Shown one piece after another: positions 1 to 48,626 of a stretch of 48,626 nt of DNA. Position numbers and translations under genes: made by a program. Below the pieces are notes generated by a model, which saw only the letters and a program-made list of their open reading frames with translations, ran no database searches and was not told where the DNA came from. The stretch comes from Paenirhodobacter populi (GTDB lineage: Bacteria; Pseudomonadota; Alphaproteobacteria; Rhodobacterales; Rhodobacteraceae), in the NCBI RefSeq assembly GCF_004022215.1, contig NZ_SAUZ01000028.1:1-48626 (forward strand), in the 5' to 3' direction. The number at the start of each line of letters is the position of its first letter. The stretch's first letter is position 1.

Positions 1-1231
1 TCAGCCTTTCGCGCATCGCGTCGATCAGATGTTCGTGCTCCCATCGGGTGATGCGGCGTTCCGTCCCGGTGGTGCACCGGCCCTGCAACGGGCAGGTCTG
101 GCATTCGTTGATCCAGTATCGTCGGACTTGAACACCGCGCTCCTCGGTGGTGTAGCGGTAGATTGAGTTCCTCGCCCGCCGGGCAGACATAGACGTCGCG
201 TGCAGCGTCATAGGCGAAATCGGCCTTCATATACATGCCCTTGGCCGCATTGCCCGAGGTGGCTGGGCGCGGCACGGTCGTGGTGATGCCTGCCTCATGG
301 CAGGCGAGGATCCCGGGGCCGCTGAAGTAACCCTTGTCGGCGATGGCATGCAGGTCTTCGCGCCGAAGCGCATCCTTGGCCGCGATCGCCATCGGGCTGA
401 GCTGGTCGCGGTCGAAGCCCTGATTGGTGACCTCGTGCGTGACGATGATATGGCTCCCGGTATCGACGGCGGTCTGCACATTGTAACCGACCATCCCGCT
501 GTGCCGGGCGCTGGTCGCCATGGCGCGGGCGTCCGGATCGGTCAGGGAAATCTGCCCGTCCGGGGTATCCTCCAAGGCCCTGTCCACTGCCTTCAGCCGC
601 GCGATCTCCTGCCGGATACGGCCATATCTGCGGGCCAGGTGCAGCACTTTCCCAATGCGGGCCTCGCCCTCTTCCTGCCGGTCAATGCGCACCATCTCGT
701 TGATATAGCGCTCTACATCGGCCTCCAGATGGGCGAGGCGGCTGGCGATCTTGTTCTTCGTGAAGTTGCGGTCACGGTTGTTCACCGCTTTGAACTTGCT
801 GCCGTCGATGGCGACGCAATCGCCCCGCAGCACGCCGATCCGGCGGCACAGCTCCACGAATTGCGCGCAGGTCCTGCGGATCGCGCGGCCATTCGTGCGG
901 CGGAATTCGGCGATGGTCTTGTGGTCCGGCACCAGCCTGCCGATCAGCCACATCACCTCGACATTGCGCCCCGCCTCGCGTTCCAGCCTGCGGCTCGACG
1001 GGATCCGGTTCAGATAGTCATAGATGAACAACTTCAGCAAAATAGCAGGGTGATACCCAGGCCGACCGGTGCGTGCCGAGGTCGAGCGCACGAAACCGAT
1101 GTCTGCCAGATCAAGCGCATCGACGAACAGATCGACGACGCGAACAAGATCTCCTCGCCGATCCAGTCTTCCAGGCGTTCCGGAAAAAGCACCGTCTGGC
1201 TGCGCTGGATGCCCTCGATGAAACCGGCCAT
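1..1231 (-). pseudogene. IS1182-family transposase, two frameshifts, 3' end outside window
   Basis: Read on the minus strand, the protein starts MAGFIEGIQRSQ at 1231 and runs to about WIGEE near 1150. It then continues in another frame (VRVVDLFVDALD, GRPGYHPAILLKLFIYDYL, VAIDGSKFKAVNNRD, GYNVQTAVDTGSH, HAIADKGYFSG) down to about 170. There it changes frame again to YRYTTEERGVQVRRYW and INECQTCPLQGRC. This is the usual order of an IS1182 DDE transposase: N-terminal DUF772-like part, catalytic core, C-terminal Cys-rich part. Each shift is explained by one lost or gained base. Unless these are sequencing errors the element cannot move by itself. No stop codon is seen before position 1. Confidence 0.85.
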
Positions 1232-1287
1232 GCTGATCTCCCGCTACCGAGAAAGCATAGCATGCCAACGAGTTTTGACACAGCCTC
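1..1287 (-). mobile_element. IS1182-family insertion sequence, right part, truncated by window edge
   Basis: The transposase reading frame on the minus strand begins at 1231. About 40 bases upstream of it the motif GAGGCTGTGTCAAAAC (minus strand, about 1272-1287) resembles the terminal sequence of IS1182-type elements, so I place the element end near 1287. The other end lies left of the window. Beyond 1287 the sequence changes to ordinary chromosomal context leading to cobQ. The exact end and any target duplication cannot be confirmed without the other end. Confidence 0.7.
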
Positions 1288-1430
1288 GGCCGCGCCTTCC
1301 GCTGCGCCCGCAAGGGCTGCTACATGCTGCGGCCCGCCTGAATGACTCAGATGGGCTCAAGGTAACGCAGTTGGACCTACGGACGCATCAGGAGGTCAGA
1401 TATTACGCTGTCCTTTGCTGCTCTGCAGGA

Positions 1431-2876
1431 TCATCTGGCGCAGCCGAGGATCGCGCTGACGTCCAGATGCGTCTCGATATGATCGGCGAGGGCGTCGAGT
1501 GTGTCTTCGACCAGCGCCGCATGCGCCAGCCCGGACAGGGGCACGCCGAGTGCGGCGAGATAGGCGCAGCGGAAGGTGTCGGCGGTGAAGAGGCCGTGGA
1601 GGTAGCTACCCTCGACCCGGCCATCGGGGGAGCGCGCGCCTTCGGGCATGGGGCCGATATGGGCGAAGGGACGGGCGCGGTCCGGGCCTTCGGTCTGGCC
1701 GATATGGATCTCGTAGCCTTCCACCGGCTCGCCGGTGGCGGCGTGGGTCGCGCGGGTCCGGGTCAGGCGCTTGTCGGGGGTCATCACCGTGGTCACGTCG
1801 AGAAGGCCGAGGCCGGGGCTTTCGCCGGGCGGGCCCTCGATCCCCTCGGGGTCGGCGATGGTGCGGCCGAGCATCTGGTAGCCGCCACAGATGCCCAGCA
1901 CGCGCTCGCCGCGCCGGTGATGGGCGAGAATGTCGATGTCCCAGCCCTGCGCGCGCAGGAACGCCAGATCGCCGCGCGTCGATTTCGTGCCGGGCAGGAT
2001 GACCAGCCGCGCATCGCCGGGCAGGGCATGGCCCGGCGGCACCATCACCAGCTCCACCCCCGGCTCCGCCCGCAGCGGGTCGAGATCGTCGAAATTCGCG
2101 ATCCGCGACAGCATGGGCACGGCGATCTTCGCGCCGCCCGTGCGGGGACCGGAGGCGAGGTCGAGCGCATCCTCGGCCGGCAGCAGATGCGCCTGCGCGA
2201 ACCACGGCAGGACGCCGAAGCCGCGCCAGCCGGTGCGGGCCTGAATGAAGCGGTAGCCGTCATCGAAGAGCCGCGGATCGCCGCGGAACTTGTTGATCAG
2301 GAACCCGGCCACCATCGCGGCATCCTCGGGCGCCAGAACCGCCTGCGTGCCGATCATCTGCGCGATGACGCCGCCCCGGTCGATGTCGCCCGCGAGGATC
2401 ACCGGCACATGCGCCGCCCGCGCGAAGCCCATGTTGGCGATGTCGCCCGCCCGCAGGTTCACCTCGGCCGGCGATCCCGCGCCTTCGACGATCACCAGAT
2501 CATGCCGGGCGGCGAGGCGGGCGAAACTCTCCAGAACCGCGCCCATCAGTTGCGGCTTCAGCGCCGCGTAATCGGCGGCGCGGGTGGTGGTCAGCCGCCG
2601 CCCCTGCACGATGACCTGCGCGCCGGTCTCGCTTTCCGGTTTCAGCAGCACGGGGTTCATGTCCGTCACGGGCATCAGCCCCGCCGCGCGGGCCTGCAGG
2701 GCCTGCGCGCGGCCGATCTCGCCCCCGTCCTCGGTCACGGCGGCGTTGTTCGACATGTTCTGCGGCTTGAACGGCGCGACCGACAGCCCGCGCCGCCGCG
2801 CCGCCCGGCACAGCCCCGCGACGAGCAGCGATTTCCCGACGTTCGAGCCGGTGCCCTGGATCATCAGCGCCGTCAT
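1431..2876 (-). CDS. cobQ: cobyric acid synthase CobQ
   Basis: 481 aa, the normal family length. The enzyme amidates four side chains of adenosylcobyrinic a,c-diamide using glutamine and ATP, late in cobalamin synthesis. The N-terminal dethiobiotin-synthetase-like ATP domain starts with [12 protein letters not shown] and PQNMSNNA. The C-terminal class I amidotransferase domain carries the nucleophile Cys in [10 protein letters not shown] and the His in EGSYLHGLF. The start at 2876 was chosen because a GGGAAAGGGA ribosome site lies just upstream and the family begins at this methionine; a longer in-frame extension is not conserved-looking. cobA diverges 115 bases away. No cobalamin riboswitch was recognised between them, and no other cob genes are in the window. 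Confidence 0.95.
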
Positions 2877-2991
2877 GCCGTCCCTTTCCCGATGTTTCCG
2901 GAATAGCCGATGACGGCGGAACGGTCCATCGGGCTTGCCCGCCGGGCCGGGGAAAGATACCTCGGGGGAACACAAGCCGCAGGAAGGCGCG

Positions 2992-3720
2992 ATGGGCGGA
3001 TTCGTCTCCTTTGTATCCTCGGGTCCGGGCGATCCGGAGCTGATCACCCTGAAAGCGGTGGACAGGCTCGCGCGCGCCGATGTGGTGCTGTTCGACGATC
3101 TGGCCTCGGGTCCGGTGCTGGGGCATGCGGGGAGGGCGGCGGAGCTGATCGGCGTCGGCAAGCGGGCAGGGCGGCCCTCGGCCAAGCAGGACCATGTGAA
3201 CGCCCTGCTGGTCGAACATGCCCGCGCCGGGCGACGGGTGGTGCGGCTGAAATCCGGCGATGCCGGGATCTTCGGCCGGCTGGAGGAGGAATTGCACGCC
3301 GTCACGGCGGCGGGCATCGCGCATGAGATCGTGCCCGGCGTGCCCTCGGCCTGCGCGGCGGCGGCGGCGGCCGGGATTCCGCTGACGCGGCGGATGACCT
3401 CGCGCCGGGTACAGTTCATCACCGGCGCCGATGTGACGGGCGGGCTGCCCGGCGACGTGAACTGGGCGGCGCTCGCCGATCCGGCGGCGACGACCGTGGT
3501 CTTCATGGGGCAGCGCACCTTCACCCGGCTGGCGGAGGGGCTGATCGCCCATGGCCTGTCGCCGGAAACCCCCGCGCTGCTGGCCGAGGCGGTGGGCCAT
3601 CCCGAACAGGCGCTGATCCGCGCGACGATCGCCGGGCTGGCGCGCCGGCTGGATGGTGCGAAGGCCGAACATCCGGCGCTGATCCTCTATGGGGCGCTGG
3701 CCTTCGACGGGCTGGCCTGA
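2992..3720 (+). CDS. cobA: uroporphyrinogen-III C-methyltransferase
   Basis: 242 aa. It transfers two methyl groups from S-adenosylmethionine to uroporphyrinogen III, giving precorrin-2 at the branch towards cobalamin and sirohaem. Typical tetrapyrrole methylase motifs are the glycine-rich [12 protein letters not shown] near the N-terminus, [13 protein letters not shown], and [12 protein letters not shown] with GIPLTRR following. The start at 2992 follows an AGGAAGG ribosome site. There is no fused siroheme synthase (CysG) part. It diverges from cobQ, which fits a small cobalamin gene pair. The adjacent B12-dependent EutBC at 30.6 kb would use the product, but the genes are not linked. Confidence 0.93.
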
Positions 3721-3832
3721 CGATTGGCAAAGCCTTGCCGATGCGCTCAGGGGCATGTGCATCGCCCCGCTTCCCCGTCGGCAAGATCGCGCGTATAGTC
3801 CGCCGCAAGAAAACCGAGGTGGGTGGGGACAG

Positions 3833-4453
3833 ATGCGGAAATTCACCGGGGCGATCACCCTGGGGCTGGCCTTTGCGCTGGTCCCGGTCGCGGGGCTAGA
3901 GGCGCGGGCAGAGGGACTGGTCCTGTCTGGCGCCTCGAGCAAATCCCGCGCGACGCTGTTTCGCAATCAGACCAAGCTGTTGGATACGCGGTTCGCGCCG
4001 CAATACGATGCCTCGAACCGGCTGAAGCCGCCGTCGGACAAGGTCGAGCTTGCGACGGCGGTGCCCGCCGCGCGCTACAGCGGCAAATACAAGGGCAAAT
4101 ACCTTGGCACGGCGAAGACCGCGGCGGCAAAGCATGGCGTGCCCGAGGATCTGTTCCTGCGCCTCGTGCAACAGGAAAGCGGCTGGAATCCGGGCGCGGT
4201 CTCGCCCAAGGGCGCGCGGGGCCTTGCGCAGCTCATGCCGGAAACGGCGGCGCTTCTGGGCGTGGATCCCGGCGATCCGCTGCAGAACCTCGAAGGCGGG
4301 GCGCGCTACCTGCGGATGATGTATGAACGCTATGGCAACTGGCGGCTGGCGCTGGCGGCCTATAACGCCGGGCCGGGCGCGGTCGATCAGCACAACGGCG
4401 TGCCGCCCTATGCCGAGACGGTGAATTACGTGAAGGTCGTTTTCGGCGGCTGA
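3833..4453 (+). CDS. lytic transglycosylase, SLT-domain periplasmic protein
   Basis: 206 aa. It cleaves peptidoglycan glycan strands in the periplasm, leaving 1,6-anhydro-muramyl ends. Residues 1-28 form a signal peptide (MRKF, then a hydrophobic stretch ending near EARAEG). The C-terminal half is a single SLT domain with catalytic Glu115 in QQESGWNP, then [22 protein letters not shown] and [13 protein letters not shown]. The linker before it is short and carries no substrate-binding repeat. The start was chosen for its GGTGGGGAC ribosome site and the signal peptide. A good -10 (TATAGT) lies 32 bases upstream. A GC hairpin right after the stop serves this gene and the convergent neighbour. 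Confidence 0.92.
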
Positions 4454-4474
4454 GGGGGCGCTTGGCGCGCCCCC
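4454..4474. terminator. GC hairpin between convergent genes
   Basis: GGGGGCGC pairs with GCGCCCCC across a 5-base loop, one base after the transglycosylase stop and seven before the stop of the opposing SYLF gene. No clear T-run is present, so it may stop RNA ends from decay rather than terminate alone. Confidence 0.55.
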
Positions 4475-4480
4475 CGGCGC

Positions 4481-5038
4481 TCAGGGCAGGATGCGGGTGT
4501 ATTTCGTCCCGGCCAGCGAGGCTCCCGCGATCAGCCCGGATTGCCCGAAGACCAGCGCGATCACCGGCGCCATCGTCGTCGTCGTATCGGTGCCGATCGC
4601 GCCACCCCGGTCGGGCAGGGCATAGCGCGCATCGGCGCCCAGTTGCCAGCCATCGGCGCGGCGGAAATCGGCCAGCGCATCGGGCGTCATGAAGAACAGC
4701 GCATGCGCATATTGCTGCGCGCCGATCTGGAACCCGATCGAGGCCGAGGCCGCCGAATAGTAATCCACCGTCACGTCGTTGATGCGCAGCGCGCCCTGCC
4801 CATAGGCACCGCCGATGCCAAAGCTCGCCTCGGTCATCAGCGGCATGTAAAGCACGCCCGACGCCTTGTTGATCAGATCCTGCGTGCCGGGATAGCGGCT
4901 CAGCAGGTAGCTGCGCGTCGCATCGACGCGGGCGTCGATCTGCGCGCCGCGTCCCGATCCAAGGCCGTTGCCGCAGGCCGCAAGACCAAGACCGGCACCG
5001 CCCAAGGCAAGAAGGGTTCGTCTGGAAATCTGTGTCAT
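4481..5038 (-). CDS. SYLF (YSC84-like) domain lipoprotein
   Basis: 185 aa. The N-terminus has a twin-arginine-like RRTLLALGG stretch followed by a lipobox LAAC with Cys22, so it is probably an exported lipoprotein. The mature part fits the SYLF family: an alpha-helical start, ASGVLYMPLMTEASFGIGG, YGQGALR, VDYYSAASASIGFQIGAQ, ALVFGQSGLIAGASLAGT. SYLF domains bind phosphoinositides in eukaryotes; the bacterial role is unclear. I chose the start at 5038 because GGAG lies 10 bases upstream and the signal sequence starts there; an upstream methionine at 5137 adds a hydrophilic tail without a family match. It converges on the transglycosylase gene. Confidence 0.85.
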   Translation of the reverse strand: MTQISRRTLLALGGAGLGLAACGNGLGSGRGAQIDARVDATRSYLLSRYPGTQDLINKASGVLYMPLMTEASFGIGGAYGQGALRINDVTVDYYSAASASIGFQIGAQQYAHALFFMTPDALADFRRADGWQLGADARYALPDRGGAIGTDTTTTMAPVIALVFGQSGLIAGASLAGTKYTRILP

Positions 5039-5146
5039 CCGCTCGCTCCGCACTGGGTTCGGGCCTTGTTCCGGCCCGTTACTCTCATCATGATCTATAG
5101 GCGGGGTTTTGCCACCTGTCACTTGTTCCCGCCCCACGCCGCGCCG

Positions 5147-5167
5147 TCGGCGGCGGTCTGCCGCCGA
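5147..5167. terminator. hairpin downstream of hemB
   Basis: TCGGCGGC and GCCGCCGA pair with a 5-base loop, 12 bases beyond the hemB stop (minus direction). There is no T-run, so this is a possible RNA end rather than a textbook terminator. Confidence 0.4.
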
Positions 5168-5179
5168 TAGGACGCGCCG

Positions 5180-6187
5180 TCAGCCGAAGTCGCGGGCGAT
5201 GAGGCGCGCGGCCTCCGGCGCGAAATAGGTCAGCACGCCGTCGCAGCCCGCCCGGCGGAAGGCCATCAGGCTTTCGAGGATCGTCTCCTCGCGCTTCAGC
5301 CAGCCGTTGTTGATCGCGCCCGCCAGCATCGCATATTCGCCGGACACCTGATAGGCATAGGTCGGCACGCCGAAGGCGTCCTTCACCCGGCGGCAGACAT
5401 CCAGATAGGGCAGGCCGGGCTTCACCATCACCATGTCGGCGCCTTCCGAGAGGTCGCGCGCGACCAGACGCAACGCCTCGTCGCTGTTCGCGGGGTTCAT
5501 CTGATAGGTCTTCTTGTCGCCGACGAGCTTGCCCGAGGCCCCCACCGCATCGCGGAACGGCCCATAGAAGACCGAGGCGTATTTGGCCGAATAGCTCATG
5601 ATCGTGGTGTTCTGGAAGCCGTCGGTTTCCAGCATGTCGCGCAGCGCGGCGATGCGGCCGTCCATCATGTCGGAAGGCCCGAGGATATCGGCCCCCGCCT
5701 CCGCCTGCGCGCGGCCCATCTTCACCAGCGCCTCGACCGTCTCGTCGTTGACGATCACGCCGTCCCGCACCAGCCCGTCATGGCCATTGGCGTTGTAGGG
5801 GTCGAGCGCGATATCCGTCATGATCGCCACCTCGGGCACGGCGGCCTTGACGGCGCGGATCACCCGGTTGGTGATGTTGTCGGGGCTCCAGGCCTCGGCG
5901 CAATCCTCGGTCCGGCCGGCGGGATCGGTGAAGGGGAACAGGCAGATCGCCGGAATGCCGAGCGTCGCGGCCTCTTCGGCGGCGCGGACGGCGCCCTCGA
6001 CGGTCTTGCGCACGACGCCGGGCATCGAGGCCACCTCGACATCCGCGCCCGGCACGTCGGTGACGAAGATCGGCCAGATCAGATCCTTGACCGAGAGCCG
6101 GTTTTCCTGTGCCAGATCGCGCAATGCCGCGGAGCTGCGCATCCGGCGCAGGCGGGTGACCGGAAAGGACGGGATGATCGGCTGCAT
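5180..6187 (-). CDS. hemB: delta-aminolevulinic acid dehydratase (porphobilinogen synthase)
   Basis: 335 aa, normal for the family. It condenses two 5-aminolevulinate molecules to porphobilinogen, the second common step of haem, bacteriochlorophyll and cobalamin synthesis. The two active-site lysines are visible: Lys202 in MSYSAKYAS and Lys256 (Schiff base) in MVMVKPGLPYLD. ILGPSDMMDGR and QVSGEYAM are also conserved. The start at 6187 follows an AAGGAGAT ribosome site. The metal-binding stretch has the Asp-rich form typical of alphaproteobacteria rather than the zinc-cysteine form. It is a single gene; the next gene on its 5' side diverges. Confidence 0.95.
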   Translation of the reverse strand: MQPIIPSFPVTRLRRMRSSAALRDLAQENRLSVKDLIWPIFVTDVPGADVEVASMPGVVRKTVEGAVRAAEEAATLGIPAICLFPFTDPAGRTEDCAEAWSPDNITNRVIRAVKAAVPEVAIMTDIALDPYNANGHDGLVRDGVIVNDETVEALVKMGRAQAEAGADILGPSDMMDGRIAALRDMLETDGFQNTTIMSYSAKYASVFYGPFRDAVGASGKLVGDKKTYQMNPANSDEALRLVARDLSEGADMVMVKPGLPYLDVCRRVKDAFGVPTYAYQVSGEYAMLAGAINNGWLKREETILESLMAFRRAGCDGVLTYFAPEAARLIARDFG

Positions 6188-6358
6188 GGCATATCTCCTT
6201 TGGCTGCCCTTCGATGCCACCGATCGGCACCGCGCTCAACCCTTCAAAATCCCGCGACGCGGCTTCCCCGCCCGCATCCTTCCCCGGATATCCCACCGCG
6301 CGCGGGCGGTTTCACCCCGGCGACCGATCGGCTAGGGTGCGCCAAAACGGACCGGGCC

Positions 6359-6880
6359 ATGCTGAATTTCATCCTCGACCTCATCGACATGCGCTCGTTC
6401 TCGAGCCTCTGGTACTGGATCGCGGTCGTGGTGACCTGGTCCATGGCCTCGCATCGGGTGCTGGGCGTGCCCTGGGACGCGGTGCTGCGCGCGCGCCGCC
6501 GGGGCGGGGCGGCGGCGGATGACTTCGTGGCGCTGACGCGGCTGAACCTGCGCCGGCTCTCGGCGCTCGGGCGCGAGTCGGGCGTCGGGCTGACGGTGGC
6601 GGCAAGCGGCCTTGCGACGGCCCTGATCGTGCTGGGCTTCGGCTACGGGTTCGAGCTGGCGCAGGCGCTGGCCTTCCTCGTGCTGCCGAGGATGGCGGTC
6701 GCGGGGCTGAGCCTGCGGCGCGCCGCGCGCCTCGAGCGCGTGGCCGAGGCGGGGATCACCCCCTCCGATCTGGTCGCCGCGCTGATGCGGCACCGGCTGC
6801 TGGTGCAGGCGATCGGCTTCGTTTCGCTCGCGGTGACGGCGCTGTGGGGGATGGCGCATCTGATCCGTCCCTATCTGTGA
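6359..6880 (+). CDS. small membrane protein, Rhodobacterales-type ('component of SufBCD complex' in some annotations)
   Basis: 173 aa. Three or four hydrophobic segments are visible: SSLWYWIAVVVTWSMASH, VGLTVAASGLATALIVLGF, ALAFLVLPRMAVAG and AIGFVSLAVTALWGMAHL. The N-terminus MLNFILDLIDMRSFSSLWYW and the ASHRVLGVPWD motif recall a family restricted to Rhodobacterales that is often labelled as a SufBCD component. I know of no experiment supporting that label, so the function is unknown. The start at 6359 is the first methionine that gives the conserved N-terminus; the frame stays open upstream through the hemB promoter region, which I take as chance. A structured repeat lies just after it. 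Confidence 0.75.
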   Translation: MLNFILDLIDMRSFSSLWYWIAVVVTWSMASHRVLGVPWDAVLRARRRGGAAADDFVALTRLNLRRLSALGRESGVGLTVAASGLATALIVLGFGYGFELAQALAFLVLPRMAVAGLSLRRAARLERVAEAGITPSDLVAALMRHRLLVQAIGFVSLAVTALWGMAHLIRPYL

Positions 6881-6913
6881 CGATCGGTCTCTCGCCAAAA
6901 ACTCCGTTTCTGC

Positions 6914-6974
6914 CGTCGTTTTTCCCTAAATATCCCGGGGGAGCCCGGAACGGGCGGGGGCAGCGCCCCCTGCC
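6914..6974 (-). repeat. Two-hairpin CCCGGGATATTT repeat, copy 1
   Basis: Read on the minus strand it has three modules: hairpin A (GGGGGCGCTGCCCCC), hairpin B (GCCCG, loop, CGGGC) and a tail (CCCCCGGGATATTT then AGGGAAAA). Six more copies lie in the window. It sits between the small membrane protein and mfd, and its tail points back to the upstream gene. Confidence 0.85.
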
Positions 6975-7066
6975 ACCCCATCCGCCCGCGCCCCCGGCCC
7001 TGAGTTCCGCACCCCAACCCGCCATCGGGGCTTGACAGCGCGGCCGGGCCGGATACCTCGGAACGC

Positions 7067-10000
7067 ATGGATCACTTTCTTCTTTCCGGCGCCCCCGAGG
7101 GCTATGATGCGAAACTTCTGGGCAAGGAACTGGCGCGCGGGCGTCCGGTGATCCACATCGCCCGCGACGACCGGCGGCTGGAGGCGATGCGCGCCGCGCT
7201 GGCCTTCTTCGCGCCCGAGGCGGTGGTGCTGTCCTTCCCGGCCTGGGACTGCCTGCCCTATGATCGTGTCTCGCCGAACCCCGAGATCGCGGCGACGCGG
7301 ATGGCGACGCTGGCGGCGCTCACGGCGGGTGTGCCGGGGCCGTTCGTGCTGCTGACCACGCTCAACGCCGCGATGCAGAAGGTGCCCGCCCGCGATGTCG
7401 TCGGCGCGTCGAGCTTCACCGCCAAGGTCGGCGGACCGATCCACGAAAAACGCCTGCGCGAGTTTCTGGCGCGGATGGGCTTCTCGCCGGTGTCGACGGT
7501 GGCGGAGCCCGGCGATTATGCGGTGCGTGGCGGCATCATCGACATCTATCCGCCGGGAGAGACGGGGCCGGTGCGGCTCGACCTGTTCGGCGACGTGCTG
7601 GATGGCGCGCGTCGGTTCGACCCGGAAACGCAGCGCACCACCGAAAAGCTGAAACATGTCGAATTCGCACCCGTCAGCGAGGTGATCCTCGACGAACCCT
7701 CGATCACCCGGTTCCGGCAGAATTACCGTATCGAATTCGGCGCGGGCGGGACGGACGATCCCTTGTATGAAGCCGTCTCGGCCGGGCGCAAGCATGCGGG
7801 GATGGAACACTGGCTGGGCTTTTTCCACGAACGGCTGGAAACGTTGTTCGATTATCTGCCCGACGCCTCGGTGATGATCGACGATCAGATCGAGCCGCAG
7901 CGGATTTCCCGCTGGGAAGGGATCGTCGATCAATACGACACGCGGCGCGAGGCGATGCTGCGCAAGGACCGGGTGGATACGGTCTACAAACCCGCGCCGC
8001 CCGGCCTGCTGTATCTGGACGAGGCGGGATGGAAAGCGGCGCTGGCGCCGCATCGGGTGCTGCGGTTGCAGGTCCTGCCAGCCCCCCCGGGCCCGGGTAT
8101 CCTGAATGCCGAAGCCCGCATCGGCCGCAATTTCGCGCCGGAACGACAGCTTGAGAATGTGAGCCTTTTCGGCGCGTTGAGGGATCATATTCAGAAACGA
8201 CTTGAACATGGACCGGTGGTGATCGCCAGCTGGTCCGAAGGCGCGCGCGAACGGTTGAAGGGGTTGCTTGAGGACGAAGGCATGACCTCGCCCCGGACGA
8301 TCCGCGACGCGCGCGAGATCGGCGGGATCGGCCTTGCCATCTGGGCGCTGGACCACGGCTTCGAGGCCGAGGGGCTGACCGTCATTTCCGAACAGGACGT
8401 GCTGGGCGACCGGCTGATTTCGCGACCCAAGAAGAAGCGCAAGGCCGACAACTTCCTGACCGAGGCGCAAAGCCTGACCCCCGGCGATCTGGTGGTCCAT
8501 GTCGATCACGGGGTCGGGCGTTACAAGGGGCTGGAGACGGTCGAGGCGCTTGGCGCGCCGCTCGATTGCGTTTTGTTGGAATATGCGGGCGGCGACCGGC
8601 TGTATCTGCCGGTGACGAACATCGAACTCCTCAGCCGTTACGGGCATGAGGAAGGGCTGCTCGACAAGCTTGGTGGCGGGGCGTGGCAGGCGAAGAAGGC
8701 GAAGCTGAAGGAACGCATCCGCCTGATCGCCGACAAGCTCATGCGGATCGCCGCCGAACGCCATCTGCGCGCCGCGCCGATCCTTGAGGCGCCGCATCAC
8801 GAATGGGAATCCTTCGCCGCCCGCTTCCCCTATACGGAAACCGACGATCAGATGTCGGCGATCGAGGATGTGGTGAACGACCTTGCCTCGGGCACGCCGA
8901 TGGATCGGCTGGTGGTGGGCGACGTGGGGTTCGGCAAGACCGAGGTGGCGATGCGCGCGGCCTTTGTCGCCGCCGTTTCCGGCATGCAGGTGGCGGTGAT
9001 CGCGCCCACCACGCTGCTGGCGCGGCAGCACTACAAGACCTTCGCCGAACGTTTCCGCGGCACGGCGCTGAACGTGCGGCCGCTGTCGCGCTTCGTCTCG
9101 GCCAAGGATGCCGCGAAGACCCGCGAGGGGCTGGCCGACGGCACCGTCGATATCGTCATCGGCACCCATGCGGTGCTGGCGAAGTCGGTGCGGTTCCGCA
9201 ACCTCGGCCTGCTGGTGATCGACGAGGAGCAGCATTTCGGCGTGAACCACAAGGAGCGGCTGAAGGAACTGCGTTCGGAAATCCACGTCCTCACGCTGAC
9301 CGCGACGCCGATTCCGCGCACGCTCCAGCTCAGCCTGACCGGGGTGCGCGACCTGTCGATCATCGGCACGCCGCCCGTCGACCGGCTGGCGATCCGCACC
9401 TATGTCAGCGAATTCGACGCGGTGACGATCCGCGAGGCCTTGCTGCGCGAACGCTATCGCGGTGGGCAGTCCTTCTACGTCGTGCCGCGCATCACCGATC
9501 TGGCCGAGGTGGAGGCGTTCCTCAAAACCCATGTGCCCGAGGTCAGCTATGTCGTCGCCCATGGGCAGATGGCGGCGGGGGAACTCGATGACCGGATGAA
9601 CGCCTTCTACGACGGCAAATACGATGTGCTGCTGGCCACCAGCATCGTCGAGTCGGGGCTGGATATTCCGACTGCCAACACGATGATCATCCATCGCGCC
9701 GATATGTTCGGGCTGAGCCAGCTTTACCAGATCCGGGGGCGCGTGGGCCGGTCCAAGGCGCGGGCCTATTGCTACCTGACGACCAAGCCGCGGATGCCGC
9801 TGACCCCGCAGGCGGTCAAGCGGCTGCGGCTTCTGGGCAGCCTCGACAATCTGGGGGCGGGGTTCAGCCTCGCCTCGCAGGATCTGGACCTGCGCGGCGC
9901 CGGAAACCTGCTGGGGGAGGAACAGTCGGGCCATATCCGCGAGGTCGGCTACGAACTCTATCAGGCGATGCTGGAAGAAACGATCGCCCGGCTGAGGTCC

Positions 10001-10498
10001 GGCGACCTGACCGATCTGGCCGAGGATGGCGAATGGTCGCCGCAGATCAACCTTGGCGTGCCGGTGATGATCCCCGAAAGCTATATCGCCGATCTGGATG
10101 TGCGGCTTGGCCTCTACCGGCGGCTGTCCGGGCTGGTGACGAAGGTCGAGCTGGAAGGCTTCGCGGCCGAGCTGATCGACCGCTTCGGCCCCTTGCCGAA
10201 AGAGGTGAACACCCTGCTGCTGGTGGTGCGGATCAAGGGGATGGCGAAGCGTGCCCATATCGCGCGGCTGGACGCCGGGCCGAAGGGCGCGACGATCCAG
10301 TTCCATCTGGACAAATTCCCGAATCCGGCCGGGCTTGTCGAATTCCTGCAGGCGCAGCGCGGGCAGGCGAAGATCAACGGTAACAAGGTCTTCGTCGCGC
10401 GCGACTGGGGATCCGATGCGGAACGGATCAAGGGCGCCTTCGCCATCGCCCGGGACCTTGCGGAAAAGGTGATCGAGGCGAAGAAGGCGAAGGCCTGA
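7067..10498 (+). CDS. mfd: transcription-repair coupling factor
   Basis: 1143 aa, full length. Mfd removes RNA polymerase stalled at DNA lesions and recruits UvrA. Domain order is clear: an N-terminal UvrB-like part (to about residue 330), the RNA polymerase interaction domain around residue 470 (GDLVVHVDHGVGRYKGL), and the SF2 translocase with Walker A GDVGFGKTEVAMRAAF near residue 620 and DEEQ at about 717. Next come TATPIPRTLQ, IVESGLDIP, QIRGRVGRS and a TRCF C-terminal domain (LGVPVMIPESYI). The ribosome site is weak, but the N-terminus (MDHFLLSGAPEGYDA) fits the family. The opposing transporter gene ends only three bases after its stop. Confidence 0.97.
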   Translation: MDHFLLSGAPEGYDAKLLGKELARGRPVIHIARDDRRLEAMRAALAFFAPEAVVLSFPAWDCLPYDRVSPNPEIAATRMATLAALTAGVPGPFVLLTTLNAAMQKVPARDVVGASSFTAKVGGPIHEKRLREFLARMGFSPVSTVAEPGDYAVRGGIIDIYPPGETGPVRLDLFGDVLDGARRFDPETQRTTEKLKHVEFAPVSEVILDEPSITRFRQNYRIEFGAGGTDDPLYEAVSAGRKHAGMEHWLGFFHERLETLFDYLPDASVMIDDQIEPQRISRWEGIVDQYDTRREAMLRKDRVDTVYKPAPPGLLYLDEAGWKAALAPHRVLRLQVLPAPPGPGILNAEARIGRNFAPERQLENVSLFGALRDHIQKRLEHGPVVIASWSEGARERLKGLLEDEGMTSPRTIRDAREIGGIGLAIWALDHGFEAEGLTVISEQDVLGDRLISRPKKKRKADNFLTEAQSLTPGDLVVHVDHGVGRYKGLETVEALGAPLDCVLLEYAGGDRLYLPVTNIELLSRYGHEEGLLDKLGGGAWQAKKAKLKERIRLIADKLMRIAAERHLRAAPILEAPHHEWESFAARFPYTETDDQMSAIEDVVNDLASGTPMDRLVVGDVGFGKTEVAMRAAFVAAVSGMQVAVIAPTTLLARQHYKTFAERFRGTALNVRPLSRFVSAKDAAKTREGLADGTVDIVIGTHAVLAKSVRFRNLGLLVIDEEQHFGVNHKERLKELRSEIHVLTLTATPIPRTLQLSLTGVRDLSIIGTPPVDRLAIRTYVSEFDAVTIREALLRERYRGGQSFYVVPRITDLAEVEAFLKTHVPEVSYVVAHGQMAAGELDDRMNAFYDGKYDVLLATSIVESGLDIPTANTMIIHRADMFGLSQLYQIRGRVGRSKARAYCYLTTKPRMPLTPQAVKRLRLLGSLDNLGAGFSLASQDLDLRGAGNLLGEEQSGHIREVGYELYQAMLEETIARLRSGDLTDLAEDGEWSPQINLGVPVMIPESYIADLDVRLGLYRRLSGLVTKVELEGFAAELIDRFGPLPKEVNTLLLVVRIKGMAKRAHIARLDAGPKGATIQFHLDKFPNPAGLVEFLQAQRGQAKINGNKVFVARDWGSDAERIKGAFAIARDLAEKVIEAKKAKA

Positions 10499-10501
10499 GG
10501 C

Positions 10502-11725
10502 CTATTCCTCGCCCGGTTGCGTGGTGCGGCCGAGGATCCACCAGGCGATGGTCGAACAGATCAGCGCGGCGACGACCAAAGGCATCGGCGTGCCCCGGAA
10601 CATCAGCCCGACCGGCGCCGCGATCACCACGGCACCAATCGTCGAGATCGCCGCGATGACCGAGGCGGCCATTCCCGCCAGATGCCCCATCTTCTGCATC
10701 GCCATCGCGTTCAGGTTGCCGAAGGTGACCCCGGCCATGAAGAACACCGACACGTTCCACAGGAAGATCAGCCAGAACCAGCCCGGCCCGACGATATGGC
10801 CAAGCAGCAGCAGCGCCAGCATCCCGGCCGAGACGACCATCTGCATCAGATAGGCGGCGCGCGAAATCCGGTGCATGCCGAGCCGCATCACGAAGCGCGC
10901 GTTGAACGCCGAGGCGGAGCCCGCGAGGATCGCTCCGAAGCCGAACCAGTAGGGGAAGGTGTCCGTCACCCCGAAGGCCGCGAACAGCTGCGGCGCCGAG
11001 GACAGCAGCGCGAACATCTGCCCGAAGCCGAGCGCGATCACCAGCGTGTAGAGCACCACATCGCGGTTCGACAGGACCTCGCGCGCGCCGGCCAGAAGCT
11101 GCGCCGGGATCAGCGGGCGGCGGCGGGCGTCGGGCAGGGTCTCGGGCTGGCGCAGGCCCATCCAGCTGACCAGCACGATGCCGAACACCACGAAGGCGCC
11201 GAACACCCCGCGCCAGCCGAATTGCAGCGCCAGCAGGCCGCCGATCGTCGGCGCGATGGCCGGGATCAGGATGAAGAACATCATCACGAAGGAGGTGATC
11301 TTGGCCATGTCCGACCCCGCATACAGATCGCGGATCAGCGCCATGGAAACGATTCGCCCGGCCGAGGCGCCGATGCCCTGAATGAAACGGGCAAGGAGCA
11401 GCATCTCGAGGCTCTTCGACCAGACCGCCAGCAGCGCGCCCACGACATAGATCGCCAAGCCCCCGGCCAGCGTCGACTTGCGCCCGATCGCGTCCGAGAC
11501 GGGACCGGCGAAGAAGGTACCGAGCCCCATCCCCATCATGAAAATGGTCAGCACGAGCTGCGCGCGGTTCACGTCCTGCGGCGAGAGTTCCCGCGCGATC
11601 ACGGGCAGCGAGGGCAGCATCGCGTCGATGGAAAAGGCGACGAGCGCCATCATGAAAGCCAGAAGCGCCACGAATTCGGGAAGCGGCAGGCGCTTGGCCT
11701 CCGGCGGGTAGGTCGGTGGTGTCAC
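10502..11725 (-). CDS. Bcr/CflA-like major facilitator efflux transporter
   Basis: 407 aa with twelve hydrophobic segments, the standard 12-helix MFS drug:proton antiporter fold in the inner membrane. The motif GPVSDAIGRKSTL between helices 2 and 3 is MFS motif A. SIDAMLPSLPVIA at helix 1 and RFIQGIGASAGRIVSMALIRDLY (in pieces) at helices 4-5 match the Bcr/CflA group (bicyclomycin and sulfathiazole resistance, or dipeptide export). Substrate cannot be told from sequence. The start at 11725 is the first methionine with a plausible cytosolic tail. The gene converges on mfd. Confidence 0.88.
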   Translation of the reverse strand: MTPPTYPPEAKRLPLPEFVALLAFMMALVAFSIDAMLPSLPVIARELSPQDVNRAQLVLTIFMMGMGLGTFFAGPVSDAIGRKSTLAGGLAIYVVGALLAVWSKSLEMLLLARFIQGIGASAGRIVSMALIRDLYAGSDMAKITSFVMMFFILIPAIAPTIGGLLALQFGWRGVFGAFVVFGIVLVSWMGLRQPETLPDARRRPLIPAQLLAGAREVLSNRDVVLYTLVIALGFGQMFALLSSAPQLFAAFGVTDTFPYWFGFGAILAGSASAFNARFVMRLGMHRISRAAYLMQMVVSAGMLALLLLGHIVGPGWFWLIFLWNVSVFFMAGVTFGNLNAMAMQKMGHLAGMAASVIAAISTIGAVVIAAPVGLMFRGTPMPLVVAALICSTIAWWILGRTTQPGEE

Positions 11726-11865
11726 GGGGATACAGCCTTCAGAGTTTCGGCGCGAACATATAGCTCCGGCGGCAAAATACCAGCGCCCTTAGCGGGCTTT
11801 GGCACACAGGGGGATGTTCACCGTTGCGAAGGATGCCGGGCCGGGGCGGTATCGGCGGGGGCGAA

Positions 11866-11933
11866 GGGGGGCGCTGCCCCCTCTTTGCGCTGGCGCGCAA
11901 ATTCACCCCCGGGATATTTATGGAAAGATGATG
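11866..11933 (+). repeat. Two-hairpin CCCGGGATATTT repeat, copy 2
   Basis: Hairpin A is GGGGGCGCTGCCCCC. Hairpin B is TTTGCGC/GCGCAAA-like (TTGCGC, tggc loop, GCGCAA). The tail is CACCCCCGGGATATTTATGG then AAAGATGATG. It lies in the 600-base gap between the MFS gene start and the FrnE-like gene end. Confidence 0.88.
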
Positions 11934-11939
11934 GGAGAA

Positions 11940-12260
11940 GCAGTGTCTTGGGAGGGGTGTTCGGAACGCCGACGGGGCCGGGTCAGGGGGCGGGTGTGAT
12001 GTCCGGTGGGCGCATGGGGGCGCCGCCGGTCCCCGCACCGCGCTGGCCGCGGTCTATATTCGCCGGCTTCTGCCGCAGGCGGGTGCCAGCCTTGCCGAGG
12101 CGCGCGAGGGCGCCGCGGAACTTTATGCCCTGACGGACGGGGAAACCGGATGTGCCGGTGTTCAGACCGGACAAGATCGACCCGTCGGCTGGCGGCGGCG
12201 CGGTCCGCAGCCATACTGCGGTGCTTGTCCCGGGGCGGATGCGGCGGGTGTCGCGGGATG
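11940..12260 (+). other. Gap region with possible coding remnant
   Basis: Between the repeat and the hairpin at 12266 there is no complete gene. One plus-strand frame from about 12030 to 12175 reads like genuine protein (RTALAAVYIRRLLPQAG, then SLAEAREGAAELYALTDGE) but has no start and then loses its protein-like look. I could not match it to a family. It may be the remains of a deleted gene or a chance open frame in high-GC DNA. Confidence 0.25.
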
Positions 12261-12265
12261 TGGGA

Positions 12266-12294
12266 GGCGCTTTTCCCGCATTGGGAAAAGCGCC
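12266..12294 (-). terminator. Perfect 12-bp inverted repeat downstream of the FrnE-like gene
   Basis: GGCGCTTTTCCC pairs perfectly with GGGAAAAGCGCC around a 5-base loop, 34 bases after the FrnE-like stop in the minus direction. The U-rich part lies within the stem rather than after it. Best explanation is a terminator or 3'-end stabiliser. Confidence 0.6.
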
Positions 12295-12328
12295 GTGGCG
12301 ATGGGATGCGGGAAAGGATTCCGCGCGT

Positions 12329-12988
12329 TCAGTGCGTTGTCGGGGGCGGGGTTTGTGCCTGTGCTTGTGCCTGCGCCAGATCGTCGATCACCTGGAGCCA
12401 GAAATCCGTCGTCTGCGCGCCTTCGACCACATATTGGTTGCCGATGATGAAGGTCGGCACCGCCTTCAACCCGCGCGCGCGGGCATGGGCTTCGCGCTCG
12501 GCCACCGTGTCGCGGTCGGCGTCGGAGGCCAGAAGCCGCGCGACCAGCGCCCGGTCCATCCCCTGCGAGGCGCCGATATCGGCCAGAACCTCATGGTCTC
12601 CGATGTCGCGGCCTTCGCGCCAATAGGCGCGCAGCAGTGCCGAGACGACGGGGGTCTGCCGCCCCTCCAGCCCCGCCCAGTGGATCAGCCGGTGGGCGTC
12701 GAGCGTGTTCGGCATCCGCCGGATCGCGGCGAGGTCGAGCGTCAGCCCGGCGTCCCGCGCCGCCTCGATGACCGGGGCGTGGATGCGGTCGGCCTCGGCG
12801 CCGAAGCGGGCCTGCAGGAAGGCCTGCCGATCCATGCCCTCGGGTGGCAGGGTCGGGTTGAGCTGGAACGGATGCCAGGCGAGGACGAAGGGATGGCCGG
12901 GGCGCGCCTCAAGCGCGCGGTCGAGCCGCGCCTTGCCGATCAGGCACCAGGGACAGACGGGATCGGCGAAGATGTCGAGGGGTATCAT
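12329..12988 (-). CDS. DsbA-family oxidoreductase, FrnE-like
   Basis: 219 aa. The thioredoxin-like fold is marked by the redox pair Cys12-Pro-Trp-Cys15 near the N-terminus, the helical insert typical of FrnE/2-hydroxychromene isomerase-like DsbA proteins (WHPFQLNPTLPPEGMDR), and the cis-Pro loop in KAVPTFIIGNQYVVEGAQ. No signal peptide, so it acts in the cytoplasm; FrnE relatives are linked to disulfide handling and oxidative stress. The start has a GGAGGTTCCC ribosome site. The C-terminus ends in an Ala-Gln repeat (AQAQAQAQ) encoded by a short tandem repeat. It lies 14 bases after the AMP-binding-like gene, so the two are probably one transcript. Confidence 0.9.
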   Translation of the reverse strand: MIPLDIFADPVCPWCLIGKARLDRALEARPGHPFVLAWHPFQLNPTLPPEGMDRQAFLQARFGAEADRIHAPVIEAARDAGLTLDLAAIRRMPNTLDAHRLIHWAGLEGRQTPVVSALLRAYWREGRDIGDHEVLADIGASQGMDRALVARLLASDADRDTVAEREAHARARGLKAVPTFIIGNQYVVEGAQTTDFWLQVIDDLAQAQAQAQTPPPTTH

Positions 12989-13002
12989 GGGAACCTCCGG
13001 GG

Positions 13003-13806
13003 TCAGGGCGCGGGGACGGGCAGGGGACCGGCGTCCAGGAGCGGGGTGCCGGTCGCCTCGCGCCAGTCCCGGCGCAGGGTTTCGGGGACGGGGCCAAGGC
13101 AGACCGCATGGCGCAGCCGCGGCAGCGCCGGTTTCGGATGCGCGGCGAGGATGCGGAGCAGCACCGGGGCCGGCGCGCCAAGGACCGTGGCGTCGAAGCG
13201 GCGCAGCAGCAGGGGCAGCGCCTCGGCCGCGACGCCGGGCGCCGGGATCAGCGCCGTGGCCTCGGCGGTCCAGGGGGCAAGGAGCCCTGCCATCAGGGTC
13301 AGCGGATCATCGAAGGCGCCGACATGGAGAAGCCGGTCCCCGGGCCCGATCCCGGCATGTTCGCGCCAGTGCTCAAGCGCCGCGAAGGCCTTGTCTGGCG
13401 GCGCGGGTGAGGTCATGGGCGGCAGCGTCGCGAAGCCGCGCAGATCGGCGAGGGACAGATCCGCCGCGCCGATCACCGCCTTCACCGCCGGATGCGGTTC
13501 CCGGCACAGCACGGGCACCAGCCCGGCCGCCAGCGCGCCCAGCACGGCGACGGGCGTTTCCGGCACATCGCCGGTCGTCACCGCCACCCGGTCGCCAGCC
13601 GCCAGCCCCGATCGCAAAAGCCCCGATCGCAAAAGCCCGGTCGCGGTGCCGCCGATCGCCGCGTCGAGCCGCCCATAGGACCAGCGTTCCGCCCCGGTCG
13701 GGCGCAGGATCTGTAACGCCGACCGATCCGGATGCGCCCGGGCGACCTGCCCCAGCCGCGTCAGCGGGGCGGAGAGGATTTCGGCAAGATGGTCCATCGG
13801 TGGCAT
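13003..13806 (-). CDS. reduced AMP-binding (adenylate-forming) domain protein
   Basis: 267 aa from the start used here; 13797 is an equally good start, with AGCAGGGG upstream of both. The N-terminal part (RPTGAERWSYGRLDAAIGG, GDRVAVTTGDVPETPVAVLG, ALAAGLVPVLC) is like the first subdomain of acyl-CoA synthetases. It continues with HVGAFDDPLTLMAGLLAPW and FDATVLGAPAPVLLRIL. The phosphate-binding TSGTTG-type loop is absent and the protein stops where the family has the GYG.TE motif, so the C-terminal lid is missing. Catalysis by the usual route is unlikely. An in-frame 15-base tandem duplication gives LLRSGLLRSG. It precedes the FrnE-like gene in the same transcript. Either a repurposed pseudoenzyme or a gene in decay. 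Confidence 0.6.
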   Translation of the reverse strand: MPPMDHLAEILSAPLTRLGQVARAHPDRSALQILRPTGAERWSYGRLDAAIGGTATGLLRSGLLRSGLAAGDRVAVTTGDVPETPVAVLGALAAGLVPVLCREPHPAVKAVIGAADLSLADLRGFATLPPMTSPAPPDKAFAALEHWREHAGIGPGDRLLHVGAFDDPLTLMAGLLAPWTAEATALIPAPGVAAEALPLLLRRFDATVLGAPAPVLLRILAAHPKPALPRLRHAVCLGPVPETLRRDWREATGTPLLDAGPLPVPAP

Positions 13807-13876
13807 GGCCCCTGCTACGATGCGCCGGGGGCGGGCGCAACCCGCCACCCCGGCGCCGCCGGGTCAGCGCCCGAAA

Positions 13877-14194
13877 TCAGCGGTCATCGCCGAACCGGCT
13901 GTCGTCGTCATATTCATCCTCGCCGTCGGGCAGGTATTTTTCCGACAGCGCGATCGAATGATTGTCGTGCTCGGGATCCATGACCACGTCCGAGGGCAGT
14001 TCGCCCGTCATCCAGTCGCGGACATCGTCGCGCGCATCGCCCGGTTCCTGATCGGTGATTCGGGCGATGTAATCGACGAAGGCACGCTGATCGCCGTCGA
14101 TCTCGTCGAGTTCATCCTCGTCGGCATTCGGCCAGCGATCGGTGATCGCGTCGTAGAATGCTTTCCAGTTGTCCTGCACATGCTGCCATTTCAT
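13877..14194 (-). CDS. CsbD-like small acidic stress protein
   Basis: 105 aa, very acidic. The first 60 residues follow the CsbD pattern: MKWQHVQDNWKAFYDAITDR, then ADEDELDEIDGDQRAF and YIARITDQEPGDARDDVRDW. CsbD-like proteins are common general-stress proteins of unknown mechanism. The C-terminal 45 residues, rich in Asp and Glu (YLPDGEDEYDDDSRF), are an extension beyond the usual domain. The start at 14194 has a strong AAAGGAGGGT ribosome site. I looked for an EcfG-type promoter upstream and found only GGAAC without a matching CGTT. Confidence 0.75.
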   Translation of the reverse strand: MKWQHVQDNWKAFYDAITDRWPNADEDELDEIDGDQRAFVDYIARITDQEPGDARDDVRDWMTGELPSDVVMDPEHDNHSIALSEKYLPDGEDEYDDDSRFGDDR

Positions 14195-14314
14195 CTGACC
14201 CTCCTTTGCGGACAGAAGCCGGACGAAAACGTTCGCACGGCCCTTCCGTGGTGGAAAGGCATGAAATCGCGCCGGGTTCCGTGCGGATTTCACCGGCACG
14301 GCGTCAGGCGGGTG

Positions 14315-14431
14315 TCAGAACCAGCTCTGGACGGTCCGCGCCCCCCCGGAAATGTCGTCGCCGACCCCGGCGACGGTGTTGCATGCGCTCAGCGCCGCCG
14401 CGATGGCGGTCAGAATGATCAGTTTCTTCAT
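14315..14431 (-). CDS. entericidin A/B-like small lipoprotein
   Basis: 38 aa: MKKLIILTAIAAALSACNTV then AGVGDDISGG and a short tail. It has a lipoprotein signal with lipobox LSAC, then CNTVAGVGDD, the hallmark of the entericidin (EcnA/EcnB) family. These are tiny membrane lipoproteins first described as a bacteriolytic toxin/antidote pair; here only one member is present. Its ATG overlaps the stop of the upstream solute-binding protein gene as ATGA, so it is probably translated by coupling with that gene. Usual entericidins are 40-48 aa, so this one is slightly short. Confidence 0.85.
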   Translation of the reverse strand: MKKLIILTAIAAALSACNTVAGVGDDISGGARTVQSWF

Positions 14432-16251
14432 TGCTGCTGCTCTGCCTCATACCACCAGACTTCGGGCTGAAAGCCCGGCCAATCCCCGTATAATGGAAGC
14501 CTTTCGGGAAAGTGAAGTTCACGAATATGCGCGATGCGCGAGATCGGCGCATACCAGATCGGAATCACATAGCGCCCCGCCGTCAGGATCCGGTCCAGCG
14601 CCTGCACGGCGGCGGTGAAATCCTCGGAGCTTTCGGCCTCCAGCATGGCGCGGATCATCGCTTCGGCGGCGGGCGATGCCATCCCCATCAGGTTGCGCGA
14701 GCCGGGTTCCGTCACCCCGCGCGATCCCCAGTAGAGCATCTGTTCGTTGCCCGGCGACAGCGACAGCGACAGCACCATCCATGTCATGCCGAAGTCGTAG
14801 CTGTTCTTGCGCATCTGGAACTGTGCGTCGTCGACCGTGGTCACCCGCGGCACGATGCCAAGGCGGCGCAGCGCCTCGGTGTAGATGTCGACGATGGCGC
14901 GGGTTTCCGAGGCGCCCTGCGGCAGGACGATCTCGAAGGTCAGGGGCACCCCCGCGCCATTGCGCAGGATGCCCGCGCCATCGACCTGCCAGCCCGCGTC
15001 CTCAAGCAGCCGGATCGCCTTGCGGTTGTTCGCGCGGTTGAGCGGGGTGCCGTCCGAGACGGGCAGGGCATAGCCCTCAATCGTGCCGGGGGGCAGCTCG
15101 GCGCGGAAAGGGTCCAGCAGCGCGGCGACCCGCCCCTCGGCCGGACCGGGGCGCATGGCGAGGTCGGAGTTCGCGAAGTATGAGGTGATCCGCGGCTCGG
15201 CCCCCCCGGTCAGCGTGCGGCTGATGAATTCGAAGTTGAAGGCAAGGGTCATCGCCTCGCGCACGCGCCAGTCCTGAAACACCGGCAGGCGGGTGTTCAT
15301 GACGAGGCCGGCGATTCCCGAGGGGCGGTGATGGGGAATGTCTTCCTTCACCACGCGGCCATCGCGCACGGCGGGAAAATCATAATCGCGCGCCCATTTC
15401 GCCGCGTTGGTTTCGCGGAACGTGTCGATCTCGCCGCCCTTGAAGGCCTCGAACACCACGCCGCCGTCGCCGAAATAATCCCATCGCATGGTGTCGATGT
15501 TGTAGCGGCCGACATTGACGGGCAGATCCTTGCCCCACCAGTTTGGATTGCGCTTCAGCTCGATGAAGCGGCCCATGTCGATGCGGCTGACGGTATAGGG
15601 GCCGGAGCCAATGGGCACGGTCTGGGTATCGGCGCTGAAATCGCGGCCCTGCCATTGCGCCTTTTCCAGCACCGGCCGCATGCCCATCAGCAGCGCAAGC
15701 TCCCGGTCCGGTTCGGTGAAGGTGATGCGCAGACTGCGCGGGCCGGTCTGTTCGATCTTCGCCACCTTGCGCCAGGCGGTCTGGTAGCGCGGATGCCCCT
15801 GCGTCCCGAGGGTCTCATAGGACCAGATCACATCCTCGACCGTCACCGGATTGCCGTCCGAGAATCGCGCCCCGGGCCGCAGGGTGAACTCGACCCAGCT
15901 GCGCGCGTCATCCGTCTCGATGCTTTCGGCAAGCAGGCCATAGAGGGTGAAAGGCTCGTCGATCGACCGCGCCATGAGCGATTCCGCCACGTAAAGGGCG
16001 ATTCCCTGCGCCGGGCGGCCGTTCAGGATCCAGGGGTTGAGGGAATCGAAACTGCCTGATTCGCCAAAGCGAATCTGCCCGCCCCTGGGGGCCGAGGGGT
16101 TGGCATAGGGCAGGTGGGTGAACCCGGAGGGCAGCGCCGGGTCGCCATACATGGCGATTCCCTGCTGCGGCGCGGCGTGGACGGCAGGGGCCAGAATCGC
16201 CGAAAACACCAGTGCGAGCACATGGAATCCGTGTTTCCAGATCGGTGACAT
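14428..16251 (-). CDS. extracellular solute-binding protein family 5 (YejA/oligopeptide type)
   Basis: 607 aa. A signal peptide (SPIWKHGFHVLALVFSA, ending near VHAAPQ) is followed by an SBP_bac_5 domain. Typical stretches are TLRPGARFSDGNPVTVEDV, GSGPYTVSRID, LKRNPNWWG and REAMTLAFNFEF. Such proteins capture peptides for an ABC transporter in the periplasm; the N-terminal KHGFHVL and GGQIRFGESGSFDSLNPW resemble the YejA group. No permease or ATPase gene is adjacent, so it is an orphan that must use a transporter encoded elsewhere. The start at 16251 has AAGGAG about 10 bases upstream. The stop overlaps the entericidin-like gene. Confidence 0.88.
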   Translation of the reverse strand: MSPIWKHGFHVLALVFSAILAPAVHAAPQQGIAMYGDPALPSGFTHLPYANPSAPRGGQIRFGESGSFDSLNPWILNGRPAQGIALYVAESLMARSIDEPFTLYGLLAESIETDDARSWVEFTLRPGARFSDGNPVTVEDVIWSYETLGTQGHPRYQTAWRKVAKIEQTGPRSLRITFTEPDRELALLMGMRPVLEKAQWQGRDFSADTQTVPIGSGPYTVSRIDMGRFIELKRNPNWWGKDLPVNVGRYNIDTMRWDYFGDGGVVFEAFKGGEIDTFRETNAAKWARDYDFPAVRDGRVVKEDIPHHRPSGIAGLVMNTRLPVFQDWRVREAMTLAFNFEFISRTLTGGAEPRITSYFANSDLAMRPGPAEGRVAALLDPFRAELPPGTIEGYALPVSDGTPLNRANNRKAIRLLEDAGWQVDGAGILRNGAGVPLTFEIVLPQGASETRAIVDIYTEALRRLGIVPRVTTVDDAQFQMRKNSYDFGMTWMVLSLSLSPGNEQMLYWGSRGVTEPGSRNLMGMASPAAEAMIRAMLEAESSEDFTAAVQALDRILTAGRYVIPIWYAPISRIAHIRELHFPERLPLYGDWPGFQPEVWWYEAEQQQ

Positions 16252-16329
16252 GGGCCGCGGGCTCCTTGTTTTCCTCGTATTTTCAGCGTGCAAGCTATCG
16301 AGGCTCAGATGGTTAGGCAAACTTTTCCC

Positions 16330-16358
16330 TTGGACGAAGGCGATAAGCGGCTTATAAA
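16330..16358 (+). promoter_or_regulatory. sigma-70-type promoter of a candidate sRNA
   Basis: TTGGAC (16330-16335), 17-base spacer, TATAAA (16353-16358). This is close to the consensus, unusually so for this GC-rich genome. Expected transcription start is about 16365. It points towards the hairpins ending at 16441. Confidence 0.65.
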
Positions 16359-16364
16359 GGGCTC

Positions 16365-16440
16365 ACTGCTCGATAGGTTTCTTGCCTGTATGAAACCTGC
16401 CTCATGACTTGACGCCCGCTTCGCGCGGGCGTCTTTTTTT
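16365..16440 (+). ncRNA. candidate small RNA, about 76 nt
   Basis: The stretch has no open reading frame. It runs from the predicted start of a near-consensus promoter to a classical Rho-independent terminator. It can form hairpin 1 (AGGTTTC at 16375-16381 with GAAACCT at 16392-16398, 10-base loop), a single-stranded linker (GCCTCATGACTT) and the terminator hairpin. The pentamer TGCCT occurs in the loop and again in the linker, as repeated seed sites do in some regulatory RNAs. It lies between the divergent solute-binding protein gene and bdhA. I do not recognise it as a named RNA. Confidence 0.55.
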
Positions 16441-16441
16441 T
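16411..16441 (+). terminator. Rho-independent terminator
   Basis: GACGCCCGC pairs perfectly with GCGGGCGTC over a 5-base loop and is followed by a run of eight or more T. No protein gene ends upstream on this strand, which supports the sRNA call. Confidence 0.9.
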
Positions 16442-16570
16442 ATCCTGTCCTTTCGCCCCGCCGCAACGCACCGTCATCGCAGATGTGATGTGGACCTTGC
16501 CCCCGCGGCAGGTCATCATCCGCACGATCCGGTCCGGGAGGTCAGGGCCGGACGAGCGGAGGAAGACAGA

Positions 16571-17356
16571 ATGAGTTTCTCGATCAATCTGGCCGGCAAG
16601 GTGGCGGTCGTCACCGGGTCCAATTCGGGCATCGGCCTTGGCATCGCGCGCGAACTGGCGAAGGCGGGGGCGGATGTCGTCCTCAATTCCTTCACCGACC
16701 GCGACGAGGATCACCGGCTGGCCGAGGATCTGGGCCGCGAAACCGGCGTGTCGGCGCGCTATATCAAGGCCGACATGTCGAAAGGCGCGGAATGCCGGGC
16801 GCTGATCGAACAGGCGGGCCGGGTGGATATTCTGGTGAACAACGCCGGCATCCAGCATGTCGCGGCGATCGACGAATTTCCGGTCGACAAATGGGATGCG
16901 ATCATCGCGATCAACCTGTCGTCGGCCTTTCACACCACGGCGGCGGCGCTGCCCGGCATGCGGGCGGCGGGATGGGGGCGGATCATCAACATCGCCTCGG
17001 CGCATGGGCTGACCGCCTCGCCGTTCAAATCGGCCTATGTGGCGGCGAAACACGGGATCGTCGGCTTCACCAAGGTGACCGCGCTGGAAACCGCGGAACA
17101 GCCGATCACCTGCAACGCCATCTGCCCGGGCTATGTGCTGACGCCGCTGGTCGAGGCGCAGATCCCCGATCAGATGAAGACGCACAACATGGGCCGCGAG
17201 GACGTGATCCGCAAGGTCATGCTGGAACGCCAGCCCTCGCGCGAATTCGCCACGGTCGAGGAACTGGGCGGCACGGCGGTGTTCCTGTGCTCGGACGCGG
17301 CGGCGCAGATCACCGGGACGACGATTTCGGTGGACGGAGGCTGGACGGCGCTCTGA
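16571..17356 (+). CDS. bdhA: D-3-hydroxybutyrate dehydrogenase
   Basis: 261 aa short-chain dehydrogenase. It oxidises 3-hydroxybutyrate to acetoacetate with NAD in polyhydroxybutyrate and ketone-body use. The NAD motif TGSNSGIG, NNAG, the catalytic Ser in INIASAHG and the SAYVAAKHG Tyr/Lys pair are all present. HGLTASPFKSAYVAAKHG, CNAICPGYVLTPLVEAQI and the C-terminal ITGTTISVDGGWTAL match the 3-hydroxybutyrate group well. The start at 16571 follows GGAAGACAGA. The patatin gene lies downstream on the same strand, separated by an inverted pair of structured repeats. Confidence 0.93.
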   Translation: MSFSINLAGKVAVVTGSNSGIGLGIARELAKAGADVVLNSFTDRDEDHRLAEDLGRETGVSARYIKADMSKGAECRALIEQAGRVDILVNNAGIQHVAAIDEFPVDKWDAIIAINLSSAFHTTAAALPGMRAAGWGRIINIASAHGLTASPFKSAYVAAKHGIVGFTKVTALETAEQPITCNAICPGYVLTPLVEAQIPDQMKTHNMGREDVIRKVMLERQPSREFATVEELGGTAVFLCSDAAAQITGTTISVDGGWTAL

Positions 17357-17369
17357 CGGCGGGCGCGCA

Positions 17370-17432
17370 GGGGGCGCTGCCCCCTCGGCCGCGGGCGCGG
17401 CCTCACCCCCGGGATATTTGAGGAAAGATGAA
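17370..17432 (+). repeat. Two-hairpin CCCGGGATATTT repeat, copy 3
   Basis: Hairpin A is GGGGGCGCTGCCCCC. Hairpin B is GGCCGCG/CGCGGCC. The tail is CACCCCCGGGATATTTGAGG then AAAGATGAA. It begins 14 bases after the bdhA stop and faces copy 4 tail to tail. Confidence 0.88.
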
Positions 17433-17446
17433 GATCCCTTTCTGCT

Positions 17447-17510
17447 TTCATTCTTCCATAAATATCCCGGGGTGAATTGGCCGCAAGGCCAAGAGGGGCA
17501 GCGCCCCTGC
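17447..17510 (-). repeat. Two-hairpin CCCGGGATATTT repeat, copy 4 (inverted)
   Basis: On the minus strand: hairpin A GGGGCGCTGCCCC, hairpin B TTGGCC/GGCCAA, tail CACCCCGGGATATTTATGG then AAGAATGAA. With copy 3 it forms a near-palindromic 140-base unit between bdhA and the patatin gene. Confidence 0.88.
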
Positions 17511-17538
17511 CGCAACGGAAGACAGGGGAGGGACGGAG

Positions 17539-18588
17539 ATGCGCAGGAAACGGATCAATCTGGCCCTTCAGGGCGGCGGGGCGCATGGCGCCTTCACCTG
17601 GGGCGTGCTGGAGCGGCTGCTGGACGAGGACTGGCTTGAGATCGCGGCGATTTCCGGCACATCGGCCGGGGCGCTGAACGGCGCGGCGCTGAAGGCGGGG
17701 CTGGTGCGGGGCGGCGCGAAGGACGGGCGGCGTCTCGCGCGCGAGAACCTCGGCTGGCTCTGGTCGCAGGTCGAGGAGATCAACGACCTTCAGATCGGCC
17801 GCTGGGTCGCGGCGCTGTTTCCCTTCCCCGACCGGATCAACCGCTGGATCGAGATGTTCACCCCCGCCGCCTGGGTCGATCAGGTGACGCGGGTGGTGTC
17901 GCCCTACGATTCCGGGCCGTTCTACGTGAATCCCCTCGCGCGGATCGTCGAGCGGTTCGAGTATGATCACGTCTGTTCGGCGCGCGGGCCGGCGTTCTTC
18001 GTCGCCGCGACCAATGTGCGAACCGGCAAGGTGCGGGTGTTTTCCGGCAAGGAGATCAACTCGGACGCCATCCTCGCCTCGGCCTGTCTGCCGAACCTGT
18101 TCCGCGCGGTGGAGATTTTCGACGAACAGACCGGCAAGGTGGAGGCCTTCTGGGATGGCGGGTTCAGCGGCAACCCGCCGCTGTTTCCGCTCTACCGCGA
18201 GGATTTCCCGCGCGACATCGTCATCGTCACCATCAATCCGATGCTGAACGACCATGTGCCGCAATCGCCGGTGGGCATCGCCGAGCGGATCAACGAGATC
18301 TCGTTCAACGCCTCGCTCTTGCGGGAATTGCGGGCGATCCAGTTCGTGCGCCGGCTGCTGGCGGACAAGCGCCTGCCCGAGGGGACGATGAAGGACGTGC
18401 TGATCCACATGGTCTCGGATGACGAGATCATGAACGAGATGGCGGCGAATTCGAAGATGACGCCAAGCGTCGGCACGCTCGGCCGGCTCAGGACGGCGGG
18501 GCAGGCGGCGGCCGACCGCTTCCTGAGCGAGCATGGCGCGAATATCGGCGAGCGCGCCTCGATCGACCTCGGCGCGCTCTTTCAGTAG
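17539..18588 (+). CDS. patatin-like phospholipase
   Basis: 349 aa. It has the patatin oxyanion motif GGGAHGAF near residue 13, the nucleophile serine in GTSAG (residues about 41-45) and the catalytic aspartate in WDGGFSGNP. These enzymes hydrolyse acyl chains of membrane lipids. No signal peptide, so it is cytosolic or on the inner face. An identical arrangement, 3-hydroxybutyrate dehydrogenase followed by patatin, is familiar from Rhodobacteraceae, and a link to PHB granule or fatty-acid turnover is an inference. The start is preceded by GGGAGGGACGGAG. It ends directly against the opposing psuG stop with no spacer. Confidence 0.9.
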   Translation: MRRKRINLALQGGGAHGAFTWGVLERLLDEDWLEIAAISGTSAGALNGAALKAGLVRGGAKDGRRLARENLGWLWSQVEEINDLQIGRWVAALFPFPDRINRWIEMFTPAAWVDQVTRVVSPYDSGPFYVNPLARIVERFEYDHVCSARGPAFFVAATNVRTGKVRVFSGKEINSDAILASACLPNLFRAVEIFDEQTGKVEAFWDGGFSGNPPLFPLYREDFPRDIVIVTINPMLNDHVPQSPVGIAERINEISFNASLLRELRAIQFVRRLLADKRLPEGTMKDVLIHMVSDDEIMNEMAANSKMTPSVGTLGRLRTAGQAAADRFLSEHGANIGERASIDLGALFQ

Positions 18589-19500
18589 TCAGGCTTTCGC
18601 GATCTCGGTGGCGATCGCGGCGGCGAGCCGGGCGTTGTTCAGCACGAGTGCGATATTGGCTTCGAGCGACCGCCCCTGCGTGATTTCAAAGATCCGCGAC
18701 AGCAAGAAGGGCGTGACCTCCTTCGCGGAAACATGACCCTCCGCCGCCTCGCGCAGCGCCTGTTCGATCGCGGGGATGATCTCGGCGCGCGGGATCTCGG
18801 CCTCCTCGGGGATCGGATTGGCGACGAGCTGGCCGCCCGACAGGCCAAGGCGGGCGCGCATGATCTGAGCCTGCGCGATCTCGGCCGCGCTGTCCATGCG
18901 CAGGGGCGCCTTCAGCCCCGAGGAGCGTGACCAGAAGGCGGGGAATTCATCCTGCCCGAAGGCGATCACCGGCACGCCGTCGGTTTCCAGCACCTCCAGC
19001 GTCTTCGGAATGTCGAGGATCGCTTTCGCCCCCGCCGCGACCACGGTGACCGGCGTGATGCCCAGCTCGGCCAGATCGGCGGAAATGTCGAAGGAGCTTT
19101 CGGCCCCGCGGTGCACGCCGCCGATGCCGCCGGTCGCAAAGACGCGGATCCCCGCCAGATCGGCGCAGATCATCGTCGCGGCGACGGTCGTGGCGCCATA
19201 GGCCCCGCGGGCGAGGCAGACGGCCAGATCGGCGCGCGAGACCTTCATCACGCCCTTCGCCTGTGCCAGATCGTCCAGCTCGGCCTCGGTCAGGCCGATG
19301 TGGATCTGCCCGCCGATCACCGCGATCGTCGCCGGGGTGGCGCCATGGGCGCGGATCTCGGCCTCGACGCGGCGGGCGGTTTCCACATTCTGCGGGAAGG
19401 GCATGCCGTGGGTGATGATCGTCGATTCAAGCGCGACGACGGGCTGGCCCGCGTCCAGCGCTGCGCGGACTTCGGGGGCGAATACGAGAGGGGCGTTCAT
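18589..19500 (-). CDS. psuG: pseudouridine-5'-phosphate glycosidase
   Basis: 303 aa. It splits pseudouridine 5'-phosphate into uracil and ribose 5-phosphate. Typical family motifs are ALESTIITHGMPFPQN near the N-terminus, TIAVIGGQIHIGLT, KVSRADLA with the Schiff-base lysine region, TTVAATMICADLAGI, FATGGIGGVHRGAE and VVAAGAKAILDIPKTLE. The start codon overlaps the psuK stop by four bases (ATGA), so the two are translationally coupled. The order kinase then glycosidase matches the pathway. Confidence 0.94.
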   Translation of the reverse strand: MNAPLVFAPEVRAALDAGQPVVALESTIITHGMPFPQNVETARRVEAEIRAHGATPATIAVIGGQIHIGLTEAELDDLAQAKGVMKVSRADLAVCLARGAYGATTVAATMICADLAGIRVFATGGIGGVHRGAESSFDISADLAELGITPVTVVAAGAKAILDIPKTLEVLETDGVPVIAFGQDEFPAFWSRSSGLKAPLRMDSAAEIAQAQIMRARLGLSGGQLVANPIPEEAEIPRAEIIPAIEQALREAAEGHVSAKEVTPFLLSRIFEITQGRSLEANIALVLNNARLAAAIATEIAKA

Positions 19501-20393
19501 GTGGCGATATCTCCGGAAACGTGACGCGCGGCGGCGGCCAGCGCGCGGGAAAGGGCGGCGGCGCGGGGGGCGCCTTCGCGCTCCGCGACGATGTGGGCGG
19601 CCATGAAGGTGTCGCCCGCGCCGGTGACACGGGTGACCATCACCGGCGGCGGGGCTTCGCACAGGATGTCACCCCCTGCAAGGCCGTCGGCGGCGGCACG
19701 GCCGCCATCGGTGACAAGGACGCGGGCGGCGCCGCGGGCAAGCAGCCCCGCAGCCGCGTCGCGGGCGGTGGCGAAGGGGCTCTGGCACAGGATGCCGGCC
19801 TCTTCGAGGTTGAGGTAGAGCGTTGCGCCCGGATGGGCCAGGAGCGGCACCAGCCGTTCTGCCTTCCCGGGGCTTGCCGGCGCGACGCAGAGCCGCGCCC
19901 GCGCGAACAGCGGCGAAAGCGCGATATCGGCGAGCAGCGCCGTGGTCAGGTTGCCGTCCAGCGCGACCGGCCCCGCCCAGGGGTGATGCACCGATCCGAG
20001 CCGCCCGTCCGCAAGCGGGCGCAGGATCTTGTCCCCGGCGGCTTCCAGCGAATGGGCGTCGGCGATCGCGGCGATCAGGCCGTTCGCCCCCTCGACGGCC
20101 ATGTAGCGGTCGGTCGGCAGGTCGTCCGACAAATAGGCATGGGCGCAATCCACCCCCATCCGTTCCGCCGCGGCGATCAGCTCGACCCCCTGCGGATCGC
20201 GCCCGACCGCCGTCAGCACGCCGGGCCGCAGCCCGAAGCGCGCGAAGGTCATGGCGATGTTCATCGCCACGCCCCCGGGGACGCGGGTGATCCGCCCGGG
20301 CACGTCCGCGCCGATCAGCATATGCTGCGGCGCGCGTCCGATGATGTCCCAAAGGACGGAGCCGATACAGAGAATGTCGGGTTTCGTGAGCAT
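19497..20393 (-). CDS. psuK: pseudouridine kinase, PfkB family
   Basis: 298 aa from 20393. PfkB sugar/nucleoside kinase fold: an N-terminal ILCIGSVLWDIIG strand, the glycine pair in RVPGGVAMNIA, and the ATP/anion-hole motif VTGAGDTFMAAH with catalytic Asp. Coupling to psuG by a four-base overlap makes pseudouridine the likely substrate rather than another sugar. The start is uncertain: 20408 is five codons upstream and neither has a strong ribosome site; AAGTGG before 20393 is the better. The pair recycles pseudouridine from RNA breakdown. Confidence 0.9.
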   Translation of the reverse strand: MLTKPDILCIGSVLWDIIGRAPQHMLIGADVPGRITRVPGGVAMNIAMTFARFGLRPGVLTAVGRDPQGVELIAAAERMGVDCAHAYLSDDLPTDRYMAVEGANGLIAAIADAHSLEAAGDKILRPLADGRLGSVHHPWAGPVALDGNLTTALLADIALSPLFARARLCVAPASPGKAERLVPLLAHPGATLYLNLEEAGILCQSPFATARDAAAGLLARGAARVLVTDGGRAAADGLAGGDILCEAPPPVMVTRVTGAGDTFMAAHIVAEREGAPRAAALSRALAAAARHVSGDIAT

Positions 20394-20482
20394 GGCCACT
20401 TGGTGCATGGTTGCACGGGCCCGCGCAAGAGGCTTCAAGCGGGAATTGACCGGATGGTCAGGCAACGCCCGCCGCTTGGTGC

Positions 20483-20511
20483 TTGCAATCCCCGCGTGAA
20501 CCGGCTAAAGG
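20483..20511 (+). promoter_or_regulatory. candidate rpsB-tsf promoter
   Basis: TTGCAA (20483-20488), 17-base spacer, TAAAGG (20506-20511). The -35 is good and the -10 poor, as is common for ribosomal promoters in this group. It would give a leader of about 110 bases. Confidence 0.45.
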
Positions 20512-20526
20512 GCGCGCACTTCACAG

Positions 20527-20596
20527 GCGGAGGCGGGCCTTCGGGGGAGACATCCCCGCAGGTCCACCGGTTGGGGGCAACCCCTGGGTCCTCCGC
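20527..20596 (+). promoter_or_regulatory. structured 5' leader of rpsB
   Basis: GCGGAGG (20527-20533) can pair with CCTCCGC (20590-20596), closing a junction. Inside are a GGGG/CCCC hairpin (20544-20557) and a second one with a GCAA tetraloop (GGGG 20573-20576, CCCC 20581-20584). S2 is known to repress its own mRNA through a leader in several proteobacteria; whether this is the same kind of element is inference. Confidence 0.45.
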
Positions 20597-20625
20597 TCAG
20601 GCGCAAACCGGAAAAGGATTGGAAC

Positions 20626-21381
20626 ATGGCGCTTCCCGAATTCTCGATGCGTCAGCTTCTTGAAGCTGGCGTTCACTACGGCCACCAGACGCAACGCTGG
20701 AACCCGCGCATGGCGGAGTTCATCTATGGCGAGCGCAACGGCATCCATATCATCGACCTGACCCAGACCGTGCCGATGCTGGACGCGGCGCTGCAGGTCG
20801 TGCGCGACACCGTGGCCCGTGGCGGCCGCGTGCTGTTCGTCGGCACCAAGCGTCAGGCCTCGAAGGCCGTGGCCGAAGCCGCTGAAAAGTCGGCGCAATA
20901 CTACATGAACCACCGCTGGCTCGGCGGCACGCTGACCAACTGGAAGACCGTGTCGCAGTCGATCGCCCGGCTGAAGAACATCGACGAGGTGCTCGCCTCG
21001 GGCGCCGAGGGCCTGACCAAGAAGGAACGGCTCCACATGGAACGCGAACAGGCGAAGCTGCAGGCCTCGCTCGGCGGGATCCGTGAAATGGGCGGCCTGC
21101 CGGACCTGCTGTTCGTCATCGACGTCAACAAGGAAGACCTCGCCATCCTCGAAGCGCAGAAGCTGGGCATCCCGGTCGTGGCCGTGGTCGATACCAACTG
21201 CTCGCCCAAGGGCGTGGACTACATCATCCCCGGCAACGACGACGCGGCGCGGGCGATCTCGCTCTACTGCGATCTGGCCAGCCGTGCGGCGCTGGACGGC
21301 ATGACCGCGCAGATGGGCGCGGCGGGCGTCGATCTTGGCGCTCTGGAAGAGACCCCGGTCGAAGAAGCCGTCGAGGCCTGA
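20626..21381 (+). CDS. rpsB: 30S ribosomal protein S2
   Basis: 251 aa, the usual length. S2 sits at the head-body junction of the small subunit and is needed to recruit S1. The N-terminal [41 protein letters not shown] (in pieces), [14 protein letters not shown], and [12 protein letters not shown] are diagnostic. The start follows AAAAGGATTGGAAC. It is followed by tsf on the same strand, the near-universal rpsB-tsf order. Confidence 0.98.
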
Positions 21382-21394
21382 GGCTTCGACCTGC

Positions 21395-21417
21395 GGCCCC
21401 GCGGCACACGCGGGGCC
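21395..21417 (+). terminator. Intercistronic hairpin between rpsB and tsf
   Basis: GGCCCCGCG pairs with CGCGGGGCC over a 5-base loop with no T-run after it. It may act as an attenuator or RNA-stability element that sets the ratio of S2 to EF-Ts. Confidence 0.5.
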
Positions 21418-21487
21418 CAGTCCATGTCATTTGACTGACATCCGGGCGTGATTGAAACGCCCTGACCCCAATTTCGAGGAGGCCGAT

Positions 21488-22390
21488 ATGGCGATCACCG
21501 CTGCTCTGGTGAAAGAACTGCGCGAACTGACCGGCGCAGGCATGATGGATGCGAAGAAGGCCCTGACCGAAGTCGAAGGCGATATCGAAGCCGCGATCGA
21601 CTGGCTGCGCACGAAGGGTCTGGCGAAAGCCGCGAAGAAGGCCGACCGCGTTGCGGCCGAAGGTCTGGTCGGTGTGGCGGTGGACGGCGGCAAGGGTGTC
21701 GCGGTCGAAGTGAACTCGGAAACCGATTTCGTCGCCAAGAACGCCGATTTCCAGAAGCTGGTCGCGGGCATCGCCAAGGCGGCACTGAACGTCGATGATG
21801 TCGAGGCGCTGAAGGCCGCCGATCTGGACGGCAAGTCCGTCGCCGATGCGATCACCAATGCCATCGCCGTGATCGGCGAGAACATGACCCTGCGCCGCAT
21901 GGCGAAGGTCGAGGGCGATGTCGTCGTCTCCTACGTCCACAACGCCGCCGCGCCCGATATGGGCCGCATCGGCGTTCTGGTCGCGCTGAAGGGCGCGGAC
22001 AACGGCATCGGCAAGCAGATCGCCATGCACATCGCCGCGACCTCGCCGCTGGCGCTGAATGAAGCGGCGCTGGATCCGGCGGTCGTCGCGCACGAACTGG
22101 AAGTGCAGACCGCGAAGGCGCTGGAAGAAAACGCCAATTCGGCGAAGCCGAAGCCCGAGCAGGTGATCCACAACAACATCATCCCGGGTCGGATGCGCAA
22201 GTTCCTTGAGGAAGTGACGCTTCTGAACCAGAAGTTCGTCATCAACCCCGACATCACCGTGGAACAGGCCGCGAAGGATGCGGGCGTCGAGGTTCTGGCC
22301 TATCAGCGCGTCGCCGTGGGCGAAGGCATCGAGAAGAAGGAAGAGGACTTCGCCGCCGAAGTCGCCAAGACCATGGCCGGCGGAAACTGA
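21488..22390 (+). CDS. tsf: elongation factor Ts
   Basis: 300 aa. EF-Ts recycles EF-Tu by releasing GDP. The N-terminal UBA-like domain ([19 protein letters not shown]) and TDFVAKN motif are clear, followed by the two core subdomains and the C-terminal [21 protein letters not shown]. The start at 21488 follows GAGGAGG. A T-rich terminator hairpin lies 36 bases after the stop. Confidence 0.98.
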
Positions 22391-22426
22391 GCCATCTTCC
22401 TGCGGCTGGCAACGGCCATCGATCGG

Positions 22427-22455
22427 AATGCCGCCTTCGGGCGGCATTTCCTTTT
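22427..22455 (+). terminator. Rho-independent terminator after tsf
   Basis: AATGCCGCC pairs with GGCGGCATT across a TTCG tetraloop, followed by TCCTTTT. It ends the rpsB-tsf transcript. Confidence 0.85.
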
Positions 22456-22538
22456 CCGGGCGTGTGTTTCGCCGCGGCCGGGTATCGTGTTCGGGTTGGG
22501 GCACGTTTCAATCGTGGCGCGCATTGGATGGGGCGCAA

Positions 22539-22594
22539 GGGGCGCTGCCCCTCGGCGCAAGCGCCTCACCCCGGGATATTTGTGGAAAGATGAA
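22539..22594 (+). repeat. Two-hairpin CCCGGGATATTT repeat, copy 5
   Basis: Hairpin A GGGGCGCTGCCCC, hairpin B GGCGC/GCGCC with a two-base AA loop, tail CACCCCGGGATATTTGTGG then AAAGATGAATG. It lies 84 bases beyond the tsf terminator. Confidence 0.87.
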
Positions 22595-22599
22595 TGGGA

Positions 22600-22859
22600 G
22601 AAGGTTCGCCGGTGGATCTGATCGTCTGGCGGATCTGAAATGCGCTCTTCCGCGGGCCGCATGAAACGGCCCGGACGGAGGATGAATAACCCCGCCCGGA
22701 CCGAACCGGAAAACCGGCTGGGCGAGGAACCGTATCAATACTCGGCACTCAACCCTGTTCCTGGCCGAAGCCACCACTCACGGAACGCCCCGAGCTAACT
22801 CCATTTACGCAGATTCTGGCAGTATGGTTTTCCTTACCCGAGGAGATGAATCTGCGAAA
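22600..22859. other. Intergenic region between repeat copy 5 and luxR; nothing recognised
   Basis: No reading frame with a credible product, no tRNA and no strong hairpin followed by T was seen here. The stretch is slightly lower in GC than its flanks and holds the 3' end of the LuxR transcript. Confidence 0.5.
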
Positions 22860-23639
22860 TCAGTCTTCTTTTAACAGGTTCCATGACGTCGGGATGCGAT
22901 TGCTGAACAATTGTTTCTGTAATGTCGCCTTGACCACGGCCTGGGCGGTGGTTTCGACGTCAAGCGCCTCGCGCGCAAGACGCAGGTGCTTTTCGACGGT
23001 GGCATTGGTCAGGCCCATGATCGTGGCGATATCCGCCGTGGTCTTGCCGTCGGCCACCCATTCCAGCACCTGACGCTGGCGGTCGGTCAGCGCGCGGCGC
23101 GCGGTCATCACCGGCATGGTCGAGATCCGCAGATGCAGGATCGAGTTCAGCACGATCAGCTCGCGTCCGTGGCGTTCCCACAGCTCGTCGACCTCTTCCT
23201 GGCTCAGCCCGCGTTCGGCGCACAGGCCGATGCCGCCCTTGGCGCGCCGGGAACTGTCTGAAAAGGCGATGGAAACACCCGCCTTCACGTCATAGCGCTG
23301 GTTCAGCTCCAGCACCTTCAGCTCACCGGGGGTCAGCAGGCCCTTGCGTTTGCGCTCCTGCACCCAGCTCCAGGAACAGGCGCCGACATTGCGGGTCGTC
23401 CAGCGCACCATCGGCGCGTGGATGAAGAGGTTGCCCTTGATGAATTCCTTCAGATATTCGGGATCGTGGTTCGACAGCACGAAGGCATCGGCGGGGTCTT
23501 CATGGCCCGGGGTGGAGGTGAAGGGCATGAAGCCGTAGATCAGCCGGTCGAAACCATACTGCGCCATCAGATCGCAATGCAGTTCCCAGATCTTTTCGAT
23601 GTCATCCTGCAACAGGATGTTTTCCAGATATCCAAGCAT
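22860..23639 (-). CDS. LuxR-family regulator with autoinducer-binding domain (solo)
   Basis: 259 aa. The N-terminal 165 residues form an autoinducer-binding domain; the C-terminal part is a LuxR helix-turn-helix (ALTDRQRQVLEWVADGKTTA, then TIMGLTNATVEKHLRLAREAL). The start at 23639 has GGAGAAGAA upstream. Aligning EYLKEFIKGNLFIHAPM with the TraR region, the ligand-contact positions Trp57, Tyr61 and Asp70 would be Tyr, Phe and Ala, while Pro71 and Trp85 are kept. The missing Asp suggests a non-standard ligand. No luxI-type synthase gene is in the window. An inverted repeat at 23661-23684 lies just upstream and may be its own operator. Confidence 0.88.
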   Translation of the reverse strand: MLGYLENILLQDDIEKIWELHCDLMAQYGFDRLIYGFMPFTSTPGHEDPADAFVLSNHDPEYLKEFIKGNLFIHAPMVRWTTRNVGACSWSWVQERKRKGLLTPGELKVLELNQRYDVKAGVSIAFSDSSRRAKGGIGLCAERGLSQEEVDELWERHGRELIVLNSILHLRISTMPVMTARRALTDRQRQVLEWVADGKTTADIATIMGLTNATVEKHLRLAREALDVETTAQAVVKATLQKQLFSNRIPTSWNLLKED

Positions 23640-23660
23640 TTCTTCTCCATGGGAGAGACA

Positions 23661-23684
23661 ATCCGGGCTGACACCCACCCGGAT
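23661..23684. promoter_or_regulatory. Dyad upstream of luxR, possible operator
   Basis: ATCCGGG (23661-23667), 10 bases, CCCGGAT (23678-23684): a perfect 24-base dyad 22 bases upstream of the luxR start. TCCGGGTGCA occurs again at 23730-23739 and 23775-23784. The size resembles lux-type boxes; binding is inferred. Confidence 0.45.
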
Positions 23685-23867
23685 CCCGGGCGGGGCATCC
23701 GGCATTCCCGCGGAAATCGGCACGGGCTGTCCGGGTGCAGCCGGAATGCCGTGGGTGAAATTGATCCTCGGCAATCCGGGTGCAAATGAGAGTCATTGCA
23801 AAATTCCCGCCTCCGGCGGGCGGAGACGGGAGCGCATAAGATAGAAGTCCTGATTCCTATAACGAAA

Positions 23868-24296
23868 TCAGCGCGTTGTTGCAAGACTTTCGAGCAGCGC
23901 GACAAGACCGGAATGATCGTAGCCCGCCCGGGCCGCCAGTTCGACGATCTCGGGAACCGGCCGCGTTTCGGCCTGGCTCAGCGCCCACAGATGCGAGGAG
24001 CGCGTTCCCGACCGGCAATAGGCCAGCACCGGCTTTTCCGCGGCGGCATAGGCGGCGTTGAAGGCCTCCGAAAGCTCGGCGGTCAGTTCGCCCGGGGTGT
24101 AGGGCAGGTAATGGAAGGCAAGGCCCGCCTCCTCCGCCGCGCGGGCCATGACGGTGCTGTCGAGGTCGGAGCCCGCCTCGCCGTCCGGCCGGTTGTCGAT
24201 CAGGGTGCGGAAGCCCATTTTCGCCGCGAGCGCGACATCTTCGGGGGTGATCTGCGGGGTGACGGAAAGCTCCGAGGTGATCTGGCGCACGTCCAT
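23868..24296 (-). CDS. TIGR01244-type phosphatase/sulfurtransferase domain protein
   Basis: 142 aa. It starts MDVRQITSELSVTPQITPED and carries GFRTLIDNRPDGE, FHYLPYTPGEL and the active-site loop AYCRSGTRSSH, the pattern of the small cysteine-phosphatase-like family TIGR01244 (also the N-terminal part of Blh proteins). The Cys-x4-Arg loop supports phosphatase or rhodanese-like chemistry, but the substrate is unknown; relatives in other bacteria sit near sulfide and biofilm genes. The start at 24296 was chosen because the domain begins there. It follows gph on the same strand after 74 bases and may share its transcript. Confidence 0.82.
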   Translation of the reverse strand: MDVRQITSELSVTPQITPEDVALAAKMGFRTLIDNRPDGEAGSDLDSTVMARAAEEAGLAFHYLPYTPGELTAELSEAFNAAYAAAEKPVLAYCRSGTRSSHLWALSQAETRPVPEIVELAARAGYDHSGLVALLESLATTR

Positions 24297-24370
24297 GGGT
24301 TTCTCCTGCGGTCCGGTGGGTGTGTTTCGACGCGGCAGGATGATCCTTCCGCGGCATATGTGCAAGGCGC

Positions 24371-25039
24371 TCAGCGCGCGTCCCACGGCCAGCCGGCGAC
24401 GATGCCGGGCAGGACCGCGAAATCGGAAAAGGCCCGCGCATGCGGCAGGGTCTCGACCGGCGTCTTGCGATAGCCTTCGGTGAACAGCACGAAGGGCAGG
24501 GCGGCGCGCTGCGCGGTTTCGGCATCCACCTCGCTGTCGCCGATATAGAGCGCGGGACCGCCGCCCAGATCGGCCAGCGCCTGCCGCAGCGGCGCGGGAT
24601 CCGGCTTGCGCGTGGGCAGGCTGTCGCCGCCGATGACGGTATCGAACAGCGGCGTCAGCCCGAAATTGCCGAGCGTCGAACGCGCGGGACCCATCGGCTT
24701 GTTGGTGCAGATCGCCAGCGGATGGCCCGCCGCGCGGAGCGTTTCCAGCGCCGCATGCACGCCGGGAAAGGGCACGGTCAGGGTCACCGCCTCTTCATAG
24801 ATGCGATTGAAATCGGGGATCATCCGCTCTGCCAGCCCGTCTTTAGGATCCGCGCCCGAGGCCTTTATCAGGCAATCCACCAGATGCGGCACGCCGTGGC
24901 CGATGAAGCTGCGCACCTGGTCGAAGCTCAGCGGCGCATATCCGTATTGTTCCAGAACGGCGTTCGAGACGGCATGGATGTCCGGGGCGGAATCCAGCAG
25001 CGTGCCGTCCAGGTCGAAGATCAGGGCTGCGGGCTGCAT
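24371..25039 (-). CDS. gph: phosphoglycolate phosphatase
   Basis: 222 aa HAD-superfamily enzyme. It dephosphorylates 2-phosphoglycolate made by RuBisCO oxygenation or DNA repair. HAD motif I is FDLDGTLLDS with Asp9 and Asp11, motif II is in AICTNKP, motif III includes the Lys of RKPDP, motif IV is YIGDSEVD. A small helical cap follows motif I (FIGHGVPHLVDCLIKASG). The start at 25039 has AAGGAGTTTCCG upstream. It lies in a gph-rpe-fbp neighbourhood on one strand, the same set found as cbbZ-cbbE-cbbF in autotrophs, though no RuBisCO gene is here. Confidence 0.88.
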   Translation of the reverse strand: MQPAALIFDLDGTLLDSAPDIHAVSNAVLEQYGYAPLSFDQVRSFIGHGVPHLVDCLIKASGADPKDGLAERMIPDFNRIYEEAVTLTVPFPGVHAALETLRAAGHPLAICTNKPMGPARSTLGNFGLTPLFDTVIGGDSLPTRKPDPAPLRQALADLGGGPALYIGDSEVDAETAQRAALPFVLFTEGYRKTPVETLPHARAFSDFAVLPGIVAGWPWDAR

Positions 25040-25153
25040 CGGAAACTCCTTTTCATGCCTCGGATTTTGCCGGCACAGTAGTGAAGGGGGCTGGAATGGC
25101 AAGTGGCCCCGTGGCGCGGAATGGGGAATGGGCGCGCGGCTGGATGGGGGGCT

Positions 25154-25215
25154 AGGGGGCCAGCCCCCTCGCGCGTTCCGCGCTCACCCCCGGGATATTT
25201 ATGGAAACACGAAAA
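25154..25215 (+). repeat. Two-hairpin CCCGGGATATTT repeat, copy 6 (subtype II)
   Basis: Hairpin A is AGGGGGCCAGCCCCCT, hairpin B is GCGCG/CGCGC, tail CACCCCCGGGATATTTATGG then AAACACGAAAAGGGG. It lies between rpe and gph. The A module and the CACGAA tail differ from copies 1-5 and match copy 7. Confidence 0.88.
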
Positions 25216-25251
25216 GGGGATGGAACGTTCAGAGGGGGCGGCGATCCGGGG

Positions 25252-25941
25252 TCAAAGGGCGGCTTCCGCCGCAGTGCGGATCGCGCGGATATTTTCGCCG
25301 TAGGGCGCGGGATCGGCGACCGAGCCGCCCTTGAACACCGCCGAGCCCGCGACCAGCACATCCGCCCCGGCGGCGGTCATCAGCGGCGCGGTTTCGGGGG
25401 TGATGCCGCCGTCGATCTCGATATGGATCGGGCGGTCGCCGATCATGTCGCGCAGCTGTTTCACCTTGCCGATCTGCGAATGGATGAATTTCTGTCCGCC
25501 GAAGCCGGGGTTCACCGTCATCACGCAGACGAGGTCCACCAGATCGAGCAGATAGTCGATCCCGTCGAGCCCGGTGCCCGGATTGATCGCCAGCCCGGCC
25601 TTGCAGCCCGCGGCGCGGATCGCCTGAAGCGTGCGGTGGATATGCGGCCCCGCCTCGGGATGGACCGAGATGATGTCGGCCCCGGCGGCGGCGAAGGCCT
25701 CGATATAGGGATCGACCGGGGCGATCATCAGATGGACGTCCATGACCGTGGTGATATGCGGCCGGATCGCCTTCACCACCGGCGGGCCGAAGGTCAGGTT
25801 CGGCACGAAATGCCCGTCCATCACATCGACATGGACCCAGTCGGCGCCCTGCGCCTCGATCGCGCGGATTTCCTGGCCAAGGTCGGCGAAATCGGCGGAA
25901 AGGATGGATGGCGCGATCTTGATCGAGCGGTCGAAGGTCAT
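25252..25941 (-). CDS. rpe: ribulose-phosphate 3-epimerase
   Basis: 229 aa TIM-barrel enzyme interconverting ribulose 5-phosphate and xylulose 5-phosphate in the pentose phosphate and Calvin pathways. Conserved parts are IAPSILSADFADLG, WVHVDVMDGHFVPN with metal-binding His and Asp, DVHLMI, MTVNPGFGGQKF and IEIDGGI. A ribosome site GGAGCCCGCC lies upstream of the start. fbp lies 72 bases upstream on the same strand, so fbp-rpe are probably co-transcribed; a repeat element separates rpe from gph. Confidence 0.96.
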   Translation of the reverse strand: MTFDRSIKIAPSILSADFADLGQEIRAIEAQGADWVHVDVMDGHFVPNLTFGPPVVKAIRPHITTVMDVHLMIAPVDPYIEAFAAAGADIISVHPEAGPHIHRTLQAIRAAGCKAGLAINPGTGLDGIDYLLDLVDLVCVMTVNPGFGGQKFIHSQIGKVKQLRDMIGDRPIHIEIDGGITPETAPLMTAAGADVLVAGSAVFKGGSVADPAPYGENIRAIRTAAEAAL

Positions 25942-26013
25942 GGCGGGCTCCTGTCTGGCGCGGCGGATATGGCGGCGGGAGGCCCGGCAGTCAAGCCGCC
26001 CGCCGCCGGGCTG

Positions 26014-26994
26014 TCAGAGCTGGTCGTCCGCTGCCTGCGCAGCGCGCGCGGGATCGGTGAAGTAGAGCGCCACGCGCTTCACCTCGGCCACCGGACCGAA
26101 GACGAGCGGCGTGCGTTCGTGCAGCTTCGTCGGCACCTCGTCGAGGATCGGGTTCACCCCATCCGTCGCGGCGCCGCCCGCCTGTTCGATCAGCATCGCG
26201 ATCGGCGCGCATTCGTAGAGGTGGCGCAGGCGGCCGCGCGCATAGCCCTCGCGGCCGTCGCCGGGATAGAGGAACACGCCGCCGCGATGCAGGATCCGGT
26301 AGGTTTCCGCAACCAGCGAGGCGACCCAGCGGGCATTGTAGTTCTTGCCGCGCGGACCGGTCTCGCCTGCCAGAAGATCGTCGATATAGGCCTTGACCGG
26401 CGCCGGCCAGTGCCGCGCGTTCGAGGCGTTGATGGCGAATTCCGCCTTGCCCGCGGGGATCTTGCCCAGATCGGCCAGACGCTCGAAGCGGCCGGTATCG
26501 GGGTCGAACACCCATTTGTGCACGCCGTCGCCGAAGGAGGCGATCAGCGCGAGCTGCGGCCCGTAGATAATGAAACCGCCGGCGATCTGTTCGCGGCCCT
26601 TGCGCAGGAAGCTCGCCTCCGGGGTCGCCGCGGCGGGGAAGACGGAAAAGATCGTGCCGATGGTCACGTTCACGTCGATGTTCGACGATCCGTCCAGCGG
26701 GTCGATCGCCAGCGCCAGATTGCCGCCGTCGAAGGTGATGTAGTCGTCATCCTCTTCGGATGCGTAATAGAGCACCGCCGAATCCTTCAGTGCATCCTTG
26801 AACGCCTCGTCCGCGATCACGTCGAGCGCCTTTTGTCCGTCGCCGCCGGCGTTCACCCCCTGGGCCGCCGAAAGATCTTCGGTGATTCCGTTGCGGGCGA
26901 TGATGCGTTGCAGCGTGGTCGCCGTGTCGGTCAGCCTTTGCATCAGATCGGCCAGCTCGGGCGAAAGCGTCAATCCGTCGAGATCAAGTGACAT
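26014..26994 (-). CDS. fbp: class 1 fructose-1,6-bisphosphatase
   Basis: 326 aa. It hydrolyses fructose 1,6-bisphosphate in gluconeogenesis and the Calvin cycle. Metal and substrate motifs are [32 protein letters not shown] and, near the C-terminus, [20 protein letters not shown]. The start at 26994 was chosen for the perfect GGAGG ribosome site seven bases upstream. In Rhodobacteraceae this type occurs both as housekeeping Fbp and as CbbF; the neighbouring rpe and gph suit either. Confidence 0.95.
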
Positions 26995-27213
26995 TCCTAC
27001 CTCCGTCACGCGCCCCGCAGGGCCTTTCGGGTTGATTGCGCGATTCCCCGCGTTGTGGCAATGGAAAACGAACCGGCGGGCAGCAGGGTTGCGGTCCGGC
27101 GGGCGTTTCCGGCCCGATTCCGCCGCGCGGGCGACATGCGACGGAAACGCGGCGGCGCGGCGTAAAATCGCCTATACGCACAGGATGCGACAGGCAGAGA
27201 GACCGGGGAAGAG

Positions 27214-28404
27214 ATGATGAAACGGAAAACCGCAGCCCTGATCGGGGCGGTGGTCCTGGCGGCCCTCGGCTATTGGGGTTGGCAGACCTACGGCAGGTCC
27301 GACCGGACCGCGGCGCCGGCGACGGTGTCCGTTGCCCGCGGCTCTGTGTCGCAGACCGTTCTGGCCACCGGGCAGGTGGAGGCCAAGCAGCTTGTCAGCG
27401 TCGGCGGCCGGGTTTCGGGGCAGATCGAGACGCTGGCGGTCGTGCTCGGGCAGGATGTGAAGAAAGACGACCTGATCGTGCAGATCGATTCGAACGACCA
27501 GGAAAACGCCGTCGCGCAGGCCCGGGCCAATCTGGCGAATATCGCCGCGCAGATTTCCGCGACCACCGCCAATCTGTCGAAGGCGGAACTGGAATACGCC
27601 CGCCAGCAAAAGCTCGCCCGGTCGGATTACAGCTCGCAGCAGACGCTGGAAACCGCCGCCGCCGATGTCGAGGTCTACAAGGCCAATATCGCGGCGCTCG
27701 AGGCGCAGAAATCCAGCGCCGAGATCAATGTGAAAACCGCGCAGACCGCGCTGAGCCGCACCACGATCGTGGCGCCGATTTCCGGCACGGTGGTGGCGGT
27801 GAACGTGCAGCAGGGCCAGACGGTGAACGCCACGCAAAGCGCGCCGACGATGGTCAAGCTGGCCGATCTGGACACCGTCGTCATCAAGGCCGAGATTTCC
27901 GAGGCCGATGTGGTCAGCCTCCGCCCCGGCCAGCATGCGAGCTTCACCATCCTCGGCGCGCCGAACCGGCGTTTCTCCACCACCGTGCGCGAGGTGGAAC
28001 CCGCGCCCTCGGCGCTGAAGGACAGCGACACGATCTCGACCGACAGCGCGATCTATTACAATGCCATCCTCGAACTGCCGAATGAGGATCGCACCCTCCG
28101 GATCGGCATGACCACGCAGGTGACGATCACGCTGGCCGAGGCGAAGGACGTGCTGACCGTTCCCGCGGGCGCGCTGCGCCGCAAGGGGCGGGACTATTTC
28201 GTCACCGTCGTCGGGCCGATGGGCGGGTTGACCGAGCAGCAGGTCGAGGTCGGCCTGAACAACAAGGTCACCGCCGAGATCAAGGCCGGCCTGACCGAGG
28301 GGCAGCAGGTCGTCTCCGCCGGGCAGGGCGCGATGGGGCTGGGACCGGGCGCCGGACAGGCGGGATCGGCAAGCCGCCGCATCGGCCCGCCGATGGGGTT
28401 CTGA
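27214..28404 (+). CDS. macA: MacA-like periplasmic adaptor of an ABC efflux pump
   Basis: 396 aa. One N-terminal membrane anchor (TAALIGAVVLAALGYWGW) is followed by a lipoyl half (VSVGGRVSGQIETLAVVLGQ), a coiled-coil hairpin (about residues 90-185, rich in Ala, Gln, Lys), the second lipoyl half (TIVAPISGTVVAVNVQQGQT) and beta-barrel domains. This is the membrane-fusion protein architecture of MacA. It would join the MacB ATPase to an outer-membrane TolC. Its stop lies one base before the macB start. The ribosome site GGGGAAGAG precedes it; 27214 and 27217 are both ATG. Confidence 0.88.
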   Translation: MMKRKTAALIGAVVLAALGYWGWQTYGRSDRTAAPATVSVARGSVSQTVLATGQVEAKQLVSVGGRVSGQIETLAVVLGQDVKKDDLIVQIDSNDQENAVAQARANLANIAAQISATTANLSKAELEYARQQKLARSDYSSQQTLETAAADVEVYKANIAALEAQKSSAEINVKTAQTALSRTTIVAPISGTVVAVNVQQGQTVNATQSAPTMVKLADLDTVVIKAEISEADVVSLRPGQHASFTILGAPNRRFSTTVREVEPAPSALKDSDTISTDSAIYYNAILELPNEDRTLRIGMTTQVTITLAEAKDVLTVPAGALRRKGRDYFVTVVGPMGGLTEQQVEVGLNNKVTAEIKAGLTEGQQVVSAGQGAMGLGPGAGQAGSASRRIGPPMGF

Positions 28405-28405
28405 C

Positions 28406-30370
28406 ATGACCGGGCCCGACACGACCCAACCGCTGATCTCCATCCGCGACGTCACCCGCAGCTTTCAGGCGGGGGAGGAAACGATCACCGTCCTGCATGG
28501 CGTGTCGCTCGACATCCGCGCGGGCGAGATGGTGGCGATCATCGGCCAGTCGGGCTCGGGCAAATCGACGCTGATGAACATCCTCGGCTGTCTCGACCGG
28601 CCGACCTCGGGCACCTACCGCTTTGCCGGGCGCGACGTCGAGGCGCTGGACCCCGATCAGCTGGCCCAGCTCCGGCGCGAACATTTCGGCTTCATCTTCC
28701 AGCGCTATCAGTTGCTGGGCGATCTCGACGCGGTGGAAAACGTCGAGGTGCCGGCGGTCTATGCGGGCGAGGCCGGCCGGGCGCGGCGTCTGCGCGCCGA
28801 GGAGCTGCTGCAACAGCTTGGCCTTGGCGAAAGGCTGGACCACCGGCCGAGCGAGCTTTCCGGCGGTCAGCAGCAGCGCGTTTCCGTGGCCCGTGCGCTG
28901 ATGAACGGCGGCGAGGTAATCCTGGCGGACGAACCGACCGGCGCGCTTGATACCAAAAGCGGCGAGGACCTGATCGCGCTGCTGCTGGAACTGAACCGGC
29001 AGGGCCATACGATCATCGTCGTCACCCATGACCCGAAGGTCGCGGCCCATGCCCGCCGGGTGATCGAGATCCGCGACGGCGCCATCCTGTCGGACAAGAG
29101 CACCGGCCCCGCCGAACCCGCCCCCGTGGCCTCGGCCACCCCGCGCCGCCGGGCGACGCTGTCGGGCGCCGCCGCGGGGATCCGCCGCTTCACCGAGGCC
29201 TTCCATTCCGCGACCAAGGCGATGCTGGCGCACCGGCTGCGCAGCTTCCTGACGATGCTCGGGATCATCATCGGTATCGCCTCGGTCGTGCTGGTGGTGG
29301 CGCTTGGCAACGGCACGCAGCAGAAGGTGCTGGACAATATCTCGTCGCTCGGGACCAACACGATCACCGTGCGGGCGGGGTCGGGCTTCGGGCGGCGGGA
29401 CGCGAACCGGATCCAGACGCTGGTCCCCTCGGATGCCGAAGCGATCGCGGCGCAGGATTATGCCGTCGGCGCCTCGCCCGCGGTAAGCACGTCGAAGACC
29501 GTGGTCTCCGCCTCGAACAGCGCCAGCGTGTCGATCAACGGTGTCAGCGGCGATTATTTCGGCGTCCACAACTACGCCACGGTCTACGGCAGCACCTTTG
29601 ACGAAACGGATGTCGAGGGGCTGGCGCAGGTCGCCGTGCTGGACGAGGATACGCTGTCCACCTTCTTCCCAAGCGGCAATGCCATCGGGCAGGTGCTGAT
29701 GATCGGACAGGTGCCGGTGCGGGTGATCGGCGTGGTGCGGTCGAGCGGCGCGACCTTCGGGCCGTCCTCGCTGAACCTCTGGGTGCCCTATACCACCGCC
29801 ATGTCGCGCATCACCGGCCAGACCTACCTGAGCAGCATCGGCGTGCGCGTGGCCGACGACCACGACATGACCGAGGCGCAGGAGCGCATCACCGAACTGC
29901 TGACCCTGCGCCACGGCACGCAGGATTTCTGGTTGCAGAACAGCGACACGATCCGCTCGACCATCACCTCGACGACGCAGACGATGACCTGGCTGGTGGC
30001 GGCGATCGCGCTGATCTCGCTGGTCGTCGGCGGGATCGGGGTGATGAACATCATGCTGGTGTCGGTGACCGAGCGCACGCGCGAGATCGGCGTGCGGGTG
30101 GCTGTCGGCGCACGGCGCAGCGACATCGTCAGCCAGTTCCTGATCGAGGCGGTGCTGGTCTGCCTTGTCGGCGGTGTGCTGGGCATTCTCACGGCGGTCG
30201 GGGCGGGGGCGCTGATCTCCTCGCTGTCGGCGGATACGCGGCTGGCCTTTTCGCCGCTGGCGATCGCGCTGGCGTTCTTTTCCTCGACGCTGATCGGGAT
30301 CACTTTCGGTTTCCTGCCGGCGCGGTCGGCGGCGAAGCTCGACCCGGTGGTGGCGCTGAACCGGGAGTGA
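28406..30370 (+). CDS. macB: MacB-like ABC transporter, fused ATPase and permease
   Basis: 654 aa. The N-terminal ATPase has Walker A GQSGSGKST, signature LSGGQQQRV and Walker B ILADEPTGALD. The permease half starts with a transmembrane helix (about residues 275-300: LTMLGIIIGIASVVLVVAL), then a large periplasmic MacB-type domain, and three C-terminal helices (AIALISLVVGGIGVMNIML, VCLVGGVLGILTAVGAGAL and ALAFFSSTLIGITFGFLPA). This is the full MacB plan, a mechanotransmitting efflux pump for macrolides, peptides or toxins. The substrate is unknown. It is translated directly after macA. Confidence 0.93.
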   Translation: MTGPDTTQPLISIRDVTRSFQAGEETITVLHGVSLDIRAGEMVAIIGQSGSGKSTLMNILGCLDRPTSGTYRFAGRDVEALDPDQLAQLRREHFGFIFQRYQLLGDLDAVENVEVPAVYAGEAGRARRLRAEELLQQLGLGERLDHRPSELSGGQQQRVSVARALMNGGEVILADEPTGALDTKSGEDLIALLLELNRQGHTIIVVTHDPKVAAHARRVIEIRDGAILSDKSTGPAEPAPVASATPRRRATLSGAAAGIRRFTEAFHSATKAMLAHRLRSFLTMLGIIIGIASVVLVVALGNGTQQKVLDNISSLGTNTITVRAGSGFGRRDANRIQTLVPSDAEAIAAQDYAVGASPAVSTSKTVVSASNSASVSINGVSGDYFGVHNYATVYGSTFDETDVEGLAQVAVLDEDTLSTFFPSGNAIGQVLMIGQVPVRVIGVVRSSGATFGPSSLNLWVPYTTAMSRITGQTYLSSIGVRVADDHDMTEAQERITELLTLRHGTQDFWLQNSDTIRSTITSTTQTMTWLVAAIALISLVVGGIGVMNIMLVSVTERTREIGVRVAVGARRSDIVSQFLIEAVLVCLVGGVLGILTAVGAGALISSLSADTRLAFSPLAIALAFFSSTLIGITFGFLPARSAAKLDPVVALNRE

Positions 30371-30407
30371 CCTCGGGTTCAGGGTTGGGTCCATGCGGAG
30401 AGGGCGC

Positions 30408-30475
30408 AGGGGGCCAGCCCCCTCTTTGCGCTGACGCGCAAATTCACCCCCGGGATATTTATGGAAACACGAAGA
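30408..30475 (+). repeat. Two-hairpin CCCGGGATATTT repeat, copy 7 (subtype II)
   Basis: Hairpin A AGGGGGCCAGCCCCCT, hairpin B TTTGCGC/GCGCAAA with a TGAC loop, tail CACCCCCGGGATATTTATGG then AAACACGAAGAGGGG. It lies between macB and eutB. Confidence 0.88.
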
Positions 30476-30544
30476 GGGGATGAGCGGCGGCTTTGGAAGC
30501 GTTCTCCCTGCCTGATTTTCGGGCATCCGTCGCGGAACCGGGCG

Positions 30545-30602
30545 GCGCTTCGGGATTTATCCCGAAACCGGGTGGTGGCGGTCGGCGGGATCAGCGAAAA
30601 TC
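30545..30602 (+). promoter_or_regulatory. Two hairpins upstream of eutB
   Basis: TTCGGGA/TCCCGAA (loop TTTA, about 30549-30566) and GCGGGAT/ATCCCGC (loop about 8, about 30584-30604) lie 30-80 bases before the eutB start. They do not match the cobalamin riboswitch consensus. They could form a leader control element; this is weakly supported. Confidence 0.3.
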
Positions 30603-30627
30603 CCGCTGAAACCGGAGCAGGTGGGAT

Positions 30628-32019
30628 ATGTCGGTCTATTCTCATGTCGTGGCGGGGCAGCGTCATGTGTTCGCGAGCCTCGCCGATCTTCTGGCGAAGG
30701 CGAGCCCGGAACGGTCGGGCGACCAGCTTGCCGGGCTTGCCGCAGCCGATGCCGAGGAACGGGTCGCCGCGCAGATGGCGCTGGCCGACCTGCCGCTGTC
30801 GGTCTTTCTGCAGGAAGCCATCGTGCCCTATGAGATCGACGAGGTGACGCGGCTGATCCTCGACACCCATGACGCGCGCGCCTTCGCGCCCGTCGCGCAT
30901 CTGACGGTGGGCGGGTTCCGCGACTGGCTGCTGTCGGATCTGGCGACGGCGGAAACGCTGGCGGCGCTGGCCCCGGGCCTGACGCCCGAGATGGTGGCCG
31001 CGGTATCCAAGATCTGCCGCAATCAGGACCTGATCCTGATCGCCTCAAAGGCCCGCGTGGTGACGCGGTTCCGCAATACGATCGGGCTGGCGGGGCGGCT
31101 GTCGACGCGGTTGCAGCCGAACCATCCGACCGACGATCCGGCGGGGATCGCGGCCTCGATCCTCGACGGGCTGATGTATGGCAATGGCGATGCGGTGATC
31201 GGCATCAATCCCGCGACCGACAGCATTCCCGGCGCGGAAACCCTGCTGCACATGCTGGACGAGGTGATCCGCCGCTATGACATCCCGACCCAGTCCTGCG
31301 TGCTGACCCATGTGACGAACACCATCGCGCTGGTCGAACGCGGCGCGCCGGTCGATCTGGTGTTTCAGTCGATCGCCGGGACCGAGGCGGCGAACCGATC
31401 CTTCGGCGTCGATCTGAAGCTTTTGGACGAGGGCAGGGAGGCGGGGCTGTCGCTTGGCCGCGGCACGGTGGGCGACAATGTGATGTATTGCGAGACGGGG
31501 CAGGGTTCGGCCCTGTCCGCGAATGCGCACCACGGCTGCGATCAGCAGACATTGGAGGCCCGCGCCTATGCCGTCGCGCGGCATCTGAAACCGCTGCTGG
31601 TCAATACCGTGGTCGGCTTCATCGGACCGGAATATCTGTATGACGGCAAGCAGATCATCCGCGCGGGGCTTGAGGATCATTTCTGCGGCAAGCTGCTGGG
31701 TGTGCCGATGGGCTGCGACATCTGCTACACCAACCACGCCGAGGCCGATCAGAACGACATGGATGATCTGCTAACGCTGCTGGGTGTCGCGGGGATCAAT
31801 TTCATCATGGGCATTCCGGGGTCGGATGACGTGATGCTGAACTATCAGACCACCTCGTTCCATGATGCTCTCTATTTGCGAAAGGTGCTGGGCCGCCGCC
31901 CGGCGCCCGAATTCGAGGACTGGCTGACCCGCATCGGCATTTTCGAGGGCGCCGGGTTGCTGGCCGAGGGCGTGCCCTCTGCCTTCCGCAAGGCGATCGA
32001 AGGGGGGGCCGCGGCATGA
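30628..32019 (+). CDS. eutB: ethanolamine ammonia-lyase large subunit
   Basis: 463 aa, normal length. With EutC it converts ethanolamine to acetaldehyde and ammonia using adenosylcobalamin. The TIM-barrel motifs [52 protein letters not shown] (in pieces), FIGPEYL and [18 protein letters not shown] are diagnostic. AGGTGGG precedes the start. No microcompartment shell, reactivase (eutA) or permease gene is adjacent, so this is the simple two-gene form seen in many alphaproteobacteria. Its cofactor pathway is represented by cobA/cobQ at the left of the window. Confidence 0.96.
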
Positions 32020-32810
32020 GCGATCCCCTGACGCCGAACGGCTGGCAACGGCTGCGCGCGCTGACGCCCGCCCGGATCGCGCTTGGCCGCGCCGGGGTGA
32101 GCCTGCCCACCGCGCCGCATCTGGAATTCCAGCTCTCGCATGCGCGGGCGCGCAAGGCGGTGCATCACCCGCTGGACGTGGAGGCGCTGGAACGGGGGAT
32201 CGCGGGGCTGGGGCTGGAAAGCATCGTGCTGGATTCCGCGGCGCCGACGCGGGCGGTCTATCTGCAACGCCCGGATCTGGGGCGCAAGCTGTCCGAGGCA
32301 TCGCGCCAGCGGCTGGCTGCGCGGGGCGCGCCGGTGCCCTGCGACGTGGCCTTCGTCGTCGCCGACGGGCTTTCGGCTCTGGCGATTGAGGCGAATGCGG
32401 TGGGCTTCCTCGGCACGGTGGTGCCGATGCTGCGGGCCTCGGGCTGGACGGTCGGGCCGGTGCCGGTGGTGACGCAGGCGCGGGTGGCGATCGGGGACGA
32501 GATCGGCGCGGCGCTGGCGGCCTCGCTGGTCGTGGTGCTGATCGGCGAAAGGCCGGGGCTGTCCTCGCCCGACAGCATGGGGCTTTACCTGACATGGGCG
32601 CCGAAGCCCGGCCTGACGGACGAGGCGCGCAACTGCATCTCCAACGTCCGCGCGGCGGGCCTGTCCTACGCGGCTGCGGCGCACAAGCTGATGTTCCTGA
32701 TGAACGAGGCGCGCCGGCGCAGGCTGACCGGCGTCGCCCTGAAGGACGAGGCCGAGACGCTGGCCGGCCCCGATACCGCGCCGCACCGGAATTTCCTTCT
32801 GGGGGACTGA
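32016..32810 (+). CDS. eutC: ethanolamine ammonia-lyase small subunit
   Basis: 264 aa. EutC supplies the base-off cobalamin-binding Rossmann-like domain of the lyase. Typical stretches are [57 protein letters not shown] (in pieces), [20 protein letters not shown] and [20 protein letters not shown]. The start overlaps the eutB stop by four bases (ATGA), ensuring coupled synthesis of the two subunits. No clear terminator follows. Confidence 0.95.
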
Positions 32811-32992
32811 TCGGGGCGCAGTTGCCGCCGAGGGGCACCGGCCCTGACCCGTCCCGATGCGGTTGACGGGATCATGGGCGGGCGGGCGGCGCATCTGAAT
32901 CACCCCGCCCGGAAACGGATATGCCCGGAAGATGGGCTCTGCGCTCAGGGGATGGGAATCGGCCGGATTATCCCCATCGGAACGCCGCAGGG

Positions 32993-33006
32993 ATGACCTG
33001 CATCAA
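32993..33006. promoter_or_regulatory. FNR-type box with downstream -10
   Basis: ATGAC-CTGC-ATCAA is one base off the TTGAC/ATCAA form of rhodobacterial FNR sites. Its centre (32999.5) is about 41 bases upstream of the start predicted from a TATTAT/CATATT -10 at 33025-33032, the class II spacing. No protein gene follows on the plus strand before the tRNA. Confidence 0.45.
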
Positions 33007-33069
33007 AGACATGCAGATCAGACTCATATTATGATCTTTTCATTCAGTGGTGGAATTTCAGTATGAGTT

Positions 33070-33103
33070 GGCAGCCGCCCGAGGTGAGTGGCGGGCGGCT
33101 GCC
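33070..33103. other. Strong inverted repeat in the eutC-tRNA gap
   Basis: GGCAGCCGCCC and GGGCGGCTGCC pair over 12 bases. It starts about 30 bases beyond the start predicted from the FNR-type promoter, so it could end a very short RNA. No T-run follows. Nothing else was recognised between 32811 and 33300. Confidence 0.4.
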
Positions 33104-33299
33104 GTTTCCGGGGAGGCGCGACTCTTCCATCGGATCGGCGCGGGCTTTGCCGCCTGCACCCATCCGCGGTTTGCGGGGAAATGGTCCCGATGCGATCCCT
33201 GATCCGGTTGCCCGGGATTTTCATGCAGAAGAACAGATATCGGAATCACATCGCCCAACCGGCGATCAATCCCTTGAAATCAAAAATGGAATTTTGTTT

Positions 33300-33373
33300 T
33301 GGCTGCCCCCCATGGATTCGAACCATAGTTTCCTGAGTCAGAGTCAGGCGTCCTGCCGCTAGACGAGGGGGCA
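33300..33373 (-). tRNA. tRNA-Gln (anticodon CUG)
   Basis: On the minus strand the acceptor stem TGCCCCC pairs with GGGGGCA and the D arm reads CGTCTAGCGGCAGGACG. The anticodon arm CCTGA-CTCTGAC-TCAGG gives anticodon CTG, and the T arm holds GGTTCGAATCC. The sequence ends GCCA, so CCA is encoded. The cloverleaf is complete. It reads codon CAG. Confidence 0.96.
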
Positions 33374-33652
33374 TCCGTTGCGCAGCGGGCAAGGCCCGCA
33401 TCCGCGATGTGTGGCGGGTGTTACCCCAGCGAAGAACGGAGGTCAAGGGCACCAGAGGTGCCGAAAGCGACTTTTCGATCCGCCGCAAAGCGCCGCGAAA
33501 GGAACGGGCGCAGGTTGCGCCGGGGCGACGGGCGCCTGCCGTGGATATGCGCCACGATTCCCGCATCCCCATGCGAAATTCCGATCCGATCGCGGATCGC
33601 GCGCCGCGAAATGCCGGGATGGCGTCAGTCCCGGGCTCTGCCGGAGGCGCGA

Positions 33653-34393
33653 TCAGGTCTTGCCGACCGGGCCATAGATCCCGCTCATCACCGCGTCGTA
33701 GTGCTGCGCGATCACCTCGGAACAGTCGCAGCAGCGCTTTTGCAGGCCCTCGGTGTCGCGCAGCACGATCCGCCCGCGCTGCGTTGCGATCAGGCCCTCG
33801 GCCCGCATCGCGCCGACGACGCGGGTGACGAAGGTGCGCCCGACGCCCAGAATCGCGGCAAGCTGTTCTTGCGTCATCGCGATGTCGGGCGCCCCGGTGC
33901 GGCTCGATTCCGCCAGCAGCCAGCGCGCGCAGCGTTGCGTGATGGTGTGGCGGGCGTTGCAAGCGGAATTCTGCAAAAGCTGCGCCACCAGGCAATCGGA
34001 ATAGCGCGACAGCCAGTGGCGCAGCGCGAGCGATTCCATCTTGGCATCCTCGAGCTGCTCGATCCGGATCATCAGGAACCAGCCGGGCGCGCGCACCTCG
34101 GCGGTGGCATAGGCGGGGACCCGGCCGTTCGAGACGATGCCCCCGATCGCCCCCTCGCGCCCGATACAGGCGACCTCGACCGGGTTGCCGCCATCCTCGG
34201 CCGCGACGCGAAAGCCGCCGCAGGCCGCGCCGCAGGGGAACCACGTGTGCTGAACGTCGTCGCCGCTTTTCTGCAACGTATCACCGGGTTGCATCTGCCG
34301 CGCGACAAGATGCCGTGCCAGACGCTGCCTGTCTTCGGGCACAAGCCGCCCCAAAAGCAGGTTGTCCCCGATCAGGTCCGAAGATGCGGCCAT
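33653..34393 (-). CDS. Crp/Fnr-family transcriptional regulator
   Basis: 246 aa. A cyclic-nucleotide-binding-like beta-roll (GDTLQKSGDDVQHTWFPCGA, VACIGREGAIGG), a dimer helix, and a C-terminal winged helix (MTQEQLAAILGVGRTFVTRV, then GAMRAEGLIATQRGRIVLRD). In the recognition helix the Glu of CRP and FNR is not present (VGRTFVTR), so its DNA site should differ from TTGAT-type boxes. It is cysteine-rich, including FPCGAACGG and a C-terminal RCCDC, but not in the FNR iron-sulfur arrangement. GGAAGG precedes the start. It diverges from the phytochrome kinase gene 149 bases away. Confidence 0.87.
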   Translation of the reverse strand: MAASSDLIGDNLLLGRLVPEDRQRLARHLVARQMQPGDTLQKSGDDVQHTWFPCGAACGGFRVAAEDGGNPVEVACIGREGAIGGIVSNGRVPAYATAEVRAPGWFLMIRIEQLEDAKMESLALRHWLSRYSDCLVAQLLQNSACNARHTITQRCARWLLAESSRTGAPDIAMTQEQLAAILGVGRTFVTRVVGAMRAEGLIATQRGRIVLRDTEGLQKRCCDCSEVIAQHYDAVMSGIYGPVGKT

Positions 34394-34542
34394 TGCGCCT
34401 TCCTTTCGTAGGAATTAATTCGTCGCCTGTGTGCAGAAGTGGACAGAAGACCCTCAAGGGGTATGTTACTCGTGAACACAGAGCCCAAGCAGTGCCCTTT
34501 CAACTTCAGGATGATCCGCCGGCATGATGTCTATTTCGCACG

Positions 34543-37134
34543 ATGATGGAGCGGCCTTCCGGCATCCGCGCCTGTATCCGGGGATGCGGTCGCATGGATG
34601 AGCGTTCGTCCGGCGAGGATCCCTGCGCGCGGGAACCCATCCACATCCCCGGGGCGATCCAGCCCCATGGGGCCATGCTGGTCTGCGATCCTGTCACCTT
34701 CTCGATCCTTCACGTTTCGCGCAACTTCGCCGGGATAACGGGTGGCGGGGCCATCCCGTTCCCCGGCCAGCCGGTTTCCGAGGTTCTTGGCCGGCAACAC
34801 CTGCACGATCTGCGCAACGCCAGCGCCCGGGCCGGGCACCGGGGCGGGGTCGGCATCCTTGCCGGACTGGTCCTGCCGGGGGGCACGCGCCGGTTTGACG
34901 CGACGATCCATGTCCATGCCGGGCGCTGCATCATCGAGCTGGAACCTGCGCCGCCGGAGGAACAGACCTCCAGTCAGGCGCTGGAGCTGACCCGGCAACT
35001 GATCGCGCGGCTCGACGGCGTGACCGACACGCGCCGGCTGCTGACGGTGGGGGCGCGGCTGGTGCAGGCGCTGCTGGGCTATGACAGGGTGATGATCTAC
35101 CGTTTCGGCGATGACGGTGCGGGTCAGGTGATGGCCGAGGCCGCCGCGCAGGAGCTGGGCAGTTTCCTTGGCCATCGGTTCCCGGCCAGCGACATTCCCG
35201 AACAGGCGCGGCGGCTGTATCTGCAAAACCCGATCCGGATGATCGCCGATTCCGCCTATGAGCCGGTGCCGCTCGACCCGCCGCTGGCACCCGGAGAGGC
35301 GCCGGTGGACATGTCGCACGCGCATCTGCGCAGCGTCTCGCCCGTGCATTGCCAGTATCTGCGCAACATGGATGTGGGGGCCTCGCTGTCGATCTCGCTG
35401 ATCGTGGAGGGGAAGCTCTGGGGGCTGATCCCCTGCCACCACCGCACGGCGCGGGTGACGCCGCTGGCGCTGCGCATGGCGGCGGAGCTGTTCGGCCACT
35501 ACTTCGCCATGCAGATCGCCGCGACCGAGCGGCGCGAGGCGATGCTGGCCTCTGCCGGCGCGCGGCGCCAGCTCGACCTGATGATCGCCGAGTCGGGAAC
35601 CGACCAGCCGCTGGATCAGGCGCTGCGCGGGCGGTTGCCGGGGCTGGCGGCGCTGGCGGGCTGTCACGGTGCCGCGCTGCTGAACGGCGAGGACTGGCTT
35701 GCGACCGGGGCCGCGCTGTCGCACGAAGACGGCCTGCGCCTGCTGGATCTGCTCTCGCGGGAGGCGACGCGCGGCATCTGGCACACGCAGGCGCTTGGCA
35801 CCCTGTTGCGGGGGCCGGCGCTGCCGGTCGCGGGGGCGATGGTGCTGCGACTGTCGGACAAGTCGAACATCGCGCTGTTCCTGTTCCGGCGGGAAGAGGC
35901 GCATGACCTCAACTGGGCCGGCCCGCCCGAAAAGAGCGTGACCGACACCCCGGACGGCCCGCGCCTGTTCCCGCGCAAGAGCTTCGATCTGTGGCGCGAG
36001 CGGGTGCACGGGCGTTGCCTGCCGTGGGACGAGCAGACCCTTGCCATCGCCGAGGCGCTGCGGTCCTGGCTGCGCGACGTGATGTTGTCGCAAAGCGAGG
36101 CGGCGGCCGAGGAACGCGCGCGGACCGCGCATCGGCGCAACATCGTCAATCAGGAACTGAACCATCGGGTGAAGAACGTGCTGGCGCTGGTGCGCTCGAT
36201 CGTCCTTCAGACCGGGGCGAGTGCGACCAGCGTGGATCAGTATACCCAGGCGCTGGAGGGGCGGCTGCATGCGCTGGCGACGGCGCATGACAATTCGCTG
36301 CGCGAGGGCAGCGGCAGTCTGGGCGCGCTGATCGAGACCGAGGCGATGCTGTTTCGCGGCGACGACGATCCCGGCCGCGTGACCGCGCAGGGGCCGGAGC
36401 TGCGGCTCGACGATACGGCCTTCGGGGTCTTTGCGCTGGTCCTGCATGAAATGATGACCAATGCAGCCAAATACGGTGCCCTTTCGGTGCCGGGCGGGCA
36501 ATTGTCGATTTCATGGTCCTTCGACGGGATCGAGGGGCTGGTGCTGAACTGGCGCGAAAGCGGCGGGCCGGCGGTCGTGGTGCCGCACGAGTCGGGCTTT
36601 GGGTCGCGGCTGATCCGCGGGTCGATGGAATATGACCTGCAGGGCCGGGCCGAGATCGAATTCGCCGCGGGCGGCCTGCTGGCGCGGTTCGTCATTCCGG
36701 CCCTGCACGTCACCGATGCCGATACTCAGGAAGTGCTGGCGATCGGCACGGTGCAGGGGACGCTTGACGGCCAGTCGGTCCTGATCGTCGAGGATCAGGC
36801 GCTGATCGCGCTCGACACGCAGGAAACGTTGCGCCATCTGGGCGCGGGCGAGATCCGCATCGCGGGCGGTCTGGCGCAGGCGCAGGCGGTGCTGCAGGAC
36901 TTTTCGCCCGATCTCGCGGTGCTGGATTTTGAGCTGGGGGGCGAGACGTCGGAAAGCCTCGCCCACGCGCTGATCGCGCGGCACTGTCCCGTGGTCTTCG
37001 CGACGGGCTATGGCGACAGGCTGATGCTGCCCGAGGGATTGCGCCATGTGCCGGTGGTCAGCAAGCCGATCGGGTCCGCCGCGATCGCGTTGCAGATCGC
37101 CGCGGCGCGGGCCGTGGTGACCGCCGCGGAGTGA
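34543..37134 (+). CDS. bacteriophytochrome hybrid HWE histidine kinase with C-terminal receiver
   Basis: 863 aa. Order: PAS (EPIHIPGAIQPHGAML), GAF (YDRVMIYRFGDDG, FPASDIPEQARRLYL), PHY with tongue motif PRKSF, then an HWE kinase and a receiver. The biliverdin-binding Cys is Cys28, just before EPIHIPG, as in known bacteriophytochromes. The phospho-acceptor is His541 in ELNHRVKN, and the HWE signature WRE is in LNWRESGG. The receiver has VLIVEDQAL, phospho-acceptor Asp795 in LDFELGG, and SKP near the end. It should sense red/far-red light. Start uncertain: 34543 or 34594, neither with a strong ribosome site. It diverges from a Crp/Fnr-like gene and precedes treZ. HWE kinases often feed the PhyR-EcfG stress response. 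Confidence 0.93.
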   Translation: MMERPSGIRACIRGCGRMDERSSGEDPCAREPIHIPGAIQPHGAMLVCDPVTFSILHVSRNFAGITGGGAIPFPGQPVSEVLGRQHLHDLRNASARAGHRGGVGILAGLVLPGGTRRFDATIHVHAGRCIIELEPAPPEEQTSSQALELTRQLIARLDGVTDTRRLLTVGARLVQALLGYDRVMIYRFGDDGAGQVMAEAAAQELGSFLGHRFPASDIPEQARRLYLQNPIRMIADSAYEPVPLDPPLAPGEAPVDMSHAHLRSVSPVHCQYLRNMDVGASLSISLIVEGKLWGLIPCHHRTARVTPLALRMAAELFGHYFAMQIAATERREAMLASAGARRQLDLMIAESGTDQPLDQALRGRLPGLAALAGCHGAALLNGEDWLATGAALSHEDGLRLLDLLSREATRGIWHTQALGTLLRGPALPVAGAMVLRLSDKSNIALFLFRREEAHDLNWAGPPEKSVTDTPDGPRLFPRKSFDLWRERVHGRCLPWDEQTLAIAEALRSWLRDVMLSQSEAAAEERARTAHRRNIVNQELNHRVKNVLALVRSIVLQTGASATSVDQYTQALEGRLHALATAHDNSLREGSGSLGALIETEAMLFRGDDDPGRVTAQGPELRLDDTAFGVFALVLHEMMTNAAKYGALSVPGGQLSISWSFDGIEGLVLNWRESGGPAVVVPHESGFGSRLIRGSMEYDLQGRAEIEFAAGGLLARFVIPALHVTDADTQEVLAIGTVQGTLDGQSVLIVEDQALIALDTQETLRHLGAGEIRIAGGLAQAQAVLQDFSPDLAVLDFELGGETSESLAHALIARHCPVVFATGYGDRLMLPEGLRHVPVVSKPIGSAAIALQIAAARAVVTAAE

Positions 37135-37198
37135 CTGCCCGGGATCGTTCATCCGCGCTGCCATTCGACAGGTTGCGCCCCATCGACAGGCTTTGAGA

Positions 37199-37250
37199 CC
37201 GGGATGAGACAGACACGGGCATGAGACAGATCTGGGCATGACGCAGAGCT
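37199..37250 (+). repeat. Triplicated 17-base unit at the treZ start
   Basis: Three near copies, each beginning GGG(C)ATGAGACAG or GGGCATGACGCAG, run into the treZ start codon. Each copy carries an ATG. It may be replication slippage and could affect which ATG is used. Confidence 0.6.
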
Positions 37251-38965
37251 GGGGAGGCAGTTGGTCGGCGGAAGGCTGGACCGTGCGGCTCTGGGCGCCC
37301 GAGGCGCTTTGCGTGGATCTGATCCTTGCCGGGCGCGACCATCCGATGACGGCGCAGGCGGGCGGTTTCTGGGCGGCGACGGTGCCCGCCCGGCCCGGCA
37401 TGGACTATCGCTTCCGGGTGGACGGCGAGGCCTTCCCCGATCCGGCAAGCCGGTGTCAGGCGGGCGGCGTCCACGATGCCTCGCGCGTGACCGGCCCCGA
37501 CGATTTCCCCTGGCAGGCCGACTGGCGCGGCCGGGACTGGTCCGGGGCGGTGCTGTATGAGCTTCACCTTGGCGCCTTCACCGGCGAAGGCACCCTGTCC
37601 GCCGCGACGGAAAAGCTTGCCGAACTGGCGGAACTCGGGTTCACGGCGGTCGAGTTGATGCCCGTGGGTCAGTGGGCGGGCGCGCGGGGATGGGGATATG
37701 ACGGCGTGCTGCCCTTCGCGCTGCATCCGGCCTATAGCCAGCCGGACGATCTGCGCCGCTTCGTCGACCGGGCGCATGGGCTTGGTCTGATGGTGATCCT
37801 CGATCTGGTGATGAACCATTTCGGCCCGGAGGGCGCCTGCCTGCACCGCATCGCGCCCGCATTCTTCGACCGGGCACGGCATACGCCCTGGGGCGCGGCC
37901 TTCGATTTCGCGCAGGCGCCCGTGCGGGATTACTGGATCGAATGCGCCGAATACTGGCTGGGGTCGTTCCGGCTGGACGGACTCAGGCTGGATGCGGTCC
38001 ATCAGATCGCCGGACCGGGGGCGGAGACATTCCTGCGAAGGCTTGCGCAGCGGGCACGGGCGGTCGATCCGGGCCGCGCCATCCACCTGATCGTCGAGGA
38101 TGAGCGCAACGAGCCCACCCTGCGCGAGACCGGCTATGACGCCGCATGGAACGACGATTTCCACCATGCCGTCCATTGCCTGCTGACCGGCGAGTCGCAT
38201 GGCTACTACGCCAGCTTTGCCCGCGATCCGATGGACGATCTGGCGCGGGCGCTACTGCGCGGCCATGTCGAGGAAGGCCAGCCCCGACCCGGCCAGCCTC
38301 GTCCCGGCCTGACCCGGCCGCGCGGGCATCCCTGCGCCCATCTGCCGACCACCGCCTTCGTCAATGCGACGCAGACCCACGACCAGATCGGCAACCGCGC
38401 CCGGGGCGAGCGGCTGCTGACGCTTGCCGATCCGCAGAGCGTGCGCACGGCCTATGCGCTGCTCCTGCTGGCGCCCTATATCCCGATGGTCTTCATGGGC
38501 GAGGAACGGGGCGCCATCACCCCCTTCCTGTTCTTCGCCGATTACGCGGGCGAGCTGGCCGAAGCCGTCCGCAAGGGCCGCGCCGCCGCATTCAGCGAGA
38601 TCGCCGCCTTGGGCGCCTCGGCGCCGGATCCGCTGGCGGAGGGAAGCTTTGCGCGTTCCCACCTCGATTGGTGCGACAATGCCCGGGCGCGGGACTGGCT
38701 GGATCTCACGCGCCGGGCGCTGGCCTTTCGCGCGGCGCGCGTGGTACCGCTTCTGGCCAGCGGTCCGCGCCTTGAGGCGCAGGTCGAGCGGCAGGGCGCC
38801 GCCGCGCTTCGCGCCGTCTGGCGCTTCCCTGCCGGCACCCTGCGCCTTGCGCTGAGCATGGGCACGCCGGATCCCGCCCCATGCCCGCCCCGCGGCACGC
38901 GGTTCGACCTCGGCCGCCCCGGTATCGACCGGTTCGCCCTGTCCGTGAGCGTGGAGCCGCGCTAG
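37238..38965 (+). CDS. treZ: malto-oligosyltrehalose trehalohydrolase
   Basis: 575 aa GH13 enzyme. It releases trehalose from maltooligosyl-trehalose made by TreY from glycogen. An N-terminal E-set domain (VRLWAPEALCVDLIL) precedes the (beta/alpha)8 barrel. YELHLGAFTGEGT, ELMPVGQWAGARGWGYDGV, the nucleophile Asp in DGLRLDAVHQI, the acid Glu in HLIVEDERNEP, and NATQTHDQIGNRA are in the expected order. A Pro-rich insert (QPRPGQPRPG) precedes the last. The start follows a triplicated ATG-bearing unit, so upstream ATGs are possible but out of frame. No treY or treX is in the window. Trehalose is a general stress protectant. Confidence 0.93.
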   Translation: MTQSWGGSWSAEGWTVRLWAPEALCVDLILAGRDHPMTAQAGGFWAATVPARPGMDYRFRVDGEAFPDPASRCQAGGVHDASRVTGPDDFPWQADWRGRDWSGAVLYELHLGAFTGEGTLSAATEKLAELAELGFTAVELMPVGQWAGARGWGYDGVLPFALHPAYSQPDDLRRFVDRAHGLGLMVILDLVMNHFGPEGACLHRIAPAFFDRARHTPWGAAFDFAQAPVRDYWIECAEYWLGSFRLDGLRLDAVHQIAGPGAETFLRRLAQRARAVDPGRAIHLIVEDERNEPTLRETGYDAAWNDDFHHAVHCLLTGESHGYYASFARDPMDDLARALLRGHVEEGQPRPGQPRPGLTRPRGHPCAHLPTTAFVNATQTHDQIGNRARGERLLTLADPQSVRTAYALLLLAPYIPMVFMGEERGAITPFLFFADYAGELAEAVRKGRAAAFSEIAALGASAPDPLAEGSFARSHLDWCDNARARDWLDLTRRALAFRAARVVPLLASGPRLEAQVERQGAAALRAVWRFPAGTLRLALSMGTPDPAPCPPRGTRFDLGRPGIDRFALSVSVEPR

Positions 38966-38972
38966 GCGCCGA

Positions 38973-39446
38973 TCAGAAGGTCAGCGCGAAATGCTCGCCC
39001 AGATCCGGTTTCTCGCCGGTCAGGCGGGCCTTTGCGATCTGGTAGAGGAAGCCGGGGCCGCCCGTCGTCGTCCAGACCTCGGCCTGTTCGAGCGACAGTT
39101 TCAGCAGCCGCACGTCGGGGTCGCGCTCACCGCCCTCGAACCAGGCGGCGGCGACCGCGTTCCAGATCTCGTCGAGCTTGGCGCGATCCTGCGAGAGGTC
39201 GAGCTGCCCCTCGATGCGCGCCCAGAGCTTGCCCCCGCCGTCACCGATGACATGCACCGCCTCCACCGGACCGGAGCGGAGCTGATCGACCAGATCGGTC
39301 CCCTCCGCCGCGATGAACCACAGCGCATCCCGCGCCGGGTCGGCGTAATGCGACATCGGCACCAGCTTCAGCCGGTCCACCGTGCCGAGCATCCCGGCAT
39401 TGATGCCTTCAAGCCGCTTCCAGAAGGTTTCGCGCAGATCGGTCAT
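38973..39446 (-). CDS. pyridoxamine-5'-phosphate-oxidase-like general stress protein
   Basis: 157 aa. A split-barrel flavin-binding protein of the general stress protein 26 type: MTDLRETFWKRLEGINAGML, VPMSHYADPARDALWFI, VHVIGDGGGKLWARIEGQLD, AAWFEGGERDPDVRLLKL and a C-terminal lid. Family members bind FMN or related flavins; the exact reaction is unknown. The start at 39446 was chosen because AAAGGGAG is seven bases upstream and the family starts MTDL. A GGAAC-N17-CGTT motif lies 44 bases upstream, a typical EcfG (general stress sigma) promoter. It converges on treZ, eight bases apart. Confidence 0.88.
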   Translation of the reverse strand: MTDLRETFWKRLEGINAGMLGTVDRLKLVPMSHYADPARDALWFIAAEGTDLVDQLRSGPVEAVHVIGDGGGKLWARIEGQLDLSQDRAKLDEIWNAVAAAWFEGGERDPDVRLLKLSLEQAEVWTTTGGPGFLYQIAKARLTGEKPDLGEHFALTF

Positions 39447-39489
39447 CGTCATTCTCCCTTTCATGGCCTTGCGTGGCCGTCGGGGGATC

Positions 39490-39515
39490 AACGGCGCCCG
39501 GCCGGTGCGGGTTCC
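39490..39515 (-). promoter_or_regulatory. EcfG-type promoter driving the stress protein gene
   Basis: On the minus strand: GGAAC (39515-39511), 17 bases, CGTT (39493-39490). This fits the alphaproteobacterial general-stress sigma factor consensus. The expected start is about 36 bases before the start codon at 39446. Confidence 0.65.
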
Positions 39516-39552
39516 GGCAGCGGGGGGAAACCGCCGACGGCTGGACCCGCCG

Positions 39553-39577
39553 GGAACTGCGCCCGGCGCGGGACGTT
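39553..39577 (+). promoter_or_regulatory. EcfG-type promoter driving the hydrolase-pfpI pair
   Basis: GGAAC (39553-39557), 16 bases, CGTT (39574-39577), about 43 bases before the hydrolase start at 39620. It is back to back with the opposite EcfG-type motif 38 bases away. Confidence 0.65.
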
Positions 39578-39619
39578 GAAAAGGCATGCCACGTCAGATC
39601 CAGCAAGACAGGAAACCGC

Positions 39620-40441
39620 ATGGATGACCTGAACCAAGATCCCGTGACCCTGCATGTCGACGACCGGGGCGGCAGCGGCCGTCCGGTCGTGCTGATCCAC
39701 GGCTGGCCCCTGTCCGGCGAGGCCTGGGCGCATCAGGTGCCGGCGCTGATGGGGGTGGGATACCGCGTGATCACCTACGACCGGCGCGGCTTCGGCCGCT
39801 CGGACAAGACCGGCACGCGCTATGACTACGATGTGCTGGCCGATGATCTGGCGGGGATTCTCGACCGGCTCGATCTGCGCGATGTCACCTTGGTGGGCTT
39901 TTCGATGGGCGGCGGCGAGGTGGCCCGCTACATCTCGCGCCACGGGCAAGACCGGCTGCGCAGCATCGTCTTCGCCGCCGCGGTGCCGCCCTTCATGCTG
40001 CGCACCCCGGACAATCCCGAGGGGCCACTGACGCAGGCGGCCGTGGCCGACATGGAACAGTCCCTGCGCGAGGATCGCACCGCCTTTTTCGAGGAGTTCA
40101 CCACCGGCTTCTTCAGCACCGACGAAGGCCTGATGGTGGGCGAACAGGACCTGCAGGACGCCGTCGCCCTGTGCCACCAGTCGGATCAGGCGGCGGCGCT
40201 TGGCTGCATGAAGGCCTTCGGCACGACCGATTTCCGCGAAGACCTGCCCGGCATCGCGGTGCCGGTGCTGGTGCTGCATGGCAGCGGCGACCGGACCGTG
40301 CCGTTCGAGGGCTCCGGCGCGCGCACCCACAGGGCGGTGGCGGGCAGCGAGCTGGTGGTGATCGGCGGGGCGCCGCATGGCCTCAATGTCAGCCATGCGC
40401 AGGCATTCAACGCGGCGCTGATCGCCTTTTTGGCGAAATAG
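39620..40441 (+). CDS. alpha/beta hydrolase, non-haem chloroperoxidase/arylesterase type
   Basis: 273 aa. The catalytic triad is visible: Ser in VGFSMGGGEVARY, Asp in HGSGDRTVPF, His in GAPHGLNVSHA. HGWPLSGEAWAHQVPAL and YDRRGFGRSDK are typical of the cofactor-free chloroperoxidase/arylesterase group, which in vivo are probably esterases or perhydrolases. No signal peptide. It is followed by a pfpI gene 47 bases on, so the two likely form one operon behind an EcfG-type promoter. Confidence 0.9.
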   Translation: MDDLNQDPVTLHVDDRGGSGRPVVLIHGWPLSGEAWAHQVPALMGVGYRVITYDRRGFGRSDKTGTRYDYDVLADDLAGILDRLDLRDVTLVGFSMGGGEVARYISRHGQDRLRSIVFAAAVPPFMLRTPDNPEGPLTQAAVADMEQSLREDRTAFFEEFTTGFFSTDEGLMVGEQDLQDAVALCHQSDQAAALGCMKAFGTTDFREDLPGIAVPVLVLHGSGDRTVPFEGSGARTHRAVAGSELVVIGGAPHGLNVSHAQAFNAALIAFLAK

Positions 40442-40488
40442 GCCCGCATCAGGGGTGCAATGGCGCCCGTAACCGGAAAGGAGAAAAC

Positions 40489-41058
40489 ATGAAACTCACA
40501 GGCAAGAAAGTGGCCATCCTGATCGCTCCGCGCGGCACCGAGGATTCTGAGTTCACCAAGCCGAAGCAGGCGCTGGAGGCGGCGGGCGCATCTGTCACCG
40601 TCGTCGGGCTGCAAAAGGGCCGGGCGCAGACCGTCCGGAACGATCTGGACCCGGTCGCGGAATATGCGGTGGACAAGACGATCACCGAGGTTTCGGCCCG
40701 GGATTTCGATGCGCTGGTCATTCCCGGCGGCAGCGTCGGCGCCGACAAGCTGCGGGCGAGCCCCGACACGGTCTCCTTCGTGCGCGCCTTCTTTGAACAG
40801 GAAAAGCCCGTGGCCGCGATCTGCCATGCGCCTTGGGTACTGGCCGAGGCCGATGTGATCCGGGGGCGCGACCTGACCTCTTACGCCAGTATCCGCACGG
40901 ATCTGGTCAATGCCGGGGCCAACTGGACGGATGAGGAGGTCGTGGTCGATCAGGGGCTGGTGACCAGCCGCTCGCCCGACGATCTGCCCGCCTTCAACGC
41001 CAAGCTGGTCGAGGAAGTGGCCGAGGGCAAGCATCCGGAACAGGCCGCAAGCGTCTGA
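40489..41058 (+). CDS. DJ-1/PfpI-family protein
   Basis: 189 aa. The DJ-1/PfpI fold has the nucleophile Cys in AAICHAPWVL, a supporting Glu in EDSEFTKP and His next to the Cys. VIPGGSVGADKLRASPDTV and LTSYASIRTDLVNAGANWTD match the group of bacterial PfpI proteins (YhbO/YfkM-like), linked to repair of glyoxal damage and to stress survival. A strong AAAGGAGAAAAC ribosome site precedes the start. A 10-bp hairpin follows the gene. Confidence 0.92.
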   Translation: MKLTGKKVAILIAPRGTEDSEFTKPKQALEAAGASVTVVGLQKGRAQTVRNDLDPVAEYAVDKTITEVSARDFDALVIPGGSVGADKLRASPDTVSFVRAFFEQEKPVAAICHAPWVLAEADVIRGRDLTSYASIRTDLVNAGANWTDEEVVVDQGLVTSRSPDDLPAFNAKLVEEVAEGKHPEQAASV

Positions 41059-41076
41059 TATTCCCGCATTCTCCGG

Positions 41077-41109
41077 CCAAGGCCCGTCGCCCCGCGCGGC
41101 GGGCCTTGG
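41077..41109 (+). terminator. Hairpin after the pfpI gene
   Basis: CCAAGGCCCG pairs with CGGGCCTTGG, 18 bases beyond the stop. It lacks a T-run but is otherwise terminator-like. Confidence 0.55.
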
Positions 41110-41344
41110 CATGTCTGCCTGCGGGAAAGACTCGAATGAACCGCGTCAACCATTTCTAAGGGGAGCCTGCGTAGGTTTGGAAACAACGAGGTCGTTTCGC
41201 GGGGAGGGCGGCGATTCCTTCGCCTGACTCGCGGCCCTCCGGTTGAAGCCGGGCGGCCATAACCTTTCCAATGCCGTGAGGGCCGATGATGCGTTTCCGG
41301 ATATCTGCCGCTGTTGTCTCTCTTTCGGCCGACGAAGACAGAAG

Positions 41345-43084
41345 ATGATCGGGCGTTCCCTCAACGCGCGCGGCAAGGCGGAACTCCGGACGGCCTGGGG
41401 GCGGCTCAGGCCGCTGTTCTGGGCGGTGGTGCTGTTCTCGGCCTTCGTCAACCTGCTGATGCTGACCGGCCCGTTGTTCATGATGCAGGTCTATGACCGG
41501 GTGCTGGCCAGCGGATCCGAGGCGACGCTGACCGCGCTTTTCGCGCTGGTGGCGTTTCTTTTCGGGGCGATGGCGGTGCTGGACGTGGTGCGCAACCAGA
41601 TCATGTCGCGCGCGGGCTCGCGGTTTCAGGCGACGATGGACCGACGGGTGTTCGACGCGGCGCTGCGCCGGCAGGCGGTGAAGCCCGACGATCCCGCCGC
41701 CGCGGCGGCCGAGCGCGACGTGGATACCATGCGCCAGTTCGCCGCCTCGCCGGTGTTCTTCGCGCTGATCGACCTGCCCTGGGCGCCGGTGTTTCTGGGC
41801 GGCATCTTCTTCTTTCACCCGCTGATGGGGGGGCTCGCCATCGCGGGCGGGGGCGTGTTGCTGGCGATGGCGATCCTCAACCAGATGCTGACCGGCCGCA
41901 TACGGGCCGAGGCGGCGGGTGCGGGGCTGTCCACCGACCGGCTCGGCGCGCAGTTCCGGGCCGAGGCGGGGCCGCTTGCCGCGCTCGGCATGCGCGGCGC
42001 GGCACAGGCCCGGTGGGAGGCCGCACGCGGACGCATGCTGGAACGCGCGGTGACGGCGGGGGATCTGGGCTCGGTCTTCGGCTCGGCCACCCGGACCTTT
42101 CGGCAGTTCCTGCAATCGGCGATGCTGGCGCTTGGCGCCTGGCTGGCGCTGGAACAGCAGATTTCCGCCGGGGTGATGATCGCCTGTTCGGTGTTGCTTG
42201 GCCGGGCGCTTGCGCCGGTCGAGACGCTGGTGGGCCAGTGGTCCTTCCTGCAATCGGCGCGGCTCGCACGCGAACGGCTGGCAACGCTGCTGACCGTCGC
42301 GCCGCCTTTGCCGGAGCGCATGCCGCTCGCCCGGCCCGAGGCGCGGTTGCAGGTTGAGGGGCTGGCCGTCGCCCCCCCCGGCGAGCGGCGGCTGACGTTG
42401 CAGAAGGTCTCCTTCACGCTGGAACCCGGGCAGGCGGTGGGGGTGATAGGTCCTTCGGCTGCGGGCAAATCCTCGCTCGCGCGCGCGGTATCCGGGATCT
42501 GGCCGGTGGTGGCCGGAAGCGTGCGGCTGGGGGGTGTTTCGATCGGGCAATATGGCGAAGACATGCTCGGCCGCCTGATCGGCTACCTGCCGCAGCGGGT
42601 GACGCTGTTCGATGGCACCGTGGCCGAAAACATCGCCCGCCTGACCCCCGGTTTCCGCTCCGAGGACGTGCTGCGCGCCGCCGCCCGCGCCGGGGCGCAT
42701 GAGATGATCCTGAGCCTGCCCGACGGCTACGACACCCGCGTCACGGTCGAGGGCGGCGGGCTGTCGGGCGGACAGGTGCAGCGCATCGGGCTTGCCCGCG
42801 CGCTGTACGGTGATCCGGTGCTGCTGGTGCTGGACGAGCCGAACGCGAACCTCGACAACGACGGATTGGCGGCGGTGAATGCGGCGATCCACGCCACCCG
42901 CGCGGCGGGTGGCATCGTGATGGTCATGGCGCACCGGCCGGCGGCCTTGCAGGAATGCGACCTGATCCTGATGCTGGACGGCGGGCGGCAGGTGGCCTTC
43001 GGCCCGCGCGACGCGGTGCTGCGCGACAGGCTGCGCAACACGGCGCAGGTGCTGCGCACCGCAAGGGCGGGAGGCGGGGCATGA
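41345..43084 (+). CDS. type I secretion permease/ATPase, PrtD type
   Basis: 579 aa. Inner-membrane ABC exporter. Two hydrophobic pairs (FWAVVLFSAFVNLLMLTG, ALFALVAFLFGAMAVLD) and later helices (FLGGIFFFHPLMGGLAIAGG, SAMLALGAWLALEQQ) make up the membrane part. The ATPase has Walker A GPSAAGKSSLAR, signature LSGGQVQRIGLARAL and Walker B LLVLDEPNANLD. No N-terminal C39 peptidase, so it is the PrtD class used for RTX and S-layer proteins. The start has only a weak ribosome site. Its stop overlaps the adaptor gene (ATGA). No substrate or TolC gene is in the window. Confidence 0.9.
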   Translation: MIGRSLNARGKAELRTAWGRLRPLFWAVVLFSAFVNLLMLTGPLFMMQVYDRVLASGSEATLTALFALVAFLFGAMAVLDVVRNQIMSRAGSRFQATMDRRVFDAALRRQAVKPDDPAAAAAERDVDTMRQFAASPVFFALIDLPWAPVFLGGIFFFHPLMGGLAIAGGGVLLAMAILNQMLTGRIRAEAAGAGLSTDRLGAQFRAEAGPLAALGMRGAAQARWEAARGRMLERAVTAGDLGSVFGSATRTFRQFLQSAMLALGAWLALEQQISAGVMIACSVLLGRALAPVETLVGQWSFLQSARLARERLATLLTVAPPLPERMPLARPEARLQVEGLAVAPPGERRLTLQKVSFTLEPGQAVGVIGPSAAGKSSLARAVSGIWPVVAGSVRLGGVSIGQYGEDMLGRLIGYLPQRVTLFDGTVAENIARLTPGFRSEDVLRAAARAGAHEMILSLPDGYDTRVTVEGGGLSGGQVQRIGLARALYGDPVLLVLDEPNANLDNDGLAAVNAAIHATRAAGGIVMVMAHRPAALQECDLILMLDGGRQVAFGPRDAVLRDRLRNTAQVLRTARAGGGA

Positions 43085-44367
43085 CTCACAGCGCGAAAAC
43101 CCCGATCATCGCAGGGTTCATGACGCTCGCGGTGCTGGTCTTCGGCTTCGGCGGCTGGGGCGCCTTCGCCTCGATCATGGGGGCGGTGATCGCCACCGGC
43201 AGGGTCGAGGTGCAGGATCAGCGCCGCATCGTCCAGCACCCCGACGGCGGCGTGGTGGACCGGGTGCTGGTCCGCGAAGGCGACGCCGTGACGGCGGGGC
43301 AGGTGATGCTGGTTCTTGACGGCGACAGGCTCCGCGCCGAACTGGCGATGGCCGAGGCGCAATATTACGAAATCCTCGCCCGCAGCGGCAGGCTCGAGGC
43401 CGAGCGCGACGGCAGCGCCATCACCTTCCGCCCGGAACTGACGGAGCGCGCGGCACGGGACGCCCCGGTCGCGGCGCTGATGCGCGGGCAGGAGGGGTTG
43501 TTCACCGCCCGCGCCGCGACCCTTGCCGGCCAGCGCGCGCAATTGGGCGAACGGATCACCCAGATCGAAAGCCAGATCACCGGCCTTGACGCGCAGATCG
43601 CGGCGCTGGAACGGCAATCGGCGCTGATCGCGCAGGAGGTGTCGGACAAGCGCCGGCTGCTGGACCTTGGCCTCGTGCCGAGCGCGACGGTGATGGCGCT
43701 GGACCGCGAGGCCGCGCGCCTCGACGGCGAGCGGGGATCGCTGATCGCCGCGCAGGCCGAGGCACGCGGCAGGATCGTCGAGACGCGGCTGGAGATCCTC
43801 GCGCTCGACAGCCGGCGGCGCGAGGATGCGACGAAGGAGCTGCGCGACCTCGGCTTGCAGGAGCTGCAACTGACGGAGCAGCGCACCGTGCTGCGCGAGC
43901 AGATCTCGCGGCTCGAGGTGCGGGCGCCGGTGGCGGGGCTGGTCCACGGATTGCAGGTGGCGGGGCCGCGGGCGGTGCTGCGGGCGGCGGATACGGTGGC
44001 CTATGTCGTGCCGCAGGACCGGCCGCTGATCGTGGCGGCGCGGGTCTCGCCCGGTGACGTCGACAATGTGCATCCGGGGCAGGCGGCAACGCTGCGCTTC
44101 ACCGCCTTTTCCAGCCGCACCACGCCCGAACTGACCGGGCGGGTGACGCTGGTCTCGGCCGATTCCTTCGAGGATGCCGAAACCCGGCAGAGCTATTTCC
44201 GCGCCGAGGTGACGATCGATCCCGAAGAGATGCGCAAGCTCGGTGCGGCGCAGGTCCTGCCCGGGATGCCGGTCGAGGTCATGCTCACCACCGGCGCACG
44301 GCCGGCGATGACCTATCTGCTCAAACCCGTCACGGATTATTTCGCCCGCGCCTTTCGCGAAACGTGA
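43081..44367 (+). CDS. type I secretion membrane fusion protein, HlyD/PrtE family
   Basis: 428 aa. One N-terminal membrane helix (GFMTLAVLVFGFGGWGAF), a lipoyl half (IVQHPDGGVVDRVLVREGD), a long coiled coil (about residues 90-280), the second lipoyl half (RAPVAGLVHGLQVAG), and a beta-barrel (VSPGDVDNVHPGQAATLRF). It bridges the inner-membrane ATPase and an outer-membrane TolC. Translation is coupled to the ATPase gene by a four-base overlap. Confidence 0.9.
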   Translation: MTHSAKTPIIAGFMTLAVLVFGFGGWGAFASIMGAVIATGRVEVQDQRRIVQHPDGGVVDRVLVREGDAVTAGQVMLVLDGDRLRAELAMAEAQYYEILARSGRLEAERDGSAITFRPELTERAARDAPVAALMRGQEGLFTARAATLAGQRAQLGERITQIESQITGLDAQIAALERQSALIAQEVSDKRRLLDLGLVPSATVMALDREAARLDGERGSLIAAQAEARGRIVETRLEILALDSRRREDATKELRDLGLQELQLTEQRTVLREQISRLEVRAPVAGLVHGLQVAGPRAVLRAADTVAYVVPQDRPLIVAARVSPGDVDNVHPGQAATLRFTAFSSRTTPELTGRVTLVSADSFEDAETRQSYFRAEVTIDPEEMRKLGAAQVLPGMPVEVMLTTGARPAMTYLLKPVTDYFARAFRET

Positions 44368-44393
44368 TGGGCGCCGGGTGCCCGATGCCGCGA

Positions 44394-44535
44394 TCAGTCT
44401 CGCCAGCGGAAGAATTCGGTGAAGGCGCGGAACGCCGGACGCATCTGCCGCCGTGACGGATAGTAGCCGTCGAAGGGAGGGCCCCAGTCCCGCCTGACCG
44501 CGATCAGGCGACCGGCGCGGGGCGGGACTGCCGCG
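44394..44535 (-). pseudogene. C-terminal remnant of a LysR-type regulator
   Basis: Minus strand: RAGRLIAVRRDWGPPFDGYY then PSRRQMRPAFRAFTEFF and a stop at 44394. This is the end of the LysR effector domain (normally PPF.GY.LYYPSRRQ..PALRAF). A few residues are missing before YPSRRQ, and everything N-terminal is gone. It abuts the remains of a short-chain dehydrogenase gene reading the other way. Confidence 0.65.
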
Positions 44536-44539
44536 CAGG

Positions 44540-44770
44540 TCGCGTTGCTTCAGCCTTTTGCCCGGGCGCTGATGCCGCGCGGTATCCGGTGAACAACTCG
44601 GCCCCGGTTCGATCGGGAGGGGTTTCCCCGACTTCCTGCCTGACTTGGCCCAGCATCTTCGTCACCGCGCAGGTGCCTTTGGCCGCGTTGGAACGAGGCA
44701 GCCTTGGTCGCGCCGGTTCTGCTTTCGGGCGGGGGCTTCCTACGTCACCGGCAGTCTGATCATGCGGTGA
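44540..44770 (+). pseudogene. C-terminal remnant of a short-chain dehydrogenase
   Basis: Plus strand, across several frames: VALLQPFARALMPRGIR, a shift, NNSAPVRSGG, then VPL, RWNEAALVAPVLLSGG, a shift, and GASYVTGSLIMR with a stop at 44770. This order (RGIRVN..AP, VPL.RW.....A.V.FL, ASYVTG) is the C-terminal half of an SDR protein. At least two frameshifts show decay. Read together with the LysR remnant it suggests a divergent LysR-SDR pair that lost its middle. Confidence 0.55.
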
Positions 44771-44852
44771 TCGCGCGTTGCAAAGGCGAGATCCCTCATA
44801 CGGCCTCGCACAGCTTCCAGTTGCGATGTCCGGAAACCGGGACTACAGAACA

Positions 44853-44990
44853 GGGTGTTCTCAGGGCGGGGTGAAATTCCCCACCGGCGGTAAGCGGTCA
44901 GCCGCAAGCCCGCGAGCGCCTTCCACCGAAGGGTCAGCAGATCAGGTGCGAGTCCTGAGCCGACGGTCACAGTCCGGATGAAAGAGAACA
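44853..44990 (+). ncRNA. FMN riboswitch (RFN element)
   Basis: The conserved blocks occur in order: GTTCTCAGGGCGGGGTGAAA, TTCCCCACCGGCGGTA, a variable arm, GTCAGCAGATC, GGTGCGAGTCCTGAGCCGAC, GGTCACAGTCCGGATGAAAG and AGAAC closing the first stem. It binds FMN and represses the downstream gene. After it, GTGATC (45026-45031) can pair with GATCAC (45061-45066) directly next to the ribosome site of ribH, which suggests control of translation. Confidence 0.95.
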
Positions 44991-45067
44991 TGCCCCTTCC
45001 GCCCCGCAGGCGAAAGGGATCGCATGTGATCGCCTTGGGTGACGTGTCGTTACGAAAGGAGATCACG

Positions 45068-45502
45068 ATGGCACACACCCGTTACGCTTTTATCAAGGCC
45101 AACTGGCATTCCGAGATCGTCGACCAGGCTCTGGAAGGGTTCCTTCAGGTCGTTCCCGCCGATCAGGTCGATGTGTTCGATGTTCCTGGCGCCTTTGAAC
45201 TTCCGCTCATGGCGCGGGATCTGGCGCGCAGCGGGCGGTATGGCGCCGTCGCGGCGGCGGCCTTCGTCGTCGATGGCGGGATCTACCGGCATGAATTCGT
45301 CGCGCAGGCAGTGGTCAACGGGCTGATGCAGGCGGGGCTCGAAACCGATGTGCCGGTGCTGTCGGTGTCGCTGACGCCCCATCAGTATCAGGAAACCGGC
45401 CATCACAGGGCGATCTACTGCGCGCATTTCATCCAGAAGGGCCGCGAGGCGGGCGAGGCCGCTCTGGCCGTGACAAAGCTGCGGCGCGATCTCGCGGCCT
45501 GA
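45068..45502 (+). CDS. ribH: 6,7-dimethyl-8-ribityllumazine synthase, type II-like
   Basis: 144 aa. It joins 3,4-dihydroxybutanone phosphate and the ribityl pyrimidine to make lumazine, the step before riboflavin. FIKANWHSEIVDQALEGF, VFDVPGAFELPLMARDL, AFVVDGGIYRHEFVAQAVVN and LSVSLTPHQYQET are present. The substitution pattern, with HEFVAQAV and HHRA in place of KGET and NKG, is that of the RibH2 type described in Brucella and rhizobia. A strong AAAGGAG precedes the start. It stands alone behind an FMN riboswitch, with no other rib gene near. Confidence 0.92.
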   Translation: MAHTRYAFIKANWHSEIVDQALEGFLQVVPADQVDVFDVPGAFELPLMARDLARSGRYGAVAAAAFVVDGGIYRHEFVAQAVVNGLMQAGLETDVPVLSVSLTPHQYQETGHHRAIYCAHFIQKGREAGEAALAVTKLRRDLAA

Positions 45503-45509
45503 TGACCAC

Positions 45510-45535
45510 GACGGACGGTCCACGGGCCGTCCGTC
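45510..45535 (+). terminator. Hairpin after ribH
   Basis: GACGGACGG pairs with CCGTCCGTC over an 8-base loop, eight bases after the stop. No T-run follows. Confidence 0.55.
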
Positions 45536-45890
45536 AGGCGGAGGCAATATAAAGGGCGTTGGCGCGCTCTTGCCTTTGCGTCACGCTGTTGTGGCGGCCC
45601 AGAGAGCTTGCAGGTTGTTCCAATCGAAGATTAGAGGCGCGTCGCCGTGGTGGCGCTTAATATGGTCAACATACTCGGCGCTGTTCCCGCATATTTTGCA
45701 GAATGGATGCAGACGCAGAAACTCGGCCAGGAGTTTCCGCCAGCCGCCGTTATAGCCGCGTTGCGAGGATGAAGGCCGGTTGTCGGCATAACGCTTCCGA
45801 GCGCGTGTGGCGTCACGCTGGCAAGCGCAGATCTCACCAGCGGGAACGATATTGCCACAACGGCAGAGACGGGGCGGGGGCAGCCATGGG
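45534..45890 (-). pseudogene. phage HNH endonuclease, frameshifted
   Basis: Minus strand: RLCRCGNIVPAGEICACQRD, RPSSSQRGYNGGWRKLL, HPFCKICGNSAEYVDHIKRH, DWNNLQAL, then a frameshift near 45590 and HNSVTQRQERANALYIASA to a stop at 45534. The zinc-binding cysteine pairs and the HNH core (VDHI, HNSV) are those of small phage HNH nucleases found next to packaging genes. One base lost between NNLQAL and HNSV breaks it. No start codon was found in this frame; the N-terminus runs into out-of-frame capsid-derived sequence. Confidence 0.8.
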
Positions 45891-46099
45891 ATTGTCTCAG
45901 GGCGGTGCCCATAAAAGCGCTGCCGCCAGTCATTGCGGACAGGCCAGTCAAAACCACGTCTGCGATCACCTTGCCGACGTCGCCATCTTTCCGGCCCTTG
46001 GTGACGGGAATGATGTAGATCGTCCTCATAGCCAGGTTGAAAGCTGGCATTTCCGTTTCATCGAGCGGCAGTCCGGTCTTGCGGTCATTTCCGACAATG

Positions 46100-46665
46100 A
46101 CACGGTGGTGACCATGACGGATCGCATTGAAGAAACGCGGGTACCCACGTTTGAAATCCCCGAAGATGACCGGCGTGGCATCCGCAATGTCGGGCATATC
46201 CGCGGCTTCCATGACAGGACGTCCGAGGATGGTCTCCTGCTGCACGGCCTGATAGGACGGCTGTCAGTGGTAATTGGTTGTCTTTAAGGGTGCGGATCAT
46301 GGCGAGGGTCTTGCCGTTCATCACCCATGTGCCGGTCGCGCGATAGGTGGCGGGCAGGGAATACATTCAGTGCAATCAGTGCATCCGGCGAAAGTGCGGT
46401 CTTGCTGCCGTTCGCCGTGGTGGCGATGTTCGCGTCCTCCATGAAGCCCGAGGGTTCCAGCGCGATCGAGCCGTTCACAAAGGCGAGGCTTTCCTTTCGC
46501 CCGAAGTCCTGGGCCAGCGCGGTGGTGGCTTCGGAAAGCACGTTGGCGCTGTCCTCGGCCAGTTGGAGCAACAGGTCCACATAGGTCGCCAGTTCCTTCA
46601 TGGCGATTTCCGCCTGATCGAACGTCGGCCGACTGCCGGTGCGCGCGGTGACTTCGGAACATGCG
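46100..46665 (-). pseudogene. HK97-type phage major capsid protein fragment
   Basis: Minus strand in three frames. First: SEVTARTGSRPTFDQAEIAM, KELATYVDLLLQLAEDSANV, GRKESLAFVNG. Second: YSLPATYRATGTWVMNGKTL and AMIRTLKD. Third: QPSYQAVQQETILGRPVMEA and DMPDIADATPVIFGDFKRGY. These match successive parts of HK97-fold capsid proteins. There are two frameshifts, near 46360 and 46280, and a TGA where a tryptophan is expected before QPSYQ. The first half of the gene is missing; it is joined directly to integrase sequence at about 46655. After FGDFKRGY the frame stays open to 45631 but no longer resembles a capsid. Confidence 0.8.
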
Positions 46666-47789
46666 ACCGGAAGGCCCGCAACACCGCGACGGCCTCGGCA
46701 TCAGTATACCCGCGCTCACGCACCTGCACCTTGCGCGGCTTCGGCTGCCGGACGGTCGCGGCCACGTTCTCAGGAAGCCGTTCGTTCTCATGTGCCCACC
46801 CGAACAGCGAGCGCACAGTCGAGAGGTAAATGTCGCTGACGGTCTTGGCGCTAAGCCCATCCATGTTCAGAAGATGGTCGCGCCATTCCAGAAGGTCTTT
46901 CTTTGTCACCTTGCGCGCGTCGTGATGCTTGAGGAAGGCGCGCAGATTTTTGATCACCGGAGCCTGACGCTTGCCACCGTCTTTCACAAAACCAATCTGC
47001 ATCCGGGATGCGAGGTAGTCGTTCCACAGCTTGGACAGGCTGACAGGATCGGCGGCACGTTCAGGGGCAGGCGGCTTGGCCGCCGGGTCGGAGGGTTGGC
47101 CGCGATAGTCACCGCCATCGCGCTCAATAGTCCGTTCCAAGGCTTCAATCTCGGCGCTGCATCGTCTTGCTTCGCCAGAACCGCGCGCTCTGGCGTTCCA
47201 CGCTCTGCGGTCAGGTGCAGCCGGTCGAGATAGGCGTCGATTTCGTGTTCGACCTGATGCGTTTCCCCCGCTGCCAGTTCGCGCTTGAGGGCTTGGAGCC
47301 GTGCCCTGCGTGTATGCTGGTCAATAGCGCGCGCTTCCTTGAGCCGAAGGATGTCAAGAGAGGCATCGAGAACCACCAGAGGATCGGTTGTTCTGATTGC
47401 CCCGGTCTACGCCTTTTGAACCAGCGTTGTGCGTTCAACCGCCAGTTCGGCTTCGGTCGGATATGCTGCTCGTGCAGCCTCATCCGCGTTGATCGCGCTC
47501 GTGTAGCGCTGCCAGACAGCACGCGCAAAATCGGCGGTCGTCAGGGGAAAGCGTTCGTCGACCGGCTCAGAGCCATCGCCCTTTGCCTTATGCGCGGCAA
47601 CGGCCAGTTCACGTTGCAGCCGTGCGACAGCCGCAGAGTGAAGCCGTATCGCTACACGGCGGTCCCCCGGAGTGCTTCGACCAGTTCAGAGCGGGGTCGG
47701 TCAAGGATCGGTCGCAGCTTGGACGGAACCGCGATCCGCGCATGGAATCGACCGTCCTTCTCTTTCCAGTGTCGCAGTTTTCCCGCCAT
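46655..47789 (-). pseudogene. tyrosine integrase (DUF6538 type), N-terminal two thirds, broken
   Basis: Starts MAGKLRHWKEKDGRFHARIA at 47789 (DUF6538-like N-terminus). It shifts frame near 47670 to VAIRLHSAAVARLQREL and a helical region, has an in-frame TAG near 47407, continues VVLDASLDILRLKEARAIDQ, and shifts again near 47160 to EIEALERTIERDGGDYRG. Next comes the core-binding SAM-like domain (VSLSKLWNDYLASRMQIGFV, KKDLLEWRDHLLNMDGLSAK, VRSLFGWAHENERLPENVAA), ending at YTDAEAVAVLRA. The catalytic domain with the R..H.R..Y residues is absent, replaced by capsid sequence. It is therefore dead. Confidence 0.85.
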
Positions 47790-48045
47790 CGCTCACCCCA
47801 ATTCTGGCACGGCCCCTGGCACGAGAAACGGCACAATCGCCAATGAATCAAGGGTTTTATTTGAGATCTGCCGACACGGCATAAGGCTGCACACCCGAAT
47901 CGATCGCCTGAATTTTGATCGGTAGACTCAGTTTGAATTCAATGGCTTACCGGCCGCCTTTGCGGGCCGAAAAGCATAAGCATGCACACTTCGGCCCGAC
48001 AGGGCTTTTCTGTCCTTAGATCTTCCAAATTTTTAGTGGTGAATT

Positions 48046-48489
48046 TTATTGCCAGTGTAAATTGGCAACAGCCAGCCTTACGTGTTTCGCAGCCACATTT
48101 ACGGCCTTCGGGTTTCCATTCCCAAAGCCGGCTTCCGCCAACTCTGCAGTGAACTTTTCCGTTTCCAGTCGTTCAAAAATCTGCTTCGTTGACCAATGAT
48201 CCCAGCCCATTTTACCTGCCACTGGTGCCCAACGATAACCACCCCCTCTCTCACTCATTAACGTATTCTCCAAATCGGAAAGTTCGAACTGATCCAAGTG
48301 AGCGAGCGCTGGAAGTATTTCACTTAGGAGATATGCTTCCTTAATGTCTTTCTTTAAGCCTAAGAAGGCTGACGAGTTCGCGCTGAAATAGTCGAAGACG
48401 TGATCTGATAATGGAGCGTATCTATGTTCAAATCCTGGAAGGTTCTGCCAAATTTCTTTTTTCGAACCTTTCCAAACTATAGGTAGCAT
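48046..48489 (-). pseudogene. Unknown protein, 5' end removed by an IS5 insertion
   Basis: About 147 aa remain from MLPIVWKGSKKEIWQNL to a C-terminus ending VRLAVANLHWQ. The open frame continues to 48573, but codons beyond 48490 come from the insertion sequence. Base composition is well below the surrounding 65% GC, and codons are AT-rich, so the gene is foreign. Features seen: a hydrophilic helical middle (GLKKDIKEAYLLSEILPALA), SERGGGYRWAPVAGKMGWDH and WSTKQIFERLETEKFTAEL. I recognise no family. ATG at 48489 could by chance give a product, but the native start has probably been lost. Confidence 0.6.
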
Positions 48490-48493
48490 ATAG

Positions 48494-48626
48494 CGGCTCT
48501 GTTGTACAAATCCGGTGACGGATTCACCTTGTGAATTCAGCGTGATAGCTGGGTAGCATGAGCAGACCGACACCTCCGCCCTACAAGACCCGGAACTGGC
48601 CCAGCTACAACCAAGCGCTGAAGCGC
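48494..48626 (+). mobile_element. IS5-family insertion sequence, left end, truncated by window edge
   Basis: The end sequence GGCTCTGTTGTACAAATC at about 48495 is like the terminal repeats of IS5-family elements. It is followed after about 65 bases by a transposase start at 48559. Confidence 0.75.
48559..48626 (+). CDS. IS5-family transposase, N-terminus only
   Basis: ATG at 48559 opens MSRPTPPPYKTRNWPSYNQA and LKR, the start of IS5-family (IS1031/IS427-like) transposases. It continues beyond the window, so completeness cannot be judged. A ribosome-site-like GCTGGGTAGC precedes it. It lies on the strand opposite to the gene it interrupts. Confidence 0.85.

Follow-up and report, generated by a model that had tools for sequence, protein, structure and literature searches.

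Among the described systems, the closest are the REP and REPIN sequences. In the excerpted portions of three accounts (PMC3733652, PMC3116915, PMC6006769), these consist of many intergenic palindromes that occur as singlets and as inverted doublets and fall into several sequence types, and REPs tend to be located near 3' ends, where the neighbouring genes are convergent or co-directional. Here, we examine a dispersed element of Paenirhodobacter populi (family Rhodobacteraceae), which was noticed by a sequence-only reading of a 48,626-nucleotide contig (NZ_SAUZ01000028.1; this whole stretch is referred to as the window).

The element is probably a palindromic DNA repeat, dispersed in genomes of the Rhodobacteraceae and working in the manner of the REP/REPIN class. 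Like REP/REPIN/BIME sequences (RAYT, TnpA-REP), it forms high-copy intergenic palindromes, both as singlets and as inverted hairpin doublets, and its placement near 3' ends, at convergent and co-directional junctions, resembles that given for REPs in the excerpts of PMC3733652. Unlike REP/REPIN, the repeat unit is 56-68 nt long, with two hairpins and a conserved tail, mostly lacks a GTAG/GTGG or CGTC tag, and belongs to a genus in which a Y1 transposase occurs in 0/18 genomes. Because the tag and the Y1 gene were looked for with these outcomes, we describe the repeat as working like REPINs and do not file it as a RAYT-associated REP. Of the roles offered by the sequence-only reading (termination, mRNA decay or a mobile REP-like unit), the REP-like unit is the best supported, given the hundreds of intergenic copies, the inverted doublets, the presence and absence of units at given junctions and a REP-like gene context.

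RIME, Bru-RS and the Caulobacter intergenic repeats are palindromic intergenic repeats of other Alphaproteobacteria, and the likeness to them is one of description and not of sequence. ERIC is an intergenic MITE-like repeat of ~127 bp. The enterobacterial small mobile repeat units (RU) are likewise intergenic and MITE-like, with ~127-bp repeats. ERIC and RU are set apart from the present element by their descriptions: the host group is another, while here we observe modular halves and genome-wide dialects. We found no earlier description of the repeat in the open-licence literature, where most subscription papers are missing, and a search of that literature by core letters gave nothing related at the level of titles.

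Anatomy of the repeat in the window

All seven copies described by the sequence-only reading were found at their positions and on their strands, with the B stems it had given (Table 1), and the CCCCGGGATATTT core has exactly seven perfect matches within the window. Each half-element is built from hairpin A, which is rich in GC, hairpin B, which is exchangeable, the core CCCC-G-R-R-R-TATTT and a purine-rich tail; roughly TCACCCCCGGG comes after hairpin B, and ATATTT after that. Copies 3 and 4 are the two halves of one composite. The same reading had assigned a shared tail with one of two endings to all copies, a description that fails for copy 1, which carries TCCCCCGGGATATTTAGGG+AAAAACGAC, and for copy 4, which ends in AAGAATGAA; we distinguish at least four tail types (AAACACGAA, AAGAATGAA, AAAGATGAA and AAAAACGAC). 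Its two subtypes, in which the type of hairpin A was tied to the type of tail, dissolve over 70 copies (no association, chi-square p 0.63; p 0.44 for the reading's own two-by-two division of A type and tail type). Finally, copy 4 contradicts the statement that no copy lies close to a start codon, as it ends 28 nt ahead of the called start at 17539.

Table 1. Half-elements and the composite in the window; flanking genes are those of a purpose-built caller, not of an annotation
Feature	Position	Strand	Core	Parts and neighbours
Copy 1, half-element	6914..6974	-	6928-6940	hairpin A, hairpin B, core, tail; + strand gene ending at 6880 / mfd starting at 7067
Copy 2, half-element	11866..11933	+	11907-11919	start of Bcr/CflA-type MFS gene (10502-11725, -) / end of - strand gene at 12329
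Copy 3, left half of composite	17370..17432	+	17407-17419	composite flanked by 3-hydroxybutyrate dehydrogenase gene (bdh, called 16571-17356, +) / patatin-like gene (17539-18588, +)
Copy 4, right half of the composite shared with copy 3	17447..17510	-	17460-17472	as for copy 3
Central hairpin of copies 3 and 4	17405..17474	no strand		facing tails, 25/28 positions paired
Copy 5, half-element	22539..22594	+	22569-22581	convergent junction 22390/22860
Copy 6, half-element	25154..25215	+	25188-25200	antisense between two - strand genes
Copy 7, half-element	30408..30475	+	30448-30460	MacB-type transporter gene ending at 30370 / eutB starting at 30628

When the window was compared with Rfam at the gathering score, no family covered any of the copies, and an FMN riboswitch and a tRNA were the only matches to reach that score. 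The riboswitch aptamer lies at 44853-44993 on the + strand (117 bits), with the next called gene starting at 45026, and a tRNA-Gln (ctg) lies at 33300-33373 on the - strand. Loose Rfam thresholds applied to four loci gave sub-threshold matches that look like chance and were set aside, and tail-encoded mini-ORFs (ATGGAAAGATGA) were dropped as candidates since the frame is not kept by all tail types.

Of 70 copies of the P. populi genome, 63 could be parsed into hairpins A and B, with hairpin A reading AGGGGGCCAGCCCCCT in 35 of the 63. At other sites, the core and tail are unchanged but stand behind a different, single long hairpin (L037 7528, L042 5936 and L044 8245 are examples), and in the genome G099 they are preceded by a GTCGTCCATTGG-type hairpin. 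The tail, which occurs behind unrelated hairpins, is thus a module joined to exchangeable ones. We also observe in the P. populi genome a second upstream module, a single long hairpin around TTCCA-TGGAA to which this core and tail are likewise attached (L042 5936, L037 7528, L043 3025 and L040 5136).

Covariation in hairpin B and in the composites

The observation that stem B keeps its pairing while its letters change is borne out by the 33 distinct B hairpins found among the 63 parsed copies. Their own-partner arms match at 4.91 of 6 positions, whereas arms swapped between hairpins match at 2.71 (sd 0.20), a difference for which 0/2000 shuffles reach the own-partner value. The conclusion drawn from it by the sequence-only reading stands in part: the covariation is real, while selection on RNA is not required to produce it. 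Templated repair is another way in which the arms of a palindrome can be matched. The commonest B hairpins recur identically (in 9, 7, 6 and 4 copies), and since the B hairpins thus fall into discrete identical classes and repair of this kind can match arms, covariation need not mean RNA selection. If the REP/REPIN-like reading is right, the repeat serves as a warning that covariation alone is no proof of a functional RNA. With respect to fold stability, the seven window copies are not unusual for their composition (z of -0.91 to +0.79); the larger set of 70 copies averages a z of -1.16, with 16/70 below -2.

Composites consist of two half-elements placed tail to tail, such that the tails pair into a long central hairpin. 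In an alignment of 44 such sequences, 88.1% of central-stem cells are paired compared to 81.3% after shuffling, and the covariation score is 0.202 versus 0.096, with 0/500 shuffles as high for either the pairing or the covariation score; controls in which the stem was slid are 34-55% paired. Facing composites number seven in 448.6 kb of the P. populi genome (G000) and 28 in 440 kb of the genome G161, densities that are biased upwards because the stretches of G000, G099 and G171 were picked mostly for core matches and those of G161 partly for composites, a choice that affects context and orientation less. In P. populi, 61/75 intergenic cores lie outside the seven facing pairs.

Arm by arm, the 28 composites of G161 fit their own partners at 10.46 of 12 positions versus 8.85 when partners are swapped (0/2000), and nine composites from other same-genus genomes do so at 9.0 versus 7.06 (7/2000). 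The seven composites of P. populi fit their own partners no better than swapped ones (9.0 versus 8.94; 991/2000), so the arm-by-arm evidence comes from relatives, and we count this equal fit against the REP/REPIN-like reading. On one contig of another genome (G062:C1, L272-L281), we observe composites of two different halves, one GAGG-type and one GGGATATTT-type. These have an extra small palindrome like ATTTGAGTCAAAT at the tip, and along the contig their asymmetric pairing appears to turn over.

Distribution, placement and turnover

The seven copies of the window are a small sample of a much larger population, as the CCCGGGATATTT core occurs 354 times (184 forward, 170 reverse) in the P. populi genome (4.78 Mb searched, in 91 contigs), where base composition predicts about 0.3 and the reversed control gives 0. 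Exact cores are present in all 18 of the same-genus genomes (19 to 354 each), in 10/19 genomes of other genera of the family (2 to 72 each) and, outside the family, in 6/24 genomes with 1-5 copies each. The core letters vary by genus (GGGATATTT, GGAGTATTT, GAGGTATTT). A covariance-model search, which the sequence-only reading had proposed as a check, was carried out with a model (R1) built from the 44 composites. It finds composites in 57/120 sampled family genomes, whereas in a class-wide sample the single match among 115 genomes is P. populi itself. The window composite, itself one of the sequences in the training set, is also among the matches (G000:C20:17405-17474, on both strands). The search scored about the best 40 candidates per genome under strict filters and counts palindromes on both strands, so that its per-genome figures are not copy numbers. 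If the REP/REPIN-like reading is right, about half of the sampled family genomes (57/120, by the composite model) carry an unannotated repeat, in up to several hundred copies.

The statement that all copies lie between genes extends to the larger sample: in 448.6 kb of the P. populi genome, 0/70 exact-core copies are inside called genes, and a looser core pattern gives 1/76. Among junctions of at least 70 bp, an element is found in 30/41 convergent, 29/105 co-directional and 4/75 divergent junctions of P. populi, in 17/31, 16/116 and 4/59, respectively, of G161 (where the step from co-directional to divergent is not significant, p 0.21), and in 7/20, 12/105 and 0/56 of G099. In 345.7 kb from other same-genus genomes, the corresponding counts are 11/50 convergent, 5/200 co-directional and 8/46 divergent. 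Divergent junctions are thus not avoided in this last set, in which the stretches share syntenic junctions and nine of the genomes share a unit upstream of rpsB.

We compared orthologous junctions using one genome per species. The unit of copy 1 is absent in 6/6 relatives where the same junction was found, and no unit like copy 5 is present in 9/9 relatives with its junction, two of which give a chance-like pattern match of another sequence. Likewise, no unit was found in 10/10 relatives for copy 2 or in 6/6 for copy 6, for both of which the neighbours are perhaps not strictly orthologous, and for copy 7 no orthologous junction was found in the relatives. Conversely, mfd and the MFS gene, which in P. 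populi are only 3 nt apart, are separated by a composite in G156, and upstream of rpsB (window gene 20626-21381) at least a half is present in 9/10 relatives, with two recognisable halves in seven of these nine, and none in P. populi.

The composite between bdh and the patatin-like gene has the same build with other letters in G161, G156, G149 and G160, and is decayed in G152; in G115 and G024, a single half and the tip of its central hairpin persist at this junction. A unit also lies between these genes in Ruegeria sp. R14_0 and R. haliotis, and not in R. denitrificans. Across 55 bdh loci examined (of 80 retrieved), a forward core lies within 210 nt of the stop in 12, and bdh and patatin nearly abut in a number of the other loci. 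Long-held sites such as this one and the one upstream of rpsB, where at least a half is kept in most relatives, would also fit a stable function, a point against the REP/REPIN-like reading. At the bdh junction, the letters of Sedimentimonas flavescens (L071) and Rhodobacter sp. TJ_12 (L073) are the same as those of the same-genus genomes G154 and G163. At this junction, L072, labelled 'MAG: Sphingomonadales bacterium isolate AU13.004', agrees in its letters with the same-genus genome G160 (L055), and its taxon label looks wrong.

The closely related G158 and G159 (93% identical) differ upstream of rpsB in that the left half has been replaced wholesale and the right half kept, and at two other places G159 has a full unit where G158 has only the outer hairpins or a half. 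Over two species pairs that are 93-94% identical, 39 loci were tried and 26 were comparable, the other 13 being left out because of a flank not found, strand or distance. Of the comparable loci, 13 are the same, 2 differ and 11 lack a core in the other species. On visual inspection, several of these 11 are single-letter changes of a persisting unit or matches within genes that are due to chance, and over both pairs we count just three structural changes that are clear. This outcome is counted against the REP/REPIN-like reading, as is the fact that no movement of a unit between strains was observed and no duplicated target site came to light. At one stretch of G159 (78187), G158 is without most of the composite, and the leftover outer hairpin is followed by TTTTT and resembles a canonical terminator, which is one way in which a repeat might turn into a terminator.

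Tail dialects are genome-specific, as tails are more alike within a genome (likeness of 0.76 and 0.73) than between species at one junction (0.63 and 0.58 at two junctions). Such dialects could be produced in three ways: by new copies overwriting old units, by gene conversion, or by units tracking a recognising factor. If the REP/REPIN-like reading is right, the family is a natural test case for the maintenance of a single dialect by the dispersed repeats of a genome.

Possible terminator-like use, mobilization and the replication fork

Of the rival explanations, the one that fares best, although we consider it unlikely, is that the element is a non-canonical terminator or 3'-end protector whose tandem GC hairpins end or shield mRNAs. 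In its more specific form, RNase E would cut the AU-rich core RUAUUU just behind the hairpins and leave a stable 3' end, an idea by analogy that combines the AU-rich core with the AU-rich sites preferred by R. sphaeroides RNase E in the excerpts of PMC6238624. At the convergent junctions of P. populi, a canonical terminator is rarer where an element is present (7/28 versus 8/11 without, p 0.010; 5/28 versus 8/11, p 0.002, at a stricter threshold). The pool of eight genomes gives an odds ratio of 0.50 (p 0.034) or 0.43 (p 0.012) depending on the threshold, and an earlier form of the test pointed in the same direction in P. populi, G161 and G099. These tests, like the strand-bias test below, leave out stretches reading N (at least one of the twelve G158 stretches). 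Moreover, at 16/22 single-element convergent junctions the hairpin side is nearer the gene read in the same direction (p 0.053).

Against this rival, orientation at single-element co-directional junctions is only loosely sense (14 sense, 8 antisense, p 0.29), which would tell against an RNA signal bound strictly to one strand. G171 shows the opposite relation to terminators (4/6 with an element versus 5/28 without), and in it orientation follows replication and not the genes (6 sense and 11 antisense to flanking co-directional genes, as called by a caller trained on 163 genes). The signature of an intrinsic (Rho-independent) terminator, a GC hairpin directly followed by a U-tract, was not found, and among the P. 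populi copies listed there is no U-tract behind hairpin A or B. Such an element also goes unmentioned in the excerpts on RNase E and PNPase of R. sphaeroides, and at bdh and patatin the units separate genes that nearly abut in other species. Termination, one of the roles suggested from the window, thus survives as a possible terminator-like side role, supported in P. populi and weakly in the pool of eight genomes, and we read 3'-end use as a secondary use of the repeat and not the reason for its existence.

Under the REP/REPIN-like reading, new copies would arise by the copying of hairpin-forming DNA, either as a single strand or through recombination, which would need a putative factor, not a Y1 transposase, that reads the core and tail. 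Such copies would be retained at the sites where they are least harmful or of some benefit, which are those behind stop codons or separating convergent genes, and there the hairpins may also terminate transcripts or shield them. The linked gene for a REP transposase-like protein, proposed as something to look for, did not materialize: Pfam Y1_Tnp (PF01797) is found in 0/18 same-genus genomes, P. populi included, and its 15 occurrences among 149 family genomes do not include the element-bearing G000, G165, G171, G177 and G099. Within 8 nt of hairpin A, the REP tags GTAG/GTGG occur in 2/63 copies and CGTC in 3/63, while GGAG occurs in 9/63. No mobilising gene was identified in these searches, which we count against the REP/REPIN-like reading; if that reading is nevertheless right, REPIN-like populations can persist without RAYT.

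A relation to the replication fork is seen in G171, where the G-rich strand carries 24/26 elements, independently of the direction of the genes (p 1e-5). At its co-directional junctions, 15/17 elements are on this strand, compared to 59% of the coding, and in a separate count 25 single elements are with the leading strand and 2 against. The G-rich strand is taken to be the leading strand and hence has the letters of the lagging-strand template. In single-strand transposition, insertion into and excision from the lagging-strand template are known (excerpts of PMC6006769). The bias is absent in P. populi (29:32), G161 (9:5) and G099 (10:12), the test leaving out stretches in which one of the strands has too little coding. 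We therefore rejected a replication-strand rule that would hold in every genome; the absence in these three genomes is counted against the REP/REPIN-like reading, and the link to the fork is a lead from one genome. On one G171 contig (G171:C3, L252-L271), we observe a very strong GC skew and long runs of one element orientation. It is conceivable, though doubtful, that the repeat constitutes a RAYT-less REPIN-like class that spreads and homogenises itself, in which a Rhodobacteraceae-wide factor recognises the core and tail, units are copied preferentially from one fork strand, genome-specific tail dialects are driven at conserved positions, and hosts reuse units in place of canonical terminators.

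Two further rivals fare less well. That the element is a MITE of a DDE-type insertion sequence or of another transposon in the family would agree with the inverted architecture of the composites and with gain and loss as a unit, but it is improbable, as the outer ends are hairpins and not simple terminal repeats, single halves outnumber composites in P. populi, and no duplicated target was noticed in the aligned junctions (no systematic search). KOPS and Chi are polar DNA signals, and a fork-oriented signal of this kind for replication or segregation, to which the strand counts and long same-orientation runs of G171 would correspond, is very improbable given the lack of bias in P. populi, G161 and G099, the few copies in G171 (32 core matches) and the composites, which hold both orientations at one place. 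In a scan of viral contigs for exact CACCCCCGGGATATTT, a single contig matched (L211, 11793-11808, - strand), at 116 nt from the contig end and perhaps in host flank.
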